Origin: Asterochloris sp. CNOR1
Lineage: Eukaryota; Chlorophyta; Trebouxiophyceae; Trebouxiales; Trebouxiaceae
Direction of reading: 5' to 3'
NCBI GenBank assembly: GCA_963969365.1
Contig: OZ017756.1
Span: 62,001 to 126,000, forward strand
Length of the DNA stretch: 64,000 nt
The notes under the pieces were generated by a model. That model did not search any database, was not told the DNA's origin, and saw only the letters and a program-made list of their open reading frames with translations. Below, in pieces: positions 1-64,000 of this stretch; positions within the stretch are counted from its first letter, which is position 1; every line of letters begins with the position of its first letter. A program made the translations under genes and the position numbers.

Positions 1-2330
1 GGGACAGGGCCCCTGGGTTGTGGGGTCGGGTCACTGACCGCTGCGAGACAGAATCACATCGCTGCTGTCACGTGCCACTGGGCACCTTTTCTGGGTTTGG
101 GGTCCAGGTCATGTGCAGGTGCACATGAGAAGGCTTAATGCAAGCAATATTGCCAAAGCACACTATGGTCAGACTGCATCAGAGAGACGAGGCCCTTTGG
201 CAGCTGTAGCCACAGCTAATAAGGTGCCCAGGCCTTTACAAGCAGCGATGTGACTCCTCTCATGCACCATGATCAGAGACTTGTACCCACAGCTCTGACT
301 GGTTTGTGGGGTCAGGTCCTCTGGTGATGACACATCGAGAAGTCACACAGCTACTGCTTCCACAGGCCGCTGGGCACAACCTTCCTGGGTTGCGGGTTTA
401 GGTCAACGTCCAGGTGCACATGAGCAGGCAGGCTGCCCACTGGTGACCCCAGGAGCTGCATATCAGACGGCGGGGTGCCCAGATGTGTTTGCCCAGCAAC
501 AAGCCACAGCTCACTGTCATCAGAGATGACTTGAACTCCCAGAGCCTGACTGACGGCAAAGCACCACTCGTGGCCAACCCAGCTGACTGCAACTCACAGA
601 GGACTTCATGACCCCACAACCCTCAGATCAGGATGGGGTCAGAGGCCCTTGGAGCTGCATATCAGGGGCGGTGTGCCCGGATGTATTTGCCCAGCAACAT
701 GCCACAGCTGAATGCCACCAGGGACCTGCGTCCCATAACAGCTGACTGATAGCACGCATCACGCTTGTCCACATGTGTGCACCACCTCCAGACAGACAGG
801 TTTTTCAGGACAATTTTACCGATTAAGTTGCTTTTCCTTTGTACATAGTTGCTTCTTGCTCTGGGTCACACCAGCAAAGGGCAACCCTGGACAGCAACCC
901 TGACCCCACAGCACTCAGATAGGGTTGTGGGGTCAGCGACCCCAGGAGTTGCCTATCACACGGCGGGGTGTTCAGATGTGCTTGCCCAGCAACAAGCCAC
1001 AGCTGTATGTTATCAGAGAGGACCTGCATCCTCATAGCTGACTGACAGCGAAGCATGACACTGGTCCAAATCAATTGTGTGCATGTACAGACAAGCTGCA
1101 CTCAGTTGATGTGGCCCATTGTGATGCTTTGCTGTCCAGAACAGCCTGCCCATTCTCTTGCTGGACACCCACAATTGCCGTCACCTGCGTCACTGCCTTG
1201 ATAGTGCATCCAATATGGCTCAACTCGCTGACCAGCAACTCCCTGACAAGCCACCTGCTGCATGCAAGCCCAGGGTCCCAGGAGATGTCAGCAGCACCCC
1301 ACCCTTTGCTGAGCCTCATTTGCCGGTACTGGAGCTGTCAAAAAGCACCACAGCTGTCGACGCAGTTGGCAGCTGTGTGAGATGCTACACAAGCATGATC
1401 CAGCATTGCCAAGCACATCTACAGTCACCCAGACAGCAAGCCTGAAGGCTGGAAGGCTCCAGCACAGGCGCAGCTTAGACCGCCACAAGGTCGCAGCAAC
1501 ATCCCATGCTTGCACTGGGTGGGACCAGCGTGTTGCTTGCCCCCATGCAGCCCTATCAGGAATTCATCTGGCTTGTGCCACTGATGGTGGAGGGCTGTCC
1601 GGACTGGATGGCTCCATGTTACTGAACGCAACCTGCCAGCCCGACTTCCAGCCCGGGATGACCTGGAAGTTTGGGTTGGCAGGTGGAGCTCAGAAACTTT
1701 GAGACGCATTACGCCAATTAGTCCAGAAAAGCCTGCACCCTCTACGGTAACATGTGGCAGGAGCCAGATGAATCCCTGATAGGGCCGCATGAGAAGGACC
1801 AATACTCTGCTCCTACTCAATGCCATCATCCATATGTGCAACTCTGATGAGTTGGGCAGATGATGATCGCACTGGGTGGAAGCAGCATTTGAATCCTGCC
1901 TGCAGACTCGTAACAGGCAGTGCAGCTCTGCCGGCTTGTGGTGCTGCCTCAGCTCTGCTGAAGCTGAGGAAAGAGGCCAGAGCTGGAGAGCAGAAACAGG
2001 TCACAACAGGCAGCAGAGTCGTGTGTAAGCAGCGCCTGTCTGCAAGTGCAATACGTGCAGAGCATGTACTGTTGCGGTGCAACTCTGCTGGAGCAGCATT
2101 GCAGCTCCAATGCACCCACAAGGACTGCATGGAGGCCAATGATTGGATAACAGCACAGTTCCCAATGATGAAAGGAACCCCAGTGCCTGCTCAAGTAGAG
2201 CGCAACGTCGCCCGTGTGGTTTGGCAAAGGCTGCAAGCTGCGCCCTGGGAGGCAGCTGCGGCTTCCTGCTGCAGCCCTGCTGGCTTGCAAGAGCTGGTGC
2301 TCGCTGATCAGTGGGCCGCAAGCGACGCCC
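1..2330. repeat. Unit 0: tail of a UTP20-like repeat block
   Basis: No gene seen. 1-420 holds ~300-bp repeats like 9690-10640. 380-1130 holds ~200-bp repeats like 10720-11250 and 43120-44150. 1140-1490 resembles the UTP20 intron at about 61190-61540. 1500-2330 resembles the repeat upstream of window exon 1 (62255-62870). The order is that of the live gene. Confidence 0.65.
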
Positions 2331-2356
2331 CATATGCCCCTGAGCAATGCCCATGA
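1820..2356 (+). repeat. Open copy of the ~850-bp dispersed repeat
   Basis: A 179-codon open frame across one copy of the repeat family also present at 19270-22250 and 62200-64000. Shared peptide-level pattern: GAASALLKLRKEARAGEQ, then NVARVVWQRL. Other copies keep parts of the same frame (LITGSAALLV, AQLKLN, VWQRLHPNG). Possibly a relic of a mobile element ORF, possibly chance. No known domain recognised. Confidence 0.35.
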
Positions 2357-3829
2357 TCATCGAATGCCACCAAGCAAGGCCACGGCACAGCCCTGCAGCA
2401 GCATAAGTTGGCCCAGCAGGGCCTGCTGCCGAGACTTGGTGTCGGCAGTGGCTGCTGTGGGTGCATTGTGCTGCCGCACAGCTCTTCTGGGTTCCAGGAT
2501 GAGCCATGAGATACGTTGCCAAACAGGAGCTGCTTGACATTCAAAGGTGGGTGCAAGCAATCATCAGGGAATGTTCAGAGGTAGCGAAAGACCACCCACT
2601 CCACAGGAGCAAGGGGCTACCCTTGTTCTGGTCAGCGGGGGGGCCCTGCTGTCTGTGAGCAGCCTCCCGACTGATGCTGGCAGCAGAATCCAGGCTTGAG
2701 ACACTGAGGTGGTGGAGGATGCTTGGGCAGATCCCAAAGCTTCTGCTGTGAGTGAGTCAGCCTGAGGCGCTGTCAGACTGCCTCATCACACTTGCAGGAA
2801 TGCATACTGTGTCGGATGGTATTGCATGGCAGACATGGACCCCGACGCACCAACACCTTGTGCTAGGTGCAGCATTTTGACCAGCATGTTTGTCAAGACA
2901 CTTGCCATCATCATCGGGAACAGCTCAGAGACAGCACTCAAGACCCACTCTCAACGACACCAAGGCCCCTCCTTGATGTGGTTGACAGGGCTCCCAGGCT
3001 GGCTCTGAGGGGTCCCGAATTCATGCTGGCAGCACCCCTGCTCCAGGATGGGAGCACCTCTGCTGTTGATGTCGCCGAGGATGTAGCACCCAAAGCGTCT
3101 GCCAGCGCAGAAGGTGAGCAGCCCTTGCCGACCAGCTGGCGGGCCAGCCGCACCTGCACATCTGGTCTGCTTGTTCGTGTGCAGCATCAGCTCTCTTCGC
3201 AAGGGTCCTGCGCATCGCTCCAGCGGCTGGTGGCAGCATGTAGAAGCCCAATCAGGCCTGCAGGCAGCAAAGCAGCATTGTCAGGTACTTGGTTGCGGCT
3301 TCCCACAGCCGCTGGCAAGGACGTGGCAGCACGTGGACCCCATACAGGCCTGCAGGCAGCAGAAAATGCAATTTTGAGCAAAACACGCTCAGCTGCCGCT
3401 CACGTGGTCAGGTGCATGGGCATGCAGCAAGCTCACCGCCAAGAGGACTGCTGACTCTGAATGCAGGACAAGAGCTCTCAGAAGCGCCATCCTGCTTGAG
3501 TGGTTAGGTGTGCCGCAATGTCGGCTGCAAGGGGACGAACCACTCATAAGCCGCGACAGAAAAGTTCTCAGGGGTGCAGGTTAACATGCAGGCCAGTAGT
3601 GACAGTCGTGCCCTGGCAGCAAGATTGCCTGTCTCCCTGCCTCACCTGCACGACTTTGTCTGAGGTGGGCAGCAGCACTCTGTAGGGGCAATGCGGCTCC
3701 CAGGGGTAGGATGGCCCCCATATTGATGCGCTGCAGGAGGACGTCCAGAACTGCATCCTGCAGGGGAGGCAGCAGCACAGTCAGTCCCAAGCAGCCCGGA
3801 TCATCCGAATGATTCCCTGGTCATCATGA

Positions 3830-4200
3830 GAGGAGGTGAGGGGAAGGCCAACACAGCAGCTTCAAGGACAGCCCAGGGGGTGAATGGGTGGCAGTAAGGC
3901 ATTCTCAACAAGGACTGTTGTACGCTGAACATGTACAAAAAGGTCAGCCCCGAGCAGCCCACATCAGCAGCAGTTTGGGGGACACCGACACAGCAGCTGC
4001 ATGGACAGCTCGAGGGGTGAAGTGATGCATGTAAGGCCTTGCACAAAAGGACTGCCTCGTGCTGAACAAGTGCCTAAATGTCAGCAGCAGCAGCTGCAGA
4101 GGAAGCCCAAGATGTGAGTCGGTGGCTGCGAGGCCACTTTCGTCGCGGAATTGCTGCACGCTGGATAAGTGCATTACAAGGCTGCCAAGATCATGAATGC
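3830..4200. repeat. ~90-140-bp tandem repeat, flank copy 1
   Basis: Three imperfect units, each containing CAGCAGCTGCA ... GGACTG(C/T)T ... GCTGAAC. The same array is at 14220-14590 and 27590-27950. Confidence 0.65.
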
Positions 4201-4359
4201 AGTAGCTTGAAATTGCAAAAGCCTGCCTTATTGTGCACCAGCAGCGGCAGGGTCTGCGCATGTGGGTGGATGGCGGAGGCTGCCGCCATGGAGTCTGCAG
4301 CTGTGTTGACGTCGCGCCAGCGCGCGGTCTCCTCCTGCATGCAGGGCCAGGGCTGTCAG

Positions 4360-4560
4360 CCTCCACCAAAGACCTGGGCCTACATGTTAGTCTCAGGAGC
4401 TCATGGGCTAGGGACAAAAGACAGGGCTGGTCCCTGTCGGCCTCCACTAAAAACCTGGGCCTGCATGTGGGTGTCAAAAGCTCATGGGCTAGGGACAACG
4501 GACAAGGCTGGTCCCTGTCAGCCTCCACCACAGACCTGGGCCTGCATGTGGGTCACATGT
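4360..4560. repeat. 81-bp tandem repeat, 2.5 copies
   Basis: Units start at 4360, 4441 and 4522 with an exact 81-bp period, a multiple of three, so both strands stay open across the array. Shorter versions are at 14748-14870 and 28108-28220. Confidence 0.85.
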
Positions 4561-5683
4561 GGGTCTTGTGAGCAAAGCAAGAGACGAGGTTGCAATTGTG
4601 GGGGTGTCATAATGTCTGCCTGACACTGTCTGCTTTGGTGCACCATCACTGAAGCATACACAAACAGTCCTTGCATACAAGGATCATGCTGTCGCCAGAT
4701 TTGGGGCCTGCAGGCCCAGCTCTGGATGGAAACACATGCTGGCAACTTACATGCTGCTTTCACAGCAACCACATTGCAGACAGGTGTCATAGACCGCCTT
4801 TCTGCAATTTGGGTTCAGGCAAAGCTGCATGTCAGTTGTGGGCATGAAGCCTGGTCTTCTGAATCCAACTTGGGGTGCAATCAGGTCTGATGCTCAAGTG
4901 CCTGGCTTTTGATCGGGCAGGGCCCACATCACAGACTGGGGAACCCATTGCAGAAGAGCGCCCAGCATGCTAAGGCATACAGCGACACAACCCAGATGAT
5001 GCGGCTGGGCCATCTGAGCACACAAGTGCAGGAGGCCTGCGCAGGCAGGAGCCCTGCAACACCCAGATCACGATGTGGGCTGGGCAGCCAAGCCCAGCAC
5101 ACATGAAAAGACATGCAATACCAATACAGAAGGCTGCCCCAACCCAGACGGCAATGTGGGTTGGTAAGACCAGCCTGCTGCCGGGCGCCCATGCAAACCC
5201 AGCAGAGGACGTTGCACAAAGCTCTGCACCAGGTGGGCTGCGCTGCAAATCGCCTGGAGGAAGCTGTGGTTCCCAGCAAGGGGGCCCTGCCCTGGTGGGT
5301 GCGAGCGTCCTGTGGATGTCGCCATCGACCTGCAGGCAAGAGTGAGCTTGAGGCCCTGCAGCAATCAAACTGGGCCGGTGCATGCCTCGCCTGAGAAGAA
5401 GCAGGCAGAGATCAGCTGGCAGAGCAGGTAGGGCTGACTGTCCTCTGCCCCCATGCATGAGGTGGGGATGTGTCAGGTACAAGCTGGACGATGCTTGGGC
5501 TCTGCTGTGCTTAAGGAGGGCTGCTGTACAGCGAACACGAGGCATTGGCAGCATCAGCAGAAGTCTATAAGAGCTGAAGGGGCGCAATGAAGATGTTAGT
5601 TGCAGGCAGCCGAGAATCACCTGTGAGTTTCCGGATGGCCGCACGCGGAATGTCCCGAGAAACTGCTTGCCCAGGCGGCAAAA

Positions 5684-6930
5684 TTGCAGGTGTCAGACAG
5701 GGTCCTATACTTATCTTCTTGCTGTTTCATCAGTATTTTGTGGGGCAGACAATGCCAAGCTTATGATCTTGAGCAATTGAAGCATGCTCAAGCTCACTGC
5801 CCCCCCCCCCCCCCCCCCCCCCCCAAAGGGTGCCACATCCCAGCTGAGATGCTCATGTCATGCATGGACCTTGCAGCAAAGCTGCCAATGCTGCACAGGC
5901 TCCACCTTGCAGCCACTTTAGGCAAGACCATGCCAAGACGAATGAGTAGCATTCAAGGCAAGGAGACCTGCCTGGTGCTGCACTACCATTGTTTGGGTTG
6001 ATTTTTTGCCAGAGCACAGCAGCACAACACTGCTTATGTTGCAGACAAAGAGGATGGCCCCAACATCAGCCGGCTGGCTCCACACCTGCAGCAGGAGTGG
6101 GACCATGCGGCCAACGCCCACCTGGGCAGGATCAATGTTGAGCCTGCCAGCAACAGGAAGGCCTGGTGGAGGAGCGGCACGTGCAAGACTGGGCAGCCGC
6201 ACAAGTGGGAAGCTTTGATCTTCAGCCGAACAAGGGGCGCCAGCTGCCCCTACAAGAATGGAAAAGCAGTGTGCCCCTGCAACGACCTGGCCCACATCCA
6301 CCCAAAGGTGGCAGCGGAGTGGGACCGGGAAGCCAATGGGGAACGGTCACCAGAGACTGTGACAGCAGCAGCGGTTTCAGGGCAGCCTGGAGGTGTGGCC
6401 CCTGTGGACACAGGTGGAGCGCCACTGTGTTGAACAGAACACAAGGAAATGGATGCCCCCGGTGTGGGCGCGAGGCCCGCCGCATCCGGTCACTCCAGCC
6501 AAGCATCAGCAGTGGCGCGCCACACCTGCTGGCTGAGTGGGATTGGCAAGCCAATGAGAGATGCGGCTGGCGCCCAGACCTGGTCACTCTCGGCTCGAGC
6601 AAGAAGGTGCACTGGGTCGTTCATGATGAGTGCAAGCTGGGGTTGGTGCACAGATGGCAGGCATCACCCAATAAACGCACATCACAGAGTGCTGGCTCCC
6701 CCTTCCCGTCTGGTATGGCTGTGTGTGCCTGCAACTCCCTGGCTGTGCAGTGCCCAAAGGCAGCCATGTTGTGGGACCATCAAGCAAACAAGGGCATGAC
6801 CCCTGACAGTATCACTGTGCAGTCTGCTCAAGTTGCATGCTGGAAAGTGCCAGACGGCAGGCAGTGGCAGCAGAAAGTTGACCGGTTTGTCAAGAATGTC
6901 AGAAGGCATGAAGCAACGATGAAGAGCTAG
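5684..6930 (+). pseudogene. Broken copy of the DUF4379-type zinc-ribbon gene
   Basis: About 90% similar by eye to 16070-17232. Two lesions break it. The first is a TGA at 5999-6001 where the intact copy has TGT. The second is loss of one G near 6369, inside the second zinc-ribbon unit. Downstream of the second lesion the frame is open again to the normal C-terminus (KNVRRHEATMKS at 6930), so decay looks recent. The proline codon run upstream is expanded by a 25-C tract (5800-5824), but in steps of three, so it keeps frame. A spliced product that avoids both lesions is not excluded. Confidence 0.75.
5800..5824. repeat. Poly-C tract, 25 nt
   Basis: In the broken zinc-ribbon gene. The equivalent site in the intact copy has nine C (16117-16125). 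Confidence 0.9.
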
Positions 6931-7080
6931 CTAGCTGTAGCTTCATTAGTGCACTTGCCAGCCTGGACTATTCAAGCAAGGTCACAGATGCTGTTCCTTA
7001 ATGTGATGCGTCCTTGTACAAGGATACGTTGTGAAGGCTGCAGACTCTGAATAGTTTTTGAATGATTTCTGATTACACAT

Positions 7081-7601
7081 CTAGACAGAGATCTTGAGGC
7101 TTGGCATGCCCTTGCTTTTTCTCAACAGGAACGCCAGCGCTGCACACCTGGTCAACTACGCCACATGGCAGAATGCACTTTGCGCTTCTTGGCTCGAGGC
7201 ACGCCTCTGCTGCGTGCGCATCTTGCTATGCGCCGCGGCCTCAGGTTCCACCAGGCCCTGCAAAAAATGCGCGAAGGTTTGAGCCAGCCCAGTCCCTGAA
7301 TGTCTGCTCTGCAAGGTGGGTCACACATCAGGTCTAACCAGGCTCAGATCTTTTCACTTACGGTGATGCAGATGTGCAGACGTTCTTGGCAGGGTTTTGT
7401 CCTCTAGTCTTAGTGCAGACCCCCCTACAACTTGCAGACACACACAGCCTGCCAGCAGAGTTGACTTTGCGCACCTTGACAGCCGTTTGGCGTCTGCGCC
7501 CGGCTTGCAGTTTGGTGATAGGTGCTGAAGGCTTCCAGAACAGAGATAGTCCCAACAGTCTCCCGCAGGCGGGCCACTACTTCTGCCGCCAGCCGCTTCA
7601 C
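7081..7601 (-). pseudogene. UTP20 3'-end relic, unit 1 (last two exons)
   Basis: It contains copies of the last two UTP20 exons in the same order and strand. The 7474-7601 part still reads VKRLAAEVVARLRETVG but has deletions before its end, and its donor changed to GTGCGC. The 7081-7256 part reads LVEPEAAAHSKMRTQQR, then an extra base and a further insertion destroy the lysine-rich tail. Confidence 0.85.
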
Positions 7602-7779
7602 CTGCACAGGGGCTTGTCCACATCACATCAACCTGTGCCAGGTATGAGACTTTTGCGCAATATAAGCAGCTGGCGACAGAAGTGGTGAGCTGAAGGGCAC
7701 TTTGATGTGCACCCAGCAGGGGCCCACAATCAGACCTCTTGACACATGTACGTGGCAGCACATGGTTCCCTGTGTGGCA

Positions 7780-9660
7780 GCACACCAACTGACTGCAACA
7801 GTTGAAGTCCCACAACTCTGCCGCTCAGCTGAGTGGTGGAACGCTGGGACGCCCTCCAAGTGTCATGGCAGAGACTCTTCTGCAGCCCCAGTCAGAATGA
7901 GGGATGCTAAGTCACAGCCATAAGACACCACTCGACGTGTGCCCTTGACAGATGCTGCACCCCAGCTCACCCGTTAGCAACCAGCTGGACCGTGGCAGAG
8001 TTGGGGACAGACCTCTCTACACACGTGGGCATGGCACCCCCCGTCCTGTTGCAGGCATCACGCCACCTGACGCACCCGCTGCAGCGCCAGAAACTCCACA
8101 ACTCGTCTGAGTGGTGGAATGCTGGCATGCTACAGGTGCAGCTCAGGGGGTGAGATACTTGAGATGTCAGCTGCAGAGCCAGGCATTGTGCCCTTCAGGT
8201 GTCGTCCATTGCAAGCCCTTGTGCAACCCCAGTCAGGATGCTGAGTCACAGCTGCAAGACATCACTGGACTGCACCAACAGGCCTTGCACAATGGCTTTG
8301 ACCCAGCCCAAGTTGGAATGCCATTCAGGTGGGGGGTGACAACGCCGTACCCAGCTTGCTGGCCGCCTCTGCTGCTGCTGGCACCAATTGTGCACCTCAC
8401 CAGCTGTAATGACCTGCACTGACATGCGCCTGTACCTTGCAGACCTCGCCTCACAGGCCTGGTGAAGCTAGGCGCCACAGCAGCAGGCTTGCCACGATCC
8501 AAGAAGAAGACACCAGCCGATGCTTGTCCCTGATTGATGTCCACAAAAAGCTTACCAACCCACAGCATCCCAAGTGATTTGAGGAGAAGTGTGGGAGCGC
8601 CACCAAACTCAGGTCACAAATGGAGGTGCTGATTCAAGCTGTGGGCTTGAGCGCACTGTGATGTGCACCCAGAATAAGCCCACCACGGCTGCAGCTGAAG
8701 AGGGCCACCTGGCAGTGCTGCAATATGCCACCAGAAATGGCTGCCAGGCACAGTTGTTCTGGTGGGCATGCTGCAGCACTGCCAGGAGCCATTGCCTGCG
8801 GCAGCTGCACAGGTGTCCTCACTTGGTGACAACCCTCCCCTCCTGCCCACTGAAGCACAACGATTCAGTGGGCGCAAGAGTAGGGCCGTCACTGCAATGC
8901 GGCTACCTGGGTTCAATCAAGCGGCCGCGGCCCACAAATACACCTCTCAGACACATGTAGGCATGGGCATACGGTCACCCATGCAGTAGTAAACCACCTT
9001 TACTGTTTCTGTTGCCACTGGCAAACCTCCGTCACTCAGCTGATAGAGCAAGGCTTCAAGGCCACCAGGTGCAGCTCAATGACGAGCTTGATAGCTGAGC
9101 TAGCTTCAGAGCTGGGTACTTCCCAAGTGTAGCGGCAGGCCCTTGCTCAACCCCAGTCAGGATGCAGCATGCGGAGTGACAGCGGCAAGACACCACCCGA
9201 TGTTGTCCATTGAAAGAAGCCGCGACTCTGACTCACCAACCTGCAGCAGCCCAGCTGAACTGACGCAGGGTTCCAGGAGAGACCTCTCAAGACATGCAGG
9301 TATGGCATATGCATATGGTTCTTAATGCAGCAGCACGCCACCTGACTGCACCAGAGGCAATGCATGCACTCATGCAACTCAGCTGAGTGGTGAACGGCTG
9401 GATTGCCATCTGGTGCAGCTCAAGGGGTGAGGTAAGTGACATGTCAGCTGCAGAGCCATGTCGCCTCACATTGTGCCTCGAAGTGTCTCCCATGGCAGGC
9501 CCTGTGGAGTCCCAGTCAGCATGCCGAGGCGCAGCCGCAGGACACCATCAAACTGCACCAGCAGGCCTTGCATGATGATGTCAACCCAGCTGAGTTAAGG
9601 GAAGTTGGGGTGTTGTCAGGTGGAGTGGGGGGTGCTCACTTGCGATGGAAAGAACACTGA
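7780..9660. repeat. Tandem repeats (200-330 bp units), shared with a UTP20 intron
   Basis: No gene seen. Degenerate units recur near 7795, 8085, 9030 and 9370, with words such as CTGAGTGGTGGAA and CCCCAGTCAGGATGC. The same family fills 42000-42960 inside the intron between window exons 20 and 21. Confidence 0.7.
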
Positions 9661-9689
9661 TGGCGCCTTTGCAATCACCTCCATACACA

Positions 9690-10640
9690 AACTTTGCACA
9701 TGGAAGGCGCCCAGTGGCCTGTGAAAGCAGCCATTGACTTCTCTCTGCACTGCCATCAGAGACTGTTCCCACAGCTCAAGCTGGTTTGTGGGATCAGGTC
9801 TCTGCCGGTGGCGCAAAGGGAAGCAGATCTGCTGCTTTTACAGGCCACCGGGCGCCTTCCTGGGCTGCAGGTTCAGGCCACTGTGCAGGTGCACCTGAGA
9901 AGGCAGGCTGCCCATTTGTACTGCCAGAGCACACTGTGGTCAGACAGCATCAAGGAGAATGGGCACTTCCCCAACCTTCAGCCACTTGTAAGGTGCCCAG
10001 GCGTTTAGAAAAGCACAAGTCTGACATGTCTCTGCAGCTGCAGACTCGTTAATGACCTGTCCACACAGCCCCGCAACTCAGGTGGAGCTGCAATTCCACC
10101 TGGGTTGTGGAGCTGTGGGGACAGATCATGGAACGGTGTGCAGAAAGACGTCAGGGCGCTGCTTGCACAGGCCACTGGGCACCCTCCTGGGTCGCGGGGT
10201 CCGGCCACTGTGGAGGTGCACATGACAAAGCAGGGTGCCCACTTGTATTGCCACAGCAAAACATGGCCAGACTGCATCAGCGAGGAGCCCTTCCCCGACC
10301 TTCAGCCACGTGTCAGGTGCCCAGGCCTCTGAAAGCAGCAACCCGACATCTTCTGCAGACTCACCAATGACCTGTCCACACAGGTCCACCTGGGTTGTGG
10401 GGCAGGCCATCAGTGGGTGTGCAGGAAGAGGTCAGAGCGCTGCTTGTGGAGTCAGGTCAATCTCAAGGTGCACATTGAAGGCAAGGTTGGATGTTTGTGA
10501 TTGTTACATGCACATTCTGTTTAGAATACATCAGGGAGGAGGGGCCTTTTCTCAACCTTCAGCCACCTGTAAGGCTTTCAGGCGCCATGTGGACTCAGGG
10601 CGTGAGACAGCACACAGCTGCCCCACGTGGGGCAGCATCA
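9690..10640. repeat. ~300-330-bp tandem repeats
   Basis: No gene seen. Units contain GGCCAC(T/C)GGGC ... CAGGTGCAC ... CTTCAGCCAC. The same family is at 1-420. Confidence 0.65.
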
Positions 10641-10719
10641 TCCACAAAGCACCTCATCTGATGGGCTTCTGCTGTGGCAACTTGCTGGGGCATGTACATC
10701 TGCCCTATCACCCTGCTCT

Positions 10720-11250
10720 CTGATAGATAACTCATGGAACCCAGGCCCCCGTAACTTAACTGAGTTGTGGGACTGGCGCCAGGAGTTGCCTATCGGAAGC
10801 CAGGTGCCCACAAACAGCCGAAATCCATCAAAGGAGACTTACTTCTCCAAACCCTGGCTGAAGGCGAGGCACAACATCTGTCCAAATTAACTGAGTGCAC
10901 CTCACAACCTGTCCCTGAGCCCACAAGACTTGGATGGGATTGTGGGGTCAGCTGTGGTAAATTGCTGGCAAGCATCGGGGCACCTCGCCGTTTGATGGAT
11001 CAGAAGCTGCGTCAAAAGGCAGGGTGCCCAGAGCAACTCACCACAGCTGACCGTAGAGAGGACTTGCATCCCGAGAACCTTGTTGCAGCAAAGCATTACC
11101 CTTGACCACACCAGCTAAGTGTGACGCATGAGGAGATCCACTACACAACACTCAGATGGGGTTGTGGTGTCAGGGGGCCCCAAGAGTTGCAAAAGGCGGG
11201 CTGCCCAGATACGTTTTCTTGAGCCCACAGCTGAAGTACATCAAAGACAA
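10720..11250. repeat. ~200-bp tandem repeats
   Basis: No gene seen. Same family as 380-1130 and 43120-44150, with a GGGTTGTGG-GGTCAG start and GTGCCCAGAT-type cores. Confidence 0.65.
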
Positions 11251-11322
11251 CTTTGATTCAGGAGTACTGCCAGGGGGCAGAACCCTTCCGCCATCATGGT
11301 GCAACAAAGAACCCCTGTCCAC

Positions 11323-12500
11323 CTCCACGGTCAGCCTCCCTGATCAGGGGCTCCACAGCGCAGAACCGGGCGGCCCAGAAGGCTGAGAAGTCCAGGTCCT
11401 CAGGGAAGCGCTCCAGCAACTTGGCCCACTCCCGCAGCGCTGCAGAACGCATTTCTTTGCCCTTCTGGGGGCCCGCGCTGGCTTTGTGGCAGACGTCTGC
11501 CTCCATGGCTTCAGATTCTGGCTCATCTACAGCTGTTGGTGCAGCAGCTGCCATGGCTCGCAGAATTACGGCGGGAGTTGTAAGAGGATGAATCAGAGGA
11601 CTGTCAAGTGAGGACTTGAGCTTGCAAGCTTCCAGGTTGTGATGAGCCCCAGACACTCCCCCTGATGAAGCCGTTAATCTGACGGATTAAGATGGCACGC
11701 TGGACACTAAGGCGGCCCCAGAAAACCTCGGTCCATTTTGATGTTGGGCGTGCCGTCTCAAACCCCCCTGATACGGCCAGGGCTCCATATGCTACAACCT
11801 TGATGGACTCGTGAGAGGCCTGCAGCAGCCTGGTGAGCAATTGCTGGGGGAATTGCTGTGTTTCAGCCAGACCGCTACAACAAGCCCAGGCAACAATGCA
11901 GCAGAACCCCGTGCCACATGCCAGGGCAACAGCGACGCATGGAGCCAGCTTGGCGCGGCAGGTCCAGGCCGCTGGATGACTGGTGCGCGCACACTTAGCA
12001 ACCAGTCAATGCTGGGACGTTTGAAACCACCTGGAGGGAGGTCCTCTTTCATGCTGCAATATGCTGCACTTTCTCTCCCATACCGTTAGGTGAGGGCAAT
12101 AGCAACAAGCAGAACCACCAAAACATGCGTCTGCATGTCTGGTGTTGCTGTTTGCTGTTGCTATCAGCAACGATGAGCTCAGCAAGTACCTGGTGTGCCA
12201 TGCTGATTGCCAAAGGGGCAATGCTTGGCAAGCATGGTTGACACTGCCGTCTGTCTGTCTCTGAAGCAAAGTCGCAAAGATGCAATGACCGTAGGTTGCT
12301 ATACGCTGCTGCTTGTTCAAAGTACACTGTTCTGAGAAGCCATCTGCTCAGTGGAGTGATGCCGCGCAGCAGGCCACTGCCAGCCAGCTTTGGAGCTCGC
12401 AAAGAGGTTGGGCACAGCTGCTTTGGAGAGGTGGCACTGCTGACAAGCTGAAGCCAACAGCAGCTTGTCAGCAAGCAACCTCACCCAAGCACTCAGCCAA
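11323..12500 (-). pseudogene. Relic of UTP20 exon 7 plus upstream intron
   Basis: 11323-11557 is a copy of the live exon at 53051-53281, still reading EMRSAALREWAKLLERFPED then LDFSAFWAARF. It is 235 instead of 231 bp (frameshift near the 3' end), and its acceptor is TGCGAG instead of TGCAG. Similarity continues through the adjoining intron to about 12500, matching 53282-54520. Confidence 0.85.
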
Positions 12501-12799
12501 CAGATAAGCAAGATTGACTGCATCGCATCAGAGACAGCACCTGGTGTGCTGCTGTATTTGCCCCCCACTGAGCCACAAGGTGTGCCCCACCAGGACCGCT
12601 GTCTGAAGATCCCTGAAGCCTGTGACAGTGTCATCCTTGGTGGGACACCCACAAGTGCCAACAACATGGTCATCATTTGAGGAGGTCGCACCACTGAGGA
12701 CATGGTGACACACTTCAGGGCTCCCAGTTGGCCGTCACATCAACGAGGGCACTAACACCTGAGCGTATCAGGTACTGAGCAGAACTATTTGGTATCTGG

Positions 12800-13560
12800 A
12801 CAAGACCCTCCCAGGTCCACCAGCAACCTGCTGTCTGTCATTTCGGCAAAGTACAGGGTCTTGGATCCCCAACATGAGACAGGCCTACGATGACACAGGA
12901 AACTGTAATCACAGCACAGACAACTGCGGGTCTGCACTGTGTAGTCCAGTGACAGGCTGGGGGAGTGCAGGACCCCAACAGTCATGCAAGCGCCCTGATC
13001 GTGTGTCCACAGCGTGCGCATGTGAGGGGCTGCAACTACTCGTTTATACATTTGTATATGCCAGGCAAGCTCCACAGCCAGCACCACTGCAACTATGAGA
13101 GGCTGTGACATGCGGCACAAGCACCACCAGGCCATGGCAATGCACCCATAGATTCTCAGATGAAAGTGGGCAAGCCAGCACCTGGTGTGATGCTTTGGCC
13201 ACTTCCCTCAGGGCACAAGGCGTGCACCAGCAGGACAGCTTTGACACAGGCTCATGCAGCAATGCAGCCCCAAGAGGCTGTGACATGTGACGCTCGCACG
13301 AGCACCACCAGGCCCGTGGTGCACCCATGGTGCCTAAGATGGAATATGCAGGCCAGCACCTGTTGTGCTGCTTTAAGCAATCCACCCCAGGCACAAGGCG
13401 TGCACCAGCAGGACAGATTCATGGCTCATGCAATACTGCAAATCTAGGAAGCTGTGACATGTTGCATGAGCACCACCAGGCCGTTGGTGCATCCCATGGG
13501 GCCTCAGATGGTCTTGGGCAAGCCGGCACCTGATGTGCTGCTTTGGCCAAGGACAACCTA
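12800..13560. repeat. ~179-bp satellite, unit 1 site
   Basis: Clear units start near 13138, 13318 and 13495, with a more degenerate one before them. Each has GCACCCATG, GCCAGCACCTG, GTGCACCA and a GGCTGTGACAT end. Same family as 55370-56460. Confidence 0.75.
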
Positions 13561-14219
13561 AGCCACGCGACATGCACCACCAGGACAGGCTTCCTGTGGC
13601 TGGTGGCAGACATGTGGCGGCAGTTGAATGCCGTTTCAGGCCTGCAGGCAGCAAAGCAGCATTTTCTGCTTGGTCATGGCTTCCTGCGGCTGGTGGCAGG
13701 CGTGTGGCAGCTGTGAGATACCCATCCAGGCCTACAGGCAGCAAACATTGCAACGTTAAGCAGAACAAGCTGAGCTGCTGTGTCACGACTGCCCATCAAA
13801 GTCCTGCGGCTCAAGTGGTTAGGTGCATGGGGTGCAGCAATCTCCGCGCCAAGGGGACTGCTGACTGAAGCCAGAACAAGACCTCTAAGAAGTGCCGATC
13901 TGCTTGAGTGGCTTAGGTCCTGGGGTGCGACCAGAAAAACAACTTTTCAGGGGTGCAGCTAGAAATAGCAGGCCGTGACACATAAATAGCATAAGGCATG
14001 CCCTGGCAGCCAGACTGTCTGTCTCCCTGCCTCACCTGCACAACTCGTCTGAGGTGGGCGCAGCACCCTGTGGGGGCAGTGCAGCTTTCAGGGAAAGGAT
14101 GGCCCCATGTTGTTGCGCTGCAAGAGGACGTCCAGAATGGCATTCTGCTGGGGAAGCATCAGCACAGTTAGTCCCATGCAGGCCAGATCATCATCTGATA
14201 ACCACCTGATCATCATGCG

Positions 14220-14590
14220 GGGAAGTGAGGGGGAGGCCAACACAGCAGCTGCAGGGCCAGCCCAAAGGGTGAATGGTTGGCTGTGAGGCCTCTTCAAAAG
14301 GGACTGCTGCACGCTGAACATGTACAAAAGGATCAGCCCCAAGCAGCCCACATCAGCAGCAGTTTGGGGGACCCGGCACAGCAGCTGCATGGACAGCTCA
14401 AGGGGTGAACTGGTGCATGTAAGGCCTTTCCCAAAAGGACTGCTACGTGCTGAACAAGTGCCTAAAAGTCAGCAGCAGCAGCTGCAGGGGAAGCCCAAGG
14501 TGTGAAACGGTGGCTGCGAGGCCACTTACAACACGGAAATTGCTGCACGCTGGTTAAGGGCATCACAAGGCTGCCAAGATCAAGAAGACA
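14220..14590. repeat. ~90-140-bp tandem repeat, flank copy 2
   Basis: Counterpart of 3830-4200. The first two units start about 137 bp apart (14241 and 14378) and the third at about 14471. Confidence 0.65.
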
Positions 14591-14747
14591 GTAGCTTGAA
14601 ACCCCAAAAACCTGCCTTGTTGTGCACCAGCAACGGCAGGGTCTGCGCATGTGGGTGGATGGCGAAGGCTGCCGCCATGAAGTCTACAGCTGTGTTGATG
14701 TCGTGCCAGCGCGTGGTCTCCTCCTGCAGGCAGGTCTAGGGCTGTCA

Positions 14748-14870
14748 GCCTCCACCAACAGACCTGGGCCTGCACATGGGCCTCAAGAGCTCGTGGGCTA
14801 GGGACAAAAGACAAGGCTGCTCCCTGTCAGCCTCCACGAAGAGACCTGGGCCTGCATGTGGGTCTTGTAA
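14748..14870. repeat. 81-bp-type tandem repeat, flank copy 2
   Basis: Fewer units than at 4360-4560, showing copy-number change between the flank modules. Confidence 0.7.
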
Positions 14871-15960
14871 GCAAAGCAAGAGACGAGGTTGTGGGGGTTG
14901 TCATGATGTGTGCCTGAAATTGTCTGCATCAGTGCACCATCACTGAAGCATATGTAAACAGTCCTTGGAATCAAGGATCATGCTATCGCCAGATTTGGGG
15001 TCTGCAGGCCCAGCTCTGGACGGAAGTACATGCTGGCAACAGACATGCTGCTCTCAGAGCAACCACACTGCAGACAGGTTTCGAAGAGCGCCTTTCTGCG
15101 ACATGGGTTCAGGCAAGGCTGCATGTCAGTTGTGGGTGGGCATGAAGCCGAATCCTCTAAAATTGACCCAGGTCGGATGCTATCAGGCCTGATGCTCAAG
15201 TGCCTGGCTTTTGATTGGGCAGGGCCCACATCACAGACTGGGGAACCCATTGCAAAAGAGTGCCCAGCATGCTAGGGCACACAGCGACACAACCCAGATG
15301 ATGCGGCTGGGCCATCTGAGCACAAAAGCGCAGGAGGCCTGCACAGGCAGGAGCCCTGCAACACCCAGATCGCAATGTGGGCTTGGCAGCTAAGCCCGGC
15401 ACACATGACAAAAGGCACACAAGCTCCATACAGAAGGCTGACCCAAGCCAGGCTGCGATATGGGTTGGTGAGACCAGCCTGTTGCCGGGCGCTCAGGCAA
15501 ACCCAGCAGAGGGGGCTGCATTCAGCTGTGTGCTAGGTGGGCTGCGCTGCAATCACCTGAAGGAAATTGTGGTTTCCAGCAAGGGGGCCCTGCCCTGGTG
15601 GGTGCGAGCGTCCTGTGGACGTCGCCATCAACCTGCAGGCATCAGTGAGCTTTAGGCCCTGCAGCAATCAAACTGGGCCGGTGCATGCCTCGCATGAGAA
15701 CAGGCAGGCAGAGATCAGCTGCCAGAGCAAGCAGGGCTGGCTGTCCTCCGCCCCCCATGCATCAGGTGGTGACCTGTCACGTACAAGCTGGCCGATGCTG
15801 CACTGGGCTCTGCTGTGCTGAACGAGGGCTGGTGTACAGCGATCACAGGACATTGGCAGCATCAGCAAAAGTCTATAAAAGCTGAAGGGGGTGACAATGA
15901 CACTTGTTAGCTGCAAGCAGTCGAGCATCACCTGTGAGTTTCCGGCTGGCCGTACGCGGG

Positions 15961-17232
15961 ATGTCCCGAGATACGGATTGCCCAGGCGGCAGGATTGCAG
16001 GTGTCAGACAGGGTCGTATACTTATCTTCTTGCTGATCTCATCAAATCGGTTTTTGGTGAGGCAGACAAGGCAAATCAATAGTTCAAAGCAATTGAAGCA
16101 TTCTCAAGCTCACTGGCCCCCCCCCAAAGGGTGCCACATCCCAGCTGAGATGCTCATGTCATGCATGGACCTTGCAGCAAAGCTGCCAATGCTGCACAGG
16201 CTCCACCTTGCAGCCACTTTAGGCAAGACCATGCCAAGACGAATGAGTAGCATTCAAGGCAAGGAGACCTGCCTGGTGCTGCAATACCATTGTTTGGGTT
16301 GTTTTTTTGCCAGAGCACAGCAGCACAACACTGCTTATGTTGCAGACAAAGAGGATGGCCCCAACATCAGCCGGCTGGCTCCACACCTGCAGCAGGAGTG
16401 GGACCATGCGGCCAACGCCCACCTGGGCAGGATCAATGTTGAGCCTGCCAGCAACAGGAAGGCCTGGTGGAGGGGCGGCACGTGCAAGACAGGCCAGCCT
16501 CACAAGTGGGAAGCTGTGATCTTCAGCCGAACAAGGGGCGCCAGCTGCCCCTACAAGACTGGAAGAGCAGTGTGCCCCTGCAACGACCTGGCCCACAATC
16601 ACCCAGAGGTGGCAGCGGAGTGGGACTGGGAAGCCAATGGGGAACGGTCACCAGAGACTGTGACAGCAGGCAGCGGTTTCAGGGCAGCCTGGAGGTGTGG
16701 CCTCTGTGGACACAGGTGGAGCGCCACTGTGTTGGACAGATCACACGGAAATGGATGCCCACATTGTGGGCGCGACGCCCGCCGCATCCGGTCACTCCAG
16801 CCAAGCATCAGCAGTGGCGCGCCACACCTGCTGGCTGAGTGGGATTGGCAAGCAAATGAGAGATGCGGCTGGCACCCAGACCTGGTCACTCTCGGCTCGA
16901 ACAAGAAGGTGCACTGGGTCGTGCAACATGCGTGCAAGCTGGGGCTGGTGCACAGATGGCAGGCATCACCCAATAGTCGCACGTCAAAGAACTCTGGCTC
17001 CCCCTTTCCATCTGGTTGGGCTGTGTGTGCCTGCAACTCCCTGGCTGTCCAGTGCCCACAGGCAGCCATGTTGTGGGACTATCAGGCAAACGGGGACGTG
17101 ACCCCTGACAGCATCACTGTGCAGTCTGCTGAAGTTGCATGGTGGAAAGTGCCAGACGGCAGGCAGTGGCAGCAGAAAGTTGACCGACTTGTCAACAATG
17201 TCAGAAGGCATGAAGCAACAATGAAGAGCTAG
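15961..17232 (+). CDS. DUF4379-type zinc-ribbon repeat protein (intact copy)
   Basis: A 423-codon open frame from ATG at 15961. The product has at least three, probably four, tandem units resembling the DUF4379 (PF14311) zinc-ribbon. Each unit starts with an 'AEWD--AN' helix, follows with a Trp/Cys strand and closes with a Cys pair: HNHPEVAAEWDWEANGERSP, WRCGLCGHRW then GNGCPHCGR (four clear Cys ligands), SGAPHLLAEWDWQANERCGW, and a last unit with WDYQANGD that lacks the Cys residues. The molecular role is unknown. The first ~40 residues lie in flank sequence shared with a module that lacks the gene, and they are out of frame in the sister copy. The true start may therefore be the conserved ATG at 16150. 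A run of nine C residues (16117-16125) encodes Pro-Pro-Pro. No intron is needed. Confidence 0.7.
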   Translation: MSRDTDCPGGRIAGVRQGRILIFLLISSNRFLVRQTRQINSSKQLKHSQAHWPPPKGCHIPAEMLMSCMDLAAKLPMLHRLHLAATLGKTMPRRMSSIQGKETCLVLQYHCLGCFFARAQQHNTAYVADKEDGPNISRLAPHLQQEWDHAANAHLGRINVEPASNRKAWWRGGTCKTGQPHKWEAVIFSRTRGASCPYKTGRAVCPCNDLAHNHPEVAAEWDWEANGERSPETVTAGSGFRAAWRCGLCGHRWSATVLDRSHGNGCPHCGRDARRIRSLQPSISSGAPHLLAEWDWQANERCGWHPDLVTLGSNKKVHWVVQHACKLGLVHRWQASPNSRTSKNSGSPFPSGWAVCACNSLAVQCPQAAMLWDYQANGDVTPDSITVQSAEVAWWKVPDGRQWQQKVDRLVNNVRRHEATMKS

Positions 17233-17415
17233 CTAGCTATAGCTTCATTAGTGCAATTGCCGGCCTGGACTGTTCAAGCCAGGTCACAGATGCTGTTCCT
17301 CAATGTGACACGTCCTTGTACAAGGAGGTGTTGTGTTTGTCCGCATGCTTGTGAAGGCTGCAAACTCTGAACAGTCGCTGAGTGATTGCTGATCAGACAC
17401 AGTCTGTAGACGGAG

Positions 17416-17925
17416 ATCGCGTGGCTTGGCATGCCCTTGCTTGTTCTTGACAGGCAAGCCGGCACTGCGTAGCCGGTCAACTCCGCCACATGGCAAACTG
17501 CACTTTGCGCTTCTTGGCTCGAGGCATGCCTCTGCTGCGTGCGCATCTTGCTATGCGCCGCGGCCTCAGGTTCCACCAGGCCCTGCAAAAAATGCGCGAA
17601 GGTTTGAGCCAGCCCAGTCCCTGAACGTCTGCTCTGCAAGGTGGGTCACACATCAGGTCTAACCAGGCTCAGATCTTTTCACTTACGGTGATGCAGATGT
17701 GCAGACGTTCTTGGCAGGGTTTTGTCCTCTAGTCTTAGTGCAGACCCCCCTAAGACTTTCAGACGCACACAGCCTGCCAGCAGTGTTGACTTCGCGCACC
17801 TTGACAGCCGTCTGGCGTCTGCACTCGGCTTGCAGTTCGCTGATAGGTGATGAAGGCTTCTAGAACAGCGGGAGTCCCAACAGTCTCCGCAGGTGGGCCA
17901 CTACTTCTGCCGCCAGCCGCTTCAC
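17416..17925 (-). pseudogene. UTP20 3'-end relic, unit 2 (last two exons)
   Basis: A second decayed copy of the last two UTP20 exons. In the 17800-17925 part one G is lost in the RLRET region, and a TAG follows. The 17416-17584 part reads LVEPEAAAHSKMRTQQRHA and then goes out of frame. It is closer to the unit 1 relic than to the live gene. Confidence 0.85.
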
Positions 17926-18079
17926 CTGCACAGGGGCTTGTCCACATCAACCTGTGCCAGGCATGGGAGTGTCAGACATGTGGGTCACCCCCCCTGCAGC
18001 CAGCTTGTACACCTGCACCTATGCTTGGGTGTGTTCACGGAGTGCGTCACTGCAGTGAACGCTAGTTGCACTGTTGCCT

Positions 18080-19260
18080 TTCAGTGACCGCTGTACGACT
18101 TGACACAATGCGACCAACGTGACAAGCTTGAAACCTGCACAGCTCGAGCTCCTTTCCATGAGTAACGCACAGAACAACCACATGCACTAAATAATCCACA
18201 GCTGTGCACAGGATGCTGATGTAGCAAGCTGAAGCTGAGTTGCATTGGCCAGGGCCCGTTGCCCAGATGGCGCTCTTCAGGCAGACACAAAGCAATCATT
18301 GTGAAAGTCGCTACATACAAGTTCATAAACAGTGATGCATAGGTGGACCCCATGCACGATGGACAGGAACCCACAGCTAAATCGTCAGCTGTGCACATAC
18401 TGCTGAGTCAGCCAGCATGAAGGTAAGGCTGCTGCCTGCAACTTCACTGCCATGATGAGCGAGCATGGCTTTGGCCATGAAAGCCGAGCTGGCACATCGC
18501 TGGATTCTGCAGGCAGCAGACCCACACTACTGCCCGGCTGCTGCTGCCTGGCCAGCCAGACTCAACTGCTCCTGCATGTGGGCAGCCCTCTGGCGGCCCA
18601 GATGCGGAGCTATGGCGTCTAGCTCGCCAGGCAGCAGCAGCCAGGCGGCCCAGAGCCCCCCTCAGGTGAAGCTGCAGCACCAGGATGGCTGCTGTCGTAC
18701 CCATTCTGCAGCAGAGCCTGTGCCTGGAGGTGCCTGATGTAGTGGCAGGCGCCCATCGCCCAGATGGCGTGTGACAAGGGTGGCAGCTTGGCACCTTGCA
18801 TTGCAGCATCAAGTCACTGCCTCTGGCAATCACTTTTCAGTTGACACGATTTGAACACACATGACCAGCTGCAGCTCTACACTTGCAGAGCTGAGGGATG
18901 AACTGCTGGTGATGCACAGGGACATCCCATGCACAATAAGCAGAACCCCATAGCTTTGTGCACAAGCTGAGGCAGCCGGCATGAAAGTGATTTGCATTGG
19001 CCATGGCCCACTGCCCAGATTGGGTTCGGTGGGCACAATGCAACGATGTGACAAGCTCAAATCGTTGCACAGCGCTGGAAGGTTTGGTATCTAATGCATG
19101 GGGACACCACATGCACAACGAACAGCCACCCACGGCTGTGCACAGAATGCAGAGGCATGAAGATGATCTGCATCCGATCATCGACCAGCGCACATTGCCC
19201 GGATGGTGTGTGCCAGCTTGGCAGCTTGTATGGCAGCATCAAGTTATTTTAACCCCTCGT
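18080..19260. repeat. Degenerate tandem repeats shared with the exon 25/26 intron
   Basis: No gene seen. Units carry GACAAGCTC, GATGCACAGGGACA and CAGCTGTGCACA words, as in 35980-37850. They follow the UTP20 3'-end relic as the intron follows the live gene's 3' exons. Confidence 0.65.
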
Positions 19261-19269
19261 TAATAAGTT

Positions 19270-22250
19270 CTCAAGTCGACACATTTCAAACGCCATCACA
19301 AGCTCAGCATTTGCACAGCTGATGGTATTTGAGCAAGTGAGGCACAGGGAAGCTGGAAGCGGCCCATGCACCCTGAAATCTGCAACTGTCAGTTGGCAGA
19401 AAGCAAAGCATGGCTGCTGCCGCCACCGCCGCATAGGCAGCGCCATGCTTGGCTTTTTCTTGAGCATGATGGGATGGACTGCGCTGAGGCCTAGACAGGA
19501 GAAGCGCAGTCCTTCCCATTGGCACAGCTCTCGGATCTGACTGCTGCTGCAGAGGCACCACCCTTGCACATCAGCAACAGCCCTGCTAGAGCAGCCTTGC
19601 AGCTCCGATTCACCCTCAAGCACCGCAAGAAGGCCTGTGATCAGGTAGCAGCACGCATCCAGTCTTTGGGTGAAACCCCAATGCCCGCTCAGCTGAAGCT
19701 CAACCGTACTCATATGATGTGGCGAAGGCTGCACCCCAGTGGGCAATGCGGCTACAGGATACAGCCTGGGGCAACCTTGGCATTGTGGTGTGACTCTGCC
19801 TGATGGCCACAGGACAGGCAGCAAGGCGCCCCAGACAGGTGGAGCAACACACTGGGTGTGCTCAGCTCCCATGGGCTACAGGGCGACAGCAGCACCAGGC
19901 CGTGGCAACTCTGCAAAGTTGACAATATTCTGGCAGGTCAAGGTAAGCTCTTGCGGCTTGCAGGCCGCAGTGTGCAGCAAGGAACAAGGCCATTCTGTGA
20001 CATGAGCATGGTACTAAGCACTGCAACCCTGAAGGAAGCCTCAGCTGCCTCTCTGCGGCTCCCATTGAGGGCGCAGCACCCAGGGTCATGCCAATGCCCC
20101 ATATAGCCCCGATATCCACTGATCATGAAGCACCATGAAACGGAAGCCAGCAAGGCCTGGTGGAACTGGGCAGGCCAGTAACTGATGTGATGCTTTGACT
20201 GGCCCCCACTGAGCAACAAGGCGTGCGCCACCAGGACAGCGTCAAGGCTCATGCACGACTGCAACCCTAAGAGGCTGTGACATTAAATGCAGGGACGAGC
20301 ACACCAGGCCATGGCGTTGCACCCAGTGGCCCAGAGAGAAGTAGTCAAGCTAGCACCTGATGTGCTGCTTTGATTACTACCCACTGCGCCACAAGGCGTA
20401 CACCACCAGGACAGCTTGAAGGCCCATGCGCCACTGCAACCCTAAGGGACCCTGCTTGCAGACTCATCACAGGCAGTACAGAGCTGCTGGTCTGCAGTGC
20501 TGCCTCAGCTCTGCTCAATCTGCAGGGAGAGGCCAGGGCTGGAGAGCAGAGAGAGGTCACAGGAGGCAGCAGACTTATCTGTAGGCAGAACCACTCAGCA
20601 AGTGCTTTGCGTGCAGAGCCTGTGAACTAGCAGTGCAACACTGCTGGAGCAGCAGCCCTGCTGGAGCAGGTATGCAGCTCCAATGCACCCGCAAGCAATG
20701 CTAGGAGGCCTACGACCGGATATCAGCACGTTTCCAGCATATGCGTGGGACCCCAACATTGGCTCAGCTGAAGCTCAACATTACCTACGTGGTATGGTGC
20801 AGGCTGCACCCATGGCTGATCTCCAAATTGGCTAAAATGCACTTGAAGCCGCCACATCCCAATGGGCACAGCGCCTATGAAGACATTCAAGCTGGTTGGG
20901 AGGTCAGCTATCAAGCAAAGTCGTACCACAACGCCGAGATCATCCCGGGCTGACCACTTGGGCTGGCAGGCGGAGCCCAGTATCATGCAGACTGAGCAGG
21001 CCAACGAGTCCAGGGAGGTTGGCATCCCCTCTAATACTGTTGCCAGAGAAGGTGCAGGCTTTCCTGGACTCGCTGGCCCCTGGTCCCCACTCAGTGCCAG
21101 CATGCATCTGTCCAACACCCTGACTACAGAATCGGCACAGGCAGTGCAGCTCTGCTGGCTTGTGGTGCTGCCTTAGCTCTACCGAAGCTGCACAAAGAAA
21201 CGAGAGCTGGAGAGCAGAGACAGATCAGGACGGGCAGCCAATTCATTTGCAGGCAGGCCTTTCTACAAGTGCATCATGTGCAGAGCCTGTAACATCCAAC
21301 CTATGGGTCAAACCCCAACGCCCACTCAGCTGAAGTGCAATGTTGCCCGTGTGGTGTGGCAAAGGCTGCACCCCAACGTTTAAGGTGGCTACAGGGTCCA
21401 GCCCATATTTGCCTCAGCATTGTTGATGACTCTGCCTGATGGCTGACCTCACAATGGGCCGCAATCTTCCGGCTACAGGAAGATGTTCTTCTGGCTGCAG
21501 GAAGAATCTGGCCTAACGTGAGCTCAGCCACCTGGCAGACTTGTACCACAATGCCGAGCTCAGCCTGGGCTGAAATTTGGGCTGGAAGGTGGAGTTCAAT
21601 ATCATGGAGACCGAGCAGGCCAACAAGTCCAGAACCTGCACCTCCTATGTCAACATGGTGGAAGCCAGATGGAGTCCTGACAGTGCCGCACAAGAAAACT
21701 TAGTATGGTGACCCTACTCAGCGCAAGCATGCACACATCCAACTCCAAGTTGGACAGAGGCATGCTGGCACTGGTGGTCGAGCGTACTGGACCCTACCAG
21801 CAGACTCAACACAGGCAGTGCAGCACTGGTGCTGCATCAGCTCTGCTGAAGCTGCAGATGAGGCTTGAGCTGCAGAGCAGAGACACATCGCGACAGGCAG
21901 CAGATTCATTTGCAGGCAGCGCCTGTGTGCAAGTGGACTGCTTGCACCGCTATCTTACAAGTTCACCTAAGGCAAGTGCTGTGGCAGCCTGTTCCATGCT
22001 TGTTGTCGTCGGGCGCAGTGACAATGGTGAAGGAAGCAAGCCTGGTAGCCACAACACTCTGAAATGGTCTGCAGGCTATGCCTGGGCTGGGCAGCATGTC
22101 ACATCTGCCTCACCCCTGACAGCGCCTCCTACATGCAGCATTGCCCACCAGCCTCCTATGCCAATGTGCGGGGGGAGTTGGCAGTGGAGTTCCTCTTGCT
22201 TTGATGTGGCAGGCCCTGCCCCCCTATCACAGTGAAGCGCTCACCAGATG
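19270..22250. repeat. ~850-bp dispersed repeat array with 179-bp-type units
   Basis: Several truncated copies of the family seen at 1500-2330 and 62200-64000. Copies include CTGCCTCAGCTCTGCT and CCAGCTACAGGAAG words. 20110-20450 holds about two units of the ~179-bp satellite family. No intact ORF. Confidence 0.65.
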
Positions 22251-22736
22251 TGGAGAGCTGCCAGCGGGCACAGCACCACGCTCAGCTGCTCTGCAGGCAC
22301 CTGGCTGTCCTCCAGCTGGATCTGCAGCCTGCCCACAGCAGCGCTGGAGGCCCTGCCGCTGTCAACGGAACAGCCCTGCATCAGTGCACTGCAATTTGGT
22401 CAGAGCGCAGTGGCGGCGTCCAGGCTCTTAGGCTAAATACATGTATCTTCTACTGACCGGCACAGTGCTGCACCACAAACAGCAGCCACGATCTGAAAGT
22501 ATACATACATGACCTACGTCAATTCAGATGAAGTGTTGTCAAGGCTGAAATGATGTGCCAGTTGTGGACACAGAAGTAGTGCAGGCTGACTTTGGCTACA
22601 ATCTTTTGCAACTTTGTGGGGCTGCCTTCATGTGTGTCAGGCAGTCAGGGGTCTCTGACAGTACGCTACAGAACTAAAAAGCACACTGGGGCCTCTACCT
22701 GATACTCCATCTGCAGGAACTGGGGGAATGTGACAC

Positions 22737-22884
22737 TCTCTGAAATGCCTGGTCCCTGTCTGCCTCAGTGGCTGCTGCTGCCGACAGCAAGAGCTGGTAG
22801 AAGCAGCACAGCAGGCGCAGGGTTGCCACGCGCACGGCTGAGGTGGGGTATGCCAGGCTGGGGGCCACCGCGGGGAAGCACCTC
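22737..22884 (-). pseudogene. Probable copy of a UTP20 N-terminal exon (source exon outside the window)
   Basis: An open 148-bp segment bounded by TTGCAG and a GTGTCA donor, one base in. It reads FPAVAPSLAYPTSAVRVATL then RLLCCFYQLLLSAAA. The pattern F-P, S--VR--TLR-L--F matches the UTP20 helix just upstream of window exon 1 ('FPKLQANISTGVSKIRLLTI'). No live version is visible in 61819-64000, so its parent should lie beyond 64000. Alternatively it is an exon of an unrelated HEAT protein. Confidence 0.5.
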
Positions 22885-22982
22885 CTGCAAGACACAGCAG
22901 AGGATTTGCAGACCTTACAACTGCTGGAGGTTGCAGGTGCAGTTGTGCCACTCCTCAAAGGTAGTCCTTCTGATGCTACTGT

Positions 22983-23402
22983 ATGGCTAGTGGTAGAGAA
23001 TACAGAGTGGCATCACCCGCTGGTCTCCACAATCCTGCCTGCCAAGACATGCTCAACTGCTGCTTACAACATGCACCAGACTTGCGCAGCCTGCAAGCCC
23101 AAGCAGCCGTCTCCACCCTGTTTGCAGAGCAGGCTGCCCAGGAGCTGGCTGACAGGCAGTTCTGCCTGCACAGCCTTGGCCACTGCCAAGATGTCTGCTC
23201 CCGCGACAGCATGGAAGCTCTGTGGAGCGCACTTGATGCTGGCCAAGACCAGCGCAGCCAGGCTCTGGGACTCGGCTGCCTGACTGGCCTCGTGACCAGG
23301 GAGGCTGCTGGGCCCAGCGCCCACATGGCCAGCATTGCCAGCTTCTCCTGCAGGGTGCCTTGCCCCACCCAGGTGCTGCTGCTACTGCTCACCTGGCCTT
23401 GA
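22983..23402 (+). CDS. Unrecognised helical-repeat-like ORF
   Basis: A 139-residue open frame from ATG to TGA. Its composition is protein-like, not repeat-like: LRSLQAQAAVSTLFAEQAAQ, then RDSMEALWSALDAGQDQRSQ and ALGLGCLTGLVTREAAG. It looks like amphipathic helices of an ARM/HEAT-type solenoid. It may be one exon of a plus-strand gene that continues in the segments to 24274, or a relic. I do not recognise the family. Confidence 0.35.
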   Translation: MASGREYRVASPAGLHNPACQDMLNCCLQHAPDLRSLQAQAAVSTLFAEQAAQELADRQFCLHSLGHCQDVCSRDSMEALWSALDAGQDQRSQALGLGCLTGLVTREAAGPSAHMASIASFSCRVPCPTQVLLLLLTWP

Positions 23403-23534
23403 CGAGGGACCACTGCCGGCTGCACCCAGCCTCCAGGCTGCGGCTGGCAGTTCCTCTACCAGCGCAGGCACTGCGGCAGCTGATGTGGGTTAGGCATTGC
23501 ACAAGCAAGGGCTGCAGCACAAGCTGCGTCCACA

Positions 23535-24274
23535 GTGCCGGGTGGTGCTTGGGCTGCAGCGCAGGCTGAGGCCATGAAGGTTGATGAGCAGGCGGGCTTC
23601 ACTGAGGCCGCCACAACAAGCACTGAGCAGCAGCAGCAGCAGCCAGATTGGGCTGCTGCCGCTGCACGACATTGGCTGTGGCGCCTTGAGTGCAAAACAT
23701 CCACCTACTGGGTCTCCGCCATGCTTGCAGGACGAAGAGGCGCTCGGACGGCCCTGCTACAGTTGGACAGGGCAGCAACCTGAAGCCCCAGGTTGCAGGC
23801 CATGTTGATCTTCACCATCTAGCATGCCAGCTTGTAGGCCACATCCCAGGCAGTTCTGAGGGCATTGGCTATTTCCCTTTTGTTCAGATCCTGAATGTCA
23901 AGGTACGAGCAGCAGTTTGCAATCAGCCAGATCTGTATGTGTCCCTCCAGGCTGCCGGTCAGCCATGTGTGACTCTTCTGCTGCCAGCAACTGCACGTGT
24001 GCTGTGGGCACTTGCCACCCTGAGGCATGCTGGGTTAGACATCAGACAGGCCTTGCTGGCTAGCCAGGCCAGCACAGGCCAGCGCAGTGTCCAACAAGCA
24101 TGCATTGGTTGCCTCAATGCTGTGGGCCTGTCCCAACCACCAGCATTGGTCCACTGTACACAGCCAGCTTGTTGCATGATGAGGCTGGATGGTTGGACAA
24201 AGTATTGTTGCCAGACTGATGAGGAACACCTATCCCACGAAAGCTCCATATACCAGCCGGACTTATCTGGCTGA
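23535..24274 (+). other. Plus-strand protein-like segments, unrecognised
   Basis: Two further open stretches lie downstream of the previous ORF. One reads AEAMKVDEQAGFTEAATTST then a short poly-Gln. The other (about 23990-24150) reads RVLWALATLRHAGLDIRQAL then GQRSVQQACIGCLNAVG, again helix-like. I could not link them with convincing splice sites. They could be exons of one gene or debris. Confidence 0.25.
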
Positions 24275-25197
24275 ATGCTTCAAGATGGTGCCATGCTTTC
24301 AACAAAGATGTCCCGTTCACAACAATGCCTCTCAAATGTGCTGTATGCATGATGTGCAGAAGGCATGACTCAATTGCAGAACGTCTTCAGCCCAGCCCAG
24401 CACAATGATGAGGAAACCGTTGTCAGTTGTTTTAAGCCCAGCAGGTCCTGCATTTGATGTCCCTGTGTTAGTTGCATCATGCTTGGGGGAATGGAAGCTG
24501 CCTTGGACCCGCATCTGTTTGCGTGTGAACTTTCAGCACCTATTGTGGGCAGTCAGCCCAAACCAGAGGCTGATGTTGCATATGCAGTGCCGCGAGGCAT
24601 TGCCAAGGGAATGAGCTGCTGACCCGCTGGACAACATGTTGCATGCCCCGACAAGGGGGTGATGGCAGCAGCGATGGCTTGGCCACCACAGACATCAAGT
24701 GGAGTGCGATGCTTGCATGCACGTGAACCCTACAATGCCTGTCGAGCAGCAGCCGTGTTGGCCATTTCTGGAGTGTCAAGAGACTGTCATGAGACACTGG
24801 CCTGACATCAGTGCAGTGTCTGGTGACAGCGTTTTTGATATCAAGTGCAGTGTCTGGTGACAAGCACCCTTAATAACATGTCAATGATGAGCCTGACCTG
24901 CTCCCTGGACACTGGTCATGCAACTGTGTCTTGACTGCCAACCCCGGCATGAGTTCATGAAAGCAACCTTCCAGGGAGGAGTAGCCATGAATGACCAGGA
25001 GATCTTCAGAGGCAGCCTGGAGGTGTCAACAAGTACAGGGGGCCGCCCTTGTTCTGCGGGACTGCTGGCAGCATCCGTCAGGAGGGCATGCTCACAGGCC
25101 AGAGTGGCTGTCAGCAGGCCTCTTGTTTGACGCTGCCAGCAGAGTCCCACACAGTGCATTGAGCAGCAGCCATGTTGAGACACACACAGTGAAGCAT

Positions 25198-25273
25198 GGC
25201 TCTGTTCAGGGACGTTGAGGGGTTTCACCAGTACAGTGTCTGGTGGAAACCCTCAATGTTCCCGAACAGAGCC
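25198..25273. repeat. Foldback, 34-nt arms
   Basis: Arms 25198-25231 and 25240-25273 pair with a few mismatches around an 8-nt loop. Candidate hairpin RNA or fossil of an inverted duplication. Confidence 0.8.
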
Positions 25274-25742
25274 ACAGGAGCGTCACTCTGCAGAGCCGCC
25301 CTGGGAGCCTGACATGCTGGTGATCCACCTGTGTCCCTCATGTCAGCCCTGGCAGGCAGCTGCAAAGCGACCAAGCAGGGACGTGAAGGGGAGGTCAGTC
25401 TCTGATCCGTGGGTTGTATGCCCATCGTGTAAGCAGGTCCCAGCATCCAAGATTACAGTGGCCTCTCCTGGAAGGTCGTGACATTCCACTGCCAGATGAG
25501 GCAAAAGTCTTTCTGGCTTGTTGGGATATGCCCACAGGACGAGCAGCAGGGCGCCTCAAACAGGTGGAGTGACACTTTGGGTGTCCTCAGCTACCATGGG
25601 CTGGATACTGTCAGGCTTGATGAGTTGCCGGACTGCATCAGCACCTGGCCGGCAAGTCATCAAGGCTGACAGTCTCCTGGCAGGTCAAGGTAAGCTCTTC
25701 TGGCTTGCGGGCTGCGGTAAGCAACGAGGGGCAGTCATTCAA

Positions 25743-25842
25743 ATGACATGAGCATGGAAGTGGGTGGGGCACCCTCGAAGGAAGCCGCCCCGACCTGCGG
25801 CTTACTTCGAGGGTGCCCCACCCACTTCCATGCTCATGTCAT
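25743..25842. repeat. Foldback, 38-nt perfect arms
   Basis: Arms 25743-25780 and 25805-25842 are perfect reverse complements. Similarity continues imperfectly on both sides (outer arms to about 60 nt) and into the 24-nt loop. The left arm belongs to a repeat also present near 19999. Confidence 0.9.
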
Positions 25843-27589
25843 GTTGACGAGTGCCCCTTGCTGCTTTCAGGGTGCAGCGTCCAGGTCCATGCCAACGCCC
25901 CATAGATCATCAAGCACCACAAAGTGGAAGCCAGCAAGGCCATGGCAGGAGAGGCCAGTGCAGTGTACACTGGACATGCAGCTGAGGGCATTCATACATA
26001 CACACCTTGGGCAAGTTGTCAGCTGAGCTCGGCATCCCACATAGGATGAGGCAAGAACAGAGGCCTCAGGGGGCCATGCCACAACCCTGCAGCAACATTG
26101 GGTGGCCCAGCAGGGCCTGCTGCTGAGGCCTGGTGTCGGCAGTGGCTGCTGTGGGTGCGTGGTGCTTGCCCACACCCTTTTTGTGGCCTCCCAGCCGGAA
26201 GAAGGAGGTGAGACAGGTTGCGAAGCTGGTGCTGCTTGTATTCTTTCTTTCAAGGTGGGTGCAAGCAACCATCAGGAAAAGGTTCAGAGGCAGCCTCTGG
26301 AGACCCCAGCAACAAGAGCAAGGGGCTGCTCTTGCTCTGGTTAGCGAGGTCCCAGACTGTCTGTGAGCAGGCCCAGGACGAATGCTGGCAGCAAAATCCA
26401 GGGTTGAGACGTCAAGGTGGAAGAGGCTTAGGTGCATCCTAAAGATTTGCTATGAGTGAATCAGCCTGAGGCGCTCTCAGACTGGCTCCTCGAAGTTACA
26501 ACAATGCCTACTGGGTCGCCTCGAGTTGCATGGCAGCCGTACATTGAAGTAACCCCAGCAATGCATTGTGTGAGGTGCAGCATCTTGACCAGCACGCTCG
26601 CCAAAGACCATTGCCTTCATCAGCAGGACCAGTGCAAAGACAGCATAGTAAACCCTGGTCAACAAGACGACGAATTCTCCCTGATCTGCTTGACAGGGCT
26701 TCCAGGCTGGCCTGGATGCTCCTGTATCACATGCTGGCATCACCCCAGATTCAGGTTGGGTGCAGAGGTGCTCCCCTCCGCAAGCAGAGGTGTTCATGTA
26801 GTTCACCAAACTGAGCGTCTGCCAGCGCAGAAGGTAGCCCCTCCAGCCCAGCTGGCAGGGTGGCCTCACCTTCACGTGTGGCTCTGCTCGTAGGGGAGCA
26901 GCATCAGCTCTCTCCGCGAGGGTCATGCACATGGATCCAGGCTTCCTGTGGCTGGTGGCAGACATGTGGCGGCAGTTGAATGCCGTTTCAGGCCTGCAGG
27001 CAGCAAAGCAGCATTGTCTGCTTGGTCATGGCTTCCTGCGGCTGGTGGCAGGCGTGTGGCAGCTGTGAAATGCCCATCCAGGCCTACAGGCAGCAAACAC
27101 TGCACATTTAAGCAGAACAAGCTGAGCTGCTGTGTCACGAGTGCCCATCAAGGTCCTGCTGCTCAAGTGGTCAGGTGCATGGGTTTGCAGCAGTCTCCGC
27201 GCCAAGGAGACTGCTGACTGAAGCCAGAACAAGACCTCTCAGAAGTGCGAATCTGCTTGAGTGGCTTAGGTGCTGGGGTGCGGCCAGAAAAACAAGTGTT
27301 CAGGGGTGCAGCTAGAACTTGCAGGCCATGACACAGAACCAGCATAAGGCGTGCCCTGGCAGCCAGACTGCCTGTGTCCCTGCCACACCTGCGCAACTGC
27401 TTCTGAGGTGGGCAGCAGCACCCTGAGGGGGCAGTGCTGCTTCCAGGGAAAGGGTGGCCCCCAAGGTTGATGCACTGCAAGAGGACGTCCAGAATGGCAT
27501 TGTGCAAGGGAGGCAGCAGCACAGTCAGACCCATGCAGCCCAGATCATCGTTAGACAATTCCCCAATAATCATACGATTGAGGAAGTAA

Positions 27590-27950
27590 GGGGGAGGCCA
27601 ACACAGCAGCTGCAGGGCCACCCCAAGGGGTGAAAAGGTGGCTGTGAGGCCTCCTCAAGAGGGACTGCTGCACGCTGAACATGTACAAGAAGGTCAGCCC
27701 CAAGCAGCCCACATCAGCAGCAGTTTGGGGGAACCTGACACAGCAACTGCATGGACAGCTCAAGGGATCAACTGGTGCCTGTGAGGCCTTTGCCAAAAGG
27801 ACTGCTACGTGCTGAACAAGTGCCTGAAAGTTAGCAGCAGCAGCTGCAGGGGAAACCCAAGGTGTGAATCGGTGGCTGCGAGGCCACGTCCATCACGGAA
27901 TTGCTACACACTGGAATTGTGCATCACAAGGCTGCCAAGATCATGAAGGC
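27590..27950. repeat. ~90-140-bp tandem repeat, flank copy 3
   Basis: Counterpart of 3830-4200 beside the live UTP20 gene. Confidence 0.65.
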
Positions 27951-28107
27951 AGTCGCTTAAACCTTAAAAACCTGCCTTGTTGTGCACCAGCAACGGCAGG
28001 GTCTGCACATGTGGGTGGATGGCGCAGGTTGCCGCCATGAAGTCTGCAGCTGTGTTGATGTCGCTCCAGCGCATGGTCTCCTCCTGCAGGCAGGGCTAGG
28101 GCTGTCA

Positions 28108-28220
28108 GCCTCCACCAAAGACCTGGGCCTGCATGTGGGTCTCAAGAGCTCGTGGTCTAGGGACAAAAGACAAGGCTGCTCCCTGTCAGCCTCCACCAAA
28201 GACCTGGGCCTGCATGTGCC
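28108..28220. repeat. 81-bp-type tandem repeat, flank copy 3
   Basis: About 1.5 units next to the live gene. Confidence 0.7.
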
Positions 28221-28864
28221 CCATTGGTCACATGTGGGTCTTGTGAGCAGACCAGAAGACGAGGTTGTGGGGGTGTCATGATGTGTGCCTGACACTGTCT
28301 GCGTTGGTGCACCATCACTGAAGCATACACAAACAGTCCTTGCATACAAGGATCAAGCTGTCACCAGATTTGGGACCTGCAGGCCCAGCTCTGGATGGAA
28401 ATGCATGCTGGCAACTGACATGCTGCGTTCACTGCAACCACATTGCAGTCAGGTGTCAAAGAGCGCCTTTCTGCGATATGGGTCCAGGCAAGGCTGCATG
28501 TCAATTGTGGGTGGGCATGAAGCCTGATCTTCTGGTGCAATCAGGTCTGATGCTCAAGTGCCTGGCTTTTGCTTGGGCAGGGCCACATTATAGACCGGGG
28601 AACCCATCGCAAAAGATCGCCCAGCATGCTAAAGCACACAGGGACACAACCCATATGATGCAGCTGGGCCATCTGAACACAAAAGAGCAGGAGGCCTGCA
28701 CGTGCAGGAGGCCTGCACAGGCAGGAGCCCTGCAACACCCAGGTCGCAATGTGGGCTGAGCAGCCAAGCCCAAGACACATGACAAAGACACGCAAGCCCC
28801 ATACAGAAGCTGCCCCAACCCAGACGGCAATGTGGGTTGGTAAGACCAGCTTGCTGGCGGGCGC

Positions 28865-29056
28865 TCAGGCAGACCCAGCAGAGGGGGCTGCTCAAAGCTC
28901 TGCACCAGGTGGGCTGCGCTGCAAATCACCTGGAGAAAGCTATGCTTCCCAGCAAGGGGCTCTGCCTTGCTGGGAACTACAGCTCCATCCAGGTGATTGC
29001 AGCACAGCCGACCTAGCACACAGCTGGGTGCAGCCCCCTCTGCTGGGTTTGCCTGA
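28865..29056. repeat. Foldback, ~92-nt arms, only in flank copy 3
   Basis: Arms 28865-28957 and 28965-29056 pair with roughly 80% identity. Flank copies 1 and 2 have only the left arm. The right arm resembles copy 2's version (near 15495-15585) better than its own left arm. Confidence 0.85.
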
Positions 29057-29745
29057 CTCTGCATTGGTGGGTGCGAGCGTCCTGAAGACGTCGACATCAA
29101 CCTGCAGGCAAGGGTGAGCTCACGGCCCTGCAGCAATCAGACTGTGCCAGTGCATGCCTTGCTCAAGCAGGAGCAGGCACAGATCAGCTGGCAGAGCAAG
29201 CAGGGCTGGCCGTCCTCTGCCCCCCATGCATCAGGTGGGGACTTGTCACATACAAGCTGGACGATGCTGCACTGGCTCTGCTGCGCTAAACGAGGCTGCT
29301 GTACAGCGATCACAAGGCATTGGCAGCATCAGCAGAAGTCTATAAGAGCTGAAGGGGGCCAATGAACCTTGTTAGATGCAAGCAGCCGAGCATCACCTGC
29401 GAGTTTCGGATGGCCGTACGCGGGGTGTCCCGAGATACTGGTTGCCCAGGCCGGCAGACTAGCAGGTATCAGACAGTCTTCTGCTTTTCTCATCAGAATT
29501 GACTTTTCGTGAGGCAGACAACATGGTGCATGCATTTATGGCTGTGGCTTTCAACGGAGAGTCCAAGCTTGCATGCATTCAGGAAGCAGCAGAGCATGCA
29601 TGAAAAATTATTAATTATTATTATTAAATGCAAACTTTGGGCCTATCAAGAGAACAGCATGCATTTCATGAGACAAGGAGGTGTAATGATTGTCTGCACG
29701 CTTATGAGAAGCTGCACACTGTGAACAGTCGCTGTTTGACTCTAA

Positions 29746-29904
29746 CTAGACATCTCCAGGCTTAGCACGCCTTTGCTTGTTCTTAACAGGTACGCCAGCA
29801 CTGCGCAGACGGTCAAATTCCGCCATTTTGCGCTTCTTGCCTGAGGCACGTCTCTGCTGCTTGCGCATCTTGCTCTGCGCTGCAGCCTCAGGATCCACCA
29901 GGAC
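29746..29904 (-). CDS. UTP20: UTP20 last exon
   Basis: 159 bp, phase 0, ending in TAG at 29746-29748; acceptor TTGCAG. It encodes the lysine/arginine-rich C-terminus, VLVDPEAAAQSKMRKQQRRA then SGKKRKMAEFDRLRSAG. This is the UTP20 'FVTNPDIAAKKKMKKHKNK-EAKKRKIEFLR' tail, probably a nucleolar targeting tail. Broken copies lie at 7081-7256 and 17416-17584. Confidence 0.95.
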   Translation of the reverse strand, partial: VLVDPEAAAQSKMRKQQRRASGKKRKMAEFDRLRSAGVPVKNKQRRAKPGDV

Positions 29905-32900
29905 CTGCAAAACATGCACAGTCCAGCAAGCCAGCCCAGTCCCTGGACTTCTGCCTTGAACAGAGCAGATCTGGCCAGGCTGACGTCTTTTCACATGTGG
30001 TGATGCAGATGTGCACATGGCAGTTCCCGTTGCCTTGTTCTTTCCATGCAGATCCCTATATCACCGTCAAATACATCCAGCCTGCCAGCAGCGTTGACTC
30101 TGCTCACCTTGACAGCTGTTTGGCGTCTGCGCTCGGCTCGCAAGCTGGTGACAGACTGTCTGGCAGCATTGAAGACTTCCAGGAGGGCGTCAGCCCCCAC
30201 AGTCTCCCTCAGGTGGGCCACCACTTCTGCCGCCAGCTGCTTCACCTGCACAGGGGCATATACACAGTCAAGCTGTGCCAGAGCAGACACTTCTGCACAG
30301 GTGGGCCACTGCCTCTGCCGCCAGCTGCTTCACCTGCACATATGCACCAATCAGATGACAGAAATTGCAGGTGGGTCATTCCCCTGAAGCGGCCCTCTCC
30401 ACCTGCGCATATGCACCAGTGTGTGGGACAGAGCGATTCACTGCAGGGAGAGGTGGTTCAAGGCCTTCATCAGGGCATCAGGTATGCTCATACACAGTGC
30501 TCAGCAAGGGAGACTGGCCTGCCTCCCAGAGAGGGCTCACAGTGTAGGACCATGTGCCTTATGATGCGTTGGCCTGCGGGCCTTCACAAGGTTGCTGTGA
30601 TGCTCGCATTCTCCAGGCGGCATGATAACATGCTCCAAACTCCTTGCTGTATGTCGTGCTATCAAACCCACAATGCTCAACACATGTATGTGTATGCTGC
30701 AACAGGCTGGCTCCTGAGAACCCTCATGATCTACTGGTCTTGTCAGAATCAGAGCATGCCCCGAACAGAAGAACTGCAGAGGTGCCTCTGTATGCGCCCA
30801 GCCAAAGCTGCCTTGCTTATGCCTACCTGGAAGCCCAAATGGCTAGAACCACCTCCTTGCTGTCCCTGTACCGAAGAGGGGCTCCATCAGGGGTTCATAC
30901 CTGGCCATGAGTTCAACTGCAGGCAGTCAGGTACTTCCCTGATGCTGCCACCTGTACCCAGCAGGCACAGGCCCTCACAGTCACACCAACTCCCCTCACC
31001 TCTTCGCTGTCGGCTGAGCCTCCCTCAGTGATCCTGTAGAGGGGCACCATAAGGGGCCCCAGGTAGGGTTTCATGCCCTCCGGCTCTAGCCGCGACGCCA
31101 GCGCTGCAGTGAAGCGCAGCCCAAAGACGCGGTGCCGCTGGCGGGGGTAGGACCTGCAGGGAAGAGAGCGGGCAGGTGCTCAAGCTTGCACGGGGGTTGC
31201 AGCAAGGCAGGACAGCTTCGAATGTGCTGAGCAGCACTGCCATACCGCCAGGCCAGGACAGCAGGGCCTGCTGGCCATCGAGCAAGCAGGTTCTTCCAGT
31301 ACCGCTGACGTCAGCCAGAGGGAGCAGCAAAGCTCTGTCTATTTGAACATAGAACGATATTCCTCTTGGGCACTTTGCTGTAGCAGCAAAACAGGTGATG
31401 CCAAGACAGCTTGACTTGCATAAGGTAGCACTGCCATACATCCAGCCCAGGACAGCACACAGCGGCCGGACCTGCAGGCAATCAAGCTGGCAGGTGCTTC
31501 CAGCACTGCTGACAGAGGGTGCAGCAAGGCACAGCCCCTGGTGCAGCTGTGTCCGAGGGAACTCATAACCACAGCTGTGGCCTCAGAGCACTGTCGGCAG
31601 CCTCACCTGTCATCCCCAAGCTTGCCCATGCGCCGCACGAGCCCTGCGAGGCTCAGACCCCTGCTGCCTTCCTGAGCGCCACCCTCAGGGCCGTCCCCGT
31701 CCTCCCCATGTGCTGCTGTGGGGCCGACGGCCACAGCTGTGGCCTCCAGGCCCTGGCCCCTTGCAGCAGCGGCTGCTGTGTGCATCTCGTGGGCCAGGAA
31801 AACCAGGCACTTGACGGCCTGCCCCAGCAGGGGGTCCTCGCACTCATCCGGCTGCAGCTGCTCCCAGAAGAGGGCAGCCAGCTGGCCCGGGGTGGTGCCC
31901 TCAGCCTGGAGCAGGGGGGCGCCTGCACAGGCAGGTGGGGAAGGGGCTGTCAGGCATTGGGGAGTCTGAAATGTAGGGTCTAGGGTCTAGGGCTTGGGTA
32001 CACTCGCTGATCATGATGGCAACATGGGTGTAGCAGCAGTCTGAAGCAAGTAGAGGCCTGGCTGAACAGCCGAGCAGGGCTGTGCAATCACAACAGAGCA
32101 AAGCCCCAGCAGGCTCCCTGCGGCCATGGCCACCCACGCCTGGGGCTTGGTGCAGCAGCATTGCTCACCTATCTTGGGTTCGGCAAAGGCCAGCCCCAGC
32201 AGGCGCCCTGCAGCCATACGCACCCACGCATGGGGGTGCAGCAGCAGCTTGGCGCTTGCTGCCCAGGCTGCAGCCACCGTCGTCCCCCGCTGCCAGGCCA
32301 GCTGCAGGCAGTGCAGGCACAGAAGTGAGGTTTCACCTTAGGCAGCATATAGAAGAAGCGTCGATCCCCCAACACATCAACAATGGAAAAGATGGCAGAT
32401 AGTGAGGTGCCAAGCACCAGTAAGCTATGAGCCAGATCTAGACACAGCGCACGGATCTTCAGCGCTAACCCAGACATTGGTTGTTATCAGAATGGTGCCA
32501 GGAGATGGCAGATGAGTCACAGTGCGTGATGCAAAGTCCACAGGGCGGCTACTTGTGAAGTGCTGGCCAGCTCTTGTGCCCACACTCAACAGCACCGCAC
32601 CAAATGTCATCATGCTGGCTTTAGCTTTTGTCTTGCTAACAAGTGCTGCAACGCTGTTCCCCTGGCCCCTACCAGCCTGAATGCAGGCCAGTGTCACCCA
32701 TTTTGGGGTGACAATTAGGGTTAAGGGTTGAGGGTTCAGGGCACCCACCTGGCTCTTGCAGGGCCCCAGCGCCTTCTCCAGGAGCAGCAGTCCGTAGTAG
32801 GCTTCCTGCCACCCACTGGTCCCACCGCCAAGCCCGTCGCCTTCTGCGGCAGCGCCCTCTTGCTGCAGCGCATCGCCCTCTGCGCTGGCAGCCGCCTGGC

Positions 32901-35900
32901 GCTGCAGACAGGCCACCAGCGCCGGCAGCAGGACGGGCACCCTCTGGCTGAAGCGCTGCTGCTCCACCTGGAGTTGGATGCCCAGAACCTGCACACAGGG
33001 AAACGGAGGGTTTTGTCAGCCATGTTGCCGGTTTCCAGACGCCCTGAAGTGAAGGTGCTGTTGCTTGCCAGGAACCAGTTTAGCGGTGTGACGGCCAGAA
33101 GGGCCCCTTCAGCAGAAGCGCTGCTGTTCCACCTGCAGCCAGGAGCCCAGAACCTGCACAAATGATTAGGGTGTATGTCCGCCACAGGGCGGCCCACCGC
33201 ATTCAGAGACCCAAGGTCTCCAACTTTTAGAAAGGACGTGCTGACATTGCCCAACCTCCATTGATACCTACTTACCAGAGTGTCAGACTCCCTAGATGGA
33301 GGGGCTGTCGCGTCCAGAAGTCAGGTCAGATACGAGTGAGCAGATAAGTTGTGGAGGCGGATGTCATAACTGGCAGCCAGGGCTTGCCTGTGGTGTGGTC
33401 CATCTTCACTTTAACCTGTTCAGAGTGCAGAGCCGTCCTGAGGGGCTGCCCTGCGCAGGCAGCCATTTACCCCTGCCAGGCAAGTAACTTTGCTGCAGTC
33501 AAGCAGGTGACTGGCTCGTGCAATGGGCACCTGTTGCCTGAGCAGCTGCCCTGCGCTGCATGCAAGCATCCCCCCCTACTCAGCCACCATGTTCTGGGGC
33601 AGACAACATACAGGGTGCTCAGCAGTAGCAACTCATATATGCTTCTTGTCAACGCAGTTGCATGTGCAAAGCCTTCCCTCCATGCGAAGAAGCCCCTTGA
33701 ACTTGGCACTTGCTTGTTCCATGCTTCAACATGTGATGTGCAGTGCTTTCTTCGCGCAGCACAGCATAGCAACCCTGCAAGCCCCACCTGACAGGCTGCC
33801 CTGCGCAGGCGGGCGTCCTCCCCTGCCATCCACTTGATGCTGTACTGCGCCAGCCTGTCCCGCCGCTCCGGGGTGGCACGCTCCAGCAGGGAAGCCAGTG
33901 CCCGCCCCACCGCCGCCCTGCAGCAGTTGCAGCAGACCTGGCATCGCTTGGCCTTTGTGAAGGCCTTCTAGAAAGCAGTGGTGAAGGAGGCTTTGTCTGC
34001 TGCCCTGCAGCAGTCGTAACAGACCTGTCGATGCTGACACCTTCTGAACCACAGGGGTCTTGGAGGTCAAGTCTGAGATACACCAGGCAGAGGGAGAGTG
34101 CCAACACGACAGTGATGAGATGGCACGGCTTTAGCACAGTAAAGTGAGGCTAAGTGGCAGCATAGCAGGCAAAGGCATAGTTTCCTCCATCCCCAAAATA
34201 GTGACTGCCTTAGCACTTCTCATTGCTAGATAACAACAGAGATACGCTTGCCTGCATTTGGTGGAGGGGTTGCTGGTGAGGTGTGCATGCCCAAGCATTA
34301 GCTGTACTTGCAATTGATTTCAACCAGTGCAGACAACCTCACCTGCACTTGGTGGAGGGGTCGCTGGTGAGGTGTGCCACCAGGGGCAGGAAAAAGACCT
34401 CGCTCCACCGGTCGAGCACCGCATCGGGAAATTTTACTATGATGTTCTGCACAGCAAGGCAGGGGCCTGTCAGCAGTCTGCAGTGTGGGTGTCTGTCTGA
34501 GTCGACCAGGCAAAGGAAAGGGTGCTGTGCCCAAAGATGGCAGGCAGATGCACTATTGACCACATGGGTCTGTAGAAGCAAGAGATCAGAATGCTCCGTC
34601 ACATTCTCACTGCAGCTCAGTTGCTGGCGCCGGAGGCAGGCCTCTGAAACAACGCAGGCTTTTGCGTGCACCACAGTTTCAGGACAAGCCAGCGGGGACC
34701 TGGTGCCGCACCCTTGCTAGCCGCAGGCGCAGTGCAGATGAGAGCTGCCAAATGCACACAGAATTGACTTGCCTGCAGAAGCTCAATGGCGGAAGCCCGG
34801 CCCGCCTCGTGCTCGTATCCCAGATTGGTGATCAGGAACTGTAGGTGCTGCTGCAGGCGCCGCTCCCCCACAGGGTAGTCCAGCAGGAATTGGAGTAGGG
34901 CTGAGGCGCACGCATTCCTGCAGGCAATGTTGTGTTTTGAGCCTGGGCCATGTGGTGGGCATGAGGTGAGAAGCACGGCGCACATGTGTTCAGCTGAGCC
35001 AGAGATGATCAAACCTGCTGAAGAGGAACTTCAGATACATGTTCCCTAAGCACAGGGTCTGCAGTCAAACAACACAAGAGCTACAAGGGGCCTGACCTGA
35101 CAGAGTCGGCGTGAGACCGCAGGAGCAGGTCCTGGATGCAAGTCATCACATCGTACACCTCGGGAACCACCAGCTTCCTGCCCAGGACACCCTGCAGGCG
35201 CACCAAGATCATTGGCACCCAGTGCTCTGGCAGGGCACTGTTCAATACCTGACTGAAGGGCCGCTGTCCTGCATGAAACAGGGCAAACTAGATGAGGAGG
35301 TGTGAATGTGTCAGAGTGAGAGACGCAAAGAGTGCCCTGCAGGACGGTGCCAGGTGAGAGCTGGGTACTTATCAATTCAAGCAAAGGCATGCTACCTGCA
35401 AGGCATTGCAAATGGTGCAGCGTGCTTGGCTGTAGAGCAAGTGAGATGCAGTCCCCGGGGGCAATTCCAGTGGCGTCCTTCTTGATCACTTTGATCACTG
35501 ATGATCTACATGAGGCAGCTAACCAGCCGTCTACAGTGGTCTCACAGTGCTGCCTCAACACCCACCTTGAGCAGAGCAAAGGAGGTGGGACTGGCGCTGG
35601 CTTCCTCCATGTCCCCAAACACCCACCCCAGCAGGAAGCGCAGCTGCCCTGTGGTGGGACGGTAAGCCTCGCTCTGGCGCAGCAGGGCCGCCAGCAGCTT
35701 TAAGCAGTCCTGCAGGAGACAGAGCAGGCTGGCTCAGGCCAGTCCTTGAAGTAGGATTTTGCACATGCAAATTTAGGAGCATCCTGTGGCCGATTTGCCA
35801 AGATACCTACTTCACTGTTTGGTCCCACTGAGGCTCTGACAGGAGACAGATAACCTTCCAATGAACAGGGTGTGGCGTTACTCTTCGAGCAGCCTCATTT

Positions 35901-38900
35901 TGGCAGGGCAGGCACCATATGCCTGCAGCTGTCGAATGAGCCGGTGCAGATCCGAAAATTCCAGATGAAAGCACAGGACTTCTTGTGGCTGCAAAATGTG
36001 CAGAGGCTGAGCCATGGCATAATGGCAATCTGACAGCTGTCAGGCCCCTAGGAAGATTGACACACGGCAACCAACAGGCAAGCTTGAGATTTCCACAGTC
36101 CTGCGACTCCTGCACAGGGACACCCCATGCACAGCAAACAGAGCCCACAGCTGTGCACAGAATGCCAGGTTGCCAGCATGAAGGCGAGGCTGCTGCCTGC
36201 AGCAATGTGCTGCAGCGTCTCCTAAGGGGCTGTGGACGCCACAGGGCTGCCCACATGCGGGGGTGGCTGAGTTTGGCTTGCCCGGCAGCAGCTGTCAGGC
36301 ATGTTGGCAGCCCTGTGGCGGCCCAGAGCAGCCCTTAGGTGGCGCTGCAGCACCAGGGTGGCTGCTGCTCTGGGCAAGGGGCTCTGTCACCTGCATCAGG
36401 CAGCTCCAGGCACAGGCTCAGCAGCAGGGCTGTGCCCCCCCCGCTGCTGAGCTGAGCCTGGAGCTGAGTGATCTGGTGGCGGGCGCCCATTGCGCAGATG
36501 TGGTGGGACAAGAGTGGCAGCTTGCCACCTTGCATTGCTGTATCAAGTCACTGCCTTTAAGATATCACTTTTGACTCAGCACGATCCGACCAATATGACA
36601 TGCTCAACATCTGCACAGCACGAGGACACAGCTAGTGATGCACAGGGGAATCCCATGCACAACGAGCAGAGCCCCACAGCTCTGCACACACTGCTGAGAT
36701 AGCCACCAAGAAAGTGATTTGTAATGGCCAGGGCACACTGCCTAGATAGCATTCTTCAGGTGGACACAGTATGACCAGCATAACAAGCTCGACGTTTGCA
36801 CAGCTGAGTGGGAGAGTATTGGTAATGCACAGGGACAACCCATGCACACATGCACAGTATACAACCCACAGCTGTGCACACATTGCTGATTTGACCAGCA
36901 TGAAGGTGGGGCCTCTGTCTGCAGCTTCCAGCGCGCTTGCAGAGCCACGCTGGCACGTCGTGCCAGAGCGACACGGGCACAGCGCTGCATCCTGCAGGCT
37001 GCAGCCCCACCCTACTGCCTGGCTGCTGCCTCCTGGGAGTCAGACTCAGCTGCTGCCGCGTGTCGGCAGCCCTCTGACGGCCCAGAGCCCCCCTTCAGGG
37101 GACGCTGGGTCGTCCTGTACGCACCATGCACAACTGACAGAAACCTGCAGCTTGCAAACGATGCTGAGGTTGTCAGTACAACCAATGATGCTACTGCCTG
37201 CAGACTCCAGCTGCCACAGCATCGCTGGAGTGGGGCTCTGGGCCGCCAGAGAGCTGCCCAGAGTCCCCCTCAGGAGACGCTGTAGCAGCGGGTGGCTGCT
37301 GTGTGCCCCCTTCTGCTGCTGAGCCTGTGCCTCGAGCTGCCTGATGTGGTGGCCGGAGCCCAGAAATAAGTATGGTCACCAAAATTCGACCAGCATGACA
37401 AGCTCGTGCTGGCACAGCTGGAAAGCTTACCCAACACTGATGCATGGGGACACCTCATGCGCAATGAGCAGGAACCCACAGCTGGGCGACCCCGCTGCTG
37501 AGCTGTGCCTGGAGCTGCCCGATGGGGTGGCAGGCGCCCACTGCGCAGATGTGGTGTGACAAGAGTGAAAGCTTGCCACCTTGCCTTGCTGTATCAAGTC
37601 ACTGCCTTGAGATATCACTTTCTCAGTCAACACGATTCGACCGACACGGCAAGCTCAACATCTGCACAGGTGCAAGAGATGCTGCCAGTGATGCACTGCT
37701 GAGCACCACGAGCAGAACCCCACAGCTGGGGGTACACAGTCCCGACGTAGCCCGCATGAAGGTGATGTGCATTGGCCATGGCCTGCTGCCCAGATGACAT
37801 GTGCCAAGAGTGACAGCTTGCTGGCTCGCGAAGATGCAGACCACTTTACCAGATTTGCTTGCTTATTGATGAAAGCACACAAAATCCCTGCCAGGTGATG
37901 CAGCGCTGTGCACGCATGTGGCCTGCACAGTGAGGCCTCCAATTGCTCGGCGACAACTTTGTTCCATGCTCCATGAGGGCCCCCTGGGTCACCAAAGGCG
38001 CTTCTGCTGACGCGAGAGGCACACAAACAGCATGGCACATGTGTCCACACCAAGATCTTGGAGGCCGGCTTGCAGCAGCCACAACAAATCTGGTCAGAGC
38101 ACGCGGCAGGTCTCACACAGCCTCTACAACACCAAGCCTCCAGTGCAACACAGACAACTGCTGCTGAGTGTGTACCACCCGCAACACAGCACACAATTTG
38201 GAGGACACAGCGCGCTGCTGTTCTCCTCGGGACACCCTAAAAGTGGCAAAGTACTGCCACTGCAAAGGCAGTCATGCGAGAGCAGCACATCAGCGAATGC
38301 AACATCCGGCCACCTCCAGACGTCATTTAATAGCAGCATTCAGCATAATGTAACCAATGTGCTTTGCATGCAGCTCACCGCAAAGTGCATGTCACCCTCT
38401 GCCAGCTGAAGCAGCATTGTGCTGCTTACCACAACACGCCCTGACGGCGGCAGAATACTGCCGCTGTATAAGGATGCGGTGGAAGAGCAGCACACCGTAG
38501 AGTACACCCTCTGGGCAGCCTGGGACTTTAGACAGCCTTGAACTTGCAACATGCAACGCTGTGTCCAGCACATGTTTTGCGAATTGTGAAAGCACATACA
38601 ACATATTAAACACCCCTGTGCCATACATCATGCAGGGCTGCAAAGAGTGTGGCGCCCCTCAGGGACAGGCTGGGCTATGCCTCTGGTGTTGCCATTGCTG
38701 GGGAGTTGCTGCCCCTGCAAAGGCGACAATAGAGGCTTCGGCCAGCAAGCTGTTTTGTAGAGCCACCAGAACTGCTGCATGAGCACTCCTCAACATTGGC
38801 GGCATACTGCCAAGTTGCAGAGGATATTTTGCAGGACACTAGACCTTGGCATGCAGCACCTGACAGCCAGCATGATGCTTTCAGACTCTGAACAAGGCTG

Positions 38901-41900
38901 CTGCTGACAGTACTGCTAAGAGACACATCTCAACCCTTAGTGTTCCCTGAAAAGGCCAGACGCAGCACACTTTCTTGTCGTCCCTGAGTCACGCCTGTGC
39001 GGCAGCACACATGTGCCACTGAACAGGCGAACCACAATGGAGGACGGCCTCAGTGTGTAGCATCTGGCAGCTCAAGCTGCACAGCTGTCACCCCGACAGG
39101 GCAGACGCGGCACCTTTCGAACTTCCGAGACAGTATGCACACTGCTGCTACTGCAGAGCCCCATTCCCTGGATGACAGCACTCAGCATGGTGTATCTGGC
39201 AGCTAGGAGACTTTTGAGTGCTGTACACATGCATGTGCTACAATTGTGGGGCCACCAGGAGCCAGGCCTCATCTGGTGGAGGCCTCAGATGCAGGACGCT
39301 ATGCCCTGTACCCCATGCTGAAACAGGGCCAACAGCGTCACATTTGCACTTAGCAGAGGCCTGTACCAGAAGCAGCACTGCTGGCAGCTGGGGGGCCCAC
39401 CTGTGCAATCAGGCTTCCCGCCTTGGGCATCTGCTGCAGCAGCCCCGTCACAGCCCTCCCAGCCGCTGGCGCCGACTCTGCAAGCCCTGCAGCAGACGGC
39501 ATTGCTTTAGCTGGTGTCTGCACCGTGTGACTGTTTGATGCAGTGACTTATTGCCGTCCATCTTCTGTTTATCTTGTGGGCCTGACACCACACACAACAG
39601 CACCGTCAGTGGCAAGTGCAGCACCTGGCAATGGTGCTGCGCCCCATAGCTCAGCTGCAGACCACTCGATTATGGGCAGTATGTCCCTTGCGCCTGTGAG
39701 AAAGACATGCAGCTCCAGCTCCCACACACGCCCCTCCTCAAGCCAAACATCTCACTGGGCACTGAGAACAAAGAGCATTCAGGACTTGGGGTGCAGATTG
39801 TGTCATTTCAGTAGGTTGTCAGCATACCCCAGCTGATTGGGCTGGGTGCTGGGCCTGTGTGCTCACTGAGCTGCACCATAACAGACAGGGCCCCAGGCAG
39901 CCATGATACCACGAGTTCCTCCAACCAGCCCCTGCATCTGGCACAGGGCAGCTGGAATACAGGTGTCAGCCCCCAATGCAGGAAACCCCAAGACACTCTC
40001 CTCACCAGGCAGGGGCAGCTGCACTGCGATGGTCAGGGACTTGAGCGCCAGGGACACCGAAGCCTCCTGTCTTGAGTGCAGAGCGCGCACCAGCAGGGGC
40101 AGCATGGGGTCCAGCAGAGCTAGGGTTCCTGGATCCCTGCTGGCCAGGCCGCCCCTCTTCAGGCCGGTGTGAAGCAGGCCCAGTGCAAAGTCTACCAGCA
40201 GGTGCTCGTGCAGGGCTGCAGTGTCTTGAGTAGCTGCTGCCTTGCCTGCAGAGCAGCCCAGAGGTGGAGATGTCAGGTGGCAGCCATGTCACGGGGTGTA
40301 CAGGAAAGTCACATAGACTTTTTGGGAGGCTGGCTGCTGCCTTACCTGCAGAGCGCTGAGTTTGCTTGTGCAGCTTTGCTGCTTTCTTGGATGCCCCTGA
40401 TCCAAAAGGCCTTTCTGCACATGCACGCTGCCAGCAGTTGCGCATTCTTCCAACCGCATGTAGCCACAGACATGTCAACCACTGACTTAGTCCACATGAT
40501 TTAGTCCACATGGCCCCCTTCTCGCAGTGTGCGCCGCCAGCAGTTGCATAAGCACTGTACTTTCACGACCACATACATAGCCACAGACACATCAGACACT
40601 GAGAAACCCCACACAGATTCTGGTTTGCTTGCGCCAAACCCCACACAATCCCACACAACCACAGCGCTTTGCACCTCCACACGGCCCACATAGAGGCTCA
40701 CCTCTGGCTGTGGGCAGGGCAGTGGTGGCTCCTGCCCGAGCCAGCTGTGACTTCTGCCTGAGCCAGCAAAGGAGGTTCCCTGCGCCCCACCCCATACACC
40801 CTCACATGGCCACACCTGCTTGCCTGAACAGAAGCTCACCTCTGGCTGCAGGCAGGGCAGTCGTGGCTTCTGCCTGTGCCAGCTGGCGGGCAGCCTCTTC
40901 AGCTGCCAGCCCCGGCTCCAGCACAGAGTGCACAAACACCATCAGGTCTTGGGGGCCGGCGCTAGGGTTGGCAGCGAACCCTCGCCCCGCGTGGTGCAGG
41001 AGGGCCACCACCTTAGTGCGGGTCTTGGGGTGGCTGGCCTCCCCCAGGTGGCTGTGCACCAGAGTCAGCAGCGGCCCCGCCTGCTCCCGAAAAGTGACGG
41101 TGCGTGCCAGCAGCTGGTAGCTGTCGTAGGCTTTGCACTTCTTGACCTCCCTGCAGCAGGCAGGAGAGGGACTGATGCCCGCCAAGGTTCATACACAAAA
41201 CCCAAAAGTGTAACTATCGGCACCAGCAGCACTCCTACTCAGGTGCAAGCGCCAAGACAGCCCATCAGGCTGAAACAGCTGGGACATCCTGTGACTAAGC
41301 CCAGCAAGGTGACATAGGCTGAGACAGTGATAGGCAGTCAGGGTCCCCTGTGCCCAATCCAACAAGATCCACAAGATCCAACATTTGCATACGCTGCTCT
41401 ACGCTCACCTGAAGTTCCCTGCAAAGGGGGCTGCTTCTTTGGCGTCTGCCAGGTCGCTGAACAAGTCTGCCTCGATGATGGGCAGCAGCCGCTCCAGGGA
41501 GCCATCAAAGGCCCCAGACAACGCCGTCTGCAGGCAAGCATGTGTACCACATGTTGAATCCAATGGGTGGACGACACTGGTCAAGCAAAGTCCTAGCGAT
41601 GCTGAAGCTGTTACCCAGTGAACTCAGCTGCCTAGCATTTGCCTTCATGATACCACAAATGCCTTGAAGGCGGCATATGTAAGCAGTCCCTGACATGTGA
41701 AAAAGTGACCTCACCATGGACACATTGGAGGAGCATGCACAGCAATTGCAAACTGTAGCATAGAGAAGCCAACACCAATGTTCAGCCTTTGCAGCAGCAG
41801 CAGAATTTTGGTGGCTGCTCTACACAACATTGTTGCCTGTCTTCAAGCCAGAGGTAACAGCCAGCCCCAGATTCAGTTTCCCGCATGCGGGTGAAGCAAG

Positions 41901-44900
41901 CTGTGTGTCATCAGGGGCAGCTAAGCAGTTGAGGTTTTTCCTGCAACTGCAAGCTGAAGGGCTCTGTGACAAGCACCCAGAAGGGGCTCACAATAAGGCC
42001 TCCCAACGCATGTAAGCATGGGCACACCATTCCCATTGCAGCAGCACACCACCTGACTGCGCCAAGTTGGACCCAACAACTTTGCAATTCAACTGAGTGG
42101 TGGAAGCCTGGAGCCAGATGGTGCAGCTCAAGTTAGGATGCAGGATACTGAGTCAAACACCACTGTGACATCGCCTCACAGCTTAGCAGACACAGCTAGC
42201 AGAAAACAAGCTGGATGGAGAGGCTACTGGGGCTCACCCAGCAGGCCCTGGCACCAGCTGGCCTCCAGCTGGCTGGTCTGCCAAGCTGAGGGGCGACACC
42301 ATCGTGGGGCCGTGATGAATGCTGTAAACCAGCTCACCAACCCCCAGCTGAACTGAGGAGGAATTAGGGGGCCCACCAGACTCAGCTCGAAGTGTCGTGG
42401 CGCTGACTCAACTTACGAGCTGAAGGGCACTGTTATGAGCACCCAGAAGGGTCGCACAAAACACACTGCTTAAACCCATGTAGGCATGGGCATACACTCC
42501 CCAGTGCGGCAGCAAACCAGCTGATTGCACTTCATGCCACTGCCATAACTCAAAAACTCAGCTGAGTATTTCACCCTTGAGCTGCATCAGATGGCACTCC
42601 AGCCTTCTGGTGCAGCTCGAAGAAATACAAGGCTTCAGATGCATCAGCTGCAGAGCCGGCTGGCCTCCGATTACTGTGGCAAGCCCCTGGGTAAGCCCAG
42701 TCAGGAAGCAGAATGCTGAATCGTAGCCGCAAGACACCACCCAATGTATGTCAGCAAGAAACGCCGCCATCCAGCCCACCAACCCATGGCGGCCCAGCCG
42801 ACTGAGGCACAAATTGAGGGCGCCATCACGCTCATTTCAGCATGCACACTGGTTGCAGTCAAGGGGTGTGCTGCCACACGGGAAAGCGTTTCCCGATGCG
42901 TACGTGTGGAGAGGTCTGATGGTGGGCCTCTTCTGGGTGCATAGCAGCATGCCTTTCAGCTCATCATCTGTGTCAGGGCCTCAACTTCTGAGTTGTGATG
43001 TAAGCCCAGCATCAAGCAACTCAGCTGAGTCAGGCTTTCAGCACACATGTGGTCGGGTGTGCCGACTAAACCACCACATATGACGGGCTTCGGCTGTGGC
43101 AAGTTGCTGAGACATATACAGCTGCCCCTATCACCCTGCCTTCTGACAGGCACTCCAGGGACTACAGGCCCCATAACCCAGCTGAGTTGTGAGGTCAAGG
43201 GCGCCAGGAGTTGCCTGTCTGAAGACGGGGCTGAATGCCATAAGAGAGACACCCGACTGTGGCAAGGGATCACAGAAGGGCACACCAGCCAAGTGCAACT
43301 CAGGAAGTACTGTGTTATTCCCACAACTCCCTATCACCCTGCCTTCTGACAGGCAACAGTCTGGGGCCAGCATACCCCACAACTCAGGCTGGGCAGTCGG
43401 GTCAGGGGCCCCAGGAGGTGCCCATCAGATGGGGGGCTGCCCAGATGTATTTGCTCATGGAACATGCCACTGCTAGATACATTCAAAAAGGACTTGCATT
43501 CCCGTAACCTGACAGCAAAGCAACACACTGGGCCACACCAGCTAAGCGCATCCCACAACTCCTCTCCTACCCCACAACACTCAGATGGGGTTGTGGGGTA
43601 GGAGAGGAGTTGTGGGATGCGCTCAGCTGGTGTGGCCCAGTGTGTTGCTTTGATGGGGTTGTGGGGTAAGGGGCAGGTGGTGAGGTGCATATCAGAGGGG
43701 GGTTGCCCAGATGGCTGCCTAGCAACACGCCACGGTTGACTGTCATCAGAGAGGACTTGCAACCCCAGAGCCTGGCTGACAGCAAAGCATCACACTGGGT
43801 CACATCAGCTCATGTGCAGCTTCAAAGAGCCGCCAGCCCCACCACACTCAGGAGGAGTGGTGGGGTCTGAGGGATTCAGAAGTTGCAAGTCAAATGCAAG
43901 GTGCCCAGATAGTTTGCCAGCAACTCGCCCCCAGCTGATTGTCATCACAGAGGGCTTGAGTTCCAAAAACCTAACTGACAGTGAAGCATCACACAGGGCC
44001 ATATCAGCTGAGTGCAGCTCAGGGACAGATCCAAATGCCACAACACTCAGATGGGGTTGTGGAATAGGAGCCCCAGGAGCTGCATATCGATAGCCAGGCT
44101 ACCCACTGTATGCCAACACCCTGCACCACCAATGTCATGCTGAGGTGCACATTGCAAGGCAAGGCGCTCAACATTGTCTGCCAATGCAACATGCCACGAC
44201 TGAGCCGCAAACCAACGGAAAAGCCTTTCCCAGAGCAGTGACCTGTTGTCATGCGAGGTGAGGCTGGTACAACTGCTTCTGACTGTTTGCGGCGTTCCAG
44301 CAGGAAATGTGATGGTCAAGTCAGGCACCCATCAGCTTTTGGCCAGCACAGCATCCCCAGAGCCTTTAGGTTGCTAGCACAGTTTCTCCATCATAGGGGT
44401 GTGCAAAGTGTGCAGTAAAGTGCACAGCACCCCGATCCCAGTCTCCCTGGGGCCGACCATTTTAGCAGAGCATGCCCTGCTTATTTCAGCTCAGCACGGC
44501 GTGTTTCAGAGTCTGCACAGTAGAAGAGCATGGTGCACAGCAGCCCTGCCCCAGTCTCACCTGAGCCAGCCGCTCCAGCAGAGCGTGCACGGTGTACCCA
44601 AGGACGTGGGCTGTGTAGCCCTTGGAGGGACAAGCACTCTCCAGCACTTGGACCGCAAATGGCAGGTAGTCAGGCCCCAGCTCTGCCACCATGGCAACCA
44701 CCACGTTGCGGGCATCATCCCTGCAGCAGCACAGGGGATGGACGCGAAAAGTAGACTATGATGGTCTGAGGTTCAAGCAGCAGCTGTGGGGTCACACAGA
44801 AGTTCCCCCCTTGCTTTGAGTTGACCAAACGCTGTGTCCATGTGACAGGATCCTGCAGCACATGACTGATGTGGGTCCATGCTGTCAAAAGGGAACCAGG

Positions 44901-47900
44901 GACCACAGCAATGTAGTGCTGCTGTGCTGGATGCAGCAGTCTCTGGTCAGACACAACATCTCTTTTCTCTGCTGGTAAGCTGTGCGTGCTGGCCGTTAGG
45001 AATCAAGCTACGGGTCCCTCATGTGTGAGACCCTGCCCTGCTCGCGTGTCACAACTTCATGCCTCCACCTTTTGGCCCTCTGTTGGCCCTCTGGCTGCCA
45101 CACCTGATGCACTGCAAGAGGCTGACATTCCAGGTGCGTTGCAGGCTACCATACACACTGTAGCCGAACACTTATCCAAACCGAAACCCCCTAACAGCAC
45201 GCAGCCCCCCCCCCCCCCCCCCCCCCCCCTTCACCACAGCGCAGCAGCCATGGGCTTCAGCCACCAGCAGTGCAAATTCCCGTTTCCATGACCCCAGGAA
45301 CCTCAGCCAACATGGTAGCCTGACAGAGCGTACCTTATACGCTGCAGGCGGTTTCTCAGCAGGTTGGCCACTCCCTGGAGGACGCGTGGCAGCTGGGCAC
45401 GCATGGCCTCTGGGGGCATCAGCCGCAGCAGCTTCACAAGCGCCAGAGCAACAGGAGCGCGCACCACCTGCAGTCACGGCAGCGCAGCATAGCAGTGTGG
45501 TCTGAAAGGAGGCACCTGGGCCAGAGCCACGGGGGCACTCACCCCTGCAGCCACAGCATGGCAACATGGCGTGAGAGAGGCATCAGCGGGTGCAGCATTA
45601 CACCGCTGTCAGAGCCACAAGAGAGTATGTACCACTGCAGGCCACCACTGCAGCGACCAGTGCGCAGCACCATTCAATGTGTCATCCCCAATGCGCTGTC
45701 ACGACAGCTGCACAAGTCGGAGGTGAGGGATTCTGGACTCAGGAGTTCAGGGTGGTGGTACCTGCGGGCACCTCATGCGGCAAGTCCGCACGCAGGCATC
45801 TGCTTGTGAGGCGCAAAGTCGTCGCAGCAAGCATACGGCCCAGGCACACTGTTTCACGGGGTGGCAGCTGTGTGCATGCGTCTGCACCTCACCTCTCCGT
45901 CCTTGACCAGCTGGGAGCGCAGCCCTGGCAGAACCCTGCGTGTGAGGGCGCTCTGAATGTCCCGTGCGGTGACTGCAGCTGCCTCTGCCTCCGCCTGCAC
46001 TGCAGGTGCAGGTGCCAGCGGGCGTCAGGGCCACAATACCAAACGCTTTCCAGATGAACACCCTTGTAATGAAGGGTAATGGACTTGAACACTCACTCTC
46101 AACTGCACTCTGAATTGCAGCGATTTGGCACCGTACCCTACAGCCCCCAAAAATGCGATGCACCAAAGGCAACTTTGATGTGCACTGGAGTTGGAAACAC
46201 ACCACATGGCGTGTCCAATCTACATCCTGTGTGTCCCAGTTGTGTACCAAAAGCAGCTGCAGCTTCACTTGCGGCAGCTCGTCAAGTCACATGAAAGCAG
46301 CAACCCCTGAAGAAGGGCCCTGCCCACAGACTGTTGCCCAGATCCCAGTCCTCAAGTGGGGTGAGAGAGGCCTCTGGTGGCTGCCAGCACCAATACATGT
46401 CACTGTAGCCATCAGACTTAGGCTCGGTCTTGGGACTACCTAAGGCAGCCTCCGCCTCATCTGCAGCGACCCCCTCATCCTGCTCCTCATCCGACTGACT
46501 GCCATCTGCTGCCTCCTCAGCAGCCCCAGCTGGGGCAGCTGCCGGAGGGGCAGGCGCAGCGCCAGCAGTCATGCTGGCGGGGATGGCAAAGTGGAACGCA
46601 TCGATGATGGCGCAGACAGCACGGATGATGCCCTGCACGAGACATAGATAGCATTCTCATGTTCTGCTCAGCAAGCTGCAGACTGTCTCATAGGAGGTCT
46701 CACTGGTCATCTTGCCCTTCAGCACCTAGTGTCATGCAATGTCTCTCTGGCAGGAAGTCAAAGTGTCCCGCAGCACAGACCCCTTTTCGTTTCTGGGCCT
46801 CAATGGGCGCTGGCCCTGCCTGGGCAGATTGTCCGCCTCTGCAGCTGGAGCTCTTCGATGCATGAAGTCACCCACAGCAGCCTCCCCACCTTGGTGCTGG
46901 TGCGCTTCATGGAGCGCAGGTGCTGGTTCAGCAGCTGCTCGTACTGGGCCCAGGGCAGCCCAGCAGCCACTGCACCCAGTGTGCCAATTGCTGCATCCAC
47001 CACATTGGCATCTCTGTCCAGGTCAATCTGCAGCAGGGCTCGGGGACGGTCATGGCAAGCTTTGAGATGCAGAGAGACTTCTCATACAGGCAGCGCAGCT
47101 TTAAGACAGATGGAGCTCGGTTTAGAGGCTTGGCTGCAGCCCTTGGGCCCACCCAAGCAACCGGTTTTGCTTCTGCACATGAGATTGTGTTGCGGCATAG
47201 AGCAGATGCAGATGCCTGATAGCAGAATTGTAACTGTTGTCAGTCCAGTTGCAAAAGGCCTTTAGCAGATGCAAATGCTTGGCTAGCATAAAGCAAGAAC
47301 TTCACCGGACGCATCAGTCACACAAGATGATGTCATTTTGATACCTTGATCAAGACTTCAGGTGCACAAACATGTCACGTCACCAGAGCGGCATACCTGC
47401 TTGGTGTCATGTCCTGAGCCCTCGGTGGCTCTGCCCTCCAGAATGAATTGCTGCAGAAGGGGCACCAGGACCACCATCTGAACCCGCACGCTGAGGGCTG
47501 ATCCCTTGGTATCCCCATTTCCCCTCAGGGCCTGCAGCAGCGTTCATACAACCTCAAGCCTTGCGCCAGCTTTCTTGTGCTGCTGATGCAGGTCTCAAGG
47601 ACTTGCCTTGCCTTGTAGCAACACGACCTCCAAAGGGTGTTGAACTTCTCACAACATGTATGTTACAAAAGAATTTTTGCAAAAAGAGGGGGTTCAATCC
47701 CTATTTGCCTGCTGCCTCCAGCCCACCTTGGCCAGCCTCTGCAACGCCCGCGTGCGCCGGTGCAGCTGCAAATGGGCGATGTTGTGGAAGAAGTCCACTT
47801 CAGGGTCAGAGTCCAGCAGAAGCTGCAGGTCGGGAAACCTGGCCGGTAGGGCCTGCGCAAGGCTGCGCAGCAGGAGCAGGTGTTCCTGCAAAGGAGCAAC

Positions 47901-50900
47901 AGCAGAGGTTTTGCGGATTAGGGAGTATGGAAGAGGGGGCTGCAGCTGAGGTGAGACAGAGAAGGAGCACAAATGTGGGTGTGTATGGGCCAGCCTGGGC
48001 AGCAGCTGCAGGTGCTTCTGCATGGACCGACAGCAGATTATGGGCAGACACCTGACAGCAGCTGGGAGGAGCAGGAGCTGTCTCAGCAAAAGCTTTGTGG
48101 CTCTGGCGCCAATATGCACTGCTGATGGTCAAGTGCCAGTGAAAGCAGCACACTTCAAAACACCAGTCTGCCATACCAGAGGATGGTATGAAGGACAACA
48201 GAGAGCATGTGGCACCCTGAGACAGGAACAAGCTGAGAATATGCTAACCGGTATTGCCACTCATTGAATGTAGATTATTGGCCACCAGCACACCTGGCGG
48301 ACCGCCAGATTTGTGGCCGCCAACGCCCGCTGAATCTGCGCCATCACCAGTCGCTGGGCAAGCTCGGGCAGATCAGAGCTGGACTCTGCTGCAGCAGCTG
48401 CCGCCACAAACCGTTTCAGGGCCTGCACAGAGCAAGATGGGACTTAAGAACAGTAAATATTTAGCAGTGCTGCAACACAGCACACCCACATAGTGACTCT
48501 CAGCATTTTGGAGCAGGCAGGGCTGCAGAATGTGCTGGAGGTCAAGCAGCACACCCATGCCTGATAGGTGCAGCAGCCAGCTATGTAGCTCTGAACAAGC
48601 AAGGCATTGCTCTACCAGCGTGTGGTCCTGTCTCTGCATGTATAGCATAGCTTGAAGCTTGTGCCACCGTTCTTGGCAAATATACGGACGCCAGCAGGCG
48701 CTTCTGCTGAAGCGGAGTGGGGGACCCATGTAGAAAACTTTCACACACGAGCAACGAGCTTTCAAGGCAGGAGCCCACCTGAGCAGATGCGTGGCGGAAG
48801 GCCAGGTCGTCTGCATTGCGCAGGTCCTGGAAGGCAGCCAGCAGCAGGGGTGCTGCCTGCAGGGAAGAGCAGGCCTGCCAGAAGGGACCGTCCAGCTGCC
48901 TGCAACAGAGGTGAGATGCTGCGCAGGGTGACATTGCGTGAGAATGCAGGGCTCCTGAGAAACACAGATTGCTGCCTGTGCTGCAGGCCAACCTGGTCCA
49001 AGGCGTACTGATGTCAGCTGGCAGCAGCCTTGCCACAAAAGGGCATTCACCGCACTGCGACAAAGGTGAAAGCACATGAGAACACGAAGCCCCTGCCTGC
49101 GACACGATGTGCTGCATGTGCTGCTCCAACAAGCGCAAGCTTGCACATCATTAACGCCCTGGCAAAGGTCAGGCTCGTGTGCCAAACACAGTGGTGCTGT
49201 GCGACAGCTGCACGACCAAGGCTCAGCTGTGAAGATGCCACAGCGCCCGGGCAATTGGTCACTGCCTGGACGTCGCCACCACTAACCTGTGTAGCTGCCA
49301 CACCGTGAGATAATACCAGCAAAAGCCGAAATTTTGTCAATGCTCAGCTGTGTAGTGGTCAAAGTGCCAGGCAATCCATGCACAATCCTGAATGTTGCCT
49401 ATGCTCAACTGTGTAGGTGCCCAAGTTTGAGTGCAGTCTGAGCACAAGCCTGAACATTGCCAGAGCTCAGCTGTGCAGCCACAGGTCAAATGAAACAAGC
49501 ACAAGTCTAAGGGTGCCAAACCTTGGCTGTGCAGCTGCCACTGTGCCACTGCAACGTCAGCACAGTCCCAATGGTTGCCAACGCTCAACTACGCAGCTGC
49601 CACAGAGTCGGTGCAACCTCGGCACAAGCCTGCAGGGTTGTGCAGAGATGGCAATCACAACAGGGCAGCTGCGCTGTCAGAGCTTGGTGACGTCCAGGCT
49701 TGCGCATGAGTGGTATCAGAAAGGTGGCAACGTGCCAAAGCTCAGCTAAGCAGCTGCCACGACGTCAGCGTATCCCAAGCACATGCTTGCACGTCACCGC
49801 TGCCATCGTGTCAGCGTTTTCCCAAGCACAAGCTTGCACATGCTACAGCTCAGCTGTGCAGCTGCCGCCACTCCAGTGTTTCCCATGCACGTCTCCCAGG
49901 CATCGACTTACACGTCATCAAAATTTGGCTGTGTAGCTGCCACAGCCTCAGTGCAATCCAAGCGCAAGCCTAGACGTGCTAAAACCCGGCTGTGCAGCTG
50001 CCACCATGTCAGTGTATCCCAAGCGTAAGCTAGCACATCGCCCAGGCTCAGGCAGCGGTCAGACTTGGGCTCAAGATGCACTGTGCCATGATAGTTGCAC
50101 AATCAAGGCTCAGCTGCGTAGCCATCACAGCGCCAGTGCAAATTGAGCAGACGACCTGAAAGTTGCCACAGCTCCACTGTGTAGGTCAGGCGCAGGCCTG
50201 CGATATTGCTGTGGCAGCTGCAATGCTAACGCCCGGCTTTGCAGCTGCCACAGTAGTACCGCATTCCCAGCACAGTCCTAAACATGGGCAAAGCAAAACT
50301 GTGCGTAGCCACAGAATCCATGTGGTCCAAGCAGAAGCCTGGAGGTGCCAAAGCTTGACCGTGCAGATGTCATAGCGGAGATCTGAGCGCTGCAGAGATC
50401 AAGGGCCTGGTGGGCCTGCCCATATCGGGACACCTGGGCGCTGAAGAGATCAAGGCCTCTCTTCAGAGGTCAGGTCTCCAAACAAGAGCAGGCGTGTCGC
50501 TTCAGCCGCAGCAGGAGGCGCAGCAACAGCCTCTTCTGCAAGGATGAGCGCCTTGAAAACAGGGGAAACCCCTGGCAGAAGACAATACTGCAACCCCAGC
50601 ACAGTCCTGTGCAGCCTCACGCAATGATCAGACAGCCTACAACCCAAGCACAGCTTTGAGCAGGCAAAGCCAATACTGGACGCCCGCAAGCGGCTTAGCA
50701 GCCGCCCCAGCGTCACTGCAACTTCAGCACAGTCCTGAAAATGGCTAATCTCCAGCTTTATGCAGCCGCCACAGAATTCATGACAACCATGCCCAAGCTT
50801 GCACATGACCAGGGCTCAAGCAAAGGTCAGAATTAGTGTTGAGATTGCACAGAAGCCTATGGTAGCTGCACAGCTGAGGCTCAGCCATGTAGCCGCCACA

Positions 50901-53900
50901 GCACCAGGGCGATCAGAGCAGAACACCAGACTGTTGTCACAGCTCAGCTGTGTAGGTCAACCGCAAGCCTGAAGGTGCCAAAGTTCCAATTTGCAGCTGC
51001 CACAGCTTCACTGCAACTCCAGCACAATCCCGAACAGCCACAGCTTCACTGTGCAGCTGCCACAGTACTAGGCAATCGCAACACTCGGACAGCCCCACCT
51101 GTAGGCCTGGAGGCGAGCGTCGTAGTCTGGCTGGTCAATTTCTGTTGCAGACATGAGGCTCAGCTGCCTCAGCAGCTGCACAGGCCTCTTCAGAATGGGC
51201 AGCAGCTGTGCCAGAGCTGCAAAGGCGCGGGTCAGAGCCTCCCTGGCGCCGGCGGTGCTGAGCGTCCCTGCCAGGGGGGTTAGGCTTGTGGCGTAGCGCT
51301 CGAAGGCTGCCTGGTGCTCGGCGAGGGATTTGGGAGGGTTTTCTGAGGCCAGACGGGCCCACAAGGCAGCCAGCACTGCCAGCGTGCGCGCTGCAGCAGC
51401 CTCTGCCTGAGCGCCTGCTGCTTTCCTGCGTTGGCAACATCAGTATTTACAGTATATGTTTGCAAACACCACATTCAGGCTGTCTGCCGAGCTCAAAACC
51501 CCAGCTGCATTCATCAAGCCTGCATGGGCGTGTGATACTAGCAAGTTGCTGGAGTTCACCGGATAAGGACATTGCTGCTTCATTGGCGGGTCCCCTACAC
51601 CTGTGAACACAATTCTCACGTACTGCACGACATGCACCTTCTGCCCCACCTGGAGCCGCCCTTCTGGTTGAGCAGGGGCAGCATCGCATCTGCTAACTGC
51701 AGGCCCATGCCTGCGTCCTGAACTGCAGCTGCCACCTGCTCCATGATGGCCAGGCAGCGGGCCCCAGTGGCCCTGCTGATGCCCTGCCTGGAGCCCTGCT
51801 TGGGGCCCTGACTGCCTGCCTGGGCTGTACAGGGAGCCTTGCCGGGGGCCTGCAAGCAAGCCTTCACCGTGAGGGATTGCAGAGTCAGCATTTCAAGGGC
51901 TGAATAAAGCCTGGTCTCAGTTTCCAGATCTGATAGCCAGCCAACACTATCTGTTTCTTTTGCCACAGCAGCAGAAGACGTGACAGTGCAGAAGCTCTGA
52001 CGCCTGTGCCCTCTGCGAAACAAAATTGTCTGCAATGAAGAATTCAAAAAGTGAGCACTTTTCCCTTCCATAGCCATCCAGGCTGTGATGGGGACTGGCG
52101 GTTTCCCTGAGCTGCGTCCACAGTGCATGACTAACTTATTGGCGCTGGTACCAGGCAGCACTATTGATACATGCAGCACTGCTGACACGCACCTTGGCAG
52201 TCCACGCCCCCATGATGAACTGCCTGAGCGCCTCCAGCAGGAGGCCGCTGTGAGGGGCCAGAATGCGCTCCCCCAGCCCTCCCTCGGCTGCCAGCAAGCT
52301 CTCCACTAGGGTCAACACAGCCTGCCGTGAGGGTTCAGAGCACTGGTGAGCCATCAGCACCTGGAGGGCAGACTTCAGCAGCCTGCAGGCAGGAGACTTC
52401 TGGTTTTAGGGTATAGGGTGGCTGCTGATTGATCAGATGACAGCTGGTCAGCAACTGGAGGCTTCAGCTCACTGTGCTGAAGATCGGGCTACTCTCTTGA
52501 TACTAAGATATTCTGTGCTGCAGGAGAGCTCGCTGGCTGGGGTGAGCTGCGCGGCATAGAGCTGTAGGGCTTCAATGCTGCCTCGTAGCCTGTGAACATG
52601 GTTGGCGCTTAGCTGGGCTTCTGCGCAAGACAGTGAGGTCACCTCACATCCAAGCACTGTTAAGGACTTACATTTCTGATACGCCTGTGCTGGGCTGGAC
52701 GCGGGCACGGCACCACACCCTTCCTCATAAATGCTAGTGCCTTGCTGGCGTGCCTCACCTGGAGCCAAGGTGCTTCTGCTGCCACGGCTGCATCTGCTCT
52801 GGATGCCCTGGCAGCTGGTCTTGCAGGGCCACCACCAGCCCAGCATCTGCTGCCAGTGCAGCGGCACAGTCCAGCAGTGCAGGGCTGCGTGAAGCAGAAG
52901 CCTGCATGAGCAAAGGTTAAAGTTCAGATACCTGGAGACCCCACAGATCACCCCAGATGGTGCCCTGGCAGCCCAAGCACATTACCAGGTGTCCAGTCAG
53001 AGAGCAGAGCCCATCCAGCATCGTGGTGACAGCAGAGAAACCCCGCCCACCTCCATCGTCAGCCTCCCCATGAGGGGCTCCACAGCGCAGAACCAGGCGT
53101 CCCAGAAGGAGGAGAAGTCCAGGTCCTCAGGGAACCGCTCCAGCAACTCGGCCCACAGCCGCAGCGCTGCAGAACGCATCTCCTTTCCCTTCTGGGGACC
53201 CGGGCTGCTGGTGACGCCTGCCTCCAGGGCTTCAGTTTCTGGCTCACCTACAGCTAGCGTGGTTGTAGCAGCTGCCACGGCCTGCAGTATTGGAACAACA
53301 AGTGTTTGAGGATGGGTTGAAGGACTGTCAAGTGAGAACATGAGCTGGCATGCATCCCGGTGTGACTGGCCTTTAACTCTCCCCCTGATGGAGCTGTTGA
53401 TTTGAGGTTTTAAGGTGGCAGGTGCCCACATCAATGTGGCTCCAGACTTTCTGGGCCCACTCTGATGTTGGGGGCCTGCCAGCTCGGCTCCCCTGATTCA
53501 GCTAAGCACTCATGTGCACAATATCGGTGGAATTGTGTAGACACGCAGCAGCCTGATGAGCGACCGCTGGATGATTGCTTGTGCTACGCTGTGCTGACCG
53601 CAGGTAGTGTTGCTTGGCTTACAATAAGCGCAAGGGCGGAAGAAGTTTGCACAAGCAACTTGTTGCTAGTGCATTGCTATGTTTGAACCAGGGCGTCTGC
53701 AGCAAGCCTGGGCAACATTGCAATAGAGGCCAGTGCCACGTCCCAGGGCAACATTGACGCGTCACAGCAGCCATGCCAAGCACAAGATGCAGGGCTGGAC
53801 ATGAATGTCTAGCATGCATCTTGCGCATTGGCAAGGCAGGGATCCAGCCCGCTGGCTGACTGGTGAGGCGCACGCTTACCAGCCAAGGCAATCGACGCAC

Positions 53901-56900
53901 TGAGGCAGCCTTGCCAAGCCCTTGATGCAGGGCCAGACATGCATGTCCAGCCTTGCGTCTTGTGCTGGGGCATCGCAGCTTCAGCCATTGGTTGATGTCA
54001 GGGTCTTTCAAACAATTTGGAGGTCCTGTTTCATGCTGGTAAATGCTGCACCCTGCCCTTCTTTCCCATCCACTTGGTTGAGAGCGACAACAACACCACA
54101 CAACTGCCACTGTCATTGCTGGATGGCAGAAGCGGCAACACCGCCAGACATGCAGACGCTTGTCTGGTGGCGCCGCTGCTGTTGCCATCAGCAATAATAG
54201 TGGCAGCAACTGCCTGGTGCCAAGCTGGTTGCCAAAGGGGCGACGCCTGGCAGCACGCTTGACACTGCTGTCTCCTAGTCTCTAGAACATGACCACAAAG
54301 ATGTAAAGCTTGGTGGTTGCTAGATGCTGCTGCTTGCTCAAGGTACACTGCTCTGACTAGCCTCTGCTCAGGAGGAATGCCCACTGTTAAGCAGTGCCAA
54401 CCAGCTGTAAATCTCCCAGATGTGTTGCATAGCTGCTTTGGACAGGCAGCATTGCTGACAAGCTGATGCCAACAGCAGCTTGGCAGCAGTACTGGCTTTT
54501 TTCCAAGCACTCAGCAACAACTAAGAGCAACAGTGACTGCATAATTACCAGAGCAGTAGCCAAATGTACTTGACAGATGGCTGTCTGCATTCAACTGGCC
54601 ACAGCAAGGCTGACAAACTACTGAGAAACTCAACTTTGTATCACTTTGCTTCCAAAACAAAGCAGCTGCTGTGTTCGAGAAAAATTGTGGTGCAGTAGTC
54701 TACATAGCTGATCAGCTTGAAGGCTGCGCGCAGTGCTCACTGCCTTGCAAACACCACGTGAGCATTGCACACACAACGAGCTGCTCAAGGCCGTTTCTGT
54801 GGATTGTTTCTGCCTGGAAGCAATCTACAAAAAGGACCCAGGAGAATCAGAATTGCGTCAAGGTGGGCTGCATTCAGTGCTGCGGGCCGCCTTGATGTTC
54901 TCACCGCAGCAGCAAGTTAAAAGAATGACGTAACAGAGTATGGATTGCTTTTCATGTGTACCTGTGTGCTTCCCAAGGGCTCTTGTGCAGCTAGCAACTT
55001 GCAGTAATGCCCCTGGGCAGGCTGCGAGGTAGAAGCCACGGCTGTGTAAGGGTGCATGCGCCCACCAAGCCCTACTATCACGTATCCACAATGCATTAAA
55101 TCATGCACACTGCATTTGTTCTCTCTAGATTGTCCAGGCAAGCTTTGTTACACATTTGAGCAGTCACACATGCAAGTCAGATGCCCTTTGGGCACCTTTG
55201 CAGGCGGACTGCATACATGCTGGCAGGAATGCGGGTAGTCACTGGCTTTCTCAGCTTCCCAGAGACAAAAAGGTTTCCGCCAGACTTCTGTCAGCAGCAA
55301 TTTTCAGGGTGATGCATGAAGGTTGGCCAGCTGTGGCGGAGGAACATGAAATGGCTTTGAGGTGTATCTCTTGACATGACGAACCCAGGCCATGGCAATG
55401 CACCCATGGGGTCTCAGCTGGGACTGGACAAGCCAGCACCTGATGTGCTGCTTTGATCAGACCCTGCTCAAGCCACAAGGCGGGCACCACCAGGACAGCT
55501 GCAAGGCTCATGCACCACTGCAACCCTACAAGGCTGTGACTTGTATTAGTCGTAAGAGCACCACCTGGCTAAGGAAATGCACCCATGGGGCCTCAGCTGG
55601 GACTGGACAAGCCAGCACCTGATGTGCTGCTTTGACCAGACCCTGCTCAAGCCACAAGGCGTGCACCACCAGGACAGCCTCAAGGCTCATGCACCATTGC
55701 AAATCTAAGAGGTTGTGACCTGAAATGCTGGTGCAAGCACTAGCAGGCCATGGCAATGCACCCATGGGGCCTCAGCTGAGACTGGACAAGCCAGCACCTG
55801 ATGTGCTGCTTTGACCAGACCCTGCTCAAGCCACAAGGCGTGCACCACCAGGACAGCCTCAAGGCTCATGCACCATTGCAAATCTAAGAGGTTGTGACCT
55901 GAAATGCTGGTGCAAGCACTAGCAGGCCATGGCAATGCACCCATGGGGCCTCAGCTGAGACTGGACAAGCCAGCACCTGATGTGCTGCTTTGACTGGACC
56001 CTGCTCAAGCCACAAGGCGTGCACCACCAGGACAGCCTCAAGGCTCATGCACCACTGCGACCCTGAGAGGCTGCCACAATTCAGACTGGCACCAGCACCA
56101 CCAGGCCACCAATGCAGCCATGGATTCTCATGATGGAGCTTGGCAAGCCAGCACCTGCTGGGCTGCTTTGACAAAAGTCAGCATGGAAAACAAAGGCGTG
56201 CACCACCAGGACAGCCTCAAGGCTGATGCACCAATGCGACCCTGAGAGGCTGCGACAAGTCACACTGGCACAAGCATCACCAAGCCATTGATGCACCCAT
56301 GGTATCACACATGAGACTTGTGTTCTCAGAGGTAATCAAAGCAGCGTGATCAAGGCCACACCCTGATCATGCTACTCTGACCATTTATGAGCACACAACG
56401 GGGTGCACCATCAGGACAACTTCAAGGCCTCAAGCACCAGTGCAACCCCGACAGGTCTTGAGCCGCATGCATGCTGCAGCAGCCCTCCAAGGCGCCGGGA
56501 GGTGTCTTGTGACTGATTTGCGGAGTGCCAGTCGGGGCATGTGGCAGGGGGATCATCCTGCCCAGCTGTGGCAAAGGGGGGCAGCTGAGCAGGATTCTGT
56601 CCTTGCATTTGCTGTGGCATCACTGAAGGCTGATCGGCTTGTGAAAGGCCGCTAGCTTGGATAGCAATGCCGTTAGTGGGAATAACACACACAACAGGCG
56701 CAAACACATGTTTGAGTGCCTGGCCTGAAGTGCCTGGCCAGTGGAACTTGACACCTGTGAGCAGAATGCTGACCCCATGGCCCTTGAGCGACAATGCAGT
56801 CAGCAGCTTGTGGAGTATCATATTGACAAGGAGGAGTGTGCAGCAGCTATATGGACCATTGGACTGAAGGCACATCATTCCTGAGCCCTGCAACGCTTCG

Positions 56901-59900
56901 CGGCCTAGTAAACAGGCGCACCCCTCCTGCAGGTGCCACCTGCCCGGCGTTACCTGGCTTGAATGTCCATGTGACGGGCTGCCTTTGCTTGGGACCTGGC
57001 TTGCCAGCAGGTCTCGAGCTAAAGCAGACTGCCACATAGCCTCAATGGACCCACAGCCTCAAGAGGCAGCAGCTGATATACTCAGGTTTAGGCGGGGGTG
57101 CCAGGAGTCGATCTGGCTTTTGGGTCCATGGTCAGGGCTAACAGAGGTCAAGCTGCCAGAGAAGGTCTGACTGCAGCAGGCAGTGTGACCTCTGGTACAC
57201 CAAATCGTGCCAGTGCATTCAGAGGTGGACTGGGCTCTGCATCACAGCTTGCAGGTTTCCCCGCCTGAAGGATTACTGGACTGGCCCACGTCCGCACCTC
57301 TTGCTGCTGAGCTGATGACACCATCTCCTTGTTTTCCCCTCCCCAGCTACTGTACATCTCAGCAGCTTCTGCAGCCCCTGCCAGGCAAAACAGCCCTATG
57401 TTGCCTGAGAAAACCTACAAAGACATCCCCTCACCTGAGGCAAATGCAGCGGCTGGCAGGCCCCCTGGAGCAGAAGGAGCACCACAGACACCAGCTCCGG
57501 CAGGAAGGGCACCAGCTTGTGGCCGAGGTGCTTCACGAGATCTGCCACGCTGTTCAGCAGCCCCACCCTCTGCCCCGCCGGCAGCTCCTGCAGGCGCTGA
57601 GTGTCGATGTGCTGCAGCCACCAGCTGCTTGGGCGGCGCCCCAGCTCAGCAGCCCACCAGGGCTCAGGAAACAGCCTGCAAGTACTGCAACAAGCTGTCA
57701 GTTGCCAGGATCAAGCCTGTCACCAGACCCAGTGTTCGCCTCCAGCTCTCAGCAACTCTCACCCCAACTACTGGATTGGCCTGACTTTGACTGCCAGCCC
57801 AGTACAAGGGAGGTGCCATGCTGAAGAGAGGTGCCAACTCTGCTGAATGCTTTGACTATCACTGCCAGCCCAGTGGGAAGGAGATGCTGCATTGTAGAGG
57901 GGGGCCGACTCCGTCACAGGCACAGCAGCAAGGCACTGGGTCAGTCTGGGTGTGTGACACTCTGCTGCCTGTGGGCTGTTGCCACAAACAGCACGCATGT
58001 AGGGGCTCTCAATAGCACCTGACCTGCTTTCATAGAAAGCACCAGCGGGAGGACAACCACAACGAACATTGAATGAGTACAGGAGGCTCACCCTGCAGCA
58101 GAATCACTCCTGCCAGCTTGGCTGGCAGTCCCATCTGACACCATGCAACCCCCTAGGGGCAGCAGGAACAGCTGCACCACGGGCGCCAGTTCGGCCGGCT
58201 CCAGCTGCGCAAAGTAGCTGAGCACGGCCGCCCGCGCTGAGCCCGGGGCCCCTTTGCCCCCCAGCCGCCCGCTGCGCTTCCGCATCTTGGGGAACAGCAG
58301 GCGCGCCAGCAATGCTACCAGGCCTGCAGACTATCAGAGAAAGGCTTTCAAACAGCCAGAATATGTTTTATTTACCCATGCTCAGCACCTTGGGGAGCAG
58401 CAGGCGGGCCAGCAGCGCGTCCAGGCCTGCAGTGTACAGGGCAACAGGCTGTGGCAGGGCACCGTTTGTGACGGTCACTGACGCACCTGCGCATCTGAGG
58501 ACACGCGAGGCAGGCCAGCAGTGCTACCAGGCTGCAGGAAATGCCAAGGTCAAGTTCTGGACAGCCTGAGCCTGAGATTATCAAAGAAGACTGATCTGTA
58601 GTTGTTATCTTTGTGGGCAAGTTGAGGGCAGACCCAAACTCCTGTGCCCACTCGCCCATTTTTGGTGGCAGGCAGGGCATAACGTCAGCTTGAGATTATG
58701 ATTGCAACTTTGCTGTGCTTCTGCATTATACATCATGTGGGCTGGCAGAGCATCTCCCAGTAGCCTGCGGTCTCTTGAAGAGGTGTATGGTGGTGCAGAC
58801 CCACAGACGGGTGACAGGGAAAGACACTAGTCGAGCGGCAGCATCAGCAAACATGCCCTCATGACTCAGCCAGATGCCCTGAAGCCACCCACCTCGTCGA
58901 TGCTCTGGCAGCATGCTGCCATCAGCGCCCAGGGCCAGGGGAAAGCCCACAATGCCCTCGCGCAGGGACTTATCGCTGGCCAGCTGCAGGCACTGCGTCA
59001 CGTAGGGCGACAGGAAGCCCAGCTTGAAGACCTGCAGGGGACACCTCAACAAGTGAGTCGCGGGCCAGCATAGCATCTGCTGCTCAGGACCAATGGGCAC
59101 CTGTTACAAGCACTGAGAGCGGTCTCGTCTGCGCAGCTACTGGACACTGACAACAGCATCAATGACGTCTGCCTGCAGGCTCACAGTCTGAGGGCATCCC
59201 TGTAGCTGTGGCCAGCTGTCAGATGCTGTATGATGTGCTTTATGCACTGATTGCAGTTTGCAATAATGCATGCAGGGACAATTACAGTAAATGGCCTGGA
59301 GTGATCAGTGTACGAATATCTTATCATGGCGTGCAAGCGCATGCCTCAACGTATATTTAGAACATCATGTCACCCAGGCTGGGTTGGACAGCTGCCACAA
59401 CTCAGGCTGTGTCAGGTGCTGTGCAGAGTCTCTGCAACCCACAGTGACCATGCAGGCAAGCTGCCAGCTTCAGGGTGCAAAAGCAGGCCACCAGGCATGA
59501 ACGCAAGATGCAGAGCATGTTTCTGTGCGATGAGCAGACATTGAGCCCAAAGACCTCCCATTGCGTGCAGTGATGTCAAGGCAATGGTTGATGTGACCTT
59601 GCGTGATTCAGTGTACGAGTTCTTATCATGGCATGCAAGCGCATGCCTCAATGTATATTTAGAACATCAGTTCACTCAGGTCTGAATTGCGGCGCAGCAT
59701 GGCATGCCAATCGACTGGGGGCTGCCTGCCTTTATGCAGGAACCACAAAAACAAGGAGGGGCCTTGCAATCAGCCCCTCCCTGTGCATGCTTATGATAGC
59801 AGTGATGGGTACTAGCAGCAATGATACACTGCCTTCAAGCACCACCAGACCCACACAGCACCCCCAGCACTCAAAGCTGACCTTGAGGCACCGCAGAGCG

Positions 59901-61818
59901 GCCTGCTGCACCTCGCTCTCTGTGTCCAGCAGTTGCGCAGCCACTGCCTGCTGCAGCTGTGGCGCCTGGGCCAGCCCCCGCACCCCCCGCACCCCAGCCA
60001 GCAGCGCCAGCCACTCCCGCAGCTGCGCCCGCCACAGATTGTTGCCCAGGCGGCCCCGCCGAGCCTGGTCGCCTGAGCCGACCTCAGCCACGGTGGCAGG
60101 CTGTGCAGCCAGGCTGCTGGCTGCGACAGCAGGCTCGCCGTTGACGTCAGCTTCCGTGCCGTTCCCATCAGCCTCCCCTTCACCTGCCTCCTCGACCGGC
60201 TCGTCTGCGGCTGCGCCTGTCTGGCGCCCACCTGGCTTGGCGGCCGCGTACTGGAGGAACAGGGGCAGCCAGTCCCAACTGTGGGGCTCCAGAACGCTGC
60301 TGGGGACCTTGGCCAGAGCCTGCAGAGGGGGCCATGGAACCCTTACTGCGCTGCCACCAATTGGGACAGCCCAGACAGAGCCTGCAGCTCTGGACTGCAG
60401 CCTGCCCGGTCAGCTTAAAGAAGTCCATTTCTTTGACAAGTGGCCAGCACCAAGTCTTGAAGCAGGTATGGTCACAAAGACTCTTGCATTGGTATTGCAC
60501 AACAGCATGGTCCCAGCACTTGGGGGCTCAATTTCAGCCTTTGATGGCTGGGTCTCAGCCAACGGTGCTGACAGAGCCACAGCATCATGGTGCTAAGTTC
60601 AGGCAGCCACTGCACAGGCTCCCACTTGCCCACATCTTGTGAGTACGTGATGTACACACCCCTCTTGTCTATGCCTACGCTGCCACCTGAAGGGGCCTCA
60701 GATGTAGCGGGGCTGCAGTGCCAGCTGGAGGTCACCACCCCTTCACACAGCAAATGTGTACAGGGCACTGTACAGCACTGCTCAAAGCAAAGAAGAGGGA
60801 CACAAGCTTGTCTTTGCATGCATACCACGCAGGAGAACATATCTCATTGGGGTTTGAAGCTGGGAAGGGTTTGGGCTCAGGCATCAAGGCTGCGCGGCTC
60901 TGCCTGGGGCTGCACCCTGAAGCAGTTGCTGTGTATCTTTGAATAAGCACCGCTTACCTTGAGCAGGTTGCCCAGGCGGATGCCGGCGTCAGTAAAGCCC
61001 CCGTTGAAGGCGGCCTCCCCTCTTGTCAGGGCATGCTGGAAGCGCTTGGGCAGGTTGGGCAACTGGGCCCCCTCCTGGGCCTGCAGCTCCTCCACATCCA
61101 CAGCCTCTGAGTAGATACTGCCTGCAGACAGCGTCAGGTTACTGCAGAAGAAGACTGCAGCTGTTGTGTGCTGCAGTGTTTGCCGCTGATAGCACTATCG
61201 GCTATCAGGAGTTGCCTGCAAGCACTGCCATTTAACAGCAGGCAACCATCCAGCTCACCCTGACGCAACTTGCTGCTCGGCCATTTGAAACCAGGCCACC
61301 TGCCGCATGCAAGCTCAGGGTCCCAGAAGATGTTAACAGTGACCGCACCCCATGGCTTAGTCTCAGCCACCAAACTGGATCTGGTGTAAAGCAGTGAAGC
61401 TGCCAGTGCAGATAGCAGCTACATGAGATGCTGAGCAAGCATGGTCCAGCATTGCTGTGTACATATACAGTCACCCAGACAGAAAGCCTGAAGACTGGAG
61501 GGGTTCAGCGCAGGCGCAGCTAAGACCTCCACAGGAACGCACCCCACACAGACACCTGCGAGCCTAAAGTTTCGGATGATGCTTCAGTAGCCTGCCAGCG
61601 TAGGTGCAGAGCACCCCTCTGCCCCTTCTGCATGTGACATGCATATGGGTACTGCTCTACTTAGGTGGGTAGCCAGTGGGCCCCAGTCTGGCTCACCCGC
61701 CAGCATGGCATCCTGGGTCTGCCGGAGGTGCTGTGCCACGCTGGGCCAGGCCTCTGCGGGGTGGTGCTCAACAGCAGCCGCCAATGCTCCAATCACAGAG
61801 GGCCACAGAAGTGAGTAC
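29746..61818 (-). CDS. UTP20: UTP20/DRIM, small-subunit processome HEAT scaffold (partial, 36 exons)
   Basis: UTP20 is a very large helical-repeat protein of the nucleolar U3/small-subunit processome, needed for 18S rRNA maturation. I joined 36 exons by hand. They sum to 6286 bases, one base completing a codon plus 2095 codons including the stop, and every junction is phase-consistent. Segments match UTP20 in order, for example LEPHSWDWLPLF, SLREGIVGFPLALGADG, EVDFFHNIAHLQLHRR, YTVHALLERL, AYDSYQLLARTVTF, LVVPEVYDVM, FLLDYPVGERRLQQHL and the basic tail VDPEAAAQSKMRKQQRR. Animal UTP20 is about 2,800 residues, so the N-terminal quarter is off the right edge or in unseen exons. Exons in transcript order run from 61818 to 29746 and are listed separately. 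Acceptors are almost all TGCAG. One intron uses a GC donor. No reading-frame break was found, so I regard this copy as live. Confidence 0.95.
30108..30245 (-). CDS. UTP20: UTP20 window exon 35
   Basis: 138 bp, phase 0; acceptor GTGCAG, donor GTGAGC. It reads VKQLAAEVVAHLRETVGADA then RAERRRQTAVK, matching UTP20 'LSQEIIELLKKLVG' and the start of the basic tail. Broken copies lie at 7474-7601 and 17800-17925. Confidence 0.95.
31000..31153 (-). CDS. UTP20: UTP20 window exon 34
   Basis: 154 bp; acceptor CTGCAG, donor GTGAGG. One base in, codon boundary out. It contains VFGLRFTAALASRLEPEGMK then PYLGPLMVPLYRITEG, matching UTP20 'IFKFLGAVAMDLG' and 'PYLPMIIAPLFREL'. Confidence 0.95.
31607..31922 (-). 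CDS. UTP20: UTP20 window exon 33
   Basis: 316 bp; acceptor GTGCAG, donor GTGAGG. Two bases in, two out. It contains LGQAVKCLVFLAHEMHTAAA, then a Gly/Asp/Glu-rich linker, then LAGLVRRMGKLGDD, matching UTP20 'VVKNLLFAAKVL' and 'LLWLIQKLSRIAK' on either side of an acidic linker. Confidence 0.94.
32169..32301 (-). CDS. UTP20: UTP20 window exon 32
   Basis: 133 bp; acceptor CTGCAG, donor GTGAGC. Phase 0 in, one base out. It contains LLLHPHAWVRMAAGRLLGLA, matching UTP20 '[21 protein letters not shown]'. An echo of its middle lies at 32098-32158. Confidence 0.96.
32749..32988 (-). CDS. UTP20: UTP20 window exon 31
   Basis: 240 bp, phase 0; acceptor GTGCAG, donor GTGGGT. It starts VLGIQLQVEQQRFSQRVPVL, has an Ala/Gly/Glu-rich linker, and ends GWQEAYYGLLLLEKALGP. 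An echo of its 5' end lies at 33108-33153. Confidence 0.92.
33788..33917 (-). CDS. UTP20: UTP20 window exon 30
   Basis: 130 bp; acceptor CTGCAG, donor GTGGGG. One base in, codon boundary out. It reads GRALASLLERATPERRDRLA then DARLRRAACQ. It corresponds to the UTP20 stretch with 'W---KK-LNRQLAA'. Confidence 0.92.
34343..34446 (-). CDS. UTP20: UTP20 window exon 29
   Basis: 104 bp; acceptor GTGCAG, donor GTGAGG. Phase 0 in, two bases out. It reads NIIVKFPDAVLDRWSEVFFL then PLVAHLTSDPSTKCR, matching UTP20 'FFIPLCLMTINDDSATCKKM'. An echo of its 3' end lies at 34252-34285. Confidence 0.95.
34773..34917 (-). CDS. UTP20: UTP20 window exon 28 (GC donor)
   Basis: 145 bp; acceptor CTGCAG. One base in, codon boundary out. 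It contains LLQFLLDYPVGERRLQQHLQ then NLGYEHEAGRASAIELLQ, strong UTP20 matches. The 5' splice site is CAG|GCAAGT on the minus strand, a GC-AG intron with otherwise ideal context. Confidence 0.95.
35097..35191 (-). CDS. UTP20: UTP20 window exon 27
   Basis: 95 bp; acceptor CTGCAG, donor GTCAGG. Phase 0 in, two bases out. It reads GVLGRKLVVPEVYDVMTCIQ, almost the UTP20 'AILSRKLLVPEIDEVM' block. A more upstream acceptor at 35268 was rejected because it breaks phase and conservation. Confidence 0.95.
35566..35709 (-). CDS. UTP20: UTP20 window exon 26
   Basis: 144 bp, phase 0; acceptor CTGCAG, donor GTGGGT. It contains DCLKLLAALLRQSEAYRPTT and LLGWVFGDMEEASASPTSFA, matching UTP20 'NCFKCVTILVKK---Y' and 'RQATAFGLLKAIL'. 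Confidence 0.95.
35710..39400. repeat. 3.7-kb UTP20 intron with tandem repeats
   Basis: 35980-37850 holds degenerate units with GACAAGCTC, TGATGCACAGGG and CAGCTGTGCACA words, the same family as 18080-19260. 38000-39400 holds nothing I recognise beyond short recurrent CAGCACAC and ACGCAGCAC words. Confidence 0.65.
39401..39486 (-). CDS. UTP20: UTP20 window exon 25
   Basis: 86 bp; acceptor CTGCAG, donor GTGGGC. Two bases in, codon boundary out. It reads LAESAPAAGRAVTGLLQQMP. The sequence is weakly conserved, but it fills the one gap between exons 24 and 26 in correct phase. Confidence 0.75.
40006..40245 (-). CDS. UTP20: UTP20 window exon 24
   Basis: 240 bp; acceptor CTGCAG, donor GTGAGG. Two bases in, one out. 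It contains LLVDFALGLLHTGLKRGGLA then LALLDPMLPLLVRALHSRQE, matching UTP20 'ESGLRLLHLSLK' and 'EMLDPFVSLLIDCL'. Confidence 0.95.
40346..40414 (-). CDS. UTP20: UTP20 window exon 23 (short basic linker)
   Basis: 69 bp; acceptor GTGCAG, donor GTAAGG. Two bases in, one out. It encodes a basic linker, GASKKAAKLHKQTQRSA. Because it is symmetric it could be skipped without frame loss. It is accepted because both splice sites are good and UTP20 has a basic linker here. Confidence 0.7.
40840..41150 (-). CDS. UTP20: UTP20 window exon 22
   Basis: 311 bp; acceptor CTGCAG, donor GTGAGC. One base in, one out. It contains AYDSYQLLARTVTFREQAGP then ALLHHAGRGFAANPSAGPQD, matching UTP20 'SYDSYEILGKFV' and the 'LRRI--GL--N' helix. 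A degenerate echo of its 3' end plus donor lies in the next intron at about 40697-40745. Confidence 0.95.
41409..41527 (-). CDS. UTP20: UTP20 window exon 21
   Basis: 119 bp; acceptor CTGCAG, donor GTGAGC. Phase 0 in, two bases out. It contains LERLLPIIEADLFSDLADAK, matching UTP20 'IMIEIFNHELFGAVAEEKE'. Confidence 0.94.
41528..44560. repeat. 3.0-kb UTP20 intron with two repeat families and a foldback
   Basis: 42000-42960 has the 200-330-bp family of 7780-9660. 43120-44150 has the ~200-bp family of 10720-11250, with block starts near 43207, 43412, 43681, 43877 and 44074. The 63-nt foldback lies inside the second family. Confidence 0.7.
43516..43652. repeat. Foldback, 63-nt arms with one mismatch
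   Basis: Arms 43516-43578 and 43590-43652 with an 11-nt loop, inside the intron between window exons 20 and 21. The single mismatch is T versus C in the GC(T/C)(T/C)AGCTG part. Confidence 0.92.
44561..44720 (-). CDS. UTP20: UTP20 window exon 20
   Basis: 160 bp; acceptor CTGCAG, donor GTGAGA. One base in, codon boundary out. It contains LGPDYLPFAVQVLESACPSK then GYTAHVLGYTVHALLERL, a strong match to UTP20 'RGYQVHVLTFTVHMLL'. Confidence 0.96.
45205..45229. repeat. Poly-C tract, 25 nt, in a UTP20 intron
   Basis: In the 44721-45333 intron. Same length as the tract at 5800. Confidence 0.9.
45334..45467 (-). CDS. UTP20: UTP20 window exon 19
   Basis: 134 bp; acceptor CTGCAG, donor GTACGC. Phase 0 in, two bases out. 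It contains VVRAPVALALVKLLRLMPPE and LPRVLQGVANLLRNR, near-identical in pattern to UTP20 'VVRVPLAFAMVKLMQSLP'. Confidence 0.96.
45893..45999 (-). CDS. UTP20: UTP20 window exon 18
   Basis: 107 bp; donor GTGAGG. Two TGCAG acceptors lie five bases apart, and only the one giving 45999 keeps the phase (two bases in). It contains DIQSALTRRVLPGLRSQLVK, matching UTP20 'IQGTITGDILPRLHKCL'. Confidence 0.9.
46440..46632 (-). CDS. UTP20: UTP20 window exon 17
   Basis: 193 bp; acceptor GTGCAG, donor GTAGTC. Phase 0 in, one base out. It starts GIIRAVCAIIDAFHFAIPAS, matching the UTP20 'VLEAFHFD' block. It then runs into an Ala/Pro-rich and acidic linker (DEEQDEG), as in animal UTP20. Confidence 0.93.
46890..47027 (-). 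CDS. UTP20: UTP20 window exon 16
   Basis: 138 bp, phase 0; acceptor CTGCAG, donor GTGGGG. It contains AAIGTLGAVAAGLPWAQYEQ and LLNQHLRSMKR, matching the UTP20 'AI-K-L-WS-Y--YLKHF' block. Confidence 0.94.
47397..47531 (-). CDS. UTP20: UTP20 window exon 15
   Basis: 135 bp, phase 0; acceptor CTGCAG, donor GTATGC. It contains LSVRVQMVVLVPLLQQFILE. It corresponds to the UTP20 stretch with a 'LQNYIMPY' helix. Confidence 0.86.
47727..47885 (-). CDS. UTP20: UTP20 window exon 14
   Basis: 159 bp, phase 0; acceptor TTGCAG, donor GTGGGC. It contains DSDPEVDFFHNIAHLQLHRR then TRALQRLAK. This is one of the best UTP20 signatures; the animal protein has the same 'E-DFF-N--H-Q-HRR-RAL--LAK' pattern. Confidence 0.96.
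48294..48422 (-). CDS. UTP20: UTP20 window exon 13
   Basis: 129 bp, phase 0 at both ends; acceptor GTGCAG, donor GTGTGC. It contains DLPELAQRLVMAQIQRALAA. The sequence is less conserved than its neighbours, but the frame and position are forced by exons 12 and 14. Confidence 0.83.
48779..48899 (-). CDS. UTP20: UTP20 window exon 12
   Basis: 121 bp; acceptor TTGCAG, donor GTGGGC. One base in, codon boundary out. It reads LDGPFWQACSSLQAAPLLLA then FQDLRNADDLAFRHASAQ, a HEAT pair. It lies just downstream, in transcript order, of the minisatellite intron. Confidence 0.87.
49180..50420. repeat. ~60-bp minisatellite in a UTP20 intron
   Basis: Degenerate units of 59-65 bp, with GCTCAGCTGTG(C/T)AGCTGCCAC cores near 49346, 49406, 49465, 49530, 49589, 49926 and 49986. 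It fills most of the 48900-51098 intron. Weaker units continue to about 51070. Confidence 0.8.
51099..51425 (-). CDS. UTP20: UTP20 window exon 11
   Basis: 327 bp; acceptor ACGCAG (the only acceptor not ending TGCAG), donor GTGGGG. One base in, two out. It contains LAVLAALWARLASENPPKSL and SATEIDQPDYDARLQAYR, the latter matching the UTP20 'DFDVRFETF' block. Confidence 0.92.
51650..51849 (-). CDS. UTP20: UTP20 window exon 10
   Basis: 200 bp; acceptor TTGCAG, donor GTGGGG. Phase 0 in, two bases out. A Gly/Gln/Ser-rich stretch is followed by ARCLAIMEQVAAAVQDAGMG and LADAMLPLLNQKGG, the helix pair that UTP20 carries before its next HEAT block. Confidence 0.88.
52193..52382 (-). CDS. UTP20: UTP20 window exon 9
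   Basis: 190 bp; acceptor CTGCAG, donor GTGCGT. One base in, codon boundary out. It contains RQAVLTLVESLLAAEGGLGE and ILAPHSGLLLEALRQF, fitting the UTP20 segment with an 'ILPHVPAIL'-type helix. Confidence 0.88.
52759..52901 (-). CDS. UTP20: UTP20 window exon 8
   Basis: 143 bp; acceptor ATGCAG, donor GTGAGG. Phase 0 in, two bases out. It reads ASASRSPALLDCAAALAADA. A closer AG at 52885 was rejected because only the 52901 start keeps phase with exon 7. Confidence 0.82.
53051..53281 (-). CDS. UTP20: UTP20 window exon 7
   Basis: 231 bp, phase 0 at both ends; acceptor CTGCAG, donor GTGGGC. It contains RLWAELLERFPEDLDFSSFW followed by DAWFCAVEPLM, a conserved UTP20 HEAT segment. A broken copy of this exon and about 1 kb of its upstream intron lies at 11323-12500. 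Confidence 0.92.
53282..57434. repeat. 4.2-kb UTP20 intron: source of the unit 1 relic plus satellite
   Basis: 53282-54520 is similar to 11558-12500. 54520-55370 holds nothing recognised. 55370-56460 is the ~179-bp satellite. 56460-57434 holds nothing recognised. Confidence 0.7.
55370..56460. repeat. ~179-bp satellite, six units
   Basis: Units start at 55396, 55575, 55754, 55933, 56110 and 56289, i.e. periods of 179, 179, 179, 177 and 179. Units two to four are nearly identical; the outer ones are diverged. Confidence 0.92.
57435..57675 (-). CDS. UTP20: UTP20 window exon 6
   Basis: 241 bp; acceptor TTGCAG, donor GTGAGG. One base in, codon boundary out. It contains EPWWAAELGRRPSSWWLQHI and HLGHKLVPFLPELVSVVLLL, matching the UTP20 block ending in a 'LLPFLPKLL'-type helix. 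Confidence 0.93.
58092..58323 (-). CDS. UTP20: UTP20 window exon 5
   Basis: 232 bp; acceptor CTGCAG, donor GTGAGC. Two bases in and two bases out. It contains LVALLARLLFPKMRKRSGRL and AAVLSYFAQLEPAELAPVV, matching the UTP20 block with a basic loop followed by a leucine-rich HEAT pair. An earlier donor near 58130 was rejected because it breaks the phase. Confidence 0.92.
58376..58426 (-). CDS. UTP20 candidate cassette mini-exon (duplicate of the start of exon 5)
   Basis: 51 bp bounded by CTGCAG and a GTAAAT donor. Phase is two bases in and one base out, so inclusion between exon 4 and exon 5 keeps the frame and adds 17 residues (LDALLARLLLPKVLSM plus a split Gly). The start of exon 5 reads LVALLARLLFPKM, so this is a duplicated exon 5' end. 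Whether it is ever spliced in cannot be told from sequence. It may be an inert relic. Confidence 0.4.
58893..59031 (-). CDS. UTP20: UTP20 window exon 4
   Basis: 139 bp; acceptor CTGCAG, donor GTGGGT. It starts in phase 0 and leaves one base. It reads through SPYVTQCLQLASDKSLREGI to SMLPEHRR, the conserved UTP20 block that precedes the RILYGRM-type helix. Confidence 0.93.
59290..59690. repeat. Direct repeat ~303 bp apart in a UTP20 intron
   Basis: An ~70-bp word containing TTATCATGGC and GCATGCCTCAA occurs at about 59310-59375 and 59612-59678, in the intron between window exons 3 and 4. Confidence 0.75.
59882..60319 (-). CDS. UTP20: UTP20 window exon 3 (largest; acidic linker)
   Basis: 438 bp, 146 codons in phase 0; acceptor CTGCAG, donor GTCAGC. 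It starts ALAKVPSSVLEPHSWDWLPL, a strong UTP20 match. It then carries an Ala/Glu/Gly-rich low-complexity linker of about 50 residues where animal UTP20 also has an acidic linker. It ends in a HEAT helix, AQLLDTESEVQQAALRCLK. Confidence 0.93.
60958..61121 (-). CDS. UTP20: UTP20 window exon 2
   Basis: 164 bp. The acceptor is CTGCAG and the donor GTAAGC. Phase in is two bases and it ends on a codon boundary. It contains LPNLPKRFQHALTRGEAAF and ends GIRLGNLLK, which leads directly into the ALAKVPSSVLEPHS motif of the next exon. Confidence 0.87.
61697..61818 (-). CDS. UTP20: UTP20 window exon 1
   Basis: 122 bp. The acceptor is CTGCAG and the donor GTGAGC. It starts with one base of a split codon and ends with one. 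It reads YSLLWPSVIGALAAAVEHH and matches the UTP20 stretch just before the conserved LEPHS region. This is the most upstream exon I can place in the window. Confidence 0.85.
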
Positions 61819-64000
61819 CTGCAGAGAAGAGGCAGCAAGGCTCAAGGCAAACAATTCTGGTGCATATTGCTGAGATAGGAGGCCACAACTGAACAGAGGA
61901 TTGTGCTGATGCTTCAGGCTTCCATTTGTTGCACTCTCAAGCAAAGTAACAAATGAAGTACAATCTTGTACACCAGTTTAACCCTTTGCCACAAATCACA
62001 AACGAGCAGAAGCAGCAAGACAAAATAATTCCGGACTCATCCTGCTGTGTCAGGAGGCCACAGATGGCAAACATAATTCTGCTTCCATTGCTTCAGGTCT
62101 GCATGTGTCACTCTCCAGGCTCGGGTCAGGATGAGGTGCGCAGGGTTACTCGTTGGAGCTGATGATGCCAACTCCCCTGTACTCTATGGCCATCTCTGTA
62201 CCGCTGTGAGGAAGCACCCTGCATGAGGGCCCAGAGCGCAACAAGCTGACCCTCCTGCATGCTTGCACTGGGAGGGACTAGCGTATTGTCACCCTCATGC
62301 GGCCCCATCAGTTACTGGAAGGGCCAAATGAAAAGGACAGCTACGCTGGACCCACTCAGTGCAAGCATGCACCCATCAAACTCAGAGGCTGCCTGCAGCC
62401 ACATGTCAGGCAGTGCAGCGCTGGTGGTCTGCGGTGCTGCCTCAGCTCTGCTGAAGCTGCAGGCAGAGGCCAGAGCTGGAGAGCGGAGACAGCTCACGAC
62501 AGGCAGCAAATGCAAGCTGCAGGCAGCGCCTGTATGCAAGTGCATTATCTGCAGAGCCCAGCATCTAGCGGGGCAACCCTGCTGCAGCAGCACTGTAGCT
62601 CCCATTCCCGCAAGCAATGCAGGGAGGCCTACATTTATAGCAGCATGCTTCCAGTCTATGGATGGAACCCCAACGCCCGCTCAGCTAAAGCTTAACCTTG
62701 CCAATGTGGCGTGGCAAAGGCTGCACCCCAATGGGCAGGGCAGCCACAGGAGCCAGCCCAGGATAAACTTGGCGGTTTGATATTACTCTGCCTGATGGCT
62801 GACCTCACAATGGGCCGTGATCTTCCAGCTACAGGAAGAAGATCTTCCTGCTACTAGAGAAGGCGAGTTCATTGTGAGCTCAGTCACCTCGCAGAGTCAC
62901 AGCACAACCAGGACCATCCCAGGCTGGAAGTTCGGGCTGGCAGGTGGAGCTCAGTGATTGAACACTGAGCAGGCCCAAGAGTCCAAAACCCTGCAACCTC
63001 TATGGATAGTTGTGACGGAAGCCAGAAGGTTCCCTGATTGGGGCGCATGAGGACGGATCTGCTGGCCCTACTCAATGCCCGCATGCATGAGCACAGCTCT
63101 GACGACTTGGAGAGATGCATCCTTGCACTGAGTGGGACCAGAGTAGTCCGTGCATGCAGACTCATCACAGGCAGTGCAGCGCTGCTGGTCTGGGGTGCTG
63201 CCTCAGCTCTGCTGAAGCTTCAGGTAGAGGCTAGAGCTGGAGAGCAGAGGCAAAGGCGACAGGCAGCAGATGCAACTGTGGGCAGCGCCTCTCAGCGTGT
63301 GCTTTCAATGCAGTGCCTGTGATGTAGCGGGGCAACTCTGCTGGAGCAGCAGCCCTGCCAGAGCAGCCTTGCAGCTCTGTTTTACCCGCAAGCAATGCAA
63401 GGAGGCCTATGACCAGACTTTGGCACACTTTCAGTCTATAAGTGAAACCCAACGCCCGCTCAGCTATGGCTCAACGTTGCCATTGTGGTGTGGCAGAAGG
63501 CTGCAACCAACAAGAAGGTGGCTACAGGATCCAGCCTGGGGCAACCTTGGCATTGAGGTAAGACTTGGGCTGCTGGCAGGTCTCAGAACAGGGCGCGGTC
63601 TTCCAGCTACAGGTAAAAGATCTTCCTGCTACAGGAAGTGGACAGCCCTTTGTGAGAGCTGCATCATCAGGCAGAGTGGTACCACAAGTCCACGATTTCC
63701 CTGAGCTGCAAGTCGAGCTGGAAGGCGGAGCTTAGCAACACAAAGACTGAGCAGGCCAACAATTCCAGACAAGCTTACACCCTCTGCGATAGAATGCGGC
63801 GGAAGCCAGATGAGTCCTGATTGGACCGAGTGAGAGGGACCAATACACGTAAGTCCCCACTTACTTCGAGCATGCATATGCCTAATTCTGAACTGGACAG
63901 ATCTACCACTGCATTGGACAGATGCATGCTTGCGATGAGCGGGACCAGTATATTGAATCCTGCCTGCAAACTCATCACAGGCAGTGCCGCGCTGCTGGTC
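61819..64000. repeat. Upstream intron or 5' region with ~850-bp dispersed repeats
   Basis: At least two and a half copies of the repeat family of 1500-2330 and 19270-22250, near 62255, 63050 and 63880. No UTP20 exon recognised here, so the N-terminal exons should be to the right of 64000. Confidence 0.65.

Follow-up and report, generated by a model that had tools for sequence, protein, structure and literature searches.

A subtelomeric tandem array of decayed UTP20 copies beside one live gene in Asterochloris sp. CNOR1

Near one chromosome end of Asterochloris sp. CNOR1, tandem, same-strand, collinear and decayed copies of UTP20 lie beside one live gene. The array probably arose (we put this at roughly 0.85) from one founding partial duplication of about 51 kb, without exon 1 and the promoter side, which multiplied and then decayed beside its live parent. 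It is a set of well-preserved tandem unprocessed pseudogenes, ordinary in kind and unusual in clarity and size.

The window, meaning the whole stretch of DNA analysed, is 64,000 nucleotides long and corresponds to C11:62,001-126,000 in a genome of 56.4 Mb and 21 contigs. Positions marked c11 are those of the contig, and subtracting 62,000 gives the window position. Because C11 begins with CCCTAAA telomere repeats, the array is subtelomeric. The relic units are named R1 to R4 in this analysis, counted from the telomere. A second tandem-repeat set is found at the same chromosome end (C11:169,600-183,000), whose matching segments measure about 0.4-2.6 kb and are 67-78% identical. Elsewhere in the assembly, cox1 lies on contig C20 (110,056 bp), which is taken from this to be the mitochondrion, and rbcL lies on C21. 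The chlorophyll a/b-binding family gives 31 matched stretches in the genome, some of which probably belong to a single gene. Together these observations point to a photosynthetic eukaryote, in keeping with a green alga.

The live gene and its relics

By protein similarity along its length, the live copy is identified as UTP20, and it is apparently a very large, working gene as far as prediction goes. It is read from the minus strand, with its stop codon at window position 29,746 and its ATG beyond the window end, at the equivalent of 80,423 (c11 142,423). About 49 exons are predicted over a span of about 50.7 kb, and roughly the 3' two thirds of the gene lie inside the window. Exon 1 is at c11 142,307-142,423; the last exon, ending in the stop codon, is at c11 91,746-91,904.

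29,318-64,000 (c11 91,318-142,423, past the window end), minus strand: live UTP20 unit, from Pfam PF07539 and PF20416 and human UTP20 matches
29,318-29,745, minus strand: 3' flank of the live gene as far as the R4 joint, from sequence comparison

Profile searches place PF07539 and PF20416 on the minus strand in order. Joined N-terminal exon predictions match human UTP20 residues 50-253 and 625-1061 in order (whole-sequence E 9.8e-22), and joined C-terminal predictions match residues 1955-2494 and 2600-2763 in order (E 6e-62). This human comparison covered the N- and C-terminal exons; among the middle exons are those with the PF07539 and PF20416 matches. The N-terminal query contained one doubtful predicted exon (138,217), and a few exon ends were trimmed in both queries. 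An exon-by-exon search with PF23099 (UTP20_C) gave no match, and none in the controls either, so it is uninformative. The gene model itself comes from a home-made exon finder; it is rough, a prediction from sequence alone with several phase mismatches. Its exon count was reached from 50 predicted exons by removing three doubtful ones, adding the last exon and locating exon 2 separately. An earlier assignment, with live-gene flank at 87.5-91.5 kb and one more copy at 130-142 kb, was rejected, since N-terminal UTP20 exons lie at 132-142 kb.

Head-to-tail, same-strand copies of the gene make up the greater part of the window's first 29.3 kb and of about 11 kb beyond its left edge. Exons are numbered as in the live gene (e02 for exon 2, and so on).

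c11 50,902-61,067, left of the window, minus strand: R1, from directed comparison with the live unit
1-5,547 (c11 61,128-67,547, starting 873 bp left of the window), minus strand: R2, with intron repeats, fused e10/e04, e03 and e02
3,646-3,757, minus strand: R2 exon 4/exon 10 fusion, from exon comparison
4,223-4,334, minus strand: R2 e03 relic, open, donor GT changed to GC
5,548-15,849 (c11 67,548-77,849), minus strand: R3, with 3' flank carrying a DUF4379 insert, e49, e48, the 42-44 kb intron repeats, e21, satellite, fused e10/e04, e03 and e02
7,087-7,255, minus strand: R3 e49 relic, frameshifting indels
7,475-7,601, minus strand: R3 e48 relic, frameshifting indel
11,323-11,557, minus strand: R3 e21 relic, frameshifting indels, acceptor AG changed to GA
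14,036-14,141, minus strand: R3 exon 4/exon 10 fusion, from exon comparison
14,612-14,723, minus strand: R3 e03 relic, open
15,851-29,317 (c11 77,851-91,317), minus strand: R4, with 3' flank carrying a DUF4379 insert, e49, e48, intron repeats, e13 to e11, e10/e04 fusion, e03 and e02
17,413-17,580, minus strand: R4 e49 relic, frameshifting indels
17,800-17,925, minus strand: R4 e48 relic, frameshifting indels
22,247-22,352, minus strand: R4 e13 relic, no frameshift
22,699-22,884, minus strand: R4 e12 relic, two 1-bp indels
23,139-23,347, minus strand: R4 e11 relic, frameshift, donor GT changed to GG
27,389-27,498, minus strand: R4 exon 4/exon 10 fusion, at the 8.4-kb deletion
27,972-28,083, minus strand: R4 e03 relic, open, 84.8% identity to the live exon
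29,060-29,101, minus strand: R4 e02 relic, from the exon 2 search

Recognisable relics exist for 11 of the roughly 49 exons (e02, e03, the fused e04 and e10, e08, e11, e12, e13, e21, e48 and e49); a weak e09 match in R1 overlaps the e08 match and is excluded from this count. About 5.8 kb within R1 (c11 51,460-57,240) has no live-gene match at E 1e-3, and its longest stop-free frame is 178 aa. A supposed further remnant left of R1 was dismissed, the matching DNA being R1's own 3' flank.

The order of the relics follows that of the live gene. In a self-BLAST of the first 200 kb of C11, 304 matches fall within c11 50-145 kb, 270 of them on the plus and 34 on the minus strand, and the array has six matches to sequence outside it, all to one repeat of about 150 bp at 156.6 kb. 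The relic side (c11 50,001-91,317) gives 168 matches to the live unit (c11 91,318-142,500), 144 plus and 24 minus; control stretches of 50 kb on either side give two each. Chaining was applied to the plus-strand segments with at most 30% overlap (n = 63, the 24 minus matches having been excluded beforehand), which account for 25,634 of 41,317 compared bases. The longest collinear run takes up 9 of 9 segments in R1, 13 of 14 in R2 and 15 of 20 in each of R3 and R4, leaving 5 of 20 off the run in R3 and 5 of 20 in R4. When segment order was permuted, 0 of 2,000 permutations per unit equalled the observed run.

A genome-wide DNA search used window positions 25,500-64,000 and also 60,000-61,000 as queries, so that the live gene was covered as far as the window end. 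Matches lie mainly in the array (C11 50.9-142.3 kb); the exceptions are short matches on C1, C2, C3, C9, C12, C13, C16, C17 and C21 and a mitochondrial repeat on C20. All such counts are minimum figures, as only the best candidates were scored and very common words were skipped. One fragment on another chromosome (C17:1,354,419-1,354,822) runs across a UTP20 unit joint, with 3' flank and intron 1, and C13:2,120,149-2,120,820, also on another chromosome, is a short copy of intron sequence from c11 130.4-131.0 kb.

Shared intron repeats and satellites could by themselves mimic a gene array, since the introns do hold local repeat families with short copies on several other contigs. The exon relics are ordered, however, their matches are mainly local, and the sparse controls and the permutations agree; collinearity and locality refute this account, whose probability is close to nil. 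The relics contain intron sequence collinear with the parent, as unprocessed pseudogenes do, so a processed (retro) origin is ruled out. They are also adjacent to the parent, on the same strand and head to tail, as is characteristic of tandem pseudogenes.

A first-pass annotation had already described, next to one survivor, UTP20 relics that are tandem, same-strand and collinear and have lost internal parts, and self-BLAST and directed comparison confirm it. The recurring pieces that it listed are present in the self-BLAST, mostly on the same strand, and the further units that it suggested looking for to the left exist, in R1 and the outer part of R2. Scattered repeat families with non-collinear relics, which it had named as the outcome that would speak against it, were looked for and did not appear. 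Other details had to be revised. Units do not meet at 2,340, 13,570 and 26,030, as had been proposed, but at joints near 5,547, 15,850 and 29,317. The supposed downstream flank at about 26.0-29.3 kb is the neighbouring relic's 5' part, made up of intron, exon 4/exon 10 fusion, e03 and e02, joined by a shared 8.4-kb deletion. The live gene is larger than was thought, extending past the window. The relic exon called exon 7 in what was then unit 1 is probably e21 of R3.

Joints and origin of the array

The joints between units show where the copied segment began and ended. Three are visible.

5,547-5,548, no strand: joint R2/R3, same breakpoint as the other joints
15,849-15,851, no strand: joint R3/R4, same breakpoint as the other joints
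29,317-29,318, no strand: joint R4/live, where intron-1 sequence (live equivalent about 142,272) abuts 3' flank (91,318)

In live coordinates, R1 starts at 91,323 and R3 and R4 both at 91,318, whereas R2, R3 and R4 end at 142,278, 142,271 and 142,272, all inside intron 1. The copied stretch thus starts about 430 bp downstream of the stop codon and extends as far as intron 1, and the breakpoint is the same, within about 7 bp, at 3 of 3 visible joints. The R1/R2 joint has been lost, because the 5' end of R1 and the 3' end of R2 are deleted; the left edge of R1 aligns with the 3'-flank half of the R4/live joint. Since R2 to R4 share the intron-1 breakpoint, one headless duplication (one without exon 1 and the promoter side) would have been multiplied, and three joints together with the edge of R1 show the single breakpoint expected of such a founding event.

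The exon-1 region, compared with c11 1-200 kb, finds itself only, other matches having E >= 0.19. For the 7.7 kb of DNA upstream of exon 1, no match in the relics has an E below 0.003, the value reached over 42 bp. From the absence of this upstream DNA we infer that the relics lack a promoter. They were probably never capable of working alone, because the first exon and promoter side are missing.

The first-pass annotation had favoured repeated duplication of whole UTP20 genes with their promoters, all but one of which collapsed, with exon 1 lost separately or through gene conversion. The decayed relics do jointly hold pieces of both gene ends and the middle, and the likely gene conversion among them could spread one 5' deletion. 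R2, R3 and R4 nevertheless end at the same point in intron 1 (R1, its 5' end deleted, is uninformative here), R1 starts where the other units do, and neither exon 1 nor its upstream DNA is found in the array. Whole-gene duplication is therefore unlikely. In another route, the 51-kb segment would have formed an extrachromosomal circle that went back into the chromosome as multimers next to the gene; a circle junction would likewise yield identical joints. Nothing specific speaks against a circle, but tandem duplication with unequal exchange is a simpler source of same-orientation adjacency with an intact gene at one end; we regard the circle as improbable.

Under the founding partial duplication, a DNA-level tandem event would have copied about 51 kb of UTP20, with one end some 430 bp beyond the stop codon and the other inside intron 1, and placed the headless copy next to the 3' end of the intact gene, towards the telomere. 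Unequal exchange between units may then have raised the headless copies to at least four. Being promoterless, the relic units would be neutral; they may have shrunk via short-repeat deletions and been patched by gene conversion. Their decay took the form of deletions, frameshifts and, in places, altered splice sites. Only the end unit, with exon 1 and the promoter side, could have stayed a working gene. That the end unit alone has exon 1 suggests why this copy is the survivor.

Decay and order of events

Thirteen relic exon copies were tested against the live exons. In nine of them there are indels whose length is not divisible by three, and three have a changed splice site (e03 of R2, e11 of R4 and e21 of R3), so the relics bear the disabling lesions of unprocessed pseudogenes. 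Gap-free codons of the 13 copies contain no in-frame stop; e48 of R4 has one stop in its tblastn alignment. The two indels in e12 of R4 may cancel. A suspected donor loss in the e13 relic of R4 was withdrawn, as the aligned stretch ends two bases before the exon end and GT follows.

Divergence, which the first-pass annotation had proposed to estimate from such alignments, amounts over the 13 copies to a pooled live-relic Ks of 0.297 and Ka of 0.131, with Ka/Ks 0.44 (bootstrap 0.34-0.57; 639 codons). This value fits one constrained branch and one free. For e03, open in all three relics that have it listed above, live-relic Ka/Ks is 0.25-0.38, and for e49 of R1 it is 0.15; the open e03 and the low e49 ratio could hint at a constrained phase. 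Between relics, e03 gives Ka/Ks 1.64, on just 25 non-independent changes (about 4 synonymous and 21 nonsynonymous). Taken together, lesions and Ka/Ks fit free decay on the relic side, short of proof. The open e03 might also be read as a sign of some present-day function of the relics or of RNA transcribed from them, whether as a truncated protein or as antisense or small RNA acting on UTP20. Given the frameshifts in most exon copies and the absence of upstream DNA from the array, this is very unlikely.

Some events are shared between units and can be placed in partial order. R2, R3 and R4 share the e04/e10 fusion made by the 8.4-kb deletion, and CTGCTGCC is present in both live exon 4 and live exon 10, at the fusion breakpoint. 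R1 retains part of the DNA lost in this deletion, so R2 to R4 would derive from one already damaged copy or have exchanged it by conversion. R3 and R4 have in common a DUF4379 insert in their 3' flank, and the live gene contains a mitochondrial repeat.

16,069-17,320, plus strand: DUF4379 ORF insert in the R4 3' flank, stop-to-stop 443 aa from 15,901, PF14311 E 8.8e-43
5,752-7,080, plus strand: DUF4379-type insert in R3, longest frame scanned 262 aa, PF14311 E 1.2e-22
53,581-53,672 (c11 115,581-115,672), no strand: copy of a mitochondrial dispersed repeat, 92 bp, about 98% identity, inside the live gene

The DUF4379 (treble-clef zinc finger) insert family has at least 52 DNA matches in the genome. 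Many of them lie on C12, C1 and C17, no more than about 0.5 Mb from the start of the contig. The mitochondrial contig C20 matches the 92-bp repeat, fully or in part, at dozens of places; R3 has the corresponding site (near 11,841-11,857) without it. Over some 4.4 kb, R3 and R4 differ in patches, with identities of about 80-100% from one 75-column step to another, and gene conversion between the two is likely on this pattern.

The array can thus be read as a fossil series, in which the single breakpoint, the R2-R4 deletion, the R3/R4 insertion and the mitochondrial insert present in the live gene and missing from R3 give a partial order. It also has a practical side: gene callers could count the relics as additional UTP20 genes, and only about 430 bp separate the stop codon of the live gene from a relic.

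Comparison with known systems

UTP20 is an essential ribosome-biogenesis gene, and its product is the SSU processome component seen in structures PDB 7mq8, 6ke6 and 6rxu. The live gene resembles this UTP20 in its N-terminal, middle (Pfam) and C-terminal regions; it differs in the great span and exon number predicted here.

Partial tandem gene duplications can multiply by unequal crossing over. The array shares with them head-to-tail copies and one repeated junction, but its unit is very large (about 51 kb), strongly decayed and set in a compact 56-Mb genome. A literature search for UTP20 tandem duplication and pseudogenes, or for DUF4379 in algae, found no paper, and titles and opening lines of abstracts in related literature describe no comparable array. 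In this lineage, headless tandem duplication might befall very long essential genes near chromosome ends quite generally, a doubtful generalisation at present. Born-dead copies without dosage cost would then expand and shrink freely, keep a fossil record of deletions, inserts and conversion tracts next to the gene, and perhaps act as conversion templates that repair or harm the live copy.

Long genes tend to yield unprocessed (duplicated) pseudogenes, according to Khachane and Harrison (2009, PMC2768697). The relics are like such pseudogenes in their retained introns, DNA-level copying, disabling lesions and long parent gene. They differ from them in forming at least four tandem copies with one common headless joint and the parent at one end.
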